This document shows, piece after piece, positions 1-46,646 of a stretch of DNA of 46,646 nt. The stretch spans positions 1 to 46,646 of the forward strand of contig NZ_LMQW01000015.1 in assembly GCF_001425485.1 (NCBI RefSeq). The letters are read 5' to 3'. This stretch comes from Aureimonas sp. Leaf427 (lineage in GTDB: Bacteria > Pseudomonadota > Alphaproteobacteria > Rhizobiales > Rhizobiaceae). Position 1 is the stretch's first letter, and every line of letters starts with the position of its first letter. Made by a program: the position numbers and the translations under genes. The notes under the pieces are model-generated. The model was not told the DNA's origin and did no database searches. It was given only the letters and a program-made list of their open reading frames with translations.

Positions 1-82
1 ATCTCCAACCGCTCGAAGGCACTGTGCTTATGGACGTCCATACGCGCAGTCTCTTACCGCGCCGGTTAGTCCGAAAGGCGGT

Positions 83-487
83 TTAGACCGTAGGCGTACG
101 TTTAATCCGAGCAGCTTGGCTTCCTACGCCCACGTCTCCGGTCGTACCGTCTGAAAAACGCGCAGTTCCTCGGGTTGAGATCAAGTCGTTCTCCATTGGA
201 GCAGAGAAGGAGGCAACACGCCCGTCAGAACACCTCACGACCGGTGCATGCGCCATACCGCTGTCATCGGTCGTGTATTTGCCAACGCAAGAGGCGCCCC
301 TGTCTGACTTGAGGCGCACCGTTCCACTGAACGGCGGCCCCTTCGTTTGTCCTGCGAAGTACTCGCCTTGGCTAGTGCGCATGGCGACCGGTAGCTCAAT
401 CGTCCGAGCGCAGGACGCTAGGGTCACCAAGGCCGAAAAGGAAAGAAGGAGCAGCTTAGGCAGCTTTGTTCTCCAAAGGCGCGGCAT
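83..487 (-). CDS. small putative lipoprotein, unknown function
   Basis: This predicts a 134-residue exported protein. The reading frame is open further upstream, but I chose the ATG at 487 because it gives a clean signal sequence: basic residues, then a leucine-rich core (KLLLLSFSALVTLASC) ending in a lipobox L-A-S-C with the acylated cysteine near residue 26. The rest is hydrophilic with scattered Gly/Ser/Thr and two further cysteines, and ends in a basic tail. I recognise no domain. Its start lies inside the end of the preceding small secreted gene (32-bp overlap), so the two are probably co-translated envelope proteins. No strong Shine-Dalgarno precedes this ATG, which fits coupling. The lipoprotein call is inferred from the motif. 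Confidence 0.55.
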   Translation of the reverse strand: MPRLWRTKLPKLLLLSFSALVTLASCARTIELPVAMRTSQGEYFAGQTKGPPFSGTVRLKSDRGASCVGKYTTDDSGMAHAPVVRCSDGRVASFSAPMENDLISTRGTARFSDGTTGDVGVGSQAARIKRTPTV

Positions 488-689
488 TGCCAGAGTTCGC
501 TGCAATCGGATCGAGCTCCTGAACCCGGCGTCCGGCACCATCGTAGATACACGTCACCTTGCGGGCGGCGCGATCGGGACCAGAGCAAATCGGGATGGCT
601 TGGGCAACCGACGGGACCATCAGAAGCGCTGCGACGACCATCCGAACCGGTAAGCGGCATGCTGCCGACGCGCGCAACGAACATTTCAT
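456..689 (-). CDS. small secreted protein, unknown function
   Basis: This is a 77-residue product. From the ATG at 689 the first ~31 residues are a classic Sec signal (basic start, core MVVAALLMVPSVAQA, cleavage after A-Q-A). The mature ~46 residues contain two cysteines about 13 apart (PICSG and VTCIYDG) that could form a disulfide in the periplasm. The frame is open upstream but that part does not look like protein. A GAGG lies about 10 nt before the ATG. The 3' end overlaps the downstream lipoprotein gene by 32 bp, which suggests one transcript. I do not recognise the family; the signal peptide is the main support for the call. Confidence 0.5.
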   Translation of the reverse strand: MKCSLRASAACRLPVRMVVAALLMVPSVAQAIPICSGPDRAARKVTCIYDGAGRRVQELDPIAANSGNAAPLENKAA

Positions 690-778
690 GACGGCACAAC
701 CTCTGCTCGCTCGCCGGTCGGTTGATGGCTGACGAACGCCCTTGCGATCCTGTCCTTTAACCTGAACAGGAGAACAGG

Positions 779-934
779 ATGTCGGACGCAAAAGCGCGAA
801 TGGCTGCATACGTGGAACAAGAGGCGGCTGCTTTGGTCGAGATCGCGCGGAAGGGTAATGCCCCCATGCTGGCCTATCTCGCGGGAATGGTGGCGGCCGA
901 AGCAGCGGAGATAATGAAGAGGGACAACCGATAG
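779..934 (+). CDS. 51-residue hypothetical protein
   Basis: A short gene from ATG 779 to TAG 934, with a good Shine-Dalgarno (AGGAG) 6-8 nt upstream. The product is rich in Ala and Glu with regularly spaced hydrophobics (EQEAAALVEIARKG, LAYLAGMVAAEAAEIM) and is probably two amphipathic helices, cytoplasmic, with no membrane span. The stop codon forms the left edge of an 18-bp perfect palindrome whose right half contains the stop of the converging microprotein gene. I do not recognise the family. The ribosome binding site and helical pattern are the support. Confidence 0.5.
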   Translation: MSDAKARMAAYVEQEAAALVEIARKGNAPMLAYLAGMVAAEAAEIMKRDNR

Positions 935-951
935 GCTAGGAGCTCCTAGCC
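934..951. repeat. 18-bp perfect palindrome spanning two converging stop codons
   Basis: GGCTAGGAGCTCCTAGCC is its own reverse complement over all 18 bases. It includes the last base of the plus-strand TAG (932-934) and the whole TAG of the minus-strand microprotein (948-946). There is no loop and no T-tract, so it is not a textbook terminator. It could stop transcription from both sides weakly or bind a dimeric protein. Confidence 0.6.
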
Positions 952-1032
952 GGCCGCCGTCCAGAAGCCGAGGGCGACGAGCGCGAAGCAGGCGACGGCG
1001 GCCCAAACAAGGGGTGAAGGAGCGGGGATCAT
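946..1032 (-). CDS. 28-residue single-helix membrane microprotein
   Basis: ATG at 1032 to TAG at 948-946. The product starts with a short Pro-containing segment (MIPAPSPLVW) and continues as one hydrophobic helix (AAVACFALVALGFW), so a single-pass inner-membrane microprotein is predicted. Its ATG overlaps the TGA of the upstream XRE pseudogene in the ATGA arrangement, so translation would be coupled if that message were still read. The Pro-rich start followed by a Val-Trp pair resembles two other microproteins at 9.1-9.7 kb. With a coding length of 28 residues, reality rests on the coupling and the pattern; function unknown. Confidence 0.4.
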   Translation of the reverse strand: MIPAPSPLVWAAVACFALVALGFWTAAG

Positions 1033-1268
1033 TCGTCGACGAGAAGATCGGGTGGAACCGCGAGCGCGTCCCCGATGCGCGCCTATTCCTCTTCGGTTGG
1101 CGTGGCGCCGTGCTCGATCGCCTCGAGGCGATGCGGGGGAATGTCGGTAGCCTCGGCGAGCCCTGAAACGCTGAAGCCGGCATTCTCGCGAAATGCCTTC
1201 TCCGCAGGTTTTCCGTCTTACACGATTGCGTCGATCACAGGTTCGGGGATTTGACAGGCATCACTCAT
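1029..1268 (-). pseudogene. XRE-type helix-turn-helix regulator with two in-frame stops
   Basis: Reading from ATG 1268, a 79-codon frame shows the XRE/lambda-repressor HTH pattern: FRENAGFSVSGLAEATDIP, then HRLEAIEHGATPTEEE, then ARIGDALAVPPDLLVDE before TGA. Two stops interrupt it: TAA at codon 17 and TAG at codon 62, just before the last helix. The length and residues otherwise fit a small single-domain DNA-binding protein. The ATG overlaps the stop of the upstream DUF983 gene (ATGAGTGA), so it was once the second gene of that operon. It is probably inactive unless stops are read through. Sequencing errors cannot be excluded but two independent stops make decay more likely. Confidence 0.7.
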
Positions 1269-1683
1269 TGATCTGGCTCTTTGTCCGTTCTGGATCAGTC
1301 AGTCCGTCGGCACCGACAAGCCGTCCTTGTTCCGCCTTATGGTAATACTGGCTGGCTACCAGCCAGCCCTTCAACGGACGAAGAGGTAGGATGCAGCTGA
1401 GAAGCAGGATCGGCAGACTGACAAACAGGTGCACCCACAGCGAAACGTTGAAAGCGACTTCCAGCCACACCGCGAAGAGGACTGAGGGCACGCAGGTAAA
1501 GCAGATTACGAAGAAGGCAGGTCCGTCAGCTGGATCAGCAAACGAGTAGTCCAGGCCGCACTCCTCACATCTTGGCGCCAGCGTCAGGAAGCCGTTGAAG
1601 AGCCGACCGCGCCCGCATCGAGGGCACTTCCCTTTGATCCCGACTTCCATCGGCTTCAGCGGGGGGTAGAAGGTGTCACTCAT
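1261..1683 (-). CDS. DUF983 family membrane protein
   Basis: This 140-residue protein has the DUF983 layout. An N-terminal zinc-ribbon-like segment (KCPRCGRGRLF, then about 20 residues later CEECGLDY) is followed by two hydrophobic segments (about residues 52-75 and 82-100) and a short polar tail. The four cysteines probably hold one metal ion. The family is common in Alphaproteobacteria, is sometimes found near cytochrome oxidase or heme genes, and has no established function. The gene overlaps the XRE pseudogene downstream and follows a 49-residue membrane protein gene 26 bp upstream, so the three probably formed an operon. The family call is confident; the role is unknown. Confidence 0.8.
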   Translation of the reverse strand: MSDTFYPPLKPMEVGIKGKCPRCGRGRLFNGFLTLAPRCEECGLDYSFADPADGPAFFVICFTCVPSVLFAVWLEVAFNVSLWVHLFVSLPILLLSCILPLRPLKGWLVASQYYHKAEQGRLVGADGLTDPERTKSQINE

Positions 1684-1709
1684 CCCCGTAACTCCTGCGC
1701 ACGTTTAGG

Positions 1710-1859
1710 CTAAGCCAACTGAGCGAGCGTTGATCCGCCAATCAGGATGAACGCAGCCAGGAAAATGTAGAGCTTAAGGCGACCGAACAAATTATCCCCG
1801 CCGAACATAAGCTTCCAGACCGTCATCCCGTAGTCGTCAGTCTGTTTGATGCTGTCCAC
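1710..1859 (-). CDS. 49-residue single-span membrane protein
   Basis: A GTG start at 1859 is set by an almost perfect Shine-Dalgarno (AAAGGAGGAT) 6 nt upstream. The product has a polar N-terminus (about residues 1-28, with DDYGMTVWKLMFGGDN) and one strongly hydrophobic helix (LYIFLAAFILIGGSTLAQL) at the C-terminus, so it is a small tail-anchored or single-pass inner-membrane protein. It ends 26 bp before the DUF983 gene on the same strand and probably shares its transcript. I do not recognise a family. Confidence 0.6.
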   Translation of the reverse strand: MDSIKQTDDYGMTVWKLMFGGDNLFGRLKLYIFLAAFILIGGSTLAQLA

Positions 1860-1906
1860 GGTCCGATCCTCCTTTGTTCAGTCGTTGCGGCGTTCGGCTC
1901 GACGCA

Positions 1907-2149
1907 TCAGCTTAAACCGACGATCGATCCAGCAGGGAAACGCTCCTTGCCGCCGAACTGATGCTTGGCCTGCGCTACAGCCTCGTCCCGCAGCCCTTCA
2001 TCGAACACCCACTTCACCTTCTGCCCAGCTGCCTGTGCGGCTTCCACAGCCGCCTTCCAGCGATCGAGGTCGGGGGAAGGACCTTCAATCGTGAAGTCGC
2101 CAGTGACATCGTCTATCACCAAGAACCAACCCCGGGATTGATCGCTCAT
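1907..2149 (-). CDS. 80-residue hypothetical protein
   Basis: This small soluble protein begins with a beta-strand-like stretch (GWFLVIDDVTGDFTIEG), then a long charged helix (about residues 28-60), and ends in a short loop. It has no signal or membrane segment. It starts in the last codon of the preceding tiny gene (ATGA overlap at 2146-2149) and is the third member of a chain of overlapping small genes (2473 down to 1907). The predicted fold pattern and the coupling support it as real, but I do not recognise the family. Confidence 0.6.
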   Translation of the reverse strand: MSDQSRGWFLVIDDVTGDFTIEGPSPDLDRWKAAVEAAQAAGQKVKWVFDEGLRDEAVAQAKHQFGGKERFPAGSIVGLS

Positions 2150-2313
2150 GACCGCATCCCGGCTTCGACATCCCGCGAAGGCTCCGGGAATTCCTTGCGT
2201 GCTTCCTTGTCTTCGCCCGGAGAGGTCTCGGTCTCAGCTACGACAGCCGTTACCCCGCTATCGCCGTGCACTTTAGCTGGAGGCACGACCTTCGTTTTCT
2301 CGCCCTCACTCAT
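2146..2313 (-). CDS. 55-residue hydrophilic hypothetical protein
   Basis: I start this at ATG 2313, not the longer open frame, because that ATG overlaps the stop of the upstream tiny gene (ATGAGTGA at 2313-2306). The product is highly charged and probably disordered, rich in Lys, Glu, Val and Pro (MSEGEKTKVVPPAK, then SPGEDKEARKEFPEPSRD). It overlaps the next gene by 4 bp. Small disordered proteins of this sort are often part of stress or starvation regulons in Alphaproteobacteria, but no function can be assigned. Confidence 0.5.
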   Translation of the reverse strand: MSEGEKTKVVPPAKVHGDSGVTAVVAETETSPGEDKEARKEFPEPSRDVEAGMRS

Positions 2314-2473
2314 CTTTCTTTTCCTGCGCGGCAAAATCCTTGGCGCCGCGATCATGCCCTTGCTCATCGATGATGGCCTTGGCTTCATCGACAGAGATGT
2401 TGTGCTTGGCCGCTAACTCTTCGGCTTCCATATTGGGAACGTTGGCCTCTACGGCGGCGGCTTTGTCAGACAT
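2306..2473 (-). CDS. 55-residue DUF3606-like hypothetical protein
   Basis: ATG 2473 to TGA 2306. The middle of the protein (EELAAKHNISVDEAKAII, then DEQGHDRG) resembles the helical core of DUF3606 proteins, where a short UBA-like pair of helices ends in E-x-G/H-x-x-R; an undoubted DUF3606 gene lies at 32761. The N-terminus is Ala-rich and the C-terminus highly charged. It heads a three-gene run with 8-bp and 4-bp overlaps. DUF3606 proteins are small, mostly alphaproteobacterial, and of unknown function. The match here is weaker than at 32761. Confidence 0.55.
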   Translation of the reverse strand: MSDKAAAVEANVPNMEAEELAAKHNISVDEAKAIIDEQGHDRGAKDFAAQEKKDE

Positions 2474-2621
2474 GTCTATCTCCCTAATGAACGGCGTTTT
2501 CAGCCTTCGCTGTCGCCCTGGATCGCCGGATTATCGCGCTGGGCTACTTGGCCTTCAGCCCAGCCCTTTAGGGCCTGAGCACTAGCTCATGAGCCGATCA
2601 AACTGGGCGATATGAAAACGC

Positions 2622-2798
2622 TTACTCCGCATCCTCATCTTTACTTGGCGAGTGTTGAACACCTTGCCCGCCCGGCGCCGGCTCAGTCAGATCGCGTGTC
2701 GAATACCCGACTGCCTTGCCCTTGGCGTCTTTCGCACCATCGCCGCCAGCCTGCCCCTTAGCGTCATGTGCGCCACGCTCTTCTTTCGGAATATCCAT
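2622..2798 (-). CDS. 58-residue charged hypothetical protein
   Basis: I start this at ATG 2798, preceded by GGGAGG at a good distance; the open frame continues upstream without protein character. The product is very hydrophilic, with an internal near-repeat (HDAKGQAGGDGAKDAKGKA) and a C-terminus rich in Pro, Asp and Glu, so it is probably disordered. It lies 148 bp upstream of the chain of small genes at 2473-1907, on the same strand. A weak hairpin (GGCCC-TAAA-GGGCT on the minus strand, near 2563-2576) lies between. No family recognised. Confidence 0.5.
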   Translation of the reverse strand: MDIPKEERGAHDAKGQAGGDGAKDAKGKAVGYSTRDLTEPAPGGQGVQHSPSKDEDAE

Positions 2799-2952
2799 GC
2801 TAACCTCCCATTCTTTCTCTAGGTGGAAGAGACCAGAGAGGCTTACGTTCCAAACGCAGAGTGGGGAGGCATCAATGTTCTGAAAGCGCACGCCTTCCCA
2901 CGGATTTTGAACGTGACTCTGGGATACAGCAGGTGAGCCTGCACATGTTTCA

Positions 2953-3846
2953 TCATTCGGTCAGCGAAGCCATAATCGGAGGGATTTCGAGAAGCAGTTC
3001 GCTGGCTAGATAGCCGAGTGGACCAATACGTGCTGCAAGTCTGGTTCCCGCTTCGCTGTGTAGGAAGATCGCCCACTGCATGGCGAGAAGAGGCTCGGCG
3101 CCTCGTGCAAGAAGCCCAGCTGCAATGCCGGCAAGAACGTCTCCCGAGCCAGAGGTTGCCAACCCGACATTCCCGTTCGAGCAGCTCCAGAACGTCAAAG
3201 CGTTGCCATCAACCGGTTGCGTGACGTAGGTGCAGCCCCCTTTCAAAGCGACGACGCCTTGCGTCAATTCGCAGGCCTTCGTCGCGGCGGCAACGGGATC
3301 GGCCTCGACGACATCGCGCTCAATACCGAGCAGCCTGGCCATTTCGCCGGCATGAGGGGTGATGCTCACGCGCCCGGCGTGAACTGACAGGCGTTTGGCA
3401 TCATCCCCGAGCGCCGTGATGGCCGCGGCGTCGAGAACGAAGCGCGGTGAGGTCGTTGCGTCGAGTAGCTGGTGGACAAGATCGCGCGTTGCCTGGTCGT
3501 CCAACATTCCAGGTCCGATCACCACGGCATCCGCCCCCTCGGCGAAGTCCTGGATCAGCTCAGAAGATGCAGGAAAGATCTCACCGTCTGCCGTCTCGTC
3601 CAGACCGGTTACCCGCGCCTCAGGAAGGGCCATGGCTAAATGCGGCGCCATGGATCGAATGGTAGCGATGTGAAGCTTACCAGCGCCAGCTCTAAGAGCA
3701 GCAATGCCAGTGAGCCAAGCTGCACCAGGCACCTCGCGACTGCCCGCTACGACTAGAACGCGTCCTCGCTCGTCCTTGCCGGCGCCCTCGGTCGGACGAG
3801 GCAAGGGATTGCGGCGGAGAAAGTCCGGTGTGATTGTGTGCATCAT
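2953..3846 (-). CDS. nnrD: ADP-dependent (S)-NAD(P)H-hydrate dehydratase
   Basis: This ribokinase-fold enzyme repairs hydrated NADH/NADPH (NADHX/NADPHX) using ADP. It shows the YjeF C-terminal domain signatures in order: GRVLVVAGSREVPGAAWLTG, VIGPGMLDD, FVLDAAAITALG, SITPHAGEMARLLG, VVALKGG and finally GNVGLATSGSGDVLAGIAAG, which holds the catalytic Asp. At 297 residues it is the dehydratase domain alone, without the NnrE epimerase domain often fused to it. The first of two adjacent ATGs (3846) overlaps the stop of the histidine phosphatase gene upstream (ATGA), so the two are co-translated. The family call is secure; that epimerization is done by a gene elsewhere is inference. Confidence 0.9.
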   Translation of the reverse strand: MMHTITPDFLRRNPLPRPTEGAGKDERGRVLVVAGSREVPGAAWLTGIAALRAGAGKLHIATIRSMAPHLAMALPEARVTGLDETADGEIFPASSELIQDFAEGADAVVIGPGMLDDQATRDLVHQLLDATTSPRFVLDAAAITALGDDAKRLSVHAGRVSITPHAGEMARLLGIERDVVEADPVAAATKACELTQGVVALKGGCTYVTQPVDGNALTFWSCSNGNVGLATSGSGDVLAGIAAGLLARGAEPLLAMQWAIFLHSEAGTRLAARIGPLGYLASELLLEIPPIMASLTE

Positions 3847-4601
3847 CTTGCCGCGACATTGACGTCAGGCTCGGCCGTGACAGGTGTGCCTTCCGCATGA
3901 AGTGGAGCAACAAAATTGTAGCGTTCCAGGCAAGGCCGCGCTGCTTGGCCAGCCTGTGCGGAAAAAACGTATTCGGTAACCGAGCAGTTGGCGACGTCGG
4001 CCTCTCGGTCAATTGCTAGAATGCCCTCCTCGTCTAGTTCCTCCAATACATAGCGCAGGCAAAGGACCACCACCTGATGGCAAACAATTAGGACCCGACG
4101 TCCTTCATAATGCAGGGCGATCGTATCCAGCATGGATCGAACCCGTAAGATGACATCGCACCAGCTCTCCCCACCCGGCGGGCGATGGTAGAACTTGCCG
4201 AGGAGATTGCGGAATTCGGCCTGCTTGGGAAAGTTCTGGCGCACACCGGCCGTCGTCAGGCGGTCCAGAATGCCGAACTCCTTCTCCCGCAGGCGTTCGT
4301 CAACGACGAAATGGGCATCATCGAGCCCGCCCGCGCCGCGCACCGCGGCCGAGGTCTGGCGAGCGCGAAGGTAAGGCGATGAGAGAATAACTTCCGGTCG
4401 CTCGCTGGGTGCGAGGTTGGTGAACCATCGACCAAGCGCCTCCGCCTGTTCGTGCCCAAGTGGGCTCAGTGGAACGTCGATATCACGGTCAGAGATATCG
4501 ATCACATTGTGCCCTGCCGACATGGCGGCATCACGGGCGACGTTGCCCATGCTTTCGCCGTGTCGAACAATCCATATCCGTTCCGGCCACTCGCGCCTCA
4601 T
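3843..4601 (-). CDS. histidine phosphatase family protein
   Basis: A phosphoglycerate-mutase-like phosphatase of 252 residues. The catalytic phospho-His motif is near the start (IWIVRHGESMGN), followed by PLSPLGHEQAEALG, the substrate-pocket segment SSPYLRARQTS, the acid-base region around KEFGILD, and GGESWCDVILRV and VLIVCHQVVVLCLRYVL with the second catalytic His. The frame is open further upstream; I use ATG 4601 because AAAGGA lies 8-9 nt before it (ATG 4625 is the alternative). It overlaps nnrD by 4 bp. A housekeeping link between the two is possible, but the phosphatase substrate cannot be read from the sequence. Confidence 0.85.
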   Translation of the reverse strand: MRREWPERIWIVRHGESMGNVARDAAMSAGHNVIDISDRDIDVPLSPLGHEQAEALGRWFTNLAPSERPEVILSSPYLRARQTSAAVRGAGGLDDAHFVVDERLREKEFGILDRLTTAGVRQNFPKQAEFRNLLGKFYHRPPGGESWCDVILRVRSMLDTIALHYEGRRVLIVCHQVVVLCLRYVLEELDEEGILAIDREADVANCSVTEYVFSAQAGQAARPCLERYNFVAPLHAEGTPVTAEPDVNVAAR

Positions 4602-4991
4602 AGGCTTTGTCCTTTCATTCGGCATGTTGAAAATGACAACCGCAGAAGGATCGGAAGGTTCGCCATGGACCCTAGGTCGATAGCTTCCAGCGCAAGGATC
4701 GAGTGTCAGCGTGCAGCCCTCGGCCACGACTGCGCCAAGCCCTCCCTGTCGCTGCGGTCGATCGCCGTGTAGCGGACACTACTGGTCTGTTTGCTGCACC
4801 GAGAGCACCGTCACGTCCGCTCTTCGGTGATCTCGACGGGCCGATAGCTTCGCGGAAATTGGTATCACGGAATGTCTCAGATCTTGCTGACATGCACGCG
4901 CAACGGTTCTACCTCGATGCCCCCCTAACGACCGATGATGGAACCGCCGAAAGACACTGGCATTTTGCTGTCTTTCATTGAGGAGCTAGAC
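4602..4991. other. 390-bp intergenic region between divergent genes
   Basis: This separates the minus-strand phosphatase gene from the plus-strand ferritin-like gene and should hold both promoters. Several frames stay open here but none has protein-like composition or a convincing ribosome binding site, and I could not find a clear hairpin or operator. Confidence 0.5.
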
Positions 4992-5438
4992 ATGGTCACC
5001 ACGGTCGGAACCGAGACGACGTTCGAAAAGCTTGTTCAGAACCTCCTAATTCTTGAGCACGACGCTCTTGCCGCATATGAGAGCACGATCGCCAAGCTTG
5101 ACGACGTCGGCCACAAGGCAAAAATCGCAGAGTTCAAAGCTGATCACGAGCGGCACGTTGTCGAGTTGACGCGTATGGCGCAGAGCCTCGGCGTAGAAGC
5201 GCCGATCGAGGGCGACCTGAAGGAGTATCTAACCACCGGCAAGGTCGCCTTAGCAGCCATCGTCGGGGACCGGACCATTCTCAAGGCGATGTCGACGAAC
5301 GAGATCGAGACAAAGATGGCCTACGATCACGCCTCGAAGAACTCAGTTGCAACCCACGAGGCAAAAGCCTTCTTCGCAAAGGCTTACGCTGACGAAACCC
5401 GGCACAAGGATTACATGGACGCTGCCGCGGCGTCTTGA
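4992..5438 (+). CDS. DUF2383 / PA2169-type ferritin-like four-helix protein
   Basis: A 148-residue all-helical protein of the ferritin-like superfamily. Carboxylate/His motifs fit a di-iron four-helix bundle: ILEHDALAAYES in helix 1, FKADHERHVVEL in helix 2, NEIETKMAYDHA in helix 3 and YADETRHKDYM in helix 4. These match the PA2169/DUF2383 pattern, small proteins linked to stress and iron or oxidant handling. I begin at ATG 4992, 7 nt after GAGGAG, not the upstream ATG. It stands alone between a divergent gene and a convergent one. Metal binding is inferred from residues only. Confidence 0.8.
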   Translation: MVTTVGTETTFEKLVQNLLILEHDALAAYESTIAKLDDVGHKAKIAEFKADHERHVVELTRMAQSLGVEAPIEGDLKEYLTTGKVALAAIVGDRTILKAMSTNEIETKMAYDHASKNSVATHEAKAFFAKAYADETRHKDYMDAAAAS

Positions 5439-5566
5439 ACCAAGTACCGACCTACATGTCAGGACGAGGACGACTTCGCGGCCTGCCTAGCCTAAATGCG
5501 CTCCCCGAAGCCGCAGTGGGGGCAGGCAGGCCGCGAGCCGAGCACGGTAGACCTCTTCGCTGTCCA

Positions 5567-6220
5567 TCATGCGTCACTGTCTTTCCGCTCGCCTTTGGCA
5601 ACGATCTTTAGCGCGTCGTCCGGCAGCAGTCGTTGCAGCCCCTTCGCCTCTTCCCACGGCGCGCCCATCCAAACGTCCATCTCCTCGGCCGTCGTCAGGA
5701 TGACCGGCATCGCCTTGGGGTGGATTTGGGCAACGATGGCGTTCGGCTCAGTTGTCAGGAAGCCGTAGAGGTCCGCGTTGACCTCGCCTTCTTTTACCTT
5801 TCGAACGCTCGTCCAGTTCGTCCAGATGCCGGCGAAGACCATGAGCGGGCGATCGTCGCTGGCGGCGAACCAGGCCGGCACCTTCTTGCCGTCGACCGTG
5901 TCGTACTCGCTGAAGGAGGTGAGGGGCACGAGGCAGCGATGCTCCAGCCCGAGCCATCGGCGCCAGTGCGGACTCTTCGTATTGCGGATGTTCGTCACCC
6001 CGCCGTCGACCTTCTTGCCTTCTAGAGCGAACTGCGGCGATGGCATGCCCCAGCGCATCATCGTCAGCTCGCGCCCGGCCTCGACGTTGCGCACGACCGG
6101 CGCAGCTGTGTCTGGGAAGATGCCGGGGAGCGGCGGCAGATTGCCCGTCCGGTCGATCGCGGCGCGGGTGAACTCCAGGATGGCGGCCTGGCCCTTGGTG
6201 AGGCTGTAGAGGTTGCACAT
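5567..6220 (-). CDS. SRAP-family (YedK/HMCES) abasic-site peptidase
   Basis: SRAP proteins cross-link to abasic sites in single-stranded DNA through Cys2 and protect them. I start at ATG 6220 because the product then begins Met-Cys-Asn-Leu-Tyr, exposing the catalytic Cys2 after Met removal; the open frame upstream is not used. Further signatures are the RWGMPSPQF segment, [33 protein letters not shown] (the family usually has F-Y-E-W here, so Glu is kept but its neighbours differ), [26 protein letters not shown] with the active-site His, and PVIL. 217 residues is the usual length. It is monocistronic and divergent from the Zn-ribbon gene at 6318. Confidence 0.9.
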
Positions 6221-6317
6221 GCGGGAAAGGGAGCATGCCCGGGGACCCGCGTCCAGACACCCGGCTACCGACCAAGGGGCTGGACGACTCAGGTCGATAT
6301 GTTCTTCATCCGTTCGC

Positions 6318-6632
6318 ATGGGCCAGAGCAGGTATCGAGCCGGAATCACGCTATCGGAGTCGCATGACAACGGCTCGGTGGTGACGATCGCCTGCTACTA
6401 TTGCCGCACCAAGCGGCACTATCTGCCGCTCGATCTGCGGACCATCCTCGGTGACATCGACCCCCGCCACGTTGCGAGGAATCGATCCTGTGAGAGCTGT
6501 GGCCGCAACGACTATCTTGTCGTGAAGGTCTGGTCGCCGATCCACGAGGAGCGCGTCGGGCTCGTCGTCCGCCGGCTTGAGCGGCTGGTCACGGTTCGCC
6601 GGGCGATCTGGCGAAACGAGACGCTGGAGTGA
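6318..6632 (+). CDS. small Zn-ribbon-like protein, copy A (intact)
   Basis: This 104-residue protein has two Cys-x2-Cys pairs (CYYC and CESC) about 32 residues apart, as in a zinc ribbon, set in a conserved frame: [30 protein letters not shown], then [10 protein letters not shown] and a basic tail [18 protein letters not shown] start at ATG 6318 because the homology to copy C (39128) begins exactly there, although an open frame extends upstream. Two degenerate relatives lie in this window (7539-7802 and 39128-39442). A nucleic-acid-binding role is possible from the ribbon and basic tail, but I do not recognise a named family. Confidence 0.7.
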
Positions 6633-6646
6633 CGCAATGCCAAAAT

Positions 6647-6835
6647 CTACTTTACCAAAGTAAGTTGGGATCGTTTTTCTCCGACCTTCGGCAACTCAGA
6701 TTGCTGCAATTTGTCGGCCTCGTCAGACGCCAGTTCATACAATTCGATAATACCGTAGCAGCCTGCTAATTCAAACGCAGCCAAAGGTTCAAGCTGACCT
6801 CGCTCGTAAGCGGCAAGTATCTCACTATAGCTCAC
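6647..6835 (-). CDS. 62-residue hypothetical protein
   Basis: A short acidic helical protein (MSYSEILAAYERGQL, then FELAGCYGIIELYELASDEA) with no signal or membrane span. It lies convergent to the Zn-ribbon gene, 14 bp from its end, in a stretch that is clearly more AT-rich than the neighbouring genes. Composition and start look plausible, but there is no strong ribosome binding site and no family I recognise. Confidence 0.4.
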   Translation of the reverse strand: MSYSEILAAYERGQLEPLAAFELAGCYGIIELYELASDEADKLQQSELPKVGEKRSQLTLVK

Positions 6836-7060
6836 TGATTACTCCAGTCCCATGTTCGATCGGGTTGCCCCAAGTCGATGAGTGCTCAGAAGCTAAATGC
6901 GAATTTGCAAAAGTGCAATACTTCTAATGTTATCAATTGTTTGTTAGGTACGTATGGCGTCCAAAATCGCTCGGATGCGCGTGTTTAGCTGGTAGCCTAG
7001 TTGGCGTTCCGAGTTCGAAACCTAACTAATGAAGATCGCTTCTTTTGCTGAGGTGCTAAC

Positions 7061-7540
7061 ATGTCTGAGCGTAAGGTACTCGCTATGTCCCATGCCTCCA
7101 AGGCTGGTCCCGAGGCTGATCTCGTTCCGCTACTCCTGTCCATCGCGAAGAGCACTAGAGCCCTTATGGGCGTGAAGCTCGCTGAGCACGACTTTCATAA
7201 CGGGCAGGATGAGCTTCTCGTGGCTCTTGAGAAAAACACTCTCGTTAGCGTCTCCGACATTGCCGAGCAGCTGTCAGTCCGCCCTTCGACCGTCTCGAAG
7301 ATGCTGGACCGGGTAATTGCTAAAGGCTTGGCTGAGAGGATTGGCAACACAACAGACGCCCGTAAGACAATGGTTCAGATCACTCCCGCGGGGCTCGAAG
7401 CGCGATCTATGCTGCTGAAACTCCGGGAAAGGATAGAAGCTGATCTGAGGGGATCGTTGACGATTGATGATGAGGTCGCTCTGCAATCCTTGGAAAGCCT
7501 TGCTGCCCTTCTGAAACAGCGACTTTCTCGGCTCCGTTAA
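7061..7540 (+). CDS. MarR-family transcriptional regulator
   Basis: A 159-residue winged-helix regulator. The MarR core is visible: LVALEKNTLVSVSDIAEQL leads into the recognition helix SVRPSTVSKMLDRVIAKGL, then the wing RIGNTTDARKTMVQITPAG, and a C-terminal dimer helix (LLKLRERIEADLRG through LAALLKQRLSRL). MarR proteins usually repress nearby genes and respond to small phenolic or oxidative ligands. A second in-frame ATG at codon 9 is an alternative start. The gene lies between copy A and the truncated copy B of the Zn-ribbon gene; copy B begins in its stop codon. Upstream (6836-7060) is AT-rich and should contain the promoter. Target genes are not evident. Confidence 0.85.
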   Translation: MSERKVLAMSHASKAGPEADLVPLLLSIAKSTRALMGVKLAEHDFHNGQDELLVALEKNTLVSVSDIAEQLSVRPSTVSKMLDRVIAKGLAERIGNTTDARKTMVQITPAGLEARSMLLKLRERIEADLRGSLTIDDEVALQSLESLAALLKQRLSRLR

Positions 7541-7802
7541 CGGCTCGGTCGTAACGACCGCCTGCTTTTAGTACGGGACCAAAAGGCATTATCTGCCATT
7601 AGATCTGCGCAGCATCGTCGGCGACATTGATCCACGACATGTCGCTCAAGGTCGGCGGTGCGAGAATTGCAGCCGCAATGATTATCTCGTTGTGAAGGTC
7701 TGGTCGCCCATCCGGGAAGAGCGAGTCGGCCTCATCGTTCGCCGCCTTGAACGGCTCGTTACCGTCCGCCGAGCGGTGTGGCGGGACGAGCGGCTCGAGT
7801 AG
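7539..7802 (+). pseudogene. Zn-ribbon-like protein, copy B, 5'-truncated with a TAG stop
   Basis: The frame from 7539 to TAG 7802 matches copy A without gaps ([64 protein letters not shown]). It lacks the first ~17 codons and carries TAG within the first Cys pair; the second Cys of that pair has become Tyr (CYYC in copy A reads C-F-stop-Y). The second pair (CENC) is kept. The homology begins in the TAA stop of the MarR gene, so the 5' end was lost when the MarR segment was joined here. Confidence 0.75.
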
Positions 7803-7929
7803 ATTGGCCCCTCCAAGCATCAGACTTCGGTTTTATGGGACTTCACCAGTTCACCAAAAACAAAAATAGTAACGAGTGTGTAATCTTACAAAATTTGCAG
7901 CGCGGTCGATTAAAGCTTATTCAGCCTGC

Positions 7930-9007
7930 ATGGGTACGATCGTTGTACGAACCGTTGGAGACGGCAATTCTCGCTTCACGGCCCAGATCTTCTTGAAAAA
8001 GAAGGGCCGCGCGAACTTCCGCGAGTCAAAAACTTTTGGCTCTCGGAAGGAGGCAGTAGACTGGATCAAAAGCCGGGAGAGGGTGCTTCGAAAGCCTGGC
8101 GGTATTGAAGCGGCGTCGCGTACAATACCAACCCTCAGAAACGCGATCGAGCGCTATCTCGTCGAGCTTGTCAGCCCCGTCGGGCGCTCCAAGGCGCAGG
8201 CGCTTCGCACGACCCTCGACGATCCGATATCAGACATGAAGTGCCTCGAGATCCGCGCGTCACACATCGTCGCGTTCGCCCGGCGTCGGCTCGAAGCCAA
8301 AAATCGGCCGACCACAGTGGCTGGGTATCTCTCCCACCTTAGTACTATTTTCACTATCGCACGCCCCGCCTGGGACTACCCGCTAGACCTCAACGAAATG
8401 CGCGATGCCAAGATCGCGCTAAAGCGATTGGGCGGCATCGGCGCCAGCGCCTCCCGCAGCCGTCGACCAACGCTTGATGAGCTCGACAGGCTGCTGAAGC
8501 ACTTCAGCGATCGGAGTGCGACATCACCCAGCTCGGCGCCTATGGTGCCCATCATCCTCTTTGCGCTTTTCAGTACACGACGGCAGGAAGAGATCGTCCG
8601 CATCACATGGGCAGACCTCGATGAGGCTCACAGCCGCGTTCTTGTGCGGGACATGAAGCACCCTGGCCAGAAGGCTGGCAACGATACGTGGTGCGACCTT
8701 CCTGAGCCCGCCATGCGGGTGCTGAAGGCGATGCCGCAGACGAGCGAGCCGCATCTTCCCTTACACGACGGACGCCGTCAGCGCGGCGTTTACGCGGGCG
8801 TGCAGGGTGTTGGGGGTTGAAGACCTACGCTTTCATGACCTTCGGCATGAGGGCGTATCGAGGCTCTTCGAAATTGGGCTGAACATCCCTCAGGTGTCCG
8901 TCGTGTCAGGCCATCGCTCTTGGATCAGTCTCAAGCGCTACAGCCACATTCAAACGGCTGGCGACAAGTACGAAGGCTGGAAATGGGCTGAGTGGGCGGT
9001 GGGGTAG
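7930..9007 (+). pseudogene. tyrosine-type site-specific integrase, frameshifted
   Basis: Phage/ICE-type integrase with all catalytic elements but in two frames. Frame 1 (ATG 7930 to about 8750) has the N-terminal arm-binding part (GNSRFTAQIFLKKKGR), the core-binding helices and the catalytic Arg region (LFSTRRQEEIVRITWADL) and Lys hairpin (RDMKHPGQKAG). Frame 2, from about 8750 to TAG 9007, has RIFPYTTDAVSAAFTRAC, the H-x-x-R box (RFHDLRHEG), GHRSWISLKRYSH with the final His and nucleophilic Tyr. One extra C near 8749-8750 (GAGCCGC for GAGCGC) explains the shift. A GTG at 7876 is a possible earlier start. No attachment site or tRNA is visible next to it. It could be a recent decay event or a base-call error. 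Confidence 0.85.
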
Positions 9008-9101
9008 GGGACTTCGTCTCCTGCTGCACTCATAGGCAAACGTCGTTGGGAAGGCGATTTATCAGTAGCGGGGGAGGGGCTGGTAAGGCGGCAGTTTAAG
9101 C

Positions 9102-9206
9102 TTACGGATAGTGGTGGAATGCAGCCAAATAGCCGCAAGCTGCCATAATCGTTCCGAGGAGAAAGCCCCATACAGTCGGTGGCGGTGGCGGGATCGCAGG
9201 CGGCAT
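9102..9206 (-). CDS. 34-residue Pro-rich single-helix membrane microprotein
   Basis: ATG 9206 to TAA 9104-9102. The product starts with a run of prolines (MPPAIPPPPPTVWGF) followed by one hydrophobic helix (LLGTIMAACGYLAAF) and ends in a short His-rich tail. An AGGA lies about 9 nt before the ATG. It closely resembles the 36-residue product at 9606-9716 (proline run, then x-x-W-G-F-L-x-G), which supports both as real genes. Predicted inner-membrane single pass; function unknown. It is too short for most gene finders. Confidence 0.5.
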   Translation of the reverse strand: MPPAIPPPPPTVWGFLLGTIMAACGYLAAFHHYP

Positions 9207-9448
9207 CACTGATCGTCCTAGCGAGAGCTATATCAAAGCCCACGATGGCCTAAACAACGGACGATGCTGTTGAACCGGCTGTTCAAACTTTAACGATCAG
9301 CCCAGTCCGTCGCACACACAACAGCACAGGGCAGCCATTTATGTTGCGGCGCAAGATCAGCGGAAGTTAAAATCTTAACGACATGTTGAACTCGGCGGAC
9401 ATTACCTAGCTCCTAGAAACTCCCATATGTGTCTTCGGGAGTAGCGCT

Positions 9449-9580
9449 ATGAGTGACATCAAGAGAGTTGCCAAGGCCGAAGTTAGTCCCCTCGCTCCAG
9501 CGACTGGTTTGATAAACGGTATCATCCTGGGAGTGGGCGCGTGGTCCGTAATCGGGTGCACGATTCTACTACTTCGCTAG
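9449..9580 (+). CDS. 43-residue single-helix membrane microprotein
   Basis: ATG 9449 to TAG 9580, with GGGAG 8 nt before the start. The N-terminal ~20 residues are polar (MSDIKRVAKAEVSPLAPA), followed by one long hydrophobic helix (GIILGVGAWSVIGCTILLL) and a final Arg. This is the pattern of a small C-tail-anchored or single-pass membrane protein. It lies between the two Pro-rich microprotein genes on the opposite strand and may belong to the same functional set. No family recognised. Confidence 0.5.
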   Translation: MSDIKRVAKAEVSPLAPATGLINGIILGVGAWSVIGCTILLLR

Positions 9581-9605
9581 AGATCGCGCGGTGGATCGGG
9601 TGAAA

Positions 9606-9716
9606 TTATAAGGGCATCCCTTCAATTAGAAGGAACAGGCCCCATCCTGACGCGCCAATAAACGATCCGATCAGGAAGCCCCAGGCTATGGGCGGCGGCG
9701 GCGGAATGCGGATCAT
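9606..9716 (-). CDS. 36-residue Pro-rich single-helix membrane microprotein
   Basis: ATG 9716 to TAA 9608-9606. The product has a five-proline run followed by a hydrophobic helix (MIRIPPPPPIAWGFLIGSF, then IGASGWGLFLLIEG). It is a clear relative of the microprotein at 9102-9206, sharing Pro run - x - x - W-G-F-L - x - G. A predicted single-pass membrane protein. Conservation between two nearby copies with different codon choices is the best evidence that both are translated. Function unknown. Confidence 0.5.
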   Translation of the reverse strand: MIRIPPPPPIAWGFLIGSFIGASGWGLFLLIEGMPL

Positions 9717-10160
9717 GCGCTGATCTCCCCCTGTTGCCAGGGGTGGGTAGCGCAGCATTGAGTCACGCAATAGCTGGCGGGTTCACTTCGGCTCTGGCTG
9801 TTGCAGCTAGGCACCGCAACGGTTTCGGGGCGGCGCCGGCTCTGAGGAATCGGGGGTGAAGGGCTGGGGCTTCGGTCCCGGCTGCTTCCGGTGGAGAGCC
9901 GACAGGCAGGTTCCGAGCGCATCAGGTCGGAAGCGGACCATTCCTCAAGACTTCGGCCGATGAATGCGGCTAACCCAGTCGGTGTGGTCAGCTTCAGTAG
10001 TGCAACGCCTCGACGAAAAGGTCGAAGACCGGCGATCTCGGACAAGAGGAGGGTGCCAACCACATCCTCGTCCGCGGCGACAGTCGCCGAACTCGCCGCC
10101 GCTTGGGGTGAAACTGCGCCCGTTTGGACGGCGAGGAACGCTCCGAAGTTACTCAAGCGT
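9717..10160. other. gene-poor stretch before the metabolic island
   Basis: Several frames are open across this region on both strands, but their composition (Ser/Arg/Pro-rich, no recognisable motif) and the lack of ribosome binding sites make me regard them as chance. It ends at the first of the four shared promoter elements (10169). It may be remnant DNA between the microprotein set and the LysR-linked island. Confidence 0.45.
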
Positions 10161-10168
10161 ACCGCCAT

Positions 10169-10212
10169 TCATAGACCAGACTTATAGCCGTATTCCGATT
10201 ACCTGGTCTAAT
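10169..10212 (+). promoter_or_regulatory. shared operator-promoter element 1 (decarboxylase-cupin genes)
   Basis: TCATA-N9-TATAG (10169-10187) is an imperfect dyad fitting a LysR-type T-N11-A box. Exactly 21 nt later comes TAAT (10209-10212), readable as the end of a -10 hexamer (TCTAAT). The same layout with the same 21-nt spacing is present at three other promoters in this window. The GTG of the decarboxylase gene is about 150 bp further on. Confidence 0.7.
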
Positions 10213-10362
10213 CCCCAGTCGGTGCTTCTCCTACGTTTCCAATAGTCCCTCGTGGTCACCGTGACGGCATGTCCAGTAGTCGTTCCTCGAGGGCCGGTTG
10301 GCCGGACAACGTCACTCCCTGGCAAAGCCGGAGAACCGACTGCTCTGGAAAGGAACAAGCCC

Positions 10363-11154
10363 GTGAAACTGCTTTCCGCCACCCTCATGTGCATCGCGCT
10401 CAGTGCCCCCGCTATCGCGCAAGGAGCGGCCGACATGCCCGCTCCCTTGCAAGGGGCCTCGGCCCTGTCTCACGCCGACATCCAGTCCGTCTCGCCCGCG
10501 CTCGCCAGATTTGGCCAGGAAGACATCGTTGAAGCCCTCTGGCAGCGTCCGCAGCTTTCGCGCCGCGACCGGGCACTCGTCACCGTGGCGATCCTCGTAG
10601 CCCGCAACCAGACAATGGATCTCGACCACTACCTGAACGTCGCCCTCGACGGTGGCGTGACACCACGCGAACTGTCCGAGGCTGTCACGCATCTGGCCTT
10701 CTACGCCGGCTGGTCGAACGCCACGGCTGCCGTCGCCGTCGCCAAGGACGTCTTCGCCTCGCGCGGGATCGGTGCCGACCAGTTGCCGGCGGCGTCCCCC
10801 GAGCTCCGCCCCGTGAACGAGCAGGCGGAGGCAAGCCGACAGGCGAGTGTGGAGGGACTGCTCGGCGCCGCAACGCCTGGCCTCGACCAGTTCACCACCG
10901 ATCCGCTCTTCCGGGATGTCTGGCTGAGGCCCGACCTGTCTCTGCGTGACCGGAGCCTCGTTACTATCACGTCACTCATGGCGAACGGTCAGGTAGCTCA
11001 GCTTTCCGCCCACCTGAACCGGGCCTTGGACAACGGCCTCAAGAAGGAAGAGGCCGGCGAGGTCGTCTCGCAGATCGCGTTCTACGCAGGTTGGCCGAAC
11101 GCCTTCTCCGCAGGGCCCGTCGTCGCGGAGGTCTTCAAGAGCCGACCCGACTGA
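10363..11154 (+). CDS. exported tandem carboxymuconolactone decarboxylase family protein
   Basis: A 263-residue protein with two CMD/AhpD-like domains. Domain 1 (about residues 60-140) has RRDRALVTVAILVARNQ, HYLNVALDGGVTPRELSEAV and HLAFYAGWSNA; domain 2 (about 175-258) repeats this as LRDRSLVTITSLMANGQ, HLNRALDNGLKKEEAGEVV and QIAFYAGWPNA. No AhpD-type Cys-x-x-Cys is present, so it fits the decarboxylase rather than the peroxidase subfamily. I choose the GTG at 10363, preceded by GAAAGGAAC, because it opens a Sec signal (KLLSATLMCIALSAPAIAQ); the long upstream extension has no protein character. It precedes a cupin gene by 60 bp in the same direction and is preceded by promoter element 1. 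The substrate is unknown; export is unusual for this family but common in this cluster type. Confidence 0.85.
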   Translation: MKLLSATLMCIALSAPAIAQGAADMPAPLQGASALSHADIQSVSPALARFGQEDIVEALWQRPQLSRRDRALVTVAILVARNQTMDLDHYLNVALDGGVTPRELSEAVTHLAFYAGWSNATAAVAVAKDVFASRGIGADQLPAASPELRPVNEQAEASRQASVEGLLGAATPGLDQFTTDPLFRDVWLRPDLSLRDRSLVTITSLMANGQVAQLSAHLNRALDNGLKKEEAGEVVSQIAFYAGWPNAFSAGPVVAEVFKSRPD

Positions 11155-11214
11155 CGGGCCTTACGCCTACCTGAACTTCGAGATTGACCCTGCTCCCAAC
11201 ACGAAGGACCCATC

Positions 11215-11679
11215 ATGAAGAAGACCCTAATGGCCGCTACGTTTGCTCTCGCGGGCGCCGCCTCTGCCGACGCGCAGGAAATCCAAGTGTTCCCGAGTGG
11301 TGCGTCGCCTTCGGTGACCGCCGATCCCAAGAACTTCTCCGGCCAAGTGATCATCGACCTCCCCGTGCCGTCCTCGGTCGAGGCGCCCGCTTCGCTCGGG
11401 CTGGTGAACTTCGCCCCCGGCGCCCGCACCGCGTGGCACACCCACCCTGTCGGGCAGACGTTGATCGTTACTGCGGGCAAGGGATGGGTGCAGCGGGATG
11501 GCCAGCCGCGCCAGGACATCAAGCCCGGCGACGTCGTGTGGATCCCAGCGGGGATCAAGCATTGGCATGGCGGGACTGACACGAACGCCATGAGCCACAT
11601 CGCGGTCACGTACGTCCGGGACGGCCAGAACGTCGACTGGATGGAGCTCGTGACCGACGAGCAGTACGCCGACCGCTGA
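11215..11679 (+). CDS. exported single-domain cupin protein
   Basis: A 154-residue beta-barrel protein with a Sec signal of about 20 residues (MKKTLMAATFALAGAASADA). Cupin motif 1 (APGARTAWHTHPVGQTLIV) and motif 2 (KPGDVVWIPAGIKHWHG) give the usual metal-binding His set. Cupins of this type often sit beside carboxymuconolactone decarboxylase and alpha/beta hydrolase genes, as here. A good ribosome binding site (GAAGGA) precedes the ATG, and it follows the decarboxylase gene with a 60-bp gap, so both should be driven from element 1. Role inferred: periplasmic metalloenzyme acting on a small oxygenated compound. Confidence 0.85.
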   Translation: MKKTLMAATFALAGAASADAQEIQVFPSGASPSVTADPKNFSGQVIIDLPVPSSVEAPASLGLVNFAPGARTAWHTHPVGQTLIVTAGKGWVQRDGQPRQDIKPGDVVWIPAGIKHWHGGTDTNAMSHIAVTYVRDGQNVDWMELVTDEQYADR

Positions 11680-11918
11680 GACAAGTCGCCGGAAGGTTGA
11701 TGGCCGTTCGGGCATTCACCTCGCGATGACGCTCCGGCGAGCCGGGGCGAAAGATGCAGGCTTCCTCGTCTTCTGCGCCTCGTGCATCCCGCTGATGGCC
11801 AGTACCGTGCGGGTCCTGCGCACGGTGATCGGATCAGGTTTCTCCCTCAGGCCGCGGGTCCGCGTCCTGCCTCAACGGGACAACGTTTGGAAAAGCCAAG
11901 CGATCACCGGAGACGGCG

Positions 11919-12809
11919 TCAGCTTCGATGGCGGAGTGCGTCCAGGACAAGCGAGAATGCGGCCGACGGCTGGCGGCGGCTGGGATAGTAGAGGAAGTAC
12001 CCGGGAAACGGATCGCACCAGTCCTGGAGGACGCTGACCAGATCCCCCGAGCTCACGAAAGGCTCGACGTACTCCTCAGGAAGATAGGCTAGGCCCACCC
12101 CCTCCAACGCTCCCAGGCGGGCCAGTGTGTTGGAGTTGACCAGAAGCTGGCCTTCCACGCGCACGTTCAAGGCACGTCCCGCCTTCTCGAACTCCCAGAC
12201 GGCCCATCCGCTGTCTGCCGTGTAGCGGAGGTTGATGCAGTTGTGTTCGGCCAGGTCGTGCGGGGTGATGGGCGGCTTGCGGGACTGGAAGTAGCCAGGC
12301 GATCCAACGATGGCCATCCGGGTGTCAGGGCCGATCCGCGCCGCCACCATGTCCTGCGCGACCGTCTCGCCCAGTCGGACGCCGGCGTCGAAGCGCTCGG
12401 CGACGATGTCGACGAACCCCGCGTTGACGCTGATCTCCACCCTAAGATCCGGGTAGTCCGGAAGAAGCTTGGCGACCGCCGGAAGGATGATGCCTTCGGC
12501 GGGCGTGTCGCCAACGGTGATACGCACCGTACCCGCGGGCTTGTCTCGGACGTCCGTCAGGGCGGAAAGACCTGTCTCGATCCCGTCGAAATGAGGCGAG
12601 ATGGCCCGGAGAAGGCGTTCTCCCGCCTCGGTCGTCGAAACGCTGCGCGTGGTCCTGTTCAACAGACGCACGCCGAGCCTCGACTCCAGCTCCCGCATCG
12701 TATGGCTCAGGGCCGGCTGCGAGACGCCAAGTTGCTTGGCCGCGCGGGTGAAGCTGCCGGCCCGGGCGACGGCCAGGAAGGCAACGAGATCGCCTACGTT
12801 CTCGCGCAA
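11919..12809 (-). CDS. LysR-family transcriptional regulator
   Basis: A 296-residue LTTR of normal length. The N-terminal winged helix (LVAFLAVARAGSFTRAAKQL, GVSQPALSHTMRELESRLG, RLLNRTTRSVSTTEAGERLL) is followed by the effector-binding domain (TVRITVGDTPAEGIILPAV; GFVDIVAERFDAGVRLGE; NTLARLGALEGVGLAYLPE). The C-terminal region has the F-x-x-Y-Y-P-S-R-R segment typical of the subgroup next to oxidoreductase and MFS genes. It is divergent from the hydrolase-SDR genes; promoter element 2 lies 4 bp before its start, so binding there could also repress its own gene. It is the best candidate regulator for all four elements, by proximity and site type (inference). Confidence 0.9.
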   Translation of the reverse strand: MRENVGDLVAFLAVARAGSFTRAAKQLGVSQPALSHTMRELESRLGVRLLNRTTRSVSTTEAGERLLRAISPHFDGIETGLSALTDVRDKPAGTVRITVGDTPAEGIILPAVAKLLPDYPDLRVEISVNAGFVDIVAERFDAGVRLGETVAQDMVAARIGPDTRMAIVGSPGYFQSRKPPITPHDLAEHNCINLRYTADSGWAVWEFEKAGRALNVRVEGQLLVNSNTLARLGALEGVGLAYLPEEYVEPFVSSGDLVSVLQDWCDPFPGYFLYYPSRRQPSAAFSLVLDALRHRS

Positions 12810-12812
12810 GAC

Positions 12813-12856
12813 TGATAATCCCTGTTTATAGCTCTATGCCAGATCTAGCGGCTAAT
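12813..12856 (+). promoter_or_regulatory. shared operator-promoter element 2 (LysR / hydrolase intergenic)
   Basis: TGATA-N9-TATAG (12813-12831) followed after 21 nt by TAAT (12853-12856). It is oriented towards the hydrolase gene, whose ATG is about 94 bp beyond the TAAT, and its left end is 4 bp from the LysR start codon. This position suits activation of the hydrolase genes together with autoregulation of the regulator. A looser CTATG/CATAG pair follows immediately. Confidence 0.7.
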
Positions 12857-12949
12857 TCCATAGGCGTACAGACGCTAGGTTTCTGATCGAAGGCCAATTC
12901 GCAGGTTGGTCGACATCGTTTTCATCATGAACTCGTCAGGAACCTTTCC

Positions 12950-14002
12950 ATGCACGCCACGATCCTGTCCCTCTCCATGCTTCTCGCATCCGCCTCTGTC
13001 GTCATGTTGCCGGATCGGCAGGCCTTCGCGCAGGACATGTCCAACGGTGCGGACAACTTCTACAAGAGCGACGCCGTAGACATGCAGAAGGTCTCCTTCC
13101 GCAACAAGCTCGGCATGAACGTCGTGGGCAACCTCTTCGTGCCGAAAGGCCAGGACCGCAGCACCCAAGCCCCGGCGATCATCGTCGGCCATCCGATGGG
13201 CGCGGTGAAGGAGCAGAGCTCCAACCTCTACGCGCAGAAGCTAGCCGAGCAGGGCTTCGTGACGCTATCGTTTGACCTGCCGTTCTGGGGCGAGAGCGAA
13301 GGTCAGCCACGCAACACTGTGGCGCCCGAGCTCTATGCCGACAGCTTCAGCGCTGCCGTGGACTTCCTTTCGACGCAGGCCTTCGTGAATGCCGGAAACA
13401 TCGGCGTCCTCGGTATCTGCGGCAGCGGAAGCTTCGCTCTGAGCGCAGCCCAGATCGATCCGCGGATGAAGGCGATCGCCACGGTCAGCATGTACGACAT
13501 GGGCGCCGCGAACCGCGACGGCCTGCGCAATGGCGTCACGCTCGACCAGCGCAAGGCGGCGCTAGCGGCGGCAGCCGAACAGCGTCTGGCCGAGTTCAAG
13601 GGGACGCCCGTCGCCTACAGGGGCGGCACGCTCACGGAACTCACGGCGGATGCCAACCCGATCCAGCGCGAGTTCTATGACTTCTACCGCACCCCGCGTG
13701 GCGAGTTCACGCCGCCCGGTCAGCCGGAGGTGCCGACTACGCAGCCGACGCTGTCGAGCAACGCGGCCTTCATGAACTTCTACCCCTTCGCCTCGATCGA
13801 GACGATCTCGCCGCGCCCGGTTCTCTTCATTGCCGGGAGCGAGGCGCATTCGATCGAGTTCAGCGAGGACGCCTACAAGCTCGCCGCAGAGCCGAAGGAG
13901 CTCGTAATCATCCCGGGGGCTGGCCATGTCGACCTCTACGACCGGACAACCCTCATCCCCTTCGACAAGCTGACCGAGTTCTTCCGCGGCAACCTGAGCT
14001 GA
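12950..14002 (+). CDS. exported alpha/beta hydrolase (dienelactone-hydrolase-like)
   Basis: A 350-residue alpha/beta hydrolase with a signal peptide (about 27 residues, ending QAFAQ). It shows the oxyanion segment IIVGHPMGAVKEQSS, SFDLPFWGESEG, the nucleophile elbow VLGICGSGSFALSAA, an acid-loop region FIAGSEAHSIEFSED, and the catalytic His in IIPGAGHVDLYD. The elbow reads G-I-C-x-S-G, so a Cys (as in dienelactone hydrolase) is at the nucleophile position; the family comparison is from memory. AGGAA precedes the ATG. It opens an operon-like run with the SDR and the cyclophilin-like gene (gaps about 101 and 48 bp) under element 2. Substrate unknown. Confidence 0.85.
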   Translation: MHATILSLSMLLASASVVMLPDRQAFAQDMSNGADNFYKSDAVDMQKVSFRNKLGMNVVGNLFVPKGQDRSTQAPAIIVGHPMGAVKEQSSNLYAQKLAEQGFVTLSFDLPFWGESEGQPRNTVAPELYADSFSAAVDFLSTQAFVNAGNIGVLGICGSGSFALSAAQIDPRMKAIATVSMYDMGAANRDGLRNGVTLDQRKAALAAAAEQRLAEFKGTPVAYRGGTLTELTADANPIQREFYDFYRTPRGEFTPPGQPEVPTTQPTLSSNAAFMNFYPFASIETISPRPVLFIAGSEAHSIEFSEDAYKLAAEPKELVIIPGAGHVDLYDRTTLIPFDKLTEFFRGNLS

Positions 14003-14103
14003 GATCCACCCTGCGGACGGACCAATTCCGGATCCGCCGCTTTGCGATGCACCGAAACGGAAGACGGCACATCGCACCAACCCACGATCCCAAAGGATAC
14101 AAC

Positions 14104-14853
14104 ATGTCCAACCGCTTCGCAGGCAAGGTCGCCCTCGTAACGGGCGCGGCCAACGGCATCGGCCGCGCCACCGCCCTAGCGTTCGCAGTCGAGGGGGCGC
14201 GGGTCGCCATCCTCGATCGCAGCGAGGATTCGCTTCGCAGCACCGCCGACGCCATCCGGAACGCGGGCGGGGAAGTCCTCGTCCTCGCCTGCGATGTCTC
14301 CCATCCGCAAGAGGTCGAGGTGGCGGTCGCACGGGTCGTCGAGAGGTTCGGACGGCTCGACTGTGCCTTCAACAATGCCGGCGTCGAGAACGAGGCCGCC
14401 CCGCTCCACGAGATCGAGCTCGAGGAGTGGGACCGCATCCTCGGCATCAACCTGCGTGGTACCTTCGTGTGCATGAAGCACGAGATCGCGCAGATGCTGC
14501 GTCAGGGCGGTGGGGTGGTGGTGAACACCTCGTCGGGCGCGGGCGTCCGCGGCGTCGCCGGCGGCGCGTCCTACTCGGCGTCCAAGCACGCCATGATCGG
14601 CATGACCAAGTCCGCCGCGCTCGACTACGCCAAGAGGAACATCCGGGTGAACTGCGTCCTGCCCGGCAATATCGACACGGAGATGATGGACCGCTTCACC
14701 GACGGCGACATCCAGAAGGCCATCGACCTCGAGCCAGTCGGTCGCCTTGGAAAGCCCGAGGAGATCGCGGAGGCAGTCCTGTGGATGTGCTCGGACCTCG
14801 GCGCCTTCGTGACCGGCGCCTCGATCGCCGTCGACGGTGGATGGTCGCTCTGA
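14104..14853 (+). CDS. SDR family NAD(P)-dependent oxidoreductase
   Basis: A classical short-chain dehydrogenase of 249 residues. It has the cofactor motif ALVTGAANGIGRATA, an Asp at the end of strand 2 (AILDRSED, favouring NAD), NNAGVENEA, the catalytic Ser in VVNTSSGAGVRG, Y-x-x-x-K in ASYSASKHAMIG, NCVLPGNIDTEM and the C-terminal GASIAVDGGW. I start at ATG 14104, not the in-frame ATG at 14047, since the product then begins just before the first strand. The gene lies between the hydrolase and the cyclophilin-like gene on the same strand. It would act in the cytoplasm, unlike its exported neighbours. The exact alcohol or ketone substrate cannot be told. Confidence 0.9.
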   Translation: MSNRFAGKVALVTGAANGIGRATALAFAVEGARVAILDRSEDSLRSTADAIRNAGGEVLVLACDVSHPQEVEVAVARVVERFGRLDCAFNNAGVENEAAPLHEIELEEWDRILGINLRGTFVCMKHEIAQMLRQGGGVVVNTSSGAGVRGVAGGASYSASKHAMIGMTKSAALDYAKRNIRVNCVLPGNIDTEMMDRFTDGDIQKAIDLEPVGRLGKPEEIAEAVLWMCSDLGAFVTGASIAVDGGWSL

Positions 14854-14901
14854 CTGTCGCGGCCTGGAGGTCGCGAGAGGACATCGGGAAAGGTACCCAT
14901 C

Positions 14902-15315
14902 ATGCGCAGACGTCACATCGCCACCGCCATCCTCACTTTATTCATCACGGAACCCGCCATGGCCCAGCAGAGCATCCAGATCACGTCCCAATGGGGTGAC
15001 GTGACAGCAGAGCTTGCCGACAACGACGCCGCCCGCACGCTCGCGGAAAGGCTGCCGCTTACGATCCGGATGAGCGATCATCTTCGCCAGGAGAAGACGG
15101 GCGACCTGCCGTCGCCGCTGCCGGAAGGCTCCCGCCAGCGCGACTTCTCCCCGGGAACGCTCGGGCTCTGGGGATCGGGCGACTTCGTGATCTACTATCG
15201 GGGTGGACGCGTTCCCCTGCCGGGCATCGTGATCCTCGGCAAGGTCACTGGAGACGTCTCGATCTTTGATCGCCCAGGCGAGATCACCATCCAACTGAAG
15301 CCGCTGGCACCGTAA
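14902..15315 (+). CDS. exported cyclophilin-like fold protein
   Basis: A 137-residue product with a Sec signal (ILTLFITEPAMAQQ) and the cyclophilin-like (DUF-type) fold: ITSQWGDVTAELADNDAARTL, LPLTIRMSDHL, FSPGTLGLWGSGDFVIYYRGG and PGIVILGKVTGDV. This family is distinct from true peptidyl-prolyl isomerases, and its members often sit beside SDR, cupin and alpha/beta hydrolase genes in Proteobacteria. A good ribosome binding site (AAAGG) precedes the ATG. It is probably the last gene of the run starting at 12950. Role unknown. Confidence 0.8.
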   Translation: MRRRHIATAILTLFITEPAMAQQSIQITSQWGDVTAELADNDAARTLAERLPLTIRMSDHLRQEKTGDLPSPLPEGSRQRDFSPGTLGLWGSGDFVIYYRGGRVPLPGIVILGKVTGDVSIFDRPGEITIQLKPLAP

Positions 15316-15348
15316 CGGGCGTCCCGCCACTGAAGACGGTCGGCATAC

Positions 15349-16806
15349 GTGAAATGGCCTCTGGCAGTCGACGGACAGCAGTTCGCAAAATGCCAGCTCC
15401 GCCAAGCCGAAGCCGTTCAACTGCTCGTCGCCAAGAGCGAGGATCAAGTTTTGTCTGCGAACAAGCCGGGGCGAAACGACGAGGAAGCCGCAGTGGTCGG
15501 TGACCCCAGACGCGACCGTCAGGTCAATACAGTTGCGTTCGCCCTGAGCCGGGCAGAGCGCAACGGTTTCAGGATCGCCGTCATCGGTCGGACGATCGCC
15601 ATCATGGCGATCGCTCTGGCCTCCCTGTTCGCATTCTACTTTCCGATCAACGTCGCCGTGGCATTGTCTACGGCAATGATCGCGGTCGGTGGGCTCGCCT
15701 CGCTCCTGGCAGTCGGCACCCGCTACGAAATGGCGACGAGGTTTGCGCTCTTCGCGTTCGATGCGGGCGCGGTAACGTGTCTCCTGGCGTTCGTCCCGCT
15801 GAGCAGCGGAGACGACATCCCCCAGAACCTGGTATTTCTGACCAGTTCCGCCCAGCACTACTATCTGGTCATCGCCGCATCCGCCCTGACGCTGTCACCG
15901 ACCCTCGTCCTGTGGACGGGAGCCTGGGCCGTCTGCGGTCTCCTCTTCGCGACTGGATGGATCGTGCATGGCATGGAGCAGGTTCTGACCTACAGCGACC
16001 TGCCGATCGCACCAACGCGCGACGTCTACTTTCAAATCGTGCTCAGCCCGAACTTCATCGGCATTCCATCGAGGTTGCAGGAAGCCTTGATCATCGCGAT
16101 GGTGACCGCAACGGCTGCCCTTGCCGTCCATCGCGCCAGGCAGGTCGTGAAAGATCATGCGAATGCCGATGCGAGCCATCGCCATGTTCGCAATCTCTTC
16201 CGACGCTACGTGCCCGCGCCCGTACTGCGGGAACTGCTCGACGAAGGCCATCTCGTTCCGCAGACGAGGGAAACGACCCTGCTGTTCGCGGACATAGAGG
16301 GCTTCACGCGCCTGTCGGAGACGATGGCTCCCGTCCAGATCGTATCTATCCTGAACGAGCTGTTCACCGCGATCACGGGCATCGTCGATCAACACGACGG
16401 CATCGTCATCAACTACGTGGGCGACGCCGTCATCGCGTCCTTCAACGCTCCGCTTCCAACCGAAAACCACCCCGACAAGGCAATCGAGGCGTCGAGGCAG
16501 ATTCTAGCGATGGTGGAAGAGCATCGGTTCGGTGGCGTGGCGATCCTCCTCAGGATTGGCATCGCCACCGGCAGCGTGGCGGCCGGAACGGTCGGTGCCG
16601 ATGAACGGCAGGTCTACACACTCTACGGAGATGCGGTGAATTTGTCCCAAAGGCTTCAAGAGTTGAACAAGGTGCAGGGCACCAGATGCCTCATCGCGGG
16701 AAGTACCGTCGGCATGACCCTCAAAGACCATCGCTTACAAAGTCTGGGCATGGTCCAGATACGCAATCTCTCCGCGCCGACGGAGATATTTGGGTACGCT
16801 GATTGA
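15349..16806 (+). CDS. class III adenylate/guanylate cyclase with membrane domain
   Basis: The C-terminal ~190 residues form a class III nucleotidyl cyclase domain: RYVPAPVLRELLDEG, TTLLFADIEGFTRLSETM (first metal Asp), INYVGDAVIASFNAP (second metal Asp), IGIATGSVAAGTVG and VYTLYGDAVNLSQRLQ. The N-terminal ~270 residues have about six hydrophobic segments (from about residue 80), so it is an integral membrane sensor cyclase. The start is uncertain: the frame opens with GTG 15349, but the first ~50 codons do not look like protein and a later GTG (15495) is more likely. It follows the cyclophilin-like gene by 33 bp. It produces cAMP or cGMP; substrate choice is not readable here. Confidence 0.8.
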   Translation: MKWPLAVDGQQFAKCQLRQAEAVQLLVAKSEDQVLSANKPGRNDEEAAVVGDPRRDRQVNTVAFALSRAERNGFRIAVIGRTIAIMAIALASLFAFYFPINVAVALSTAMIAVGGLASLLAVGTRYEMATRFALFAFDAGAVTCLLAFVPLSSGDDIPQNLVFLTSSAQHYYLVIAASALTLSPTLVLWTGAWAVCGLLFATGWIVHGMEQVLTYSDLPIAPTRDVYFQIVLSPNFIGIPSRLQEALIIAMVTATAALAVHRARQVVKDHANADASHRHVRNLFRRYVPAPVLRELLDEGHLVPQTRETTLLFADIEGFTRLSETMAPVQIVSILNELFTAITGIVDQHDGIVINYVGDAVIASFNAPLPTENHPDKAIEASRQILAMVEEHRFGGVAILLRIGIATGSVAAGTVGADERQVYTLYGDAVNLSQRLQELNKVQGTRCLIAGSTVGMTLKDHRLQSLGMVQIRNLSAPTEIFGYAD

Positions 16807-16815
16807 ATGTGGGGC

Positions 16816-16851
16816 GGCGGGCGCTTGGACCCCTGGTCCGGCGCGCCCGCC
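16816..16851. terminator. strong hairpin after the cyclase gene
   Basis: GGCGGGCGC (16816-16824) pairs with GCGCCCGCC (16843-16851), and within it GGACC (16827-16831) pairs with GGTCC (16835-16839) around a CCT loop. It lies between the plus-strand cyclase and the converging paoC remnant and probably stops transcription from both sides, although no T-tract follows. Confidence 0.6.
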
Positions 16852-16856
16852 TTCGC

Positions 16857-17098
16857 TCAGGCGACGTCCGGAAGGTCCTCGATCAGCTTGTCCAGCGTGA
16901 TCGGATAGGAACGGACACGGATGCCCGTCGCGTTGTGGACCGCGTTGGCGACGGCCGAGCTGACGCCGCATAGTCCAAGCTCGCCGATGCCCTTGGCCTT
17001 CATCGGCGACGAGCGTGGATCGGTCTCGTCGAGGAAGATCACCTCCTGGTGCGGGATGTCCGCGTGGACGGGCACCTCGTAGCCCGCGAGGTCTTGGT
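16857..17098 (-). pseudogene. 3' fragment of a paoC-like molybdenum subunit gene
   Basis: The last ~80 codons of a second copy of the aldehyde oxidoreductase large subunit. It reads LAGYEVPVHADIPHQEVIFL, DPRSSPMKAKGIGELGLCGV and RVRSYPITLDKLIEDLPDVA, and ends with the same stop position as intact paoC. By eye there are about 16 mismatches in ~240 bp to 18917-19155, nearly all in the distal 110 bp and mostly silent. Homology ends abruptly near 17098. Together with the intact 3' end it forms a direct repeat around the metallophosphoesterase-tautomerase segment. Confidence 0.85.
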
Positions 17099-17238
17099 TA
17101 AACCTACAATCTTTCGCCTCACTCCTCTGGCAGGCGGCGTGTGCGCCTCACGATCATGGGACCCGGACTCGACAGCGGCTTACCAGTACCGAGCCCCCTC
17201 GCGCCGCGAAGTCGCGTGACGCCCACCGAAAGCCCGGA

Positions 17239-18354
17239 ATGTTTCACCTGAACTTCTCAATCCCGTGCCTCTACGTGCTGGCGCGCTTCCTCCTGCCACT
17301 GCCGTGGCATCGCCGATCGAAGATCGCGGTGGGTGCCCTGCTTCTTTTTGGGTCGCAATACCACCTCTGGGGCCGCCTCTCGTCGGGTTCGGTCTTCTCG
17401 CCAGAGTTTCCACAAGGCGTGGTGCTTGCCTTCAACTGGGCCTTTGGCGCAATCCTCTTCCTCGCAATCTTCCAGATCGCGCTCGATCTCGTCGGGCTCG
17501 CCAAGCTGGCGTTCCGGCGGCCGGCGGCGATCGTGTCGACCCATGCGCGTTACGGGGCAGCCATCAGCGCGATGGTCCTCGCCGCCGTCGCTGTCCATCA
17601 GGCGACGCGGCTTCCCGAGCCTAAGGACGTGGAGGTCTCTATCCGAGGACTGCCGGCCGAGTTCGATGGATACCAGCTCCTCCAACTCAGCGACCTGCAC
17701 CTCAGCCGCCTCTTCCAGGAGGATTGGGCGCGCGTCGTCGTGGAGCGCGCGAACGCTCTCGGTGCGGACCTGATGGTGGTGACGGGCGACCTGATCGACG
17801 GCTCTGTAGAGGCGCGAAGGGCCGACGTCGAGCCGCTCCGCGACCTTCGCGCCCCGGACGGCATCTGGATGATCCCTGGCAACCACGAATACTATTTCGG
17901 ATACGACGAGTGGATGCGCCGGTTTGGTGAGCTCGGGCTTCGCGGCCTCACCAACAGCCACACTGTCCTGCGCCGCGGCGATGCGGGGATCGTCCTCGCG
18001 GGCTTGGCTGATCTGAGAGCCCCGGCAAATGGGCATGAGGGCCCAGATCTCGACGCGGCGCTGGCGGGCGCTCCGGCTGACGCGCCCGTGATCCTCCTCG
18101 AGCATCAGCCGCGCAACGCCCCTGAGCGGGCCGGGCGTGCGGATTTGCAACTGTCCGGCCACACTCACGGCGGCATGATCATCGGGTTGGACCGCCTTTT
18201 CGCCCTTGCCAACAACGGCTTCGTGGCGGGCGCCTACAGGATCGGTGAGATGACGATGTACGTGAGCAATGGCACGGGTCTCTGGCCGGGCTTCGGCCTG
18301 CGCCTTGGAAAGCCGCCCGAACTTACGCGCATCACCTTACGTCCCGCTGCGTAG
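17239..18354 (+). CDS. membrane-anchored metallophosphoesterase (YkuE-like)
   Basis: A 371-residue protein. The first ~130 residues contain three or four membrane helices, followed by a calcineurin-like phosphoesterase domain with all five metal motifs: LLQLSDLHLSRL, LMVVTGDLIDG, WMIPGNHEYYFG, ILLEHQPRN and LSGHTHGGMI. The active domain probably faces the periplasm. Relatives act on lipid-linked or other phosphodiesters. It is followed by a small tautomerase gene at a 274-bp distance. The segment from 17.1 to 18.9 kb is bounded by direct repeats of the paoC 3' end, so it was probably brought in by recombination. Confidence 0.85.
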   Translation: MFHLNFSIPCLYVLARFLLPLPWHRRSKIAVGALLLFGSQYHLWGRLSSGSVFSPEFPQGVVLAFNWAFGAILFLAIFQIALDLVGLAKLAFRRPAAIVSTHARYGAAISAMVLAAVAVHQATRLPEPKDVEVSIRGLPAEFDGYQLLQLSDLHLSRLFQEDWARVVVERANALGADLMVVTGDLIDGSVEARRADVEPLRDLRAPDGIWMIPGNHEYYFGYDEWMRRFGELGLRGLTNSHTVLRRGDAGIVLAGLADLRAPANGHEGPDLDAALAGAPADAPVILLEHQPRNAPERAGRADLQLSGHTHGGMIIGLDRLFALANNGFVAGAYRIGEMTMYVSNGTGLWPGFGLRLGKPPELTRITLRPAA

Positions 18355-18628
18355 CACCCCCGCAGAGAACCCCCGACAGCATGATGTTCGCTAACCAGCG
18401 GTGGCGCAGCGCCTCGACCATAAGCGTGAAGGTGGGCGACACGACGGCGTCCTGCGACGTCTGCTCTGTCAACATGCCGCCCGTGAGCGGACTGGTATCG
18501 ATCCACCCCAAGCGATCGTCCGGACCGACCCGTGCTAAACAAGATCTGAAAGGCCGAGTCCTTCGCCAACGGTCAGCCGTTGTACGGGCTCGCCGACGAA
18601 CACACTGGATCGACCGGAAGGAATCGAG

Positions 18629-18859
18629 ATGCCGCATGTCATCGTGAAGCTCACAGCGGGACGGTCCGAAGAGATGAAGCAGGCGCTAGCCCAGAAATTG
18701 GCGGAAGCACTCACCACGACGATCGGCTGCGGCGCAGAGGTTGTATCGGTCGCCATAGAGGACGTGCCGATAGCTGACTGGACCGAGGCAGTCTACATCC
18801 CTGAGATCGAGCCACAGTTCGACCGACTTTACATCAAGCCCGGCTACGGACGGGCCTAA
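18629..18859 (+). CDS. 4-oxalocrotonate tautomerase family protein
   Basis: A 76-residue tautomerase. After Met removal the product begins with the catalytic Pro (MPHVIVKLTAGRSEEMKQAL), followed by LAEALTTTIGC and a strand around VVSVAIEDVPIADW. Length and pattern fit the small hexameric 4-OT family, which converts enol and keto forms of aromatic-degradation products. AAGGA precedes the ATG. It lies between the metallophosphoesterase and the end of paoC, convergent with the latter and separated by a hairpin. Its chemistry fits the decarboxylase and hydrolase of the same island (inference). Confidence 0.85.
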   Translation: MPHVIVKLTAGRSEEMKQALAQKLAEALTTTIGCGAEVVSVAIEDVPIADWTEAVYIPEIEPQFDRLYIKPGYGRA

Positions 18860-18877
18860 CCAGCATTTCAACGCCAC

Positions 18878-18903
18878 GGCGCACGCGGAAGGCCGCGCGC
18901 GCC
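18878..18903. terminator. hairpin between the converging tautomerase and paoC genes
   Basis: GGCGCACGCGG (18878-18888) and CCGCGCGCGCC (18893-18903) pair with one mismatch around an AAGG loop. It sits 19 bp after the tautomerase stop and 10 bp after the paoC stop on the other strand, as expected for a bidirectional terminator. Confidence 0.6.
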
Positions 18904-18912
18904 GATTGTTCC

Positions 18913-21138
18913 TTAGGCCACGTCCGGGAGGTTCTCGATCAGCTTGTCCAGCGTGATTGGATAGGATCGGACGCGGATACCCGTTGCATTGTAGACCGCA
19001 TTGGCGACGGCCGCGCCGACGCCGCAGAGTCCAAGCTCGCCGATGCCCTTGGCCTTCATCGGCGACGAGCGTGGATCGGTCTCGTCGAGGAAGATCACCT
19101 CTTGGTGCGGGATGTCCGCGTGGACGGGCACCTCGTAGCCCGCGAGGTCGTGGTTGACGAAGAAGCCGTATCGCGTGTCGACCGCAAGCTCTTCCATCAG
19201 CGCGCCGCCGACACCCATGGTCATCGCGCCGATCACCTGGCTGCGAGCGGTCATCGGGTTGAGGATCCGCCCGGCAGCGCAGACCGAGAGCATGCGGCGC
19301 ACGCGCACCTCCGCCGTCGCCACGTCGACGCCGACCTCCACGAAATGCGCGCCAAAGGTCGACTGCTGCTCGGCGTCGGAAAAGGTTTGGTCGAACTCGA
19401 TCTTGTCCTCCGCGACGATCTCGCCATCGGATGCCGCGTCAGCGAGCTGAACCGACCGATTGCCGGCCCGGACCTCGCCGTCGGCGAAAGTGAGGTCGTC
19501 GGCCGAGTTGAAGCCGAGTTTAGCGGCGATTGCCTCGCGCAGCTTCACGCAGGCGGCATAGACGCCAGCGGTGGCCGAATTCGCGCCGAACTGCCCGCCG
19601 GACCCCGCCGAGACGGGGAAGCTGGAGTCGCCGAGGTTCACTGCGACGCGCGACAGCGGCAGGCCCATCATCTCCGCCGCCGTCTGCGCGATGATCGTGT
19701 ACGAGCCCGTCCCGATGTCGGTCATGTCGGTCTCGACGGTGACGACGCCATCTTGCCCCAGCCGGACGCGAGCCCCGGAGGGAAGAGTCAGGTTGTTGCG
19801 GAACGCGCTGGCGACGCCGATGCCGACCAACCACTGTCCGTCGCGCACTTGGCCTGGTCGAGGATTGCGGGCGTTCCAGCCGAAGCGTTCCGCGCCTTGG
19901 CGCAGGCATTCCACCAACTGACGCTGCGAGAAGGGTCGCTCCGGCTTCATCGGATCGACCTGCGTGTCGTTGATGGCCCGGAACTCGATGGGGTCCAGCT
20001 CGAGCTTCTCGGCCATCTCGTCCATGGCGATCTCAAGCGCCATCAGGCCGGGGGCTTCGCCCGGGGCGCGCATGGCGTTGCCCTCCGGCAGATCCATCTC
20101 GGCCATCCGCAGGGAAGCAAGGCGATGGGCGCCGGCATAGAGGAGCTTCGTCTGCGCCACCGCCGTTTCCGGATCGCCGCCCTTGAGGTTGCCCGACGTG
20201 CTTTCATGCGCGATCGCTGCGATGCGACCGTCTCGGCCTGCACCGATGCGGACGCGCTGGATGGTGGCGGGGCGATGGGTCGTGTTGTTGGCAATCAGTG
20301 GGCGCGTCAGCGTCACCTTGACCGGGCGTCCCGCAGCCTTCGCGCCGAGCGCGGCGAGCACCGCGTCAGTCCGCAGAAACAGCTTGCCGCCGAAACCGCC
20401 TCCGATGAAGGGCGAGATCAGACGCACCTTCTCCTTCGGCACGTTCAGCGTCGCCGCGAGATCGGTCAAACCCCAGTCGATCATCTGGTTCGACGTCCAG
20501 ACGGTCAGCTCGTCGCCGTCCCAGCGTGCGGTCGACGCATGGGGCTCCATCGCCGAATGGCTCTGGTCCGGCGTCGTGTACTGCTCGTCGAGCTTGACCT
20601 CCGCTTCGGTGAAGGCCTGCTCGAAATTGCCAATCCGTTCCTCGCCGGGCGTGGCGCTTCCCTCGTCGCTATTGCCCGGGACAAGCGGCGCATCCTTGGC
20701 GAGCGCCTCCAGAGCGAAGCGCCCGTCTTCGCTGATGTAGTCGATGCGCATGAGGCTGGCGGCATCCCGCGCTTCCTCGAAGCTCCGCGCAACGACCAGC
20801 GCGATGGCCTGGTGGTAGTGGTCGACGGCCGGGCCGCCGAGGAGCTTAGCGACGTTGAACTTGCCCTTGCCGAGTTCACCGGCGCTCTCGGCCGTGACGA
20901 TCGCGATTACACCCGGCGCACGTTTCGCGTCATCGAGATGAAGAGCAGCGATGCGGCCTTTGGCGATGGCGCTCCCCACGACATATCCATAGGCGGCGTC
21001 GGGCACGACATCGTGGCGCTCATAGGCATAAGGCGCGGTGCCCGTCACCTTGTGGCGCCCGTCGATGCGCTCGTGCGGCTTGCCGACGACCTTCATCTGG
21101 TCGATCGGATTGGTTGTGGCGGCTGTATCGAACTTCAT
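18913..21138 (-). CDS. paoC: aldehyde oxidoreductase molybdenum-binding subunit
   Basis: A 741-residue large subunit of the xanthine-oxidase family, the usual length for PaoC/YagR. Visible segments are KVTGTAPYAYERHDVVPDAA near the start, DQSHSAMEPHASTARWDGD, FIGGGFGGKLFLRTDAVLAA (molybdopterin contact), NAMRAPGEAPGLMALE, TDIGTGSYTIIAQTAAEMMG, GSGGQFGANSATAGV, and the C-terminal KAKGIGELGLCGVGAAVANA, which includes the Glu of the active site. It oxidises aldehydes at the molybdenum centre and passes electrons through PaoA and PaoB. It is 4 bp after paoB in an operon preceded by element 3. Its last ~80 codons are duplicated at 16857-17098. Confidence 0.9.
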   Translation of the reverse strand: MKFDTAATTNPIDQMKVVGKPHERIDGRHKVTGTAPYAYERHDVVPDAAYGYVVGSAIAKGRIAALHLDDAKRAPGVIAIVTAESAGELGKGKFNVAKLLGGPAVDHYHQAIALVVARSFEEARDAASLMRIDYISEDGRFALEALAKDAPLVPGNSDEGSATPGEERIGNFEQAFTEAEVKLDEQYTTPDQSHSAMEPHASTARWDGDELTVWTSNQMIDWGLTDLAATLNVPKEKVRLISPFIGGGFGGKLFLRTDAVLAALGAKAAGRPVKVTLTRPLIANNTTHRPATIQRVRIGAGRDGRIAAIAHESTSGNLKGGDPETAVAQTKLLYAGAHRLASLRMAEMDLPEGNAMRAPGEAPGLMALEIAMDEMAEKLELDPIEFRAINDTQVDPMKPERPFSQRQLVECLRQGAERFGWNARNPRPGQVRDGQWLVGIGVASAFRNNLTLPSGARVRLGQDGVVTVETDMTDIGTGSYTIIAQTAAEMMGLPLSRVAVNLGDSSFPVSAGSGGQFGANSATAGVYAACVKLREAIAAKLGFNSADDLTFADGEVRAGNRSVQLADAASDGEIVAEDKIEFDQTFSDAEQQSTFGAHFVEVGVDVATAEVRVRRMLSVCAAGRILNPMTARSQVIGAMTMGVGGALMEELAVDTRYGFFVNHDLAGYEVPVHADIPHQEVIFLDETDPRSSPMKAKGIGELGLCGVGAAVANAVYNATGIRVRSYPITLDKLIENLPDVA

Positions 21139-21142
21139 GAGA

Positions 21143-22093
21143 TCAAATCCTCGCCTGCGCCATCACCGCGCCGAGCGTGCGCTCGACCAGCGGGATCTTG
21201 AACGCGTTGTGCTCGGTGGGTCTGGCGTCGGCGAGAAGCCGCCCGGCGGCGGCCTTCGCGCCGTTGGAGAACGCGGCGTCCGCTTCCTCCAAACGCCATG
21301 GCTTGTGCGCGATGCCACCGACAGCGAAGCGGCCTGTGCCGTCCGGCTGCACGACGGCTGCGACGGAGACGACCGCAAAGGCGTAGGACGCGCGGTCGCG
21401 GACCTTGCGGTAGATCTGCGTGCCGCCGAGGGGCTTGGGCAGCGTCACCGCCGTGATCAGTTCCCCGGGCTCCAGTGCCGTCTCAATGTGCGGCGTGTCG
21501 CCGGGCAGGCGGTGGAAGTCGGCCATCGCGATCGCACGCGTCTGCCCATCCGGCTTCACGGTCTCGACGGTTGCGTCGAGCACCCGGAGCGCCACGTTCA
21601 TGTCCGAGGGGTTCGTCGCGATGCAGGCCTCGCTGACGCCGACAACGGCGAGCTGGCGCGAATAGCCTTCGAGCGCCGAGCAGCCGGAGCCGGGCCGGCG
21701 TTTGTTGCAGGGCATGTTGGTGTCGTAGAAATACGGGCAGCGCGTGCGCTGAAGGAGGTTGCCTGCGGTCGTCGCGCGGTTGCGAAGCTGGCCCGACGCG
21801 CCGGCAACGATCGCCCGCGTCAACACGCCATAGTCGCGCTTCACGCGCTCGTCGTTGGCAAGGTCCGTGTTGCGCACAAGGGCGCCGACGCGTAGGCCGC
21901 CGTCCTCGGTCGCGTTGATCGTGTCGAGCTTCAGGCCGTTCACGTCGATGAGGTGCTGCGGGGTCTCGATCTGGAGCTTCATCAGGTCGAGAAGGTTCGT
22001 GCCGCCCGCGATGAACTTCGCGCCGGGCTTGGCACTTGCGGCCTGCGCGGCTTCCGCAGGGGATGTCGCGCGCTCGTAAGTGAAGGACTTCAT
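21143..22093 (-). CDS. paoB: aldehyde oxidoreductase FAD-binding subunit
   Basis: A 316-residue protein of the CO-dehydrogenase medium-subunit (FAD_binding_5) family. FAD-binding segments are [20 protein letters not shown] and [17 protein letters not shown], followed by [18 protein letters not shown]. In E. coli PaoB this Cys-rich part carries an extra 4Fe-4S cluster, and the cysteines here (RCPYF, MPCNKR, SGCSAL) fit that. I start at ATG 22093 because it overlaps the paoA stop by 4 bp; the upstream extension is not needed. It transfers electrons between PaoA and the acceptor. Confidence 0.9.
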
Positions 22094-22725
22094 GCGGGCC
22101 TCCCGGCGACTTCGGTCATCGCTTCGGCAATGTTGGAATAGGCCCCGCATCGGCAGATGTTGCCGCTCATGCGCTCGCGCAGCTCGGCGTTCGACGCTTC
22201 CGGCGCCGCCGCCAGATCAGCCGTGACGTGGCTCGGAATGCCCGCCTTCACCTCGGCGAGGACAGCGACGGCCGAGACGATCTGGCCCGGCGTGCAGTAG
22301 CCGCACTGGTAGCCATCGTGCTTCACGAAGGCATCCTGCATCGGGTGGAGCTTGTCGGGCGTGCCAAGTCCCTCGATCGTCGTCACCTCATCGCCCTCGT
22401 GCATCACGGCAAGCGACAGGCAGGAGACCATGCGGCGGCCGTTCACCATCACCGTGCAGGCCCCGCACTGGCCGTGGTCGCAGCCCTTCTTCGAGCCTGT
22501 CAGGTGCAGGTGCTCGCGCAGCGCGTCGAGGAGCGTCGTCCGCAGGTCAAGGTCCAGCTCGCGCCGCTCGCCGTTGACCGTGAAGGACACATTCGAGAGG
22601 ACCGCGGTCCCGGTGTCCGAAGCTTCCTGTGCCATGGCGGTTCCCGTCAGCGCCGTGGAGGCCACGCAAGCGGACGCGCTCACCATCAGCTCCCGGCGAT
22701 TGAGTTCAAGGTCGGTGGACTTCAT
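22090..22725 (-). CDS. paoA: aldehyde oxidoreductase 2Fe-2S subunit with Tat signal
   Basis: A 211-residue iron-sulfur subunit. From ATG 22725 it begins with a twin-arginine signal ([20 protein letters not shown], then TAMAQ), so the assembled complex should be moved folded into the periplasm, as for E. coli PaoABC. The plant-type 2Fe-2S motif [18 protein letters not shown] with a further Cys in MVSCLSL, and the second cluster motif ([14 protein letters not shown], then [17 protein letters not shown]), are complete. The open frame extends upstream but the signal fixes the start. First gene of paoABC; element 3 lies 140-180 bp upstream. No XdhC/PaoD maturation gene is seen in the window. Confidence 0.9.
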
Positions 22726-22861
22726 CGCTGTCTCCGTCGTTGAGCGCTCTCGGCGCCGTTCAGTTCCGAGTGGCCGCACGCCGGATGCGTGGCGGGCGCG
22801 GGGACCATCGGGGTCAGAGATTCCCAAGATCAGTCTGTAACTGGTCTAAACTGGGTGCTCG

Positions 22862-22905
22862 ATTACCCCTCAAACGCTGATTGCTGTCATAGACGTGGGT
22901 TATGA
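22862..22905 (-). promoter_or_regulatory. shared operator-promoter element 3 (paoABC)
   Basis: Read towards paoA, TCATA-N9-TATGA occupies 22905-22887, and after exactly 21 nt TAAT follows at 22865-22862. It matches element 4 especially well around the dyad (both have TGCTGTCATA on the plus strand). The TAAT is about 136 bp before the paoA start. Confidence 0.75.
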
Positions 22906-23006
22906 ATGGGGTTTGGAACGAGCGACGCCTCGGCGCGCCCACGCGGGTCATGAGACATCCGTCATGCGACCGCCCGGTCTCGGATACGAGAAATGTCGCG
23001 CTGCCC

Positions 23007-23081
23007 TCAGGACGCCGTAACGGCGTATCGCAGGTGCAGAAGCTCGTGATCGAGCTGCTCGAAGCCAATGAGCGAAAGCTA
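23007..23081 (-). other. in-frame continuation of the reductase gene behind the amber stop
   Basis: After TAG (23081-23079) the same frame continues for 23 codons (LSLIGFEQLDHELLHLRY, then AVTAS) to TGA at 23009-23007. This is what the end of RibD-C family proteins looks like (L-x-x-x-x-x-L-x-x-G-x-x-x-L-R-Y). So the reductase has most likely lost its last strand by a single nonsense change. Confidence 0.65.
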
Positions 23082-23711
23082 GACTCTACCCTTCAGGCCT
23101 TCGTCCCCGTAGGCGACGAACCCCTGCTCGTTGATGCGGCCGACTAGCGTGGGAGCGACGATCAAGCTCAGCTCGTCCACGAGGCCAGCCGCGAAGAACG
23201 AGCCGTTGATCCCGCCGCCGCCCTCGAGCAGCAGGCGCTCGATCCCGAACTCCGCGCGAAGCGTTTTCAAGGACTCGAACAGATCGATCTGCCGATCGCC
23301 GGCGACGACGTATGAGATCCCGTCCGAGGCCAGTTCCGCCAGATGCGCATCGAGGACCTCGCTACCCAGGAGCACGATCACCGCGTCGCCATTGATGTCC
23401 GCCTTCCTGAAGTGGAGCTTGGCGGACGGGTCGACGGCGATCGCGTAGCGTTCGGCTCCGCGGTTCGCGATGTGGATCGGCCGCTCGATGCTGGCGTGGT
23501 CCGACGGCGGGTGCGGCTCGCCCTTGGCCATCTCCGCCATGGTCACGCGACCGACGAGCCAGGCATCGCCGCCCAAAGTCTCGTGAACCGCCTCATAGGC
23601 GGCGTCCCACTCCTTCTTCGCTCCGACGGGGCTTTCAGTGTAGTGGCTAGGATGCAGCCCCCCGTCGAGGGACGACATCATGTGGCAGATCACTCGGGGA
23701 CGTTCGCTCAT
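23079..23711 (-). CDS. dihydrofolate-reductase-like (RibD C-terminal) protein, truncated by TAG
   Basis: A 210-residue RibD-C/DfrA-like reductase, probably a general NADPH-dependent oxidoreductase rather than true DHFR. Segments are RVICHMMSSLDGGLHPSHY, DAWLVGRVTMAEMAKGE, VVAGDRQIDLFESLKTL and ERLLLEGGGGINGSFFAAGL with LVDELSLIVAPTLVG. The frame stops at TAG 23081-23079 just where relatives have a last beta strand, and that strand is still present in frame beyond the stop (see the next entry). AAGGAG precedes the ATG. It follows the MFS gene by 70 bp, so both are probably transcribed from element 4. The truncated product might retain some fold. Confidence 0.8.
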   Translation of the reverse strand: MSERPRVICHMMSSLDGGLHPSHYTESPVGAKKEWDAAYEAVHETLGGDAWLVGRVTMAEMAKGEPHPPSDHASIERPIHIANRGAERYAIAVDPSAKLHFRKADINGDAVIVLLGSEVLDAHLAELASDGISYVVAGDRQIDLFESLKTLRAEFGIERLLLEGGGGINGSFFAAGLVDELSLIVAPTLVGRINEQGFVAYGDEGLKGRV

Positions 23712-23781
23712 GGCATGCTCCTTCTCGCGTCGATGGCGAGACAGCAGCGGCAGCTCGCCCGTTCATCTGTCTCGCTAACTG

Positions 23782-24984
23782 TCAGGCAGCCTTCGCGGCT
23801 CCAGCCTTCCGGGCCATGACCGCCATTCCCGCGGAACCGCTGAGGAGAACGGCGGCAAGGAGGAAGGTGCTCCTGTAGCCGCTGTAATCGAAGAGCATGC
23901 CGCCTGCCGTGGCACCGAGGGTGATGGCGAGCTGTATGACAGCGACCATGAGGCCGCCTCCCGCATCCGCGTCCTCCGGTACCGTCCGGGAGAGCCAGGT
24001 GCCCCAGCCTACGGGGGCCGGCACGCTGATGAGCCCCCACAGGCCGAGAAGGATTGCCGTCGCAATGGTCGAGGCGCCGAGGAGGACCAGCGCGACGGCG
24101 ATCGCCGCCATTCCCAACGGGATGAGGATAAGGACGGAGAAAAGGCGCGAGTTCAGGATTCCCCCGATCACCGAGGTACCCGCGAGACCCGCGACACCGA
24201 TGACGAGAAGCAGGAGCGACAGGACCGAGATGTCGACCCGGGTAACGGTTTCGAGGAAGGGCCGCAGGTAGGTGAAGAGGGCGAACTGGCCCATGAAGAG
24301 CAGGAAGATGGCGGCCATGCCATACGCAACCGCGGGATTCCGGAGCAGACGGAAGACCTTGCCCGCTGGCTTTGCCTCCGGCTCCGGCGGAATGGAGGGC
24401 ATCGAGAGGAGCTGCCAGACCAACGCGATAACGGCGAGCGGGACCACCGCGAAGAAGGCTCCACGCCAACCGATGATGCTGCCGAGGAAGCTTCCCAGCG
24501 GCGCGGCGACCGTAGCCGCAAGCGCGTTTCCCCCGTTCAGCATCGCCAGCGCCTTCGGCACCGCGTCGCTCGGCACCAGGCGCATGACGGTCGCGGTGCT
24601 CATGGACCAGAAGCCGCCTATGGCGACGCCGAGCAGCGCACGCCCGGCCATCATCACCATATAGGTCGGCGCGAGCGCCACGATCGCCCCGGACACGATC
24701 AGGAGCGACGTGAAGAAGAGGGTTACGGTCCGTCGGTCGAAGCGAGTGACGAGGGACGAGCTGAAAAGGCTGGTCAAAACGGCGAAGACGCCCGAGATCG
24801 AGATCGCCTGCCCAGCCTGTCCTTCTGTGATCCTCAGCGTCTCGGCGATGGGGGTCAGCAGGCTGACGGGCAGGAACTCGGATGCGATGAGGACGACGAC
24901 GCCGAGTGACATCGACAGGACAGCGCCCCAGGCGGCGGGCCCGGCAGCAGATGCCGGCACCTCGGTTTGGATGGCTATGGACAT
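23782..24984 (-). CDS. MFS transporter, drug/metabolite efflux type
   Basis: A 400-residue, 12-helix major facilitator of the DHA1 (AraJ/YdhP/NepI-like) group. Seen are SEFLPVSLLTPIAETLRITE in helix 1 and the following loop, the motif-A-like loop between helices 2 and 3 (SLVTRFDRRTVTLF), GRALLGVAIGGFWSMSTATV (helix 4) and helix 5 with NGGNALAATVAAPLGSFLG (motif C-like). Relatives export purine nucleosides, arabinose or drugs. The ribosome binding site is weak. Promoter element 4 lies about 130-170 bp upstream, and the reductase gene follows. In the context of the island it probably removes the toxic substrate or product (inference). Confidence 0.9.
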   Translation of the reverse strand: MSIAIQTEVPASAAGPAAWGAVLSMSLGVVVLIASEFLPVSLLTPIAETLRITEGQAGQAISISGVFAVLTSLFSSSLVTRFDRRTVTLFFTSLLIVSGAIVALAPTYMVMMAGRALLGVAIGGFWSMSTATVMRLVPSDAVPKALAMLNGGNALAATVAAPLGSFLGSIIGWRGAFFAVVPLAVIALVWQLLSMPSIPPEPEAKPAGKVFRLLRNPAVAYGMAAIFLLFMGQFALFTYLRPFLETVTRVDISVLSLLLLVIGVAGLAGTSVIGGILNSRLFSVLILIPLGMAAIAVALVLLGASTIATAILLGLWGLISVPAPVGWGTWLSRTVPEDADAGGGLMVAVIQLAITLGATAGGMLFDYSGYRSTFLLAAVLLSGSAGMAVMARKAGAAKAA

Positions 24985-25111
24985 GATGGTCTTTCAATTT
25001 GACGGCGGTCGCATGCGCGGGAGGCACGCAGCCGCCTCTCGTTCGTCACGCGCTTCTCCGGCTTTACCGCCGAAGTGTCTGTGTTGGAGATAAGCCCCGA
25101 GGGGGAGCGGC

Positions 25112-25155
25112 ACTATCCTAGAAGATCGACATGCTGTCATAAATGCAGGTTATCA
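25112..25155 (-). promoter_or_regulatory. shared operator-promoter element 4 (MFS-reductase genes)
   Basis: Read towards the MFS gene, TGATA-N9-TATGA occupies 25155-25137, and after exactly 21 nt TAGT follows at 25115-25112. On the plus strand it shares TGCTGTCATA and GGTTAT with element 3 in the same register. The MFS start is about 127 bp further on. Confidence 0.7.
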
Positions 25156-25229
25156 ATCGTCGCGTACGCTTGACCGCAGTCGCGTCATAGCTGGGCGACC
25201 GTACCCATAGGTCGGAGGACGTTACGTCC

Positions 25230-25958
25230 CTATCGCGAACTGCCTGAGCCAGTTCGCTTCTGACGCTCCGTGAGGGAGGTCACGTAGAACGCAGCGATCG
25301 CCGGCAAGGCGAGGACGCCGACCCAATGCCCGAAGAAGGGAGCAACCGCGGCCGTGAAGTCCCAGAAGTCGAGGCTGTACGTGAACGTGAGCTTGCTCCA
25401 CACACCCAGTACGAACCAACTCCAAAGGCCGAAGGCGCCCAGCATCGCAGCGAGAAGCCGAAGCGTCCAGGTGCGTGTGGCGTTCCCAGGAGCCAGTCCG
25501 AGCGTCTTGCGGACCAGCGCCATCACGCGCGTCCAGTGCAGGCCGACGTGGATCCCGACGACGATCATTACCCAGTAAGCCGAGAACCAGTGGACCTCTC
25601 GCAGGTAGATGCTGTCCGGTATCGGCAGAGGGGCGAACACCGACTTCGAGATCACCACGCTCGTCACGAGGAGCACCGCCATGTTGATCACCAACAGCAG
25701 GTGCAGCACCAGCTTCGCGACACGTCGACCGTCGTAGCGTCCGTGCGCCAGGTTCGCAAACCAACGGCGGTTCGTCACCACGTGCCAGACAAGCAGGGCG
25801 AAGAGGGCTGTGCCGAACAGTTCGTGGGCGATGTTCCCGAGCCACCAGTAAGCCAGCGAAAGCAAGAGCATGGCCGTCATGGCTACCGGGAGCCCCAGGC
25901 GCTTGGCAAGTACGGCGGAGACCTGCTCACGTCCGAGGTGGTTACCGAAGGCCCTCAC
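25230..25958 (-). CDS. cytochrome b561-like (DUF4405-type) membrane protein
   Basis: A 242-residue integral membrane protein with about five or six helices. His residues in helices could ligate heme: NIAHELFGTALFALLVWHVV, VHWFSAYWVMIVVGIHVGLH and FFGHWVGVLALP. This is the pattern of the DUF4405/cytochrome b561-like family of membrane electron-transfer proteins. I use the GTG at 25958 as start because it overlaps the P460 gene stop by 4 bp (GTGA); the longer open frame would run into that gene. Coupling with an exported c-type-like cytochrome suggests that the two exchange electrons across the inner membrane. Partner and substrate are inferred. Confidence 0.7.
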   Translation of the reverse strand: MRAFGNHLGREQVSAVLAKRLGLPVAMTAMLLLSLAYWWLGNIAHELFGTALFALLVWHVVTNRRWFANLAHGRYDGRRVAKLVLHLLLVINMAVLLVTSVVISKSVFAPLPIPDSIYLREVHWFSAYWVMIVVGIHVGLHWTRVMALVRKTLGLAPGNATRTWTLRLLAAMLGAFGLWSWFVLGVWSKLTFTYSLDFWDFTAAVAPFFGHWVGVLALPAIAAFYVTSLTERQKRTGSGSSR

Positions 25959-26428
25959 TCGAACTCCACGGCGTCGGAGTAGGTGAACATGAACTGGCGG
26001 TCCTGCCGGCTGCGCTGGTGACAGGAGTAGCACCGCTCCACGTTCTCGTCGGCCTTGATCGACCCGTCGGGGCGGAACCATTGGTACTGCCAGTCGTCGA
26101 TGCCGTCCCCCGTCTTCTGGGCAACGAGGTATCGCTCGAGGACATCGCTCTGATAGTCTACGAGAACAACGTGCGTCCCAATCGGCACCGACTGCCCGGC
26201 CTTGATTGAGTCGAGTGCCGTACGGTTGGTGAGCATGTGCTCGCGAGTCACGCCCCGGCGAACCGTTGTGTAATGCTCAAGCTGCTCCAGCGGCGGAAAC
26301 GTCACGGCGTTTTCCTCCGCATGTGCCGGGGGCGCGCTTGCTCCACCCGGCAGCATGAACGATGCCACGGCAATCGTGGCGAGAGCGATGCCCACCGTCC
26401 ATGCCGCTCGCGGGCCCTTGCTTCTCAT
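25955..26428 (-). CDS. cytochrome P460 family protein
   Basis: About 157 residues with an N-terminal signal (AAWTVGIALATIAVASFML, then a Pro/Ala-rich linker ending PPAHAEE). The mature part shows the P460 pattern: PPLEQLEHYTTVRRGVTREH, PIGTHVVLVDYQ, WQYQWFRPDGSIK and the heme-binding ERCYSCHQRSRQDRQFMFTY. Periplasmic c-type hemoproteins of this family act on hydroxylamine or NO, or serve in stress tolerance. Two starts are possible: ATG 26428 (used) and ATG 26461. It overlaps the b561-like gene by 4 bp. The catalytic role of this member is unknown. Confidence 0.8.
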   Translation of the reverse strand: MRSKGPRAAWTVGIALATIAVASFMLPGGASAPPAHAEENAVTFPPLEQLEHYTTVRRGVTREHMLTNRTALDSIKAGQSVPIGTHVVLVDYQSDVLERYLVAQKTGDGIDDWQYQWFRPDGSIKADENVERCYSCHQRSRQDRQFMFTYSDAVEFE

Positions 26429-26848
26429 GTGCTCGTCCGTCCGTTGGTTGATCGAGACCATCTCGGTGCCAACGTACGCGGGCGCGTCAGTTCGAATTAG
26501 AGGGCCAAAGCGGCATAGACCGATAACCAGAGCTTATTAGTGAGAGGCCTGTCGAACCCTCGTTTTGGAAGGTGCCGAAAGCTGAGAACGGCTCACGCTA
26601 ATGTCTGCTTCCGGCGTGGCAAAAGAGATTTCCAAACGACTGAGAAGGGTCGAAAGCGGTCTGATCTGTTCCGCGAGCGCTTTCCTCTGGATCAGAAAAG
26701 TTTTCGGTCCCCTCGCGGGCAGCCGTCGCGACAGCGACTGCGGCAGGACATATCCTGTATCCCGCCTGGGCCTGTTGCTGGGCAACAAGCATGAGCGGAG
26801 GCTGCGATACGATTTCTCGACCGTTTCTTCCGCCCCCCGCAGGCAGCA
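26429..26848. other. intergenic region with open but unconvincing frames
   Basis: This lies between the P460 gene start and the next plus-strand gene. Frames on both strands stay open, but their Arg/Ser-rich content is not protein-like. Near 26790 an ATG-AGC could have been the original start of the next gene if one G were missing (see that entry). No hairpin or operator stands out. Confidence 0.4.
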
Positions 26849-27844
26849 TTGGTGCCGCTGATTTCCACGTCCGAAGGCCCCGCGCCGACGGAGGTTCCGC
26901 TCCTTCCCGATGGCATGAATCCGATCCTGCGCCATGCGGACGATTGGCGCCTACCCCGTAAGGAAACGCGCATCGATGTCGTGGCGCGCTGCGGCGTTCA
27001 GCCAGATCCAATCTACGAATGGCCGGCGCTCGTCCTTGCCGACGCCGAACCCCTACCACGTGCACTGGCGCCCTGGACGGCTAGCGCCTTCGAGCGCATC
27101 CCACCCCAGTTCCCGATCACCCGCTTCACCGCCCTTGCGTGGTTCGAGGACGACGCGCACGCCAACCTTAAGCGCGTCGCCGACAGTCTGACGGCATCGC
27201 TAGGGCCCACGTCGATCGGTCGGCGGTGGAACACCGTCGTCGCCGCGTGGCGGTCGGGGCTGGCTGAGGTCTCGCTGACGGCTTGGCCGCCAAGCTGGCA
27301 GTCGCACGGTCTGCAAAATCCGTCGGAAGATCGCGAGCCGCGCTTGAAAACGGCTTGCCACGTGACACTGACAACGGGCTTCCGCCTTGCTCTCGGCGAG
27401 AAAGAACGAGATTGGGTGCGAGGGTTCCAGCCTCTTGCGATCGACGGGGATGTCGGGACGGCGCGCATGGCCAGGGCCGGCCGCCTTGCTCCGGGTGAGA
27501 CGGAACTCGAATACGTGCGCGACCCGGAAGATCTCGTCGAGGACAGGCAACGGATGCTCGGGCTGTCTGCGGGCGGCGAGGCACTGATCGTGGTGTCCGA
27601 TCAGCTCTTCGTCATCCCCCGCACCGAGATCCTGCATCTTCGAGTGGTTCGCATGACGCCGGCCAAGAGCGGCGGCGGTTCATCGCTTCACGCTCATTGC
27701 CGCACCCGTGCGCCCGGCGCTGACGATCAGTCGGTCTTCCTGGCGCAGCATGGCGATCCCGATGGAATGACGTCGCTTGGGCAATATCTCGGGGAGCTGC
27801 TCGGTTGTCCGGCCGAGGTCAGCCCTTACTATTCGGACTGCTGA
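26849..27844 (+). CDS. hypothetical protein of about 331 residues
   Basis: A soluble protein I do not recognise. Well-behaved stretches are HADDWRLPRKETRIDVVARC, FPITRFTALAWFEDDAHANL, LAPGETELEYVRDPEDLVED and GGEALIVVSDQLFVIPRTEI, indicating alternating strands and helices without signal or membrane span. The start is unclear: the frame opens at TTG 26849 (GTG 26852 next), yet the in-frame translation upstream back to a TGA also looks protein-like (RFLDRFFRPPQAAL). An ATG-AGC-G(G)AG at 26790 would join it if one G were removed, so a 5' frameshift is possible. It precedes three further unrecognised genes, three of the four being exported. Confidence 0.6.
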   Translation: MVPLISTSEGPAPTEVPLLPDGMNPILRHADDWRLPRKETRIDVVARCGVQPDPIYEWPALVLADAEPLPRALAPWTASAFERIPPQFPITRFTALAWFEDDAHANLKRVADSLTASLGPTSIGRRWNTVVAAWRSGLAEVSLTAWPPSWQSHGLQNPSEDREPRLKTACHVTLTTGFRLALGEKERDWVRGFQPLAIDGDVGTARMARAGRLAPGETELEYVRDPEDLVEDRQRMLGLSAGGEALIVVSDQLFVIPRTEILHLRVVRMTPAKSGGGSSLHAHCRTRAPGADDQSVFLAQHGDPDGMTSLGQYLGELLGCPAEVSPYYSDC

Positions 27845-27931
27845 CATCGTGCGGACGACAGTTCGGCCCAGCGGCGATATGCTCGCGGCAGTTCATCAAT
27901 CGAGATGAGTTTGGTCCCAGCAGGAGGCAAG

Positions 27932-28798
27932 ATGGGTAACTGGCGCATCGCAGCCGGAACCATGCGCGAACAGGCAGTGCTCGCTCGGTTGCGACAAGTG
28001 GGAACGTCCGCAGCTCTCGTGCTCCTGCTCAACGTCTTGGTTGCAGCGGCACCGAACGCGCCTGGCTATGCGAGCGAAAAGATCGACTCCCCGGCACGGA
28101 TAAGTCGGGCAAGCGTGCATCTTGCTCTTCCACCCGACGAGCTGCCGCGTCGCGGGATGCTGGTCGCGACCGGCAACCTCCTGTCGCCGTTGGCTCGGTG
28201 GATCGTCATCGATCTCGACCTCATGACCATCCGACAAGCAACGACCCGTCTGGCCGATGGGGGAGGGGCGGTCGAGATCGAAAGCGAGCGCAACAACGCC
28301 ATCTCGGATGATGAGCGGCGCAACGTGATCGCGTCCGGGAACGAGATCTGGAGCATGCTGGATCCCGGTTCGCCAGCGTTCGATCAGCCATCAGACCGCC
28401 TGTGCAGCGTCGCGCTTTTCGATGGCGACGAAGTCCTGCACGAGGTCGGCTCCGATTGCCCGAGACCAGGCTTCGTTGCGGTGCTGGAAGCGTTGGCGGC
28501 GTCCGGCGAGGCGCGTGCCGGATCGCGGGGGCAGGTGCTGGCTCCTCCTTCCGCGGAGGCGCCGATCGGCTCGGCGCATCTCGAGCCCGACGGCACGCTG
28601 CTCCTGCGGCTCAGAGCCGAAAACGAAGACGGGTCCACTGTCGGACATGGCGAGTTGCGATACCCGCCGAGCAACCCGGACTACGACCGTGTCATGCGCC
28701 ATTTGGGACCGATCCCGCCAGGCGGTGAGGTTCTCGTGCCGCCATTCCCGCAACGCTGGCCGGACGAACCTACGCCGCCTCAGCGACCGAGGTCGTAG
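27932..28798 (+). CDS. exported hypothetical protein (288 residues)
   Basis: I start at ATG 27932, which has AGGAGG at a good distance; an ATG 27 nt earlier is less well placed. A hydrophobic segment (TSAALVLLLNVLVAAAP, about residues 25-42) is a signal peptide or anchor. The exported part has ARWIVIDLDLMTIRQATTRL, an Asp/Glu/Asn-rich middle, one Cys pair (RLCSVALFDG and GSDCPRPGF) and a Pro-rich C-terminus (PIPPGGEVLVPPFPQRWPD). No known domain. Its 3' end overlaps that of the opposite gene by 19 bp. Nearby genes suggest a set of envelope proteins. Confidence 0.6.
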   Translation: MGNWRIAAGTMREQAVLARLRQVGTSAALVLLLNVLVAAAPNAPGYASEKIDSPARISRASVHLALPPDELPRRGMLVATGNLLSPLARWIVIDLDLMTIRQATTRLADGGGAVEIESERNNAISDDERRNVIASGNEIWSMLDPGSPAFDQPSDRLCSVALFDGDEVLHEVGSDCPRPGFVAVLEALAASGEARAGSRGQVLAPPSAEAPIGSAHLEPDGTLLLRLRAENEDGSTVGHGELRYPPSNPDYDRVMRHLGPIPPGGEVLVPPFPQRWPDEPTPPQRPRS

Positions 28799-29394
28799 GT
28801 CGCCGTCCCAATCACCTGAGCGCGATCGCGTCGTGCACCCGGTGCGTCGGCACGGCTGAGGACCAGCGCCAGCTTCGGTTCCTTGCGCAGTCGGAAGGAG
28901 GTCGAGACCATGCCCTTGCGGCGCTCCTCTCCGATGGGCTCCCAACGCTCGACGAAGTCTGGTGAGGCGACTACGGCTTCGGCCGCCGGCCGGAAGTCGA
29001 CCCCGCCGCCGCCCGTGATGTGGCACATCGGAATGTCGCGTGAGACCACCAGTGCGTAACCCTCGCTGGGTCCGGCATTGATCCGCCAGTAGCGGTTGCC
29101 ACGCCGGAAGGGCTCGGGCGGGAGGAGCGGTTCGGGCAGGCTCTCGGTCTCGAACACCGCGCCGCCAAGATCGATCGCCGCAAGGAAGCGCGCCGGATCG
29201 TCCAGCCAGCTTGACGGGTCGAGGACCCAGATCTCGCATCCGCGCAGCGCGCCTTCCAGGCCAACGCGCAGCGGGTCGGCGACAGGCCTATCCTGTGCCG
29301 ATGCGGATCCGGTGACGGCGAGCAGCATCGTCGATGCGAGCAGCAGGTGGGAAAGGCGCTCCATGTCGATGCAGAACCGGGAACGCAGTCTCAT
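28780..29394 (-). CDS. exported hypothetical protein (204 residues)
   Basis: ATG 29394 overlaps the stop of the upstream gene (ATGA), which fixes the start although the frame is open much further. A signal peptide follows (LSHLLLASTMLLAVTGSASA). The mature protein has GCEIWVLDPSSWLDDPARFL, YWRINAGPSEGYALVVSRDI, MCHITGGGGVDF, FVERWEPIGEERRKGMVSTS and a final strand. The two Cys residues (GCEIW, MCHIT) may form a disulfide. I recognise no family. It is the second gene of a two-gene operon, convergent with the 288-residue exported protein gene. Confidence 0.65.
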   Translation of the reverse strand: MRLRSRFCIDMERLSHLLLASTMLLAVTGSASAQDRPVADPLRVGLEGALRGCEIWVLDPSSWLDDPARFLAAIDLGGAVFETESLPEPLLPPEPFRRGNRYWRINAGPSEGYALVVSRDIPMCHITGGGGVDFRPAAEAVVASPDFVERWEPIGEERRKGMVSTSFRLRKEPKLALVLSRADAPGARRDRAQVIGTATYDLGR

Positions 29395-29903
29395 CGGTTC
29401 TCCAGCCCCCGTGAGGCGCGCTCTGCCTGGATCGTCTCCGCCTCGCGACCGATCTGGTCGCGAAGGCTCGTGAGTCCTGTCCGCATCCGCTGGTGTATGG
29501 CCGGGGCGAGTGAGGAGTCGGGAAAGCGCTCGTCCCAGAGGAGCACGGTGTCGATCGTCCGTTGGAGTTTGGGTATGTCGCCGAAGGCCCAACCATTGAT
29601 GGAAGGCCCAAGCGTCTCGAACAGAGAGGAGAACAGAGCGGATTCGCCGGTCGGGTCCTGATCCGGGTTGGCGTTCAGGCGTGAGCGCCAGCGAAGTTGT
29701 CCGGCATAGAACCAGAACGTCGCTTCGTCTTCCTTGCCTTCCTGCATCAGGGGTGCCGCACGCAGCATGAGTTCGCTGGGCAGAGCGTTCCCCGCCGTCT
29801 CGGCACTTGGCGGAAACGCCTGCTCCTCTGCGATGGCAGGGGGCTGAGCAAGGAGGAAAAGGGCCGCCGCTACAGGGCATAGGAAGGGGCTGCGATAGAA
29901 CAT
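29391..29903 (-). CDS. exported hypothetical protein (170 residues)
   Basis: The product begins with a Sec signal (MFYRSPFLCPVAAALFLLAQ, then PPAIAEE). The mature part is largely helical: ASELMLRAAPLMQEGK-like helix (LPSELMLRAAPLMQEGKEDE), then EATFWFYAGQLRWRSRLNAN, FETLGPSINGWAFGDI and a C-terminal coiled segment (IGREAETIQAERASRGLE). Short helical exported proteins of this type occur as immunity or envelope proteins, but I cannot assign it. It is coupled by a 4-bp overlap to the 204-residue exported protein. Confidence 0.65.
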   Translation of the reverse strand: MFYRSPFLCPVAAALFLLAQPPAIAEEQAFPPSAETAGNALPSELMLRAAPLMQEGKEDEATFWFYAGQLRWRSRLNANPDQDPTGESALFSSLFETLGPSINGWAFGDIPKLQRTIDTVLLWDERFPDSSLAPAIHQRMRTGLTSLRDQIGREAETIQAERASRGLENR

Positions 29904-30160
29904 GTGGCGCGGCGGCTCCCTGCTGCGGCAGGGACCGCAATCGCTCGAAAGTCATGTTGTCTCGAGACCAGATCGGTCAAGGCGTCATGCGTCGCACACT
30001 CAGATCCCGTCGAGTGTCACCTGCCCAGCACGGTGAGCAGAAGCGGTTGGTATTGCTTCTGCCGATACACATGGCGCAGGCAACGGATGTACGAAGTGAA
30101 CGGCAGCTTTGCGGGAGTGGACCAGCACTATCGGAACGGTGTGGAAGGGTCGCAGGAAGA

Positions 30161-30406
30161 CTAGCTGGTGCTGGACAGCGAGGCGCCTTCCTCGATCACG
30201 CGGGCCAGCTCTTCACGAGCGGCATCCAACGCGATCACGCGTGTGCGGGCATGGTGGATGCTGTCCACGTTGGCAGGTTGACGGTTGGAAGCTTCATGCT
30301 TGCGTTCCTCGTCCGTGGCGAGCGCCAGAACGGCATTTCGGTATTCAGCCCGTGCGGTGTCGAGCGCTGTGTCCATCGCGTTCATCAGGTTCTTTGCCGT
30401 AGTCAT
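30161..30406 (-). CDS. 81-residue helical hypothetical protein
   Basis: I use ATG 30406, preceded by TTGGAGGGC, which is a very good ribosome binding site; the frame continues upstream without protein character. The product is one long charged helical hairpin (LMNAMDTALDTARAEYRN, ALATDEERKHEASNRQ, RTRVIALDAAREELARVIEE), soluble, with no Cys. No family recognised. It stands alone, 336 bp from a small stress-type gene on the other strand. Confidence 0.6.
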   Translation of the reverse strand: MTTAKNLMNAMDTALDTARAEYRNAVLALATDEERKHEASNRQPANVDSIHHARTRVIALDAAREELARVIEEGASLSSTS

Positions 30407-30544
30407 CTTCTGCCCTCCAATAAGCGTCCACGGCCATGACACGACCCGACGCCGCAGCTTGAACACATCAGCGACGCCGCGGTTGCCAACCATCCAAGGC
30501 GACTCCTCCGAGGCGATGACGCCTTCGGAGAGCCCTGGGCCTTG

Positions 30545-30680
30545 CGAGGTCGTCGACGTCAGCCGCGGGTAGGTCCGTACAGCCGACTGGGCCGTCGCCG
30601 TAGAACGTGTCCTTGTCGGGCGTGTTGAACGGCAGGCCCCGTCGCAGGCGCTCCGCAAGATCCGGGGTGGCGATGAGTCA
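30545..30680 (-). pseudogene. remnant of an Old Yellow Enzyme (alkene reductase) C-terminus
   Basis: On the minus strand, from about 30674, the frame reads IATPDLAERLRRGLPFNTPD followed by KDTFYGDGPVGCTDLPAAD. This is close to the C-terminal end of NemA/XenB-type flavin ene-reductases (N-P-D-L-x-x-R-L-x-x-x-x-P-L-N-x-P-D, T-F-Y-G-G-x-x-x-G-Y-T-D-Y-P). Nothing upstream resembles the rest of the barrel, and there is no start codon, so it is a fragment. Confidence 0.5.
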
Positions 30681-30741
30681 GGCAGCAGCGGAACGATGAC
30701 GTGCGCAGGCCCTTCTCCCTCGAATCCTTGGAGGAAGCACA

Positions 30742-30924
30742 ATGTCCGACCCAACCGGCAGCCACACGACGCCAGACATGCAGAAGATCGGCGACGATCA
30801 CGGCACGCCCGGCCATCAGGAACGTCCGATGACAGAGGACGAGAAGCTAGAGAAGTCTCTGGAGGACAGTTTCCCGACGTCGGATCCGATCCAGCCAAGC
30901 CGGATCGACGGTCCCAACAACTGA
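30742..30924 (+). CDS. 60-residue conserved-type hypothetical protein
   Basis: The C-terminal half carries EDEKLEKSLEDSFPTSDPIQ, a sequence pattern that recurs in very small alphaproteobacterial proteins of unknown function (E-K-x-L-E-x-S-F-P-x-S-D-P). The rest is polar and probably unfolded. AGGAA lies before the ATG. It is followed after 8 bp by a small membrane protein gene on the same strand. Family function is unknown. Confidence 0.7.
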   Translation: MSDPTGSHTTPDMQKIGDDHGTPGHQERPMTEDEKLEKSLEDSFPTSDPIQPSRIDGPNN

Positions 30925-30932
30925 GGAGAGCC

Positions 30933-31241
30933 ATGGGGATGGATCGGGTGTCGCGCCAGCAGCAGCAAAATGCGCTGACTCATGGAGCGAAACGTAATGA
31001 GGCTTCGCTCCGGGTGAACGTGGGCCACCTGCATATCGAAGGCCAAGTGTCGGTTTCGACACCCGGCCTCCTCGCCATCGGGGGCCTGGTGTCGAGCATC
31101 CTGTTGTCGGTTGCCGTCATCGTGCTGGCGTCGACGCGCAAGCTTCCGGACGGACGCTACCGAAGGATATGCATCGGACCTGACCCGCACGATGGTGCCG
31201 ACTTGAACCAAAACGGATCGGCAGGCTCGACCCCTGGTTAA
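30933..31241 (+). CDS. 102-residue single-span membrane protein
   Basis: ATG 30933 with GAGGAG just upstream, 8 bp after the preceding stop, so they are co-transcribed. The first ~45 residues are polar with Gln and His (MDRVSRQQQQNALTHGAKR, then LRVNVGHLHIEGQVSV), followed by one hydrophobic helix (LLAIGGLVSSILLSVAVIVL) and a polar tail. A small inner-membrane protein with two soluble ends. No family recognised. Confidence 0.55.
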   Translation: MGMDRVSRQQQQNALTHGAKRNEASLRVNVGHLHIEGQVSVSTPGLLAIGGLVSSILLSVAVIVLASTRKLPDGRYRRICIGPDPHDGADLNQNGSAGSTPG

Positions 31242-31261
31242 CGGATCCAAACTCTCAGAGT

Positions 31262-31588
31262 TCAACGAGATTTGCGGGTCGGCGCGTGGAAGTCGGGAGC
31301 TTTGTTGGCGATCCAACGCAGGAAGCAGGCGACCTCCGGGTTGGTGTCCAAAGGGATCGACGCTTCCGCATGCCGTTCCAAATCCAGGTTCGCGAAGCAC
31401 GCATGGATCGTCCGGTGGCAAATCGGGTGAACTGGAACCGTGTTTCGTCCGCCCCGGCTCTTCGGAAGCGGATGATGCCATTCGGTTCGCTGGCCGAGAG
31501 TCCGGGCGCAAAGCCAGCAGGGCGTGCGTCCGTCGACGGGCGCTGGCGGCTCCACCCATTGTCCTGGTTTTCGATGTTTGCGCGCCAT
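31262..31588 (-). CDS. HNH-type small protein
   Basis: A 108-residue protein with the compact HNH/zinc pattern: PCWLCARTLGQRTEWHHPLP, then KSRGGRNTVPVHPICHRTIH. The Cys-x-x-Cys, His-His, and Cys-His residues fit the metal-binding beta-beta-alpha fold of HNH endonucleases. The N-terminus is basic. Members of this short family occur widely in Alphaproteobacteria without known biology; nuclease activity is plausible but not shown by the sequence. It is convergent with the membrane protein gene. Confidence 0.75.
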   Translation of the reverse strand: MARKHRKPGQWVEPPAPVDGRTPCWLCARTLGQRTEWHHPLPKSRGGRNTVPVHPICHRTIHACFANLDLERHAEASIPLDTNPEVACFLRWIANKAPDFHAPTRKSR

Positions 31589-31790
31589 GGTCTCGATCTC
31601 GCCTAGTCGATCGTGACGAGATGAACGTCGGTCAAAGCGACTTCAACCCGACCCCCAGATGTAGTGTGAGGTCCACGACGCACGACGCCAAAATTCAGAG
31701 TCTGCCTCAAAGGGAAGTCGTAAACGTCCCAAGGGAGCAAACCCGTCCTTGGGAGGTTTCCCAAACTCTACTTCAGGAACAGGACGCCCC

Positions 31791-32666
31791 ATGACCGAAG
31801 ACCCACGCACCAGCCAGCCCACCGCCTTCCCCGGCGAAACCCAGCAGGCAAGCCCCGGCTTTGAGACGGAGATGCGCACCAAGCCCGATCACGGCGAGGA
31901 GTCGTATGTCGGCAAGGGCCTGCTCGAAGGCCGCGTCGCGCTGATCACCGGCGGCGACTCCGGTATCGGCAAGGCGGTCGCGATCGCCTACGCCCGCGAG
32001 GGAGCCGACGTCGCGATCTCCTATCTGCCGGAAGAGCAGGCCGATGCCGACGAGACGAAGGCTTGGGTTGAGAAGGCCGGCCGGCAATGCCTCCAGTTGC
32101 CGGGCGACATCCGCGACCGCGACCACTGCGTCTCGCTGGTCGAGCGGACCGTCGCCGAGCTCGGCGGCATCGACGTGCTCGTCAACAACGCCGCCGCGCA
32201 GACGACCAACGAGGACCTCGGCGACATCGATGACGACGAGATGCAGGGCGCCTTCGAGGCCAACATCTACGCCATGATCCGTCTGGCGAAAGCTGCCGTG
32301 CCGCACATGAAGCCCGGCTCCTCCATCGTGAACTCGACGAGCGTCCAGGCGAAGGTCGCGACCGAGAACATGATCGTCTACGCGACGACCAAGGGCGCGA
32401 TCTCGAGCCTGACGATCGGGTTGTCGAACCTGCTCGCGCCGAAGGGCATCCGAGTCAATGCCGTCGCCCCCGGCCCGGTCTGGACGCCGATCCAGCCGAT
32501 CGCCAAGTCTTCGGATGAGTTGGAGAAGCTCGGCCACAACACGCCGCTCGGCCGGGCAGGGCAGCCAGCGGAACTCGCGCCCGCCTACGTGCTGCTGGCG
32601 TCCCGCGAGGGCAGCTACATGTCGGGCGCGGTCATCCCGGTGACGGGCGGGATGCCGATGTACTGA
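31791..32666 (+). CDS. SDR family oxidoreductase (YghA/YhdF-like)
   Basis: A 291-residue extended-N-terminus SDR. The first ~45 residues are polar (TSQPTAFPGETQQASPGFE, then TKPDHGEESYVGKG), typical of the YghA/general-stress SDR group. It is followed by VALITGGDSGIGKAVAIAYA, the catalytic-side motifs VNNAAAQTTNEDL, SSIVNSTSVQAKVATENMIV, YATTKGAISSLTIGLSNLL and VNAVAPGPVWTPIQP, ending GAVIPVTGGMPMY. I start at ATG 31791, before PRTSQPTAF, rather than the in-frame codon at 31749. It is followed by a DUF3606 gene and a GFA gene in the same direction. Substrate unknown. Confidence 0.9.
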   Translation: MTEDPRTSQPTAFPGETQQASPGFETEMRTKPDHGEESYVGKGLLEGRVALITGGDSGIGKAVAIAYAREGADVAISYLPEEQADADETKAWVEKAGRQCLQLPGDIRDRDHCVSLVERTVAELGGIDVLVNNAAAQTTNEDLGDIDDDEMQGAFEANIYAMIRLAKAAVPHMKPGSSIVNSTSVQAKVATENMIVYATTKGAISSLTIGLSNLLAPKGIRVNAVAPGPVWTPIQPIAKSSDELEKLGHNTPLGRAGQPAELAPAYVLLASREGSYMSGAVIPVTGGMPMY

Positions 32667-32760
32667 GGCAACGCCATGCCCGAAGCACCGTCGCATCGAC
32701 TCGATCGAGCGATGGTGCTTCGGTGGCGAAACCCGGAAAGATCCACGAGGAGACAGAGCG

Positions 32761-32943
32761 TTGGCAGACAACAAGAAGAAGACCGACGGGCGCGACAGGG
32801 CGAAGGTATCAGCCAGCGAGCCCTACGAGGTGACCTACTTCGCCAAGAAGCATGGCTTGGCGGCCGAGCAGGCCCGCGAAATCATAGAGAAGCACGGGCC
32901 GAGCCGCGAAGCCTGCGACGCGGCCGCCGAGCGCAAGCGGTAG
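32761..32943 (+). CDS. DUF3606 family protein
   Basis: A 60-residue protein with the full DUF3606 pattern: a basic start (NKKKTDGRDRAKVSASEPYE), VTYFAKKHGL and AAEQAREIIEKHGPSREAC. The start is TTG, supported by AGGAG about 9 nt upstream. The fold is a small helical domain of unknown function, common in Rhizobiales and Sphingomonads. It lies 94 bp after the SDR gene and 28 bp before the GFA gene and may be in one transcript with them. Confidence 0.8.
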   Translation: MADNKKKTDGRDRAKVSASEPYEVTYFAKKHGLAAEQAREIIEKHGPSREACDAAAERKR

Positions 32944-32971
32944 CCGAAGTTCTCGAACCAGCGAGGCGGCG

Positions 32972-33361
32972 ATGACGACAAGACATGGAGGATGCAACTG
33001 CGGATCGGTCCGCCTTGAGATCAACGGCGAGCCGACCCGGGTCGGCCTCTGCCACTGCATCGTCTGCCGGAAGGAGACGGGCGGACCCTACCTCGCGTTC
33101 GCCGTCTTTCCTGAAGCGGCCGTCACGGTCACGGGCGAGACCCAGAGTTGGGCGGACGACTTCGTCCTCCGCCATTTCTGCCCGACCTGCGGCTCGAGGC
33201 TTTTCAGCGTCGAGGGCAACGGGGAGGTCGAGATCCGCCTCGGGTGCCTCGACGCCGCGCCGACGGATCTGGCGCCGACATACGAGAACTGGATCGTCCA
33301 TCGGGAGAGATGGCTTCCGGAAGTGCCTGGTGCCGGTCAGAACGAGCGGGTACGAGACTAG
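32972..33361 (+). CDS. GFA (glutathione-dependent formaldehyde-activating)-like enzyme
   Basis: A 129-residue protein of the Gfa/CENP-V fold. The zinc-binding cysteines are all present: HGGCNCGSVRL, GLCHCIVCRKETGG and FCPTCGSRLF. Gfa proteins add formaldehyde to glutathione or bind other small thiol adducts; the family is large and most members are uncharacterised. It follows DUF3606 by 28 bp with GAGGCGG before the ATG. The SDR and Gfa together hint at aldehyde or glutathione chemistry (inference). Confidence 0.85.
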   Translation: MTTRHGGCNCGSVRLEINGEPTRVGLCHCIVCRKETGGPYLAFAVFPEAAVTVTGETQSWADDFVLRHFCPTCGSRLFSVEGNGEVEIRLGCLDAAPTDLAPTYENWIVHRERWLPEVPGAGQNERVRD

Positions 33362-33530
33362 CGGCGCGCGTCGACCATATCGCCGGCGTATGCAGCCCTT
33401 GGAGAGAGGACGCTCATCAGTCTGTTCTCGCCAGACAACCTTGTTTGAGGCAAACGGCTACTCTCACGCGGTTCGCTGCGCGAAGTAACTCCGGTGCGGT
33501 GACATCGATCAGGAAGATTGGGCGGACCGA

Positions 33531-33875
33531 CTAACTGTTGAGAAGCTGGGACAGCCGCACAATGAACTCGCGACCGGGATTGGTGCCCAGTTCGTACCGC
33601 TCCTGGTAGACCTCGAAGGCCAGATCCTGTCGCCTGCGCGAACGCGCGAGATCGGCCGACGCCAACGCGTCGGGCAGTTCCGCGAGGGTCACCTCGGTGC
33701 AGTAGCAGGGGGCGCCGCACTGTTGCCGCCATGAGTCCGCGATCGAGCCCGCATCATGGGCGTCGAACCCCGACGCCTCGACCAGTGCCATCGCCACCTC
33801 GCGGTCCCGGTCACGATCGGCCGCGACGGGCGCGGCGATGCGCTCCGGGTGAGGCGAGAATGCAGGCTGAGGCAT
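33531..33875 (-). pseudogene. 3' fragment of an F420-dependent NADP-reductase-like gene
   Basis: The ~100 C-terminal codons read VAMALVEASGFDAHDAGSIA, DSWRQQCGAPCYCTEVTL and LPDALASADLARSRRR. This is the C-terminal domain of NADPH-dependent F420-reductase/FMN-type Rossmann proteins (G-F-D-x-x-D-A-G-S-x-x-x-S-W-R-Q-Q). The N-terminal Rossmann domain is missing: the frame begins abruptly where the GGDEF gene starts on the opposite strand. Probably not functional, though it can still be read as a 114-codon frame. Confidence 0.7.
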
Positions 33876-34423
33876 CCGACACCGACATGAACAGGTATCG
33901 CGATCTTTCGCGGACAGACCCGCTGACGCAGCTTCCGAACCGTCGCCACTTCAACGAGCGGCTGGGGCAATGGCTCGCTGCTTCCGAACCCTTAGCGCTG
34001 CTGATGGTCGATGTCGACCACTTCAAGGGTTACAACGACACACTCGGACATCCGGCCGGCGATCGATGTCTGCGTCACGTCGCCCTGGCATTGGCCGCGT
34101 TCGAGCGGGATGACGGCGTCTTCTGCGCACGGTACGGTGGCGAGGAGTTCGCCCTTTTGCTCCTAGGGTGTGCCGAGCCGGACATTGCCGGACTTGCCGA
34201 CGCGGTCGTGCACGCCGTGAGGGGCTTGGGCATCCCGCATCCCGGTCGTCCCGACGATCTGGATGTCGTGACCGTCAGTGTCGGAGCCTTCTTTTATGCC
34301 GAAGGCGCTCTCCATTCAGAACGTCTGATCGATGGAGCCGACAGCGCGCTCTACCTCGCGAAGCGGCGAGGGCGGGATCGCGCCGTAATCCATTGCGGCG
34401 CATCGAGATCCGCTGCCGCGTGA
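33860..34423 (+). CDS. GGDEF-domain diguanylate cyclase lacking a sensor domain
   Basis: 187 residues that begin almost directly with the GGDEF domain: LSRTDPLTQLPNRRHFNERL, LMVDVDHFKGYNDTLGHPAG, the active site CARYGGEEFALLLLG, and VTVSVGAFFYA. The I-site (R-x-x-D before GGEEF) is absent, so product inhibition is not expected. No sensor or linker precedes it. I use ATG 33860; ATG 33887 is possible. The upstream DNA is the end of an unrelated pseudogene, so the cyclase has probably lost its 5' part by recombination. A catalytic core this complete may still make c-di-GMP. Confidence 0.75.
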   Translation: MQAEASDTDMNRYRDLSRTDPLTQLPNRRHFNERLGQWLAASEPLALLMVDVDHFKGYNDTLGHPAGDRCLRHVALALAAFERDDGVFCARYGGEEFALLLLGCAEPDIAGLADAVVHAVRGLGIPHPGRPDDLDVVTVSVGAFFYAEGALHSERLIDGADSALYLAKRRGRDRAVIHCGASRSAAA

Positions 34424-34756
34424 TCGAATTGCCACGGGTTTCAGTCGCGGTCGAACCGGTGGGCCTCCAGATCCGGCAGAATGCTGTCGAAGGCCTCGAT
34501 TGTCGCCCTGTCTCCCGCCATTTCTCCGTTTCGCCGCCCGACCCTTGCCTCAGGCACGGCGTTTCAGCCGTGCTGTTCCCTCAGGTACTTCGCCGCCGCG
34601 GCGACCCTACCGTCGTTCAGGGCACCACGCATTGTCATCCATGCTCACTGGAAGGTCGCCCTTGTCCGCGGGGTTCGGCCGACATCACCTGATCGAGGAA
34701 CCTGGCAGATGACGCAGGGGCCGGTTTTTGTCATCGTGGATCTGTAATGCTTTAGC
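34424..34756. other. 333-bp intergenic region
   Basis: Between the GGDEF gene and the histidine kinase. On the minus strand one frame reads a short protein-like stretch twice (RGALNDGRVAAAAKYLREQ, then a TGA, then GDRATIEAFDSILPDLEA), which could be a broken small gene, but it has no recognised homology. No clear promoter or hairpin. Confidence 0.35.
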
Positions 34757-35878
34757 ATGATTCGCCGCAGCGTTCGGAGGGGACGGATGCGGAACAGACT
34801 CGGCCTCTTCTACCTCGTCATGGAACACGATCCGAACCTCGTGTTCGTCAAGGACCCCGACGGCCTCATCATCTACGCGAACCGGGCGTTTCTAGAACTC
34901 TATCCGCCGAGCACGCGGAACTCGATCGTCGGCACGACGACGGTCAACGCGTTCACTCCGGAAGAAGCGGCCGTTTGGATGGCCGAAGACCACCGGGCGA
35001 TGACCGCAGGTGTCTCCGAAATCGTCGAGGAAATCTTCGACTACACGGGCAGGCGTCGCTTTCTCCTGACCCGCAAGATCGCTTTCTCCAGCGCGGAAGG
35101 CGAGCCGAGGTTGCTCGGCATCAGTACGGATATCTCCGAGCTGGCGGAGCGCGAACGTTCCCTAGTCGATGCCAACGACCGCCTCGCGAAGTTCGCGGCC
35201 TTCGCCGCGCACGATCTGCGTTCACCTCTCGCCAGCATCGCCAGCGCGGTCAATGTGGTGCGGCAGGATCGAGAGACAGTGCTCGGCCCGAGGGCGGAGC
35301 ATGTGATGGAGCTCGTGTCGGAGTGCGCAAGGGGCCTCGCTCAGCAGGTGACGACATTGCTGGTGTCGACTCACGCCGAGCACCGGAACGAGTTGAACAG
35401 GCGACTGACAGACCTGAACCTCCTCGTGGAAGAGGTGCGCTTCAACCTCTCCTGCATGATCGAGAGACACGGTGCAAGCTTCCACGCCATGCGGCTGCCG
35501 AGCCTGGTCGTCGAGCCGGATCTTTTCCGGCAACTGCTTCAGAACCTCGTCGAGAACGCGATCCGCCACCGCTCGGACGATCGGCCACCCGTCATCGTGT
35601 TTCGCCACGAGGTCGGGGGCAACCAAGACGTCATCTCCGTCGAGGACAACGGCGTCGGCATATCGCCCGCCGAGGCGGACCGGGTGTTCGGCGCTTTCGA
35701 GCAGGGTGCGAACGCGCTCGGGGGGACGGGCATCGGGCTTGCGTTGTGCCGTCGGGTGATCGGACTGCATGGGGGGTCCATGAGCATCGACACCAGTTAC
35801 ACCGAGGGATGCTGGGTCGTTCTCAACGTGCCCCGGGGAGCGGATGGCGTCGGGCGTGACGGGATCCGAGCGGCTTGA
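34757..35878 (+). CDS. PAS-domain sensor histidine kinase
   Basis: A 373-residue soluble kinase. A PAS domain (about residues 15-130: HDPNLVFVKDPDGLIIYANR and FLLTRKIAFSSAEGEPRLLG) is followed by the dimerization/phospho-acceptor helix (FAAFAAHDLRSPLASIASAV, phosphorylated His) and the ATP-binding domain with LLQNLVENAIRH (N box), VEDNGVGISPAEADRVFG (G1) and ANALGGTGIGLALCRR (G2). No membrane helix is seen, so the input is probably cytoplasmic. No response regulator gene is adjacent. It lies between c-di-GMP gene fragments. Confidence 0.9.
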   Translation: MIRRSVRRGRMRNRLGLFYLVMEHDPNLVFVKDPDGLIIYANRAFLELYPPSTRNSIVGTTTVNAFTPEEAAVWMAEDHRAMTAGVSEIVEEIFDYTGRRRFLLTRKIAFSSAEGEPRLLGISTDISELAERERSLVDANDRLAKFAAFAAHDLRSPLASIASAVNVVRQDRETVLGPRAEHVMELVSECARGLAQQVTTLLVSTHAEHRNELNRRLTDLNLLVEEVRFNLSCMIERHGASFHAMRLPSLVVEPDLFRQLLQNLVENAIRHRSDDRPPVIVFRHEVGGNQDVISVEDNGVGISPAEADRVFGAFEQGANALGGTGIGLALCRRVIGLHGGSMSIDTSYTEGCWVVLNVPRGADGVGRDGIRAA

Positions 35879-35954
35879 GCCGCTCACCTGACCTTTGGAG
35901 GTTGGCGCTCGCCGACGCGGCGTCCCGCAACGGTCCTGCGTTTTCTTGCCCTGT

Positions 35955-36390
35955 TCAGGCCGCGATCGTCTCCATGGAGCCTTGCCGGTCGGCTCGTTGC
36001 CATGCCGCAAAGTCGACCGCCTCCATCGGCTTGGCGAAGTGATATCCCTGCGCTTCCTCGCAGCCCATCTCTTCCAGCAGGTCGGCGGCAGTCGACGTTT
36101 CGACGCCCTCGCCGACGACGCGGTAGCCCATCCCCTGCGACATCGTAATCATCGAGCGGACGAGCGCCTGCTCGCGCTCGCCCTTCTCGATGTCGAACAC
36201 AAAGCTCCGGTCGATCTTGACGACGTGTGCGGGAAGCCTCTGGAGATAGGCGAGGCTGCTGTAGCCCATGCCGAAGTCGTCGATCGCCAGCCGGAGGCCC
36301 GCCGCGGACAGCGCGCTGAGCCTCTCCAAGGCGGTCGTCGCGTCCTTCATCACAGCGCTTTCGGTAACCTCCAGTTCCAGGCTCTCAGTA
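35955..36390 (-). pseudogene. 3' fragment of an EAL-domain phosphodiesterase gene
   Basis: The C-terminal two-thirds of an EAL domain are present: ESLELEVTESAVMKD, LRLAIDDFGMGYSSLAYLQR, VKIDRSFVFDIEKGEREQAL, GYRVVGEGVETSTAADLL and CEEAQGYHFAKPMEA. The E-A-L motif and the first metal ligands are missing; homology begins abruptly at about 36390, 30 bp before the phytase-like gene stop. It cannot be an active phosphodiesterase. Confidence 0.75.
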
Positions 36391-36420
36391 ATCAGTATAA
36401 AACGACGCATTTCGGACTGA

Positions 36421-38604
36421 TCATTCGCGAATATTTCCGATGTCGAAAAATAGTGTCTCGCCCGAAGAGTCGTCAACACCGTCATTATCTGTGACGACAT
36501 GGCCGATGCTGTCGGCGCCAATCGCGAAGCCCTCGACCTTGTCGACGACATAGCCGCCCGTACGCTTGAGATTGGGAATGAGATCCCGAACGGTTTCCTT
36601 CGCCACCACCGGCAGGGGACCGCCGAGGGGCGCGGGATTCAGTTCGGACAGCGCGACGCGGGTGATCGCCTTCAGCCTTGCCGCTTGTCCGATGCGGTTG
36701 TCGCGCTCGATCAGGTAGACGTGGTCGCCATATGCGGTGATCTCGGAAAGGCCTACCCAGCCATCCTCGCCCTCGGCCGTCTCCAGCGGGTAGAGCACGG
36801 CGCTCCAGGCCTTGGTAGCGGGATCGTAGGAAACAAGCTTGGTCTCGTTCTTCGGATCGGTCTTCCAGGGGCGCTGGATCGCGATCCAAAGCTTGCCGTC
36901 GACCATCGTGATGCCCTCCGAACCCGAGCGCGTCTCACCCTTCAGCAGTTCGGCATCGAACGGCACTTCTTCCAGGATTGCGCCCTTGGCGTCGACATGG
37001 ACCAGCTGGTGCGGAACGTCCTTCTTGGTGTCGCCCTCACTCGCCAGCCAGAACCCGCCCGCGCCGTCATGGGCGATGCCTTCGAGATCGAGCTTCTCGG
37101 CTGGCTTGCCGTTGCGGGTGACAATTGTCGAGCTGGTGATGCGGGCGGGCGTCTTAGAGGCGTCGATCGCGTAGATCGTCGGCGCCGCGGCATAGGCGCT
37201 GTCGCTAACAGCGCGCAAGCTCGTCGCGACCTTCGGATCGGCGACGATGCCGGAGAGCGCGCCCCAGGCGATCGGGCGACCGTCCTTTTCGTCCGAGACG
37301 AGCTCGGGATAGGCGGCGGTGCCCTCGGCGCGCTCGTAGATCATGACATGCGAGCGCGCGGCGCCGTCTTCCCCTAAATCGGCTTCGTTCGCGGTGACGA
37401 GGAGATTGCGGCCGGGAAGGGCGACGGCGCCCTCGGGCGAGATGCCGGAAGGAAGAAGTTGAAGGAAGGCAGGCTCTGCGCCCGTGTCGCGATAGACGCC
37501 GACGACCGAGCCACGCTCGGCCAGGATGAAGATCAGCGTCTCGTCGCCGAACCGCGCGACCTCAAGGCCCTCCGGCTCGACGCCCTTGGCATCCGAGCGT
37601 TTGTCGGGATAGTGGCCGGCCTTCGCCGCTTCCATTTCGAGCGCAAGGCCGGACTCGTAGGCCACGGTGCCGTCGCGCTTGAAAATTGTGAAGCCGCGCG
37701 TGCCGCCCTTCCAATCGCCCTCGTTGGCGACGACGAGACGGTCCGTTCCCAGCCACTTCACGGCATCGGGCTCGCGCGGGCGCGCCTCGATCGTGTCAGT
37801 GAAGGCGATCTTCTTGTCGTCCTTGGCGTCGACGCCTTCGAGAGCGACGGTGCCCGCCGAGAAATTCGCCGTGACCTTGCCGGTCTTGGCATCGACGATG
37901 GCGATGTGGTTGTTTTCCTGAAGCGTGACGGCGATCTCGCCGGCGCCGTTGAAGGCGACGAACTCCGGCTCCGGATCCTCCGGCGCGACCTCTGCAAGGC
38001 CGGTGAGGTCGACGCGCTTCAGGCTCGCGCAGTCCGGCGCGCCGTCCTTGACGGAGAGGATGACGAGATCGCCCGCTGGCAACTGCGGCAGCGCGCCCTC
38101 GGCAACGTCCTCGTCGCGCTCGTTCTCGATGGCGACCGCTATCAGCGTCTTGTCCGGCGAGACAGCGACGGAATCGGGCTGCCCGCCGAGATCGCAGGAA
38201 GCGCCTTCCGCCTTGGAGGCGAGGTCGACCGTGGCGAGGCGACCGGAGGGATTGGCGCGGTTCTCCGACGTGTTGACGGCGACAATCGCCGTGCCGCCGA
38301 TGACGGCGACCGAGGTCGGCTCGCCCTTCATGTCGACGAAGCCGACGGCCTTTGGCGATCTGGCGTCGGAGATGTCGATGAGGCCGATGCCGCCGAGTGG
38401 GCTGTCGGAATAGATGAGCGTCAGCCCGTCCTCGCTCGCCGCCACGATCTCGGCGGAACTCGTTGAGGTCGGCTTTTTGTCCGCGGGCAGATTATCCGTC
38501 ACCGCGAAGGATGCGATGCGGTTGAACACCGGTTCGGCCGTTGCACCGAGCGCGGAGCCCGTGAGAAAGAGGGCAGCGAGCGGCAGCGTGGAACGGGCGA
38601 TCAC
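36421..38604 (-). CDS. exported esterase-like-activity-of-phytase family protein
   Basis: A 727-residue periplasmic or secreted protein with a Sec signal (STLPLAALFLTGSALGATAE). The N-terminal ~400 residues form a beta-propeller of repeated strand patterns (GLIDISDARSPKAVGFVDM, ATVDLASKAEG, IAIVDAKTGKVTANFSAG), and the C-terminal ~300 match the Phytase-like domain (LDLEGIAHDGAGGFWLASEG, SGSEGITMVDGKLWIAIQRP and KVEGFAIGADSIGHVVTDND). Relatives are alkaline-phosphatase-linked or esterase-like phosphohydrolases. It stands alone and carries the Asp/Asn-rich metal-type loops (TDNDGVDDSSGE). A phosphate-scavenging role is consistent with the family but not proven. Confidence 0.85.
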   Translation of the reverse strand: MIARSTLPLAALFLTGSALGATAEPVFNRIASFAVTDNLPADKKPTSTSSAEIVAASEDGLTLIYSDSPLGGIGLIDISDARSPKAVGFVDMKGEPTSVAVIGGTAIVAVNTSENRANPSGRLATVDLASKAEGASCDLGGQPDSVAVSPDKTLIAVAIENERDEDVAEGALPQLPAGDLVILSVKDGAPDCASLKRVDLTGLAEVAPEDPEPEFVAFNGAGEIAVTLQENNHIAIVDAKTGKVTANFSAGTVALEGVDAKDDKKIAFTDTIEARPREPDAVKWLGTDRLVVANEGDWKGGTRGFTIFKRDGTVAYESGLALEMEAAKAGHYPDKRSDAKGVEPEGLEVARFGDETLIFILAERGSVVGVYRDTGAEPAFLQLLPSGISPEGAVALPGRNLLVTANEADLGEDGAARSHVMIYERAEGTAAYPELVSDEKDGRPIAWGALSGIVADPKVATSLRAVSDSAYAAAPTIYAIDASKTPARITSSTIVTRNGKPAEKLDLEGIAHDGAGGFWLASEGDTKKDVPHQLVHVDAKGAILEEVPFDAELLKGETRSGSEGITMVDGKLWIAIQRPWKTDPKNETKLVSYDPATKAWSAVLYPLETAEGEDGWVGLSEITAYGDHVYLIERDNRIGQAARLKAITRVALSELNPAPLGGPLPVVAKETVRDLIPNLKRTGGYVVDKVEGFAIGADSIGHVVTDNDGVDDSSGETLFFDIGNIRE

Positions 38605-39127
38605 AGGCGATTTTCCTTCGGGAAGTTGAATAGGTTGCTTTCAATCAGGCGTATGTAACAACTCGATGACATCCCCAACGCTCCGCCCCGCTGCCCTCTA
38701 CTGGCCTCGGCACTGTTGCTTGTGCTGCGTCAACCCTCGACGCTCTTCTCTCCGTAGGCAGCGCCCGTCGCAGCACAGCCCGCCAGTTCCATGACTCGCT
38801 CGGCGGCAAAACCTATCATTACGCGAAGAAGGTCGGTGTGTCCGGAGGGCTTTGCCAGTCGTCATGAAGGCCGTCTATGAACGCGTCGGGCGCCGCCAAG
38901 AGATCGATAACTGAAAAGTCGTCCAACGAGGCCAAGTGAACGGAAACGAAGGCTCGCCGCCCATCTGCTCGATCCGGCCATGGTCACGAGCCGGACGTAC
39001 TCGGCTCGACCTAGCGAGCCAACTTGCCGTGCCACCGGTAGCGATCAGACAGGCGAGAAACACGCTGGCAAAAGGGCAGGGCAACCGCTCGTCGACTTTC
39101 CGGCCTGACAACGGCCTCGCTGTTGAT
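38605..39127. other. 523-bp intergenic region without a convincing gene
   Basis: Short frames on the minus strand have some protein character (for example DDFSVIDLLAAPDAFIDGL near 38860-38940) and may be part of a decayed gene, but I cannot name it. No hairpin or operator stands out. The promoter of the phytase-like gene should be near 38610-38700. Confidence 0.4.
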
Positions 39128-39442
39128 ATGGGCTAGAGCCAATACAGACTGGGGATTACGCTCTCGGAAGCGCATGACCACGGCTCCGGCAATACCGTCG
39201 GATGTCACTACTGCTGCACTAAACGCCACTATCTGCCGCAGGATCTGAAGGCGATCTTAGGCCATATAGACCCTCGGCATGTCGCAAGGGGCAGGGCTTG
39301 CGAGAAGTGGAAGCATCGCGACTATCTCGTCGTCTGCGTCCGACATGCGCTGCGAGCAGAACGCATTGGGGTCGTGATCCGCCGGCTCGATCGCCTCTTC
39401 ATGGTGCGTCGGGTCGTTTGGCGGGAGGAGACATGGGGCTAA
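39128..39442 (+). pseudogene. Zn-ribbon-like protein, copy C, TAG at codon 3
   Basis: Exactly the length of copy A (315 bp) and colinear with it without gaps: [62 protein letters not shown] and RRLDRLFMVRRVVWREE. Codon 3 is TAG (copy A has CAG), and the last Cys of the second pair is Trp (CEKW). Loss of the ribbon and an early stop make it nonfunctional unless translation starts elsewhere. Confidence 0.75.
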
Positions 39443-39571
39443 TGTTGCAGCTCTTCTTGTCCCGCCGCAATTTTGAACACAGCTGCTAAAAGTATCTACA
39501 GTTCAACGGCTTGAAGCATCACGCGCCGTATGTTTCAATTTCGCGACAGACGTTCTCCCGCGACTGTCTCA

Positions 39572-39607
39572 GAGAGCCTCGGCGTTGCCCATCCCGCCGA
39601 GGCTCTC
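39572..39607. terminator. perfect 13-bp inverted repeat (hairpin)
   Basis: GAGAGCCTCGGCG (39572-39584) and CGCCGAGGCTCTC (39595-39607) are perfect reverse complements around a 10-nt loop. It lies between the copy C pseudogene and the porin stub. It has no T-tract, so it could be a Rho-independent-like stop or part of a long porin leader. Confidence 0.55.
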
Positions 39608-39798
39608 GCCTGTTGCCGTCCTCTGCCTTCAGGCCACGCTGACTGTCTCTCGACAGAAACAGGTCATCTGTCACAATTCGTCATAATTCAGAGTGCGGTT
39701 GTTTGTGACCGCTCCCTCCGACAAAGGCACTTCTGAAGGTCCGTGTGGACCAACAGGGGCAGATGCAAAGCATGTGCCCTTCATCACGGGGGTGCATC

Positions 39799-40059
39799 AT
39801 GTCTCTCAGATCCGTTATCCTCTCGGCAACAGCTTTGCTGGCTGTCATCACCAGCGCCCGCGCCGCCGACACGTCCGTTGTCATGGTAGAGCCCGAGCCG
39901 GCGGAATACGTCCGGGTTTGCGATGTTTATGGTAAGGGCTACTTCTATGAACTCCAGCGGGATTGGGCACGGGAAGCGACCATTCCGGGTTTCATGGATG
40001 TCTTCAAGAGCTTCGACGGCTTTAACCCCGAGAAGGCTGCGGCATCGCACGCGGCTTGA
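39799..40059 (+). pseudogene. porin N-terminus joined to unrelated sequence
   Basis: The first ~50 codons are a Rhizobiales Porin_2 N-terminus: a signal (SLRSVILSATALLAVITSAR) followed by VVMVEPEPAEYVRVCDVYG and GKGYFY. Normal porins then continue with I-P-G-T-E-T-C-L and about 300 more residues. Here the frame changes to ELQRDWAREATIPGFMDV, FKSFDGFNPEKAAASHAA and stops after 86 codons. The join is near 39948. It is exported at best as a short peptide. Confidence 0.7.
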
Positions 40060-40209
40060 CCACGATCGGGGCCAAGCAAGTGTGACGGGGCGGCCAACGC
40101 GACGGCCGCCCGGCAAGGCTTGGCTCGGTGGGGTTCGCAATTGCCTGCGTTCCTCGCGGGGCGACACGGCAGCGCGTTCGCCGACGCTAGTGCGCGCCGG
40201 GTTCCTGGG

Positions 40210-40479
40210 TTAGCTCGCAACATCATCGATCGAAGCCCCGGGGTCGTCCGTGCTCCGATGGCTCCCCTTCAGCAGAATCGCGCGCCGACCGCGTCGGAAC
40301 ACCGCCCGCAGAGCGTCGGCGTCTCCCACAACAACCACCGCGGCCTCAGCTCCCCTGGTCCTCCAACGGTCTGCTTTCCCCCCGTCGCGGGTGACCACGA
40401 GGATCTGTTCTTCTGCTGCAAGGAGGCTGCCGACGACAGCCGATCCGACATGTCCAGTGGACCCGAGAACGATGATCAT
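40210..40479 (-). pseudogene. N-terminal fragment of an NmrA-like NAD(P)-binding protein
   Basis: 89 codons begin like an NmrA/azoreductase-type Rossmann protein (MIIVLGSTGHVGSAVVGSLL, QILVVTRDGGKADRWRTRGA, AVVVVGDADALRAVFRRGRR, AILLKGSHRSTDDPGASI) and stop at TAA 40210, where the family would have another ~200 residues. Its ATG overlaps the stop of the CYTH-like gene by 4 bp, so it is still translated as part of that operon. A functional stub is possible but unlikely. Confidence 0.6.
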
Positions 40480-41177
40480 GGTCGGAGCTCCTCGTCAGCC
40501 AAAAGCGGCCCTACGGACAGCCAAGCAGGATAGGACCGGAAGTCTGACTTGCTGAGAACGGCCAGGGTGTCTCTGTCCTGTTGTTCGACGACTGCAAGGG
40601 CCGTCGTGGACAAGATGGCATAGGCGTCGTCGAGATAGTCGCCAATGGCCTCGAAGCCGAACGTCCAGCCCACTTGTGGTTCCTCGGCATCACGGCGCAG
40701 AGTCACGTGCGTGAGTTCGACAGAGCAGATCCGTATCGGCGCCGACGACGGATCGGCATTCGACACTGGCGACGCACCACTTGGGACTTGGCCTTCCCAG
40801 TTCGGCACGTAGCGGCGCAGCTGACGCACCTTTCTGACGAAGGCAGTTGGACCGCTGCGAAGGAACTCCGCCGTGAAGTGGTTCTTGCGATCACCGAGAT
40901 CGGGCTTCATCGACCACTTCGACCAACCCCTCGCCAGGACGGAACCGATACTCGGAAGGTGAATGCTTCGGCCCATGTCGACCGGGCCCTTCGCCTCGAG
41001 CATCTCGTCCCGAATCTTGATGCCGACCTCATGCCAGGCCGGGTCAGGTGTGAGGTAACCATCATCGCGTGGTTCCTCGATACGGACCAACGCTTGGTCG
41101 ACGTCGAAGAATGCGTCCAATCCCGTTGGCGGCTGGTCCCTCCCGAACCACCGGATCTCGGCGCTGACCGTGATCAC
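40476..41177 (-). CDS. CYTH-like (triphosphate-tunnel-type) hypothetical protein
   Basis: A 233-residue protein that starts with GTG 41177, overlapping the CHAD stop by 4 bp. Segments fit the CYTH tunnel pattern with charged residues on alternate strand positions: TVSAEIRWFGRD, WHEVGIKIRDEMLEAKGPV (like x-x-K-x-R-x-x-x-x-E-x-K-G of CYTH), then KWSKWS-type basic stretch (LARGWSKWSMKP), ICSVELTHVTLRR and VGWTFGFEAIGDY. CYTH proteins bind or cleave triphosphates and often sit fused to CHAD. I place it there by pattern and context; it is divergent enough that I am not certain. Confidence 0.55.
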   Translation of the reverse strand: MITVSAEIRWFGRDQPPTGLDAFFDVDQALVRIEEPRDDGYLTPDPAWHEVGIKIRDEMLEAKGPVDMGRSIHLPSIGSVLARGWSKWSMKPDLGDRKNHFTAEFLRSGPTAFVRKVRQLRRYVPNWEGQVPSGASPVSNADPSSAPIRICSVELTHVTLRRDAEEPQVGWTFGFEAIGDYLDDAYAILSTTALAVVEQQDRDTLAVLSKSDFRSYPAWLSVGPLLADEELRP

Positions 41178-42151
41178 GTCGGTGCTTCCAGGTGCGCTTG
41201 CTTGTCGGCAGCCCGCCACGTTTGTGAGGTGTGCTTCGCTTTCCGGCTCCCGGCGGCATCGAGATAGCTCTCCATCCGTCGCCGGAACGCGGCAGGCTTC
41301 TCGGCGAACAGGCGCGCGCAGGCCTCCAAGGCGGATCGCCGAAGCTCGTCCTGGTAGGTGTCGATCAGCGCGGTGACGGCTTCTCGATCCTCATGGGATG
41401 CATGGGCGGCTGGGTCCGCGGCGATCTCGGCGCGCATCACGGCGTAGTCATGATCTCGGCCGAGGTCGTCAGCGACGCCATCCGCCACCTTGCGTGCAGG
41501 CTCCAGCACCTCCGGCCAAGCTGGCGAGAGGAGCCGCAAGTGCATGGCGTGGTACTTCACCCGCTTGCGTAGCTCGTGGAACGCCTCGGCGTCGCCATGC
41601 CGCTTCAAACCCTCCAGCCCCGCGCGGGCACGACGGTAGTTCTCCTTAAGGCCATCCAGCAGGGCGGCACGCGCCGAAGCCTTTTCGTGCGACGAACCCC
41701 ATCCCTTCCACTCCTTCTGTGCCTTCTTCAACGTGTCTACGACGTCTGCCACCTTCTTCGACAGCGATCCCTGTTCATCGACGGCAGCCTGCCGCCTGCG
41801 GTCCAGCGCTTCCCTGAGGTTGGACATCGGCCCCACCGCGGCATCCTCGCCGAAACGCTCCTTCAAGGCATCGAGGGACTCGATCAGCGCCGTCCGGTCG
41901 CGGACGGCCGACAGGCTCTTGGCCGTGTCCCGGAAGCGGACGTTCTCTGAACGGTAGAGGTCGGGATCGCTCCTCCGAATGAGGCGCAAGAGACCGCGCA
42001 ACCTCTTCAACCGCTTGCGCACGTCGTGGATTGCTTCCCCGCGATCTCCCGAGGCATTGTCGAGGTCCTCGACGGCTGCTCCGAGCTCCTCGAGCGCGAC
42101 GCGTCCTATCTCCTTCGAGAGGGATCGCTCGGGATGCAGTTTGTAGGCCAT
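41174..42151 (-). CDS. CHAD domain-containing protein
   Basis: A 325-residue all-helical CHAD protein. The two helical-bundle halves start with IHDVRKRLKRLRGLLRLIRR (His and Arg/Lys lining the polyphosphate-binding surface) and FHELRKRVKYHAMHLRLLSP, with LGRDHDYAVMRAEI in the second half. CHAD proteins bind inorganic polyphosphate; here a CYTH-like gene follows in the same operon (GTGA overlap), as the two are often fused or adjacent elsewhere. The Na/phosphate symporter gene is divergent at 42327, giving a phosphate theme. Confidence 0.9.
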   Translation of the reverse strand: MAYKLHPERSLSKEIGRVALEELGAAVEDLDNASGDRGEAIHDVRKRLKRLRGLLRLIRRSDPDLYRSENVRFRDTAKSLSAVRDRTALIESLDALKERFGEDAAVGPMSNLREALDRRRQAAVDEQGSLSKKVADVVDTLKKAQKEWKGWGSSHEKASARAALLDGLKENYRRARAGLEGLKRHGDAEAFHELRKRVKYHAMHLRLLSPAWPEVLEPARKVADGVADDLGRDHDYAVMRAEIAADPAAHASHEDREAVTALIDTYQDELRRSALEACARLFAEKPAAFRRRMESYLDAAGSRKAKHTSQTWRAADKQAHLEAPT

Positions 42152-42326
42152 GAGCAGTATCTCTGTTTTGCGGAAATGTTTTCCGATCCAGCATCAAGAG
42201 TCTTGCTTGATCAAAGGTGATGGACAGAAGACGCTTAAACAGCCCGCGCGGTTGCCCTTCAGTTGCGTTCATCGCCGTGTCACGCAGGCGGCGCCTTATC
42301 CGCGAAAGTGGTCGGGAGCGTTGTCG

Positions 42327-43280
42327 ATGGACTGGATGTCACTGGCGATGGGCGCGATCGGCGGCCTCGTCCTCTTCCTCTACGGCGTGCACGAGCTCAG
42401 CCAGGCGCTGAAGGCAGTCGCGGGCGAGCGGATGAAGCGGTTGATCGGTCAGGCGACGGGCGATCGCTTTCGCGGTCTCGGCGCCGGGACGGTCGCGACC
42501 GTTCTCCTCGACTCCTCCTCACTGACGATCATCCTCCTCATCACCTTCGTCGACGCGGGCCTCGCAACGTTCGTGCAGGCGCTGCCCGTCGTTCTCGGCG
42601 CCAACATCGGCACGACGTTCTCGAGCCAGGTCTTCGCGGTCGGCATCGACGCGTACGCCCCCGTCCTGATGCTCGCCGGGTTCCTCCTCCGGATGACGAT
42701 GAAGAAGCACCATGCCAAGGATTGGGGCTCCGCCATCTTCGGCATCGGCCTCGTCCTCTTCGGCCTCCACACGATCGGCGAGGCAGCCGAGCCCTTAAAG
42801 GACCAGCCGGCGGTGACGGACTGGCTTAAGACCATGGCGACGCCCGTCTACGGCATCATCGCCGGCGCGGCCATCACGGTCGCCATCCAGTCCTCGTCCG
42901 CCATGCTCGGGATCATCATCACGCTGGCGGGGCAAGGGATCATTCCGCTGGAGGCAGGCATCGCGATGATGCTGGGCGCCGAGATCGGCACCTGCGCCGA
43001 CACGCTCGTCGCCACGATCGGGCGCTCGCGCGACGCGCTGCGGGTCGGGCTGTTCCACCTCTTCTTCAACATCATCACCGTCCTCATCGGTGCGGTGCTG
43101 GTGGAGCAGATCGTCGCCTTCGCGACCTGGACCAGCGACGACGTCGCCCAGCAGATCGCCAATGCCCATGTCGCGTTCAACGTCGGCGGCGCGCTGCTCT
43201 TCCTTGGCTTCGTGCGCATCGTCGGGCGGCTGATCGAGCGTGCGGTGCCGGAGCGGATGGAAGCCGTCCCCGCCGAGTGA
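42327..43280 (+). CDS. Na+/phosphate symporter family protein
   Basis: A 317-residue membrane protein of the NptA/PNaS (Na/Pi cotransporter II) family. The two repeated Q-S-S-S-type signatures are present: VLLDSSSLTIILLITFVDAG (first, with Leu-Asp in place of Gln) and AITVAIQSSSAMLGIIITLA (second), each followed by a G-A-N/E-I-G-T motif (VLGANIGTTFSSQVF; MLGAEIGTCADTLVA). About nine helices; the PhoU-like C-terminus of longer members is lacking. I start at ATG 42327; the upstream open frame is not protein-like. It is divergent from the CHAD-CYTH pair. Confidence 0.85.
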   Translation: MDWMSLAMGAIGGLVLFLYGVHELSQALKAVAGERMKRLIGQATGDRFRGLGAGTVATVLLDSSSLTIILLITFVDAGLATFVQALPVVLGANIGTTFSSQVFAVGIDAYAPVLMLAGFLLRMTMKKHHAKDWGSAIFGIGLVLFGLHTIGEAAEPLKDQPAVTDWLKTMATPVYGIIAGAAITVAIQSSSAMLGIIITLAGQGIIPLEAGIAMMLGAEIGTCADTLVATIGRSRDALRVGLFHLFFNIITVLIGAVLVEQIVAFATWTSDDVAQQIANAHVAFNVGGALLFLGFVRIVGRLIERAVPERMEAVPAE

Positions 43281-43323
43281 GGCTGAGGGGTGAACATCAT
43301 CACCCGCGAAAGGGAGCTGCCTC

Positions 43324-43566
43324 ATGATGAGGACCACGAAGCTGGGCACGGCAGGCGAGCGCTTTCGGCGCATAGCCGAGGAGCAAGGGCGTGAAGCTGC
43401 TTCCACGGTGCTGCCGAAGGTTCGCGAGCGATGCCTGGAGGCTGAGCGTTCCTTCCTTGTCATGGCCGAGAGGGCGGAGGCGGTAGAAGTCGACCGTCAA
43501 AGACGAGCGGCTGCGGTTGTACCGAAGCCTGCTGCCCGACGCCCCCGGCGTTTCGGCTACGCTTGA
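43324..43566 (+). CDS. 80-residue basic hypothetical protein
   Basis: A small, highly basic helical protein (AGERFRRIAEEQGREAASTV, ERCLEAERSFLVMAERAEAV, ending KPAARRPRRFGYA) with a good ribosome binding site (AAAGGGAG). It follows the Na/phosphate symporter gene by 43 bp, so it may be co-transcribed. Its 3' end overlaps that of the opposite gene by 10 bp. No family recognised. Confidence 0.5.
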   Translation: MMRTTKLGTAGERFRRIAEEQGREAASTVLPKVRERCLEAERSFLVMAERAEAVEVDRQRRAAAVVPKPAARRPRRFGYA

Positions 43567-43856
43567 AGCACTTCAGATTTTACCCTGCGCTTCGCCTTCG
43601 GCTTTTTCGCCCGTGATGTATCCCCGGCATCCTTCTCGTCCGAGGTGCGTTCGGCGATCGCCAAGTCCTGTATGCGCTTTGCCTTCTCGGGATCGGCGTC
43701 GAGGCCACCCGTCAGAGCGTAAAACGCGGCCTGAACCACGTCCTTCTTGGACACGCCGGGATGACGTTCGCGCACCGCCGCAATGATCTCCTTGGCCTTG
43801 GTGCCAGGGGTGGCAAGCTCTTGAACGGTCGCGGCGAGATCGTCGAGCTTCGACAT
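43557..43856 (-). CDS. 99-residue hypothetical protein with basic tail
   Basis: I start at ATG 43856 (MSKLDDLAATVQELA), not the earlier in-frame ATG. The N-terminal ~70 residues are helical (KAKEIIAAVRERHPGVSKKD, VVQAAFYALTGGLD), and the C-terminal ~25 are Lys/Arg-rich (SRAKKPKAKRRVKSEVL), suggesting DNA or RNA binding. Short proteins with this plan are known in Rhizobiales but have no assigned function. Convergent with the symporter-linked gene. Confidence 0.55.
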   Translation of the reverse strand: MSKLDDLAATVQELATPGTKAKEIIAAVRERHPGVSKKDVVQAAFYALTGGLDADPEKAKRIQDLAIAERTSDEKDAGDTSRAKKPKAKRRVKSEVLQA

Positions 43857-43995
43857 GGGCAGATTCTTTGTCAACGAAATGTCATGAGCCCTTCCGCGAG
43901 GTCGCTGTCACAGTCAACGGGTGCGCCTGTCGGCATCGTCGCGGGAACGTCATCGTGTGGGCTTAGGCTAGCGGACAACCTATGGAGGACACGCC

Positions 43996-44949
43996 ATGCC
44001 GTACCGCCTCGTGAAGGGTCGCTACCGGGTCGTCGCCTACTCGCCGGACGGCGACACGATCCGCTTCGAGCCCGACGACCGCGAGGCCTTCGGCGACCTG
44101 CTCGACGACGCCCAGTTCAACGTCCGGGGTCACGTGCCGTTGCGCTTGGAGGGCATCGACGCGCTGGAAAGCCATTATTCACCACCGTCGGGCGGCGGGG
44201 CGCTCAGCCAGCCGATGCCGCTCGCCCGGGCTGCCACCGACTTCCTTCTCGACTTTGTCGGGATCCGGGACGTCGTCTGGACGGCCGAGCGGCGCTCTAT
44301 CGCTTCGGCGGTCGATGGGGTGCCCGGCCACATCCTGACCCGTTCGGTCGACAAGTACGGCCGCGTCATCGCGTTCGCCTTTACCGGAAATGCGGACGAG
44401 GAGGACGGTGACGACGTCTACCTCGACGCCGATGGGCTGGCGGCGAGCTACAACCTTGTGGCCCTCTCGGCCGGACTCGTCTACCCGACCTTCTACTGGG
44501 GTCTCTTTGCCGATCTCCGGACCGCCATGGCCGACGCCACGCGGGCGGCACGCGCGGAGCGCAGGGGCGTCTTCGCTAAGGACGCGACACAGACGGGCGT
44601 GACAGTGACGTCGCTCGCCTCGATCACCGATGACGCGGTCATCCTGCCGAAGCTTTTCCGTCGCCTCTCGGACTTCCTTGTGGCGACCGGATCGGTCGAG
44701 GACTTCGACGCCGCGGTGGAGGCCAACCGCGAACCCGTTCTGGACCTCACCACCAGCAACTTCACCCACTTCGACACCTTCATCGAGCAGGACGGCGATA
44801 CGGTCCGCCTGACGCGCCTGCCCGAGGACATCGTCTTCGACCCGATGCCCAACCGCGAGACGGCGAGCCTCGGCGCCATGCTCGAGATGGCGATGGTCGA
44901 TGGCGACATCACCGCCGAAACCGTCACGACCAACGGAGATCCCGCATGA
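43996..44949 (+). CDS. thermonuclease (SNase)-like domain protein
   Basis: 317 residues. The N-terminal ~180 have the staphylococcal-nuclease pattern in order: YRVVAYSPDGDTIRFEPDDR, PLRLEGIDALESHY, LTRSVDKYGRVIAFAF, VYLDADGLAASYNLVALSAG and AARAERRGVFAKDA. The key acidic and Arg residues are mostly present (D-G-D-T; K-Y-G-R). The remaining ~130 residues form an unknown C-terminal domain. GGAGG precedes the ATG. It overlaps a small acidic protein gene by 4 bp. Nuclease activity is inferred. Confidence 0.75.
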   Translation: MPYRLVKGRYRVVAYSPDGDTIRFEPDDREAFGDLLDDAQFNVRGHVPLRLEGIDALESHYSPPSGGGALSQPMPLARAATDFLLDFVGIRDVVWTAERRSIASAVDGVPGHILTRSVDKYGRVIAFAFTGNADEEDGDDVYLDADGLAASYNLVALSAGLVYPTFYWGLFADLRTAMADATRAARAERRGVFAKDATQTGVTVTSLASITDDAVILPKLFRRLSDFLVATGSVEDFDAAVEANREPVLDLTTSNFTHFDTFIEQDGDTVRLTRLPEDIVFDPMPNRETASLGAMLEMAMVDGDITAETVTTNGDPA

Positions 44950-45128
44950 GCAATGTCCCAGGCATCAGCCCGATCACGACCGACATCGAGGACGTCCGGC
45001 ACTCGGACGAGGACGGCTTCTTCGGCGACGAAGGTGACGGCAACGTCCCTGACGATGAGACGGACGAGGACGACGACGAGGCACGCAAAGTGATCGAGGA
45101 AGGGAAGGGCCGCACCATCAATCCTTGA
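44946..45128 (+). CDS. 60-residue very acidic protein coupled to the SNase-like gene
   Basis: Over a third of the residues are Asp/Glu (DEDGFFGDEGDGNVPDDETD, then EDDDEARKVIEEGKG). The net charge is strongly negative and the protein is probably unfolded. It overlaps the SNase-like gene by 4 bp (ATGA), so it is made in step with it. Such proteins can mimic DNA or act as inhibitors of nucleases, which fits this neighbour, but that is inference only. Confidence 0.6.
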   Translation: MSNVPGISPITTDIEDVRHSDEDGFFGDEGDGNVPDDETDEDDDEARKVIEEGKGRTINP

Positions 45129-45220
45129 AGGGTTGGTCGGATCCGCCGCGACGCGTTTTGACATCGCCACGTCATCGGCGGCCGCTATCGGAGAGGCTCA
45201 GAACCACGACGGTCGATGCC

Positions 45221-45526
45221 ATGCACACGTCTCATCCGGTCTTCGGGGACCTCGTCACGTCGAACAGGCTGGTGCGCGGCGGACGTTGGACGTTCCGGGG
45301 CACCCTCGTCCTCTTGGACGACGTCTTCGCCGAGCTCGCGCGGGGAATGACCCTGCAAGCCGTCTGGGAAAAGCATGGCGCGCTCGATCGCCGGGACCTC
45401 GAGGCGGTGGTGAGCCAAGCGCTGGGCGAGCATGCCCACGCGCTCCGCGAGCCGACGGGCGACCTCGCATTCGGCGACGCTCGCCGCGGGGCGGAAACCC
45501 GATCGACACGCCGCGCCGCAGCCTGA
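45221..45526 (+). CDS. DUF433 family antitoxin-like protein
   Basis: A 101-residue protein matching DUF433, the VapB45-like family of antitoxins: FGDLVTSNRLVRGGRWTFRG (where DUF433 has N-P-x-I-x-x-G-x-P-x-I-R-G-T), LVLLDDVFAELARGMTLQAV and GALDRRDLEAVVSQALGEHA. DUF433 genes are usually followed by a PIN-like DUF5615 toxin. Here the next gene overlaps it by one base (TGATG) but does not resemble PIN. The start ATG 45221 gives the normal length. Confidence 0.7.
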   Translation: MHTSHPVFGDLVTSNRLVRGGRWTFRGTLVLLDDVFAELARGMTLQAVWEKHGALDRRDLEAVVSQALGEHAHALREPTGDLAFGDARRGAETRSTRRAAA

Positions 45527-45837
45527 TGGGGCCGATCGTACCCACCATCCGCCGGGGGCGAATGGGATGGATGGAAACCAGGCGGCCGGTCGCGGCAGAT
45601 CTCGACGAGCGCATGGGCGCAAGGACGGAGTCTTCGATGTCCCCAAAGCGGCCGCCATCCGACGCCATGACGCTCCGGGAACTTGGCGTCGCCGATCTGG
45701 ACTGCGCTTTCGACGCTGAGGGGTTCCTGGACGGTCCGCCCGCCGACGGGGCCGATCGGGCAAGTGCGCCGACCAGCGCGGACGGCAAGGACCCGGTCGA
45801 GGTCGACGACCTGCCGCGGCAACTGTCCACCTCGTAG
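45526..45837 (+). CDS. 103-residue hypothetical protein coupled to the DUF433 gene
   Basis: The ATG (45526) shares its A with the TGA of the DUF433 gene. The product is Arg-rich at the start (PTIRRGRMGWMETRRPVAAD) and acidic at the end (AFDAEGFLDGPPADGADRAS and PVEVDDLPRQL). No catalytic motif or family is visible; Asp-rich PIN-type motifs are not present. Support comes mainly from the overlap with the preceding gene. Confidence 0.4.
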   Translation: MGPIVPTIRRGRMGWMETRRPVAADLDERMGARTESSMSPKRPPSDAMTLRELGVADLDCAFDAEGFLDGPPADGADRASAPTSADGKDPVEVDDLPRQLSTS

Positions 45838-45989
45838 CCGACGAGTCGGCGCGCGGCCCCGCTCTCGCGTCCGGTTTTGATGACGATCCCATGAAATTCC
45901 CCATGCCGGGGAACGGCGACCGTCGCGCCGACGCTACCAAAAGCGACCAACCGGGCCGATGCCCACCTCAATGACGGACGGAGTTCCCC

Positions 45990-46334
45990 ATGTCGAAGGT
46001 CAGCATGCCCATCCTCCTCGCTGCCTTTCTCCTCTCCGGGGCTGCGGACCAGGCGCAATCGACCGCCGGCGACGAGGTGCAGGACTCGGGCGTCGGCAAG
46101 GTCGACACCGGAGCCTGGGTCGGCAAGCCCGTCGTCAGCGCCGACGGCAAGGCGATCGGCAAGGTTCGCGACGTCAGCATGGCCACGGCAAATAGCGACG
46201 GCGGGGTCGTCGTCGTCGAGAGCGAGGGCGGCGAGGAGCTGAAAGTCCCGATGCAGGGCGCCAGCTTCGACGGCACGTCGGTGACGGTCTCGATGCCGGA
46301 GGAGAACGCGGACAAGCCCGCGGCGGCGAACTGA
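45990..46334 (+). CDS. exported PRC-barrel domain protein
   Basis: A 114-residue protein with a signal peptide (SMPILLAAFLLSGAADQAQS) and one PRC-barrel (WVGKPVVSADGKAIGKVRDV, then VVVVESEGGEELKVPMQGAS). Small exported PRC-barrel proteins are common in Rhizobiales and of unknown role. GGAG precedes the ATG. The next feature is the gene interrupted by the IS256 element. Confidence 0.8.
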   Translation: MSKVSMPILLAAFLLSGAADQAQSTAGDEVQDSGVGKVDTGAWVGKPVVSADGKAIGKVRDVSMATANSDGGVVVVESEGGEELKVPMQGASFDGTSVTVSMPEENADKPAAAN

Positions 46335-46367
46335 CGGCATGTCGGCAGCGTCACCGCGACCCGGAAG

Positions 46368-46530
46368 ATGAAGGGCAAGTCCGTCCATGTCGTCCTGAAC
46401 GCCGGGGCGGGAGCGGCGTCGAAGCTCGGCGTTACGAGGCAGTCCCTGATGGATGCCCTGGGCCGGGCCGGAGCGCGTTCCGTCGACATCGATGCGGATG
46501 CGTCGACGCCGCTTGCGGACCGTGTCCGGG
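46368..46530 (+). pseudogene. diacylglycerol-kinase-like gene cut by an IS element
   Basis: From ATG 46368 the frame reads GKSVHVVLNAGAGAASKLGV, TRQSLMDALGRAGARSVDI and ASTPLADRVRD, the start of a DAGK-catalytic (YegS/BmrU-like lipid kinase) domain with V-x-x-N-A-G-A-G. At about 46528 the match ends where the IS256 left end begins, about 20 residues before the G-G-D-G motif expected next. The rest of the gene must lie beyond the element. Confidence 0.65.
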
Positions 46531-46646
46531 ACTGTCAGGAGTTCTGTGCGGGAGGTCATGATGATGGAAAGGAAAGGACCATCGCATGGCTATCGACAAA
46601 GAGCTTTTGGACCAGCTTCTGGCGGGACGCGACCCTCAGGACGTTT
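46528..46646 (+). mobile_element. left end of an IS256-family insertion sequence
   Basis: The left end matches IS256-type terminal repeats (GGGACTGTCAGGAGTTCTG, similar to the family's GG-x-x-CTGTCAGG-A start), followed by a 30-40 bp leader and the transposase start codon. The right end is beyond the window, so target-site duplication cannot be checked. Confidence 0.7.
46586..46646 (+). CDS. IS256-family transposase, N-terminus (runs off the window)
   Basis: The first 20 codons (MAIDKELLDQLLAGRDPQDV) are the start of IS256-type DDE transposases, as in many rhizobial and sphingomonad copies (D-x-x-L-L-D-x-L-L-x-G-R-D-P-x). A good AAGGA ribosome site precedes it. The gene continues past the right edge. 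Confidence 0.8.
   Translation, partial: MAIDKELLDQLLAGRDPQDV

Follow-up and report, generated by a model that had tools for sequence, protein, structure and literature searches.

A predicted LysR-type operator repeated before five operons in Aureimonas sp. Leaf427

The window analysed here is a stretch of 46,646 nucleotides from Aureimonas sp. Leaf427 (contig NZ_LMQW01000015.1). It contains a LysR-type regulator gene, two fragments of a second one (LysR2) and several operons of detoxification type, the products of which were assigned to Pfam and NCBIfam families. In order along the DNA, these genes are as follows.

9997..10039, minus strand: relic of the last part of LysR2 (43 nt, 79% to the gene of related locus L134)
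10069..10168, minus strand: relic of the first ~100 nt of LysR2, directly after the copy 1 dyad
10363..11154, plus strand: carboxymuconolactone-decarboxylase-family (CMD) protein, under copy 1 (PF02627, E=8.4e-37)
11215..11679, plus strand: cupin, (R)-mandelonitrile-lyase-like, under copy 1 (PF07883; NF049940 at 164 bits, cut-off 140)
11919..12809, minus strand: LysR-type regulator (HTH_1 and LysR_substrate domains), proposed to control all five sites
12950..15315, plus strand: alpha/beta hydrolase, SDR oxidoreductase and cyclophilin-like genes, under copy 2 (Pfam)
18913..22827, minus strand: paoABC, molybdenum aldehyde oxidoreductase, under copy 3 (Pfam; PaoA NF008514 at 361 bits)
23079..24984, minus strand: MFS transporter and RibD_C-domain protein, under copy 4 (Pfam; best NCBIfam model for the transporter NepI, below its cut-off)
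25230..26461, minus strand: cytochrome-P460-like and DUF4405 genes, under copy 5 (PF16694, E=5e-9; PF14358, E=2e-11)

The regulator matches the LysR type at both ends, with an N-terminal PF00126 domain (E=4.8e-24) and a C-terminal PF03466 domain (E=1.3e-34). The upstream end of paoABC at 22827 is that of a mechanically called open reading frame; the NF008514 match begins at residue 35, and the true paoA start probably lies near 22725. For a near-identical paoABC on contig C49, the ~250 nt that separate paoA from the end of the contig contain no element. At a threshold of 1e-40, the CMD protein is absent from the same-genus genomes G088 and G168.

Upstream of these operons lie copies of a composite element. 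A first-pass annotation had described four 19-nt dyads, each followed in the direction of the gene by TAAT or TAGT after exactly 21 nt, together with a LysR gene 4 bp from one copy. The coordinates and strands of the dyads, the 21-nt step in four of four cases and the neighbouring gene (TTG start at 12809, 4 nt from the dyad at 12813) are all borne out. The count of four sites over 15 kb fell one short: a fifth site with the same step precedes the cytochrome-P460-like genes, and the set spans ~16.4 kb. The parts of each copy are listed below, with matrix scores in bits for the 46-nt element.

10169..10187, plus strand: copy 1 dyad TCATA-N9-TATAG, predicted LysR recognition site of the CMD-cupin operon; 35.7 bits
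10208..10213, plus strand: copy 1 CTAATC block, predicted -35/activation site after the 21-nt step, formerly annotated as the -10 box
10231..10236, plus strand: copy 1 predicted -10 hexamer CTACGT, a block conserved in relatives
12813..12831, plus strand: copy 2 dyad TGATA-N9-TATAG, between lysR and the hydrolase operon; 41.9 bits
12852..12857, plus strand: copy 2 CTAATT block, predicted -35/activation site
12875..12880, plus strand: copy 2 predicted -10 hexamer CTAGGT, a block conserved in relatives
22887..22905, minus strand: copy 3 dyad TCATA-N9-TATGA, before paoABC; 18.7 bits
22861..22866, minus strand: copy 3 GTAATC block, predicted -35/activation site
25137..25155, minus strand: copy 4 dyad TGATA-N9-TATGA, before the MFS and RibD_C genes; 21.9 bits
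25111..25116, minus strand: copy 4 ATAGTG block, predicted -35/activation site
25088..25093, minus strand: copy 4 predicted -10 hexamer TTATCT
26521..26539, minus strand: copy 5 dyad TAATA-N9-TATCG, missed in the first pass (element 26494-26539); 30.5 bits with an independent matrix
26495..26500, minus strand: copy 5 CTAATT block, predicted -35/activation site
26472..26477, minus strand: copy 5 predicted -10 hexamer GTACGT

Copies 3 and 4 have the lowest scores, and copy 3 has no clear -10 sequence, with no CTANNT at element positions 63-68. All five dyads carry ATA at positions 3-5 and TAT at 15-17. The T-N11-A box of LysR-type regulators, proposed in the first pass, is present throughout as T4-N11-A16, in the form TSATA-N9-TATRR in four copies and TAATA-N9-TATCG in the fifth. 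Within the spacer of the copy 2 dyad, the opposite strand reads CAGGGA, a possible ribosome-binding sequence for lysR.

The element is far from random in its own genome. The dyad pattern matches five times in the window (one dyad on both strands), compared with 0.01 expected from 100 shuffles. The strict pattern of dyad plus 21-nt step has four matches in the whole genome (5,432,809 bases), all within the window, and the reversed control pattern has none. The dyad alone with one mismatch allowed gives 56 genomic matches, hardly above the 43 of its control. With up to three mismatches, a looser pattern finds seven sites in the genome, of which four lie in the window (copy 3 is missed), as well as 11 and 3 sites in two relatives; the control finds none in these three genomes or in same-genus G088, where neither the strict nor the looser pattern has a match. 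Within the family, the strict A-type pattern has no wide distribution. Across 151 family genomes including this one, it occurs 23 times, 19 of them outside this genome compared with 6 for the control, which indicates that the exact TSATA variant is local and that the widespread form is a looser element.

That looser form was followed through 78 LysR loci, chosen by similarity, mostly from proteobacteria and not independent of each other. The search was seeded by the four window dyads and anchored near the LysR start codon, with the spacing left out of it. In 62 of the 78, a similar dyad of 19 nt sits immediately upstream of the LysR start and TAAT or TAGT lies exactly 21 nt off on the divergent strand; no other distance occurs more than twice. 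The remaining 16 have neither tetramer at 21 nt, and they include one locus cut by its contig (L058) and two without a credible dyad at the start used (L083 and L085). An independent matrix, built from 74 of the relatives' elements, recovers from the window five sites that exceed 6 bits: the four known copies and the one at 26494-26539 on the minus strand. In 1,328,789 bases of related loci, the same matrix has 25 matches of more than 20 bits that lie elsewhere than upstream of the query LysR itself, some of them adjoining other LysR genes; the reversed matrix has none above 10 bits.

Gene content is shared as well. The gene divergent from lysR differs among the three nearest relatives: L034 has an SDR gene in this place, L035 a hydrolase gene and L036 an MFS gene. 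In L034, additional elements precede paoA and a cupin gene. Across the 78 loci, cupin genes are found in 40, SDR in 22, CMD in 18, MFS in 12, hydrolase in 8 and paoA in 8. In 18 control stretches, all from the window's own genome, cupin, CMD, MFS and hydrolase genes number zero, and SDR, paoA and paoC two each.

With this conservation in view, it is next to inconceivable that the copies are chance likenesses among AT-rich intergenic DNA. The motif is short and degenerate, and AT-rich stretches of small genomes in the family contain the strict pattern too, but the shuffles, the clean genome-wide control, the 21-nt step in relatives and the recovery of the same sites by a matrix learned from other genomes all led to the rejection of chance, in line with the first-pass view of the spacing. 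What the conserved tetramer does is a separate matter. It had been taken for the -10 box; the dyad, near -41, would then overlap the -35 region, and transcripts would begin ~7 nt after TAAT. TAAT does resemble a -10 core, belongs to the most strongly conserved positions of the element (41-44, 1.4-1.9 bits) and, as TAAT or TAGT, is present in all five window sites; copy 3 moreover offers no alternative candidate at 63-68. However, TANNT starts at element position 64 in 39 of 68 LysR-divergent promoters, against a mean of 0.26 at other positions. In 20 elements away from a LysR start, TANNT begins at 64 in ten and at 63 in four, and nowhere else across positions 47-83. This second block, CTANNT, follows CTAATC at a distance of 17 nt and is seen at four of the five window sites (all except copy 3), and the -41 reading leaves it unexplained. 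A -10 hexamer at positions 63-68 puts CTAATC at the -35/activation-site position. The same 17-nt spacing is found in the Sinorhizobium promoter CTTGAC-N17-CTATAT, as given in the excerpted report (PMC2873474), and the published position of LysR sites also agrees, as far as the excerpt of PMC11602165 goes. The -10 reading of TAAT is accordingly quite improbable. Very probably TAAT lies at -35 and the dyad near -65, in textbook LysR geometry, and transcription should start ~31 nt after TAAT, as predicted from the conserved -10 block.

TAAT and the sequence before it might form a full second dyad, GATTA-N7-TAATC (T31-N11-A43). The window sites keep TAAT or TAGT, with GATTA only in copy 1; the left half may thus represent chiefly the -10 of the regulator gene, read from the other strand. 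In reverse, positions 30-35 agree with TATAAT at four or more of the six bases in 46 of 72 elements next to a LysR gene and in 5 of 20 others, and consensus matches at positions 33-35 fall from the former to the latter. The window lysR's own candidate, TAGATC, matches in three of six bases.

Next to copy 1 lie the two LysR2 fragments. The relic at 10069-10168 matches the LysR2 gene of L134 in register (score 42, maximum 29 in 200 shuffles) and that of L035 (37, shuffle maximum 31); blastn gives E=1.9e-4 over positions 10069-10214, a stretch that includes the element, and E=6.6e-4 for the terminal fragment. Matches of the relic DNA to the window LysR (29, shuffle maximum 30) and to the LysR genes of L034 (29 vs 37) and L137 (21 vs 27) are not significant. 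LysR2 is intact in L035 and L134, where it is divergent from the CMD-cupin genes. In the window, the operator persists beside the relic with a half-site of the type belonging to the LysR that remains; the regulator it once served seems to have been deleted while the site stayed.

A possible link between regulator and half-site comes from the recognition helix, in which the window LysR has Pro32. Among relatives, A at dyad position 5 goes with Pro32 (6 of 9 vs 0 of 67, uncorrected for kinship, with L034-L036 making up three of the six). The exceptions are L061, L062 and L104, which combine A5 with Ser32, and the LysR2 genes of L035 and L134, which have Pro32 yet C at position 5. The strongest single association is that of Gln36 (7 of 9 vs 1 of 67), but the window LysR has His36. 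The closest other paralogue in the genome (53% identity, on contig C34) has Ser32, and its operator has AGA/TCT in place of ATA/TAT, with A5 and T15 despite Ser32. One history, rather less likely than not, is regulon capture: LysR2 would have been lost by internal deletion and the half-site of its operator changed from TCATC to TCATA, the type of the neighbouring LysR, which would now serve five operons, with residue 32 of the recognition helix (Pro vs Ser) helping to set base 5 of the half-site. If so, operator identity could be partly read from regulator sequence.

The LysR2 relic also favours a reading in which several paralogues divide the sites and no single regulon exists, copy 1 having formerly belonged to LysR2 and copies 3-5 perhaps obeying LysRs elsewhere. 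The CMD-cupin genes face their own divergent LysR in L035 and L134, and the C34 paralogue, with its A5/T15 dyad, faces pao-like genes. On the other side, all five window dyads have ATA/TAT where the C34 operator has AGA/TCT, LysR2 is down to two recognisable fragments and, among the genome's matches at E up to 1e-30, none of the others listed exceeds 35% identity. Divided control is thus unlikely, and a single LysR regulon, as first proposed, is kept as the best reading.

The five elements are quite likely operator-promoters through which the LysR encoded at 11919-12809 regulates five operons of detoxification type. The sites, their geometry, its conservation and the gene families are read directly from the DNA. 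The model adds, by inference, binding at all five sites by this LysR, an oligomeric state, activation over repression, start sites, auto-repression and an effector. A LysR dimer would sit on the 19-nt dyad, the centre of which falls near -65 relative to the start of the target transcript, and a second dimer would touch a CAT block a few nt on and the CTAATC block ~20 nt on, the latter serving as the -35. The 21-nt step would be fixed because the tetramer must span the anchor site and the -35 region in register. RNA polymerase would use the CTANNT hexamer 17 nt downstream of CTAATC. At copy 2 the dyad covers the point where translation of lysR itself would begin, so the bound regulator should repress its own gene as well. 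The effector-bound regulator would turn on the CMD-cupin, hydrolase-SDR-cyclophilin-like, paoABC, MFS-RibD_C and P460-DUF4405 operons, and the induced enzymes may act on reactive carbonyls or similar compounds.

The control region is of an ordinary kind, with an unusually clear layout. New here are a defined predicted operator, a list of five target operons and a testable base-residue hypothesis for a LysR with no earlier description found; among the open-licence papers listed as matches, no title or abstract opening describes this LysR or the element. The arrangement suggests a route from a one-promoter LysR system to a local regulon, in which the operator is multiplied and a sister regulator is lost. 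That the -35/activation block was probably misread as a -10 box also bears on genome scans for such promoters.

Among curated LysR models, that of E. coli YafC scores best (NF040888), at 142 bits far under its cut-off of 470, and the element is absent upstream of yafC in E. coli K-12 (best -0.2 bits). The gene mdaB encodes a redox enzyme, and the CrgA/MdaB system answers an electrophile. CrgA of Neisseria meningitidis (PDB 3hhg) is the closest solved relative by sequence (108.2 bits; 3mz1 108.1), a likeness from sequence alone, at low similarity and with different target genes; CrgA itself is marked by an octameric assembly and an mdaB-type target. In the excerpted report, CrgA binds T-N11-A in the crgA/mdaB promoter region and acts as repressor or activator (PMC6422896). 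The closest parallels in layout are the OccR, IlvY, OxyR and CynR promoters. In the excerpts of PMC5002191 and PMC11602165, these share with the window a T-N11-A dyad of CTATA-N9-TATAG type and a divergent regulator gene with the dyad at its own start. They also have the positions predicted for the window, with the dyad near -65 and another contact around -35 at a conserved inter-site distance. The window differs in that its second site is mainly the one-sided CTAATC block and in that the element is repeated at four more promoters, three of which face no LysR gene and one a LysR relic.

The dyads reported before four operons in the first-pass annotation lie where they were placed, and TAAT or TAGT starts exactly 21 nt past each; that observation of dyads and spacing is correct. 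The dyad pattern matches five times in the window (one dyad on both strands) versus 0.01 times expected from shuffling. Across the 5.43 Mb of the organism's own genome, the full pattern has four matches, all in the window, which makes up the entire contig C15, and its reversed control has none. With up to three mismatches, this genome holds seven matches, three of them outside the window and copy 3 (listed below) not among them, while two relatives' genomes hold 11 (G151) and 3 (G152) and the same-genus genome G088 holds none; the control gave no match in any of the four.

The same geometry is conserved beside relatives of the window LysR (11919-12809, minus strand). These comprise 78 loci, the best 78 of 533, encoding proteins of 56-87% identity in records named Alpha-, Beta- and Gammaproteobacteria and one Solirubrobacterales, many being metagenome bins; the nearest, from Aureimonas and Aurantimonas, are 86-87% identical. 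Most carry a 19-nt dyad upstream of the LysR start, usually TSATGA-N7-TCATRR read away from lysR, whose spacer often contains AGGA on the LysR strand, possibly a ribosome-binding sequence. A dyad matrix was seeded with the four window dyads and refined on the 60 nt upstream of each LysR start, and only afterwards was the distance to TAAT/TAGT measured. In 62 of 78 relatives that distance is 21 nt, and any other occurs once or twice; the 16 without the block at 21 nt include L058, cut by a contig end, and L083 and L085, with no credible dyad at the start used. The dyad alone gave 112 matches above 14 bits, 64 of them adjoining a LysR start (55 with TAAT/TAGT at 21 nt). Among the 48 elsewhere, 13 have the block at 21 nt, and just two other distances occur, once each.

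A 46-position matrix was built from 74 of the 78 relatives' elements, leaving out four that were too short or lacked a dyad. Above 6 bits it finds five sites in the window, one more than the four originally counted.

Elements in the window, with matrix score and predicted -10
Copy 1: 10169, plus strand; 35.7 bits; predicted -10 CTACGT
Copy 2: 12813, plus strand; 41.9 bits; predicted -10 CTAGGT
Copy 3: 22905, minus strand; 18.7 bits
Copy 4: 25155, minus strand; 21.9 bits; predicted -10 TTATCT
Copy 5: 26494-26539, minus strand; 30.5 bits; new site upstream of P460-like and DUF4405 genes; predicted -10 GTACGT

In 1,328,789 bases of related loci, once the region upstream of the query LysR itself is set aside, 25 matches score more than 20 bits, some of these adjoining other LysR genes; the reversed matrix gave two matches above 8 bits and none above 10 bits in the same bases. 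No element above 10 bits occurs in 18 control stretches of the own genome, and the elements were recovered in two stretches picked for holding them.

Opposite this LysR, each of the three nearest relatives has a different divergent gene: one for an SDR in L034, for a hydrolase in L035 and for an MFS protein in L036. L034 has additional elements upstream of paoA and of a cupin gene. The 78 loci contain relatives of the window's cupin (40), SDR (22), CMD (18), MFS (12), hydrolase (8), paoA (8), paoB (5), paoC (5), cyclophilin-like (5), P460 (4), RibD_C (4) and DUF4405 (3) proteins, against SDR 2, paoA 2, paoC 2 and no other window family in the control DNA (18 stretches, 20 kb each, all from one genome), the 78 loci themselves differing in length. 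Target families also lie near elements on two other contigs of the own genome, C34 and C49. On C49, two back-to-back elements with CATG half-sites (L174 12310-12355, minus; 12504-12549, plus) adjoin a second CMD-cupin pair, and a second paoABC (paoB 91%) lies about 4-7 kb away; its paoA has no element in the approximately 250 nt up to the contig end. At E 1e-15, the 20-kb L174 stretch encodes nothing related to the window LysR, and its elements appear to be operators with no regulator gene nearby. The kinds of target enzymes suggest that the regulon may answer reactive carbonyls or related compounds. As first proposed, a single LysR regulon, now over five sites, is the best reading of these sequences; among the open-licence papers listed, no title or abstract opening describes this LysR, its operator or its targets.

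Among the genome's LysR proteins at E up to 1e-30, one other is close (C34, 53%) and seven more are at 35% or less. The C34 paralogue is divergent from pao-like genes across the same element type (L171 10896-10941, minus), with G-N11-C replacing T-N11-A; some 7-8 kb away are relatives of P460 and DUF4405. Its operator is TCAGA-N9-TCTAA and its helix carries Ser32; the window LysR has Pro32 and His36, and all five window dyads are ATA/TAT, with positions 4 and 16 distinguishing them from the C34 operator. Of the 76 relatives that have a dyad, Pro32 occurs in 6 of the 9 whose position 5 is A and in 0 of the remaining 67, a comparison uncorrected for kinship. Gln36 is most strongly associated with A5 (7 of 9 versus 1 of 67), an association that the window LysR breaks. 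Several exceptions tell against a simple rule linking residue 32 to base 5: L061, L062 and L104 combine A5 with Ser32 (AGA rather than ATA in L061 and L104); A5 and T15 also occur in the C34 operator, whose regulator has Ser32; and Pro32 goes with C5 for LysR2 of both L035 and L134. In L075, L078, L080, L082, L107 and L108, TSQSALS-type or TSQSSLS helices followed by RRLET accompany G5/T15 dyads, possibly a third half-site class.

Copy 1 may have belonged to a sister regulator, LysR2, whose gene is intact in L035 and L134; there it lies opposite the CMD-cupin pair, with the same element in between, and its product matches the window LysR at 57-58%. That place in the window is taken by ORF 9713-10168, which has no Pfam or NCBIfam family match. 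The first approximately 100 nt of this ORF can be aligned in register with LysR2 of L134 (score 42 versus a maximum of 29 in 200 shuffles), and a 43-nt piece (9997-10039) is 79% identical to the gene's opposite end. Thus, it seems that most of the middle was lost and the operator kept. Copy 1 has TCATA as its left half-site where L035 and L134 have TCATC, and in this it resembles the surviving LysR's own dyad (TGATA). The LysR2 operator may have been captured by the neighbouring LysR, a reading that draws on a single genome. A weak Phage_integrase match under the Pfam cut-off (7876-8820, plus; E=0.003) ends about 1.2 kb before the relic.

The TAAT/TAGT block was originally taken for the -10 box, which is very probably wrong. 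In 68 LysR-divergent promoters compared over 150 nt, a further conserved block (CTAGAT, CTAAAT, CTATCT and similar) occupies element positions 63-69; TANNT starts at position 64 in 39 of 68, while other positions average 0.26 and the next best has 5 (position 63). This CTANNT-type block lies 17 nt past CTAATC, which would put the dyad centre near -65 and the TAAT block at -35. Copy 3 lacks the block at 63-68; just upstream of that position it has CAGTTTAGAC, common to the A. pseudogalii pao promoter (L034 4184). In this region (window 22830-22866), transcription of paoABC may therefore use a displaced -10. On the opposite strand, positions 30-35, a candidate for the regulator's own -10, agree with TATAAT at four or more of 6 bases in 46 of 72 LysR-adjacent elements versus 5 of 20 elsewhere; the window lysR candidate, TAGATC, is weak (3 of 6). 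With a -10 at positions 30-35, the dyad would lie just downstream, over the lysR translation start, so regulator binding there is predicted to repress lysR.

This promoter architecture is already known. The Sinorhizobium promoter consensus in PMC2873474, CTTGAC-N17-CTATAT, has the same spacing as CTAATC to CTANNT here. CTATA-N9-TATAG is the extended LysR motif in PMC5002191, where IR1 is placed over or downstream of the regulator's own -10. The LysR promoter layout in PMC11602165 consists of an RBS, ABS(I) and ABS(II) near -65, -35 and -10, the same arrangement as in these elements, with the dyad at about -65 and the TAAT block at -35.
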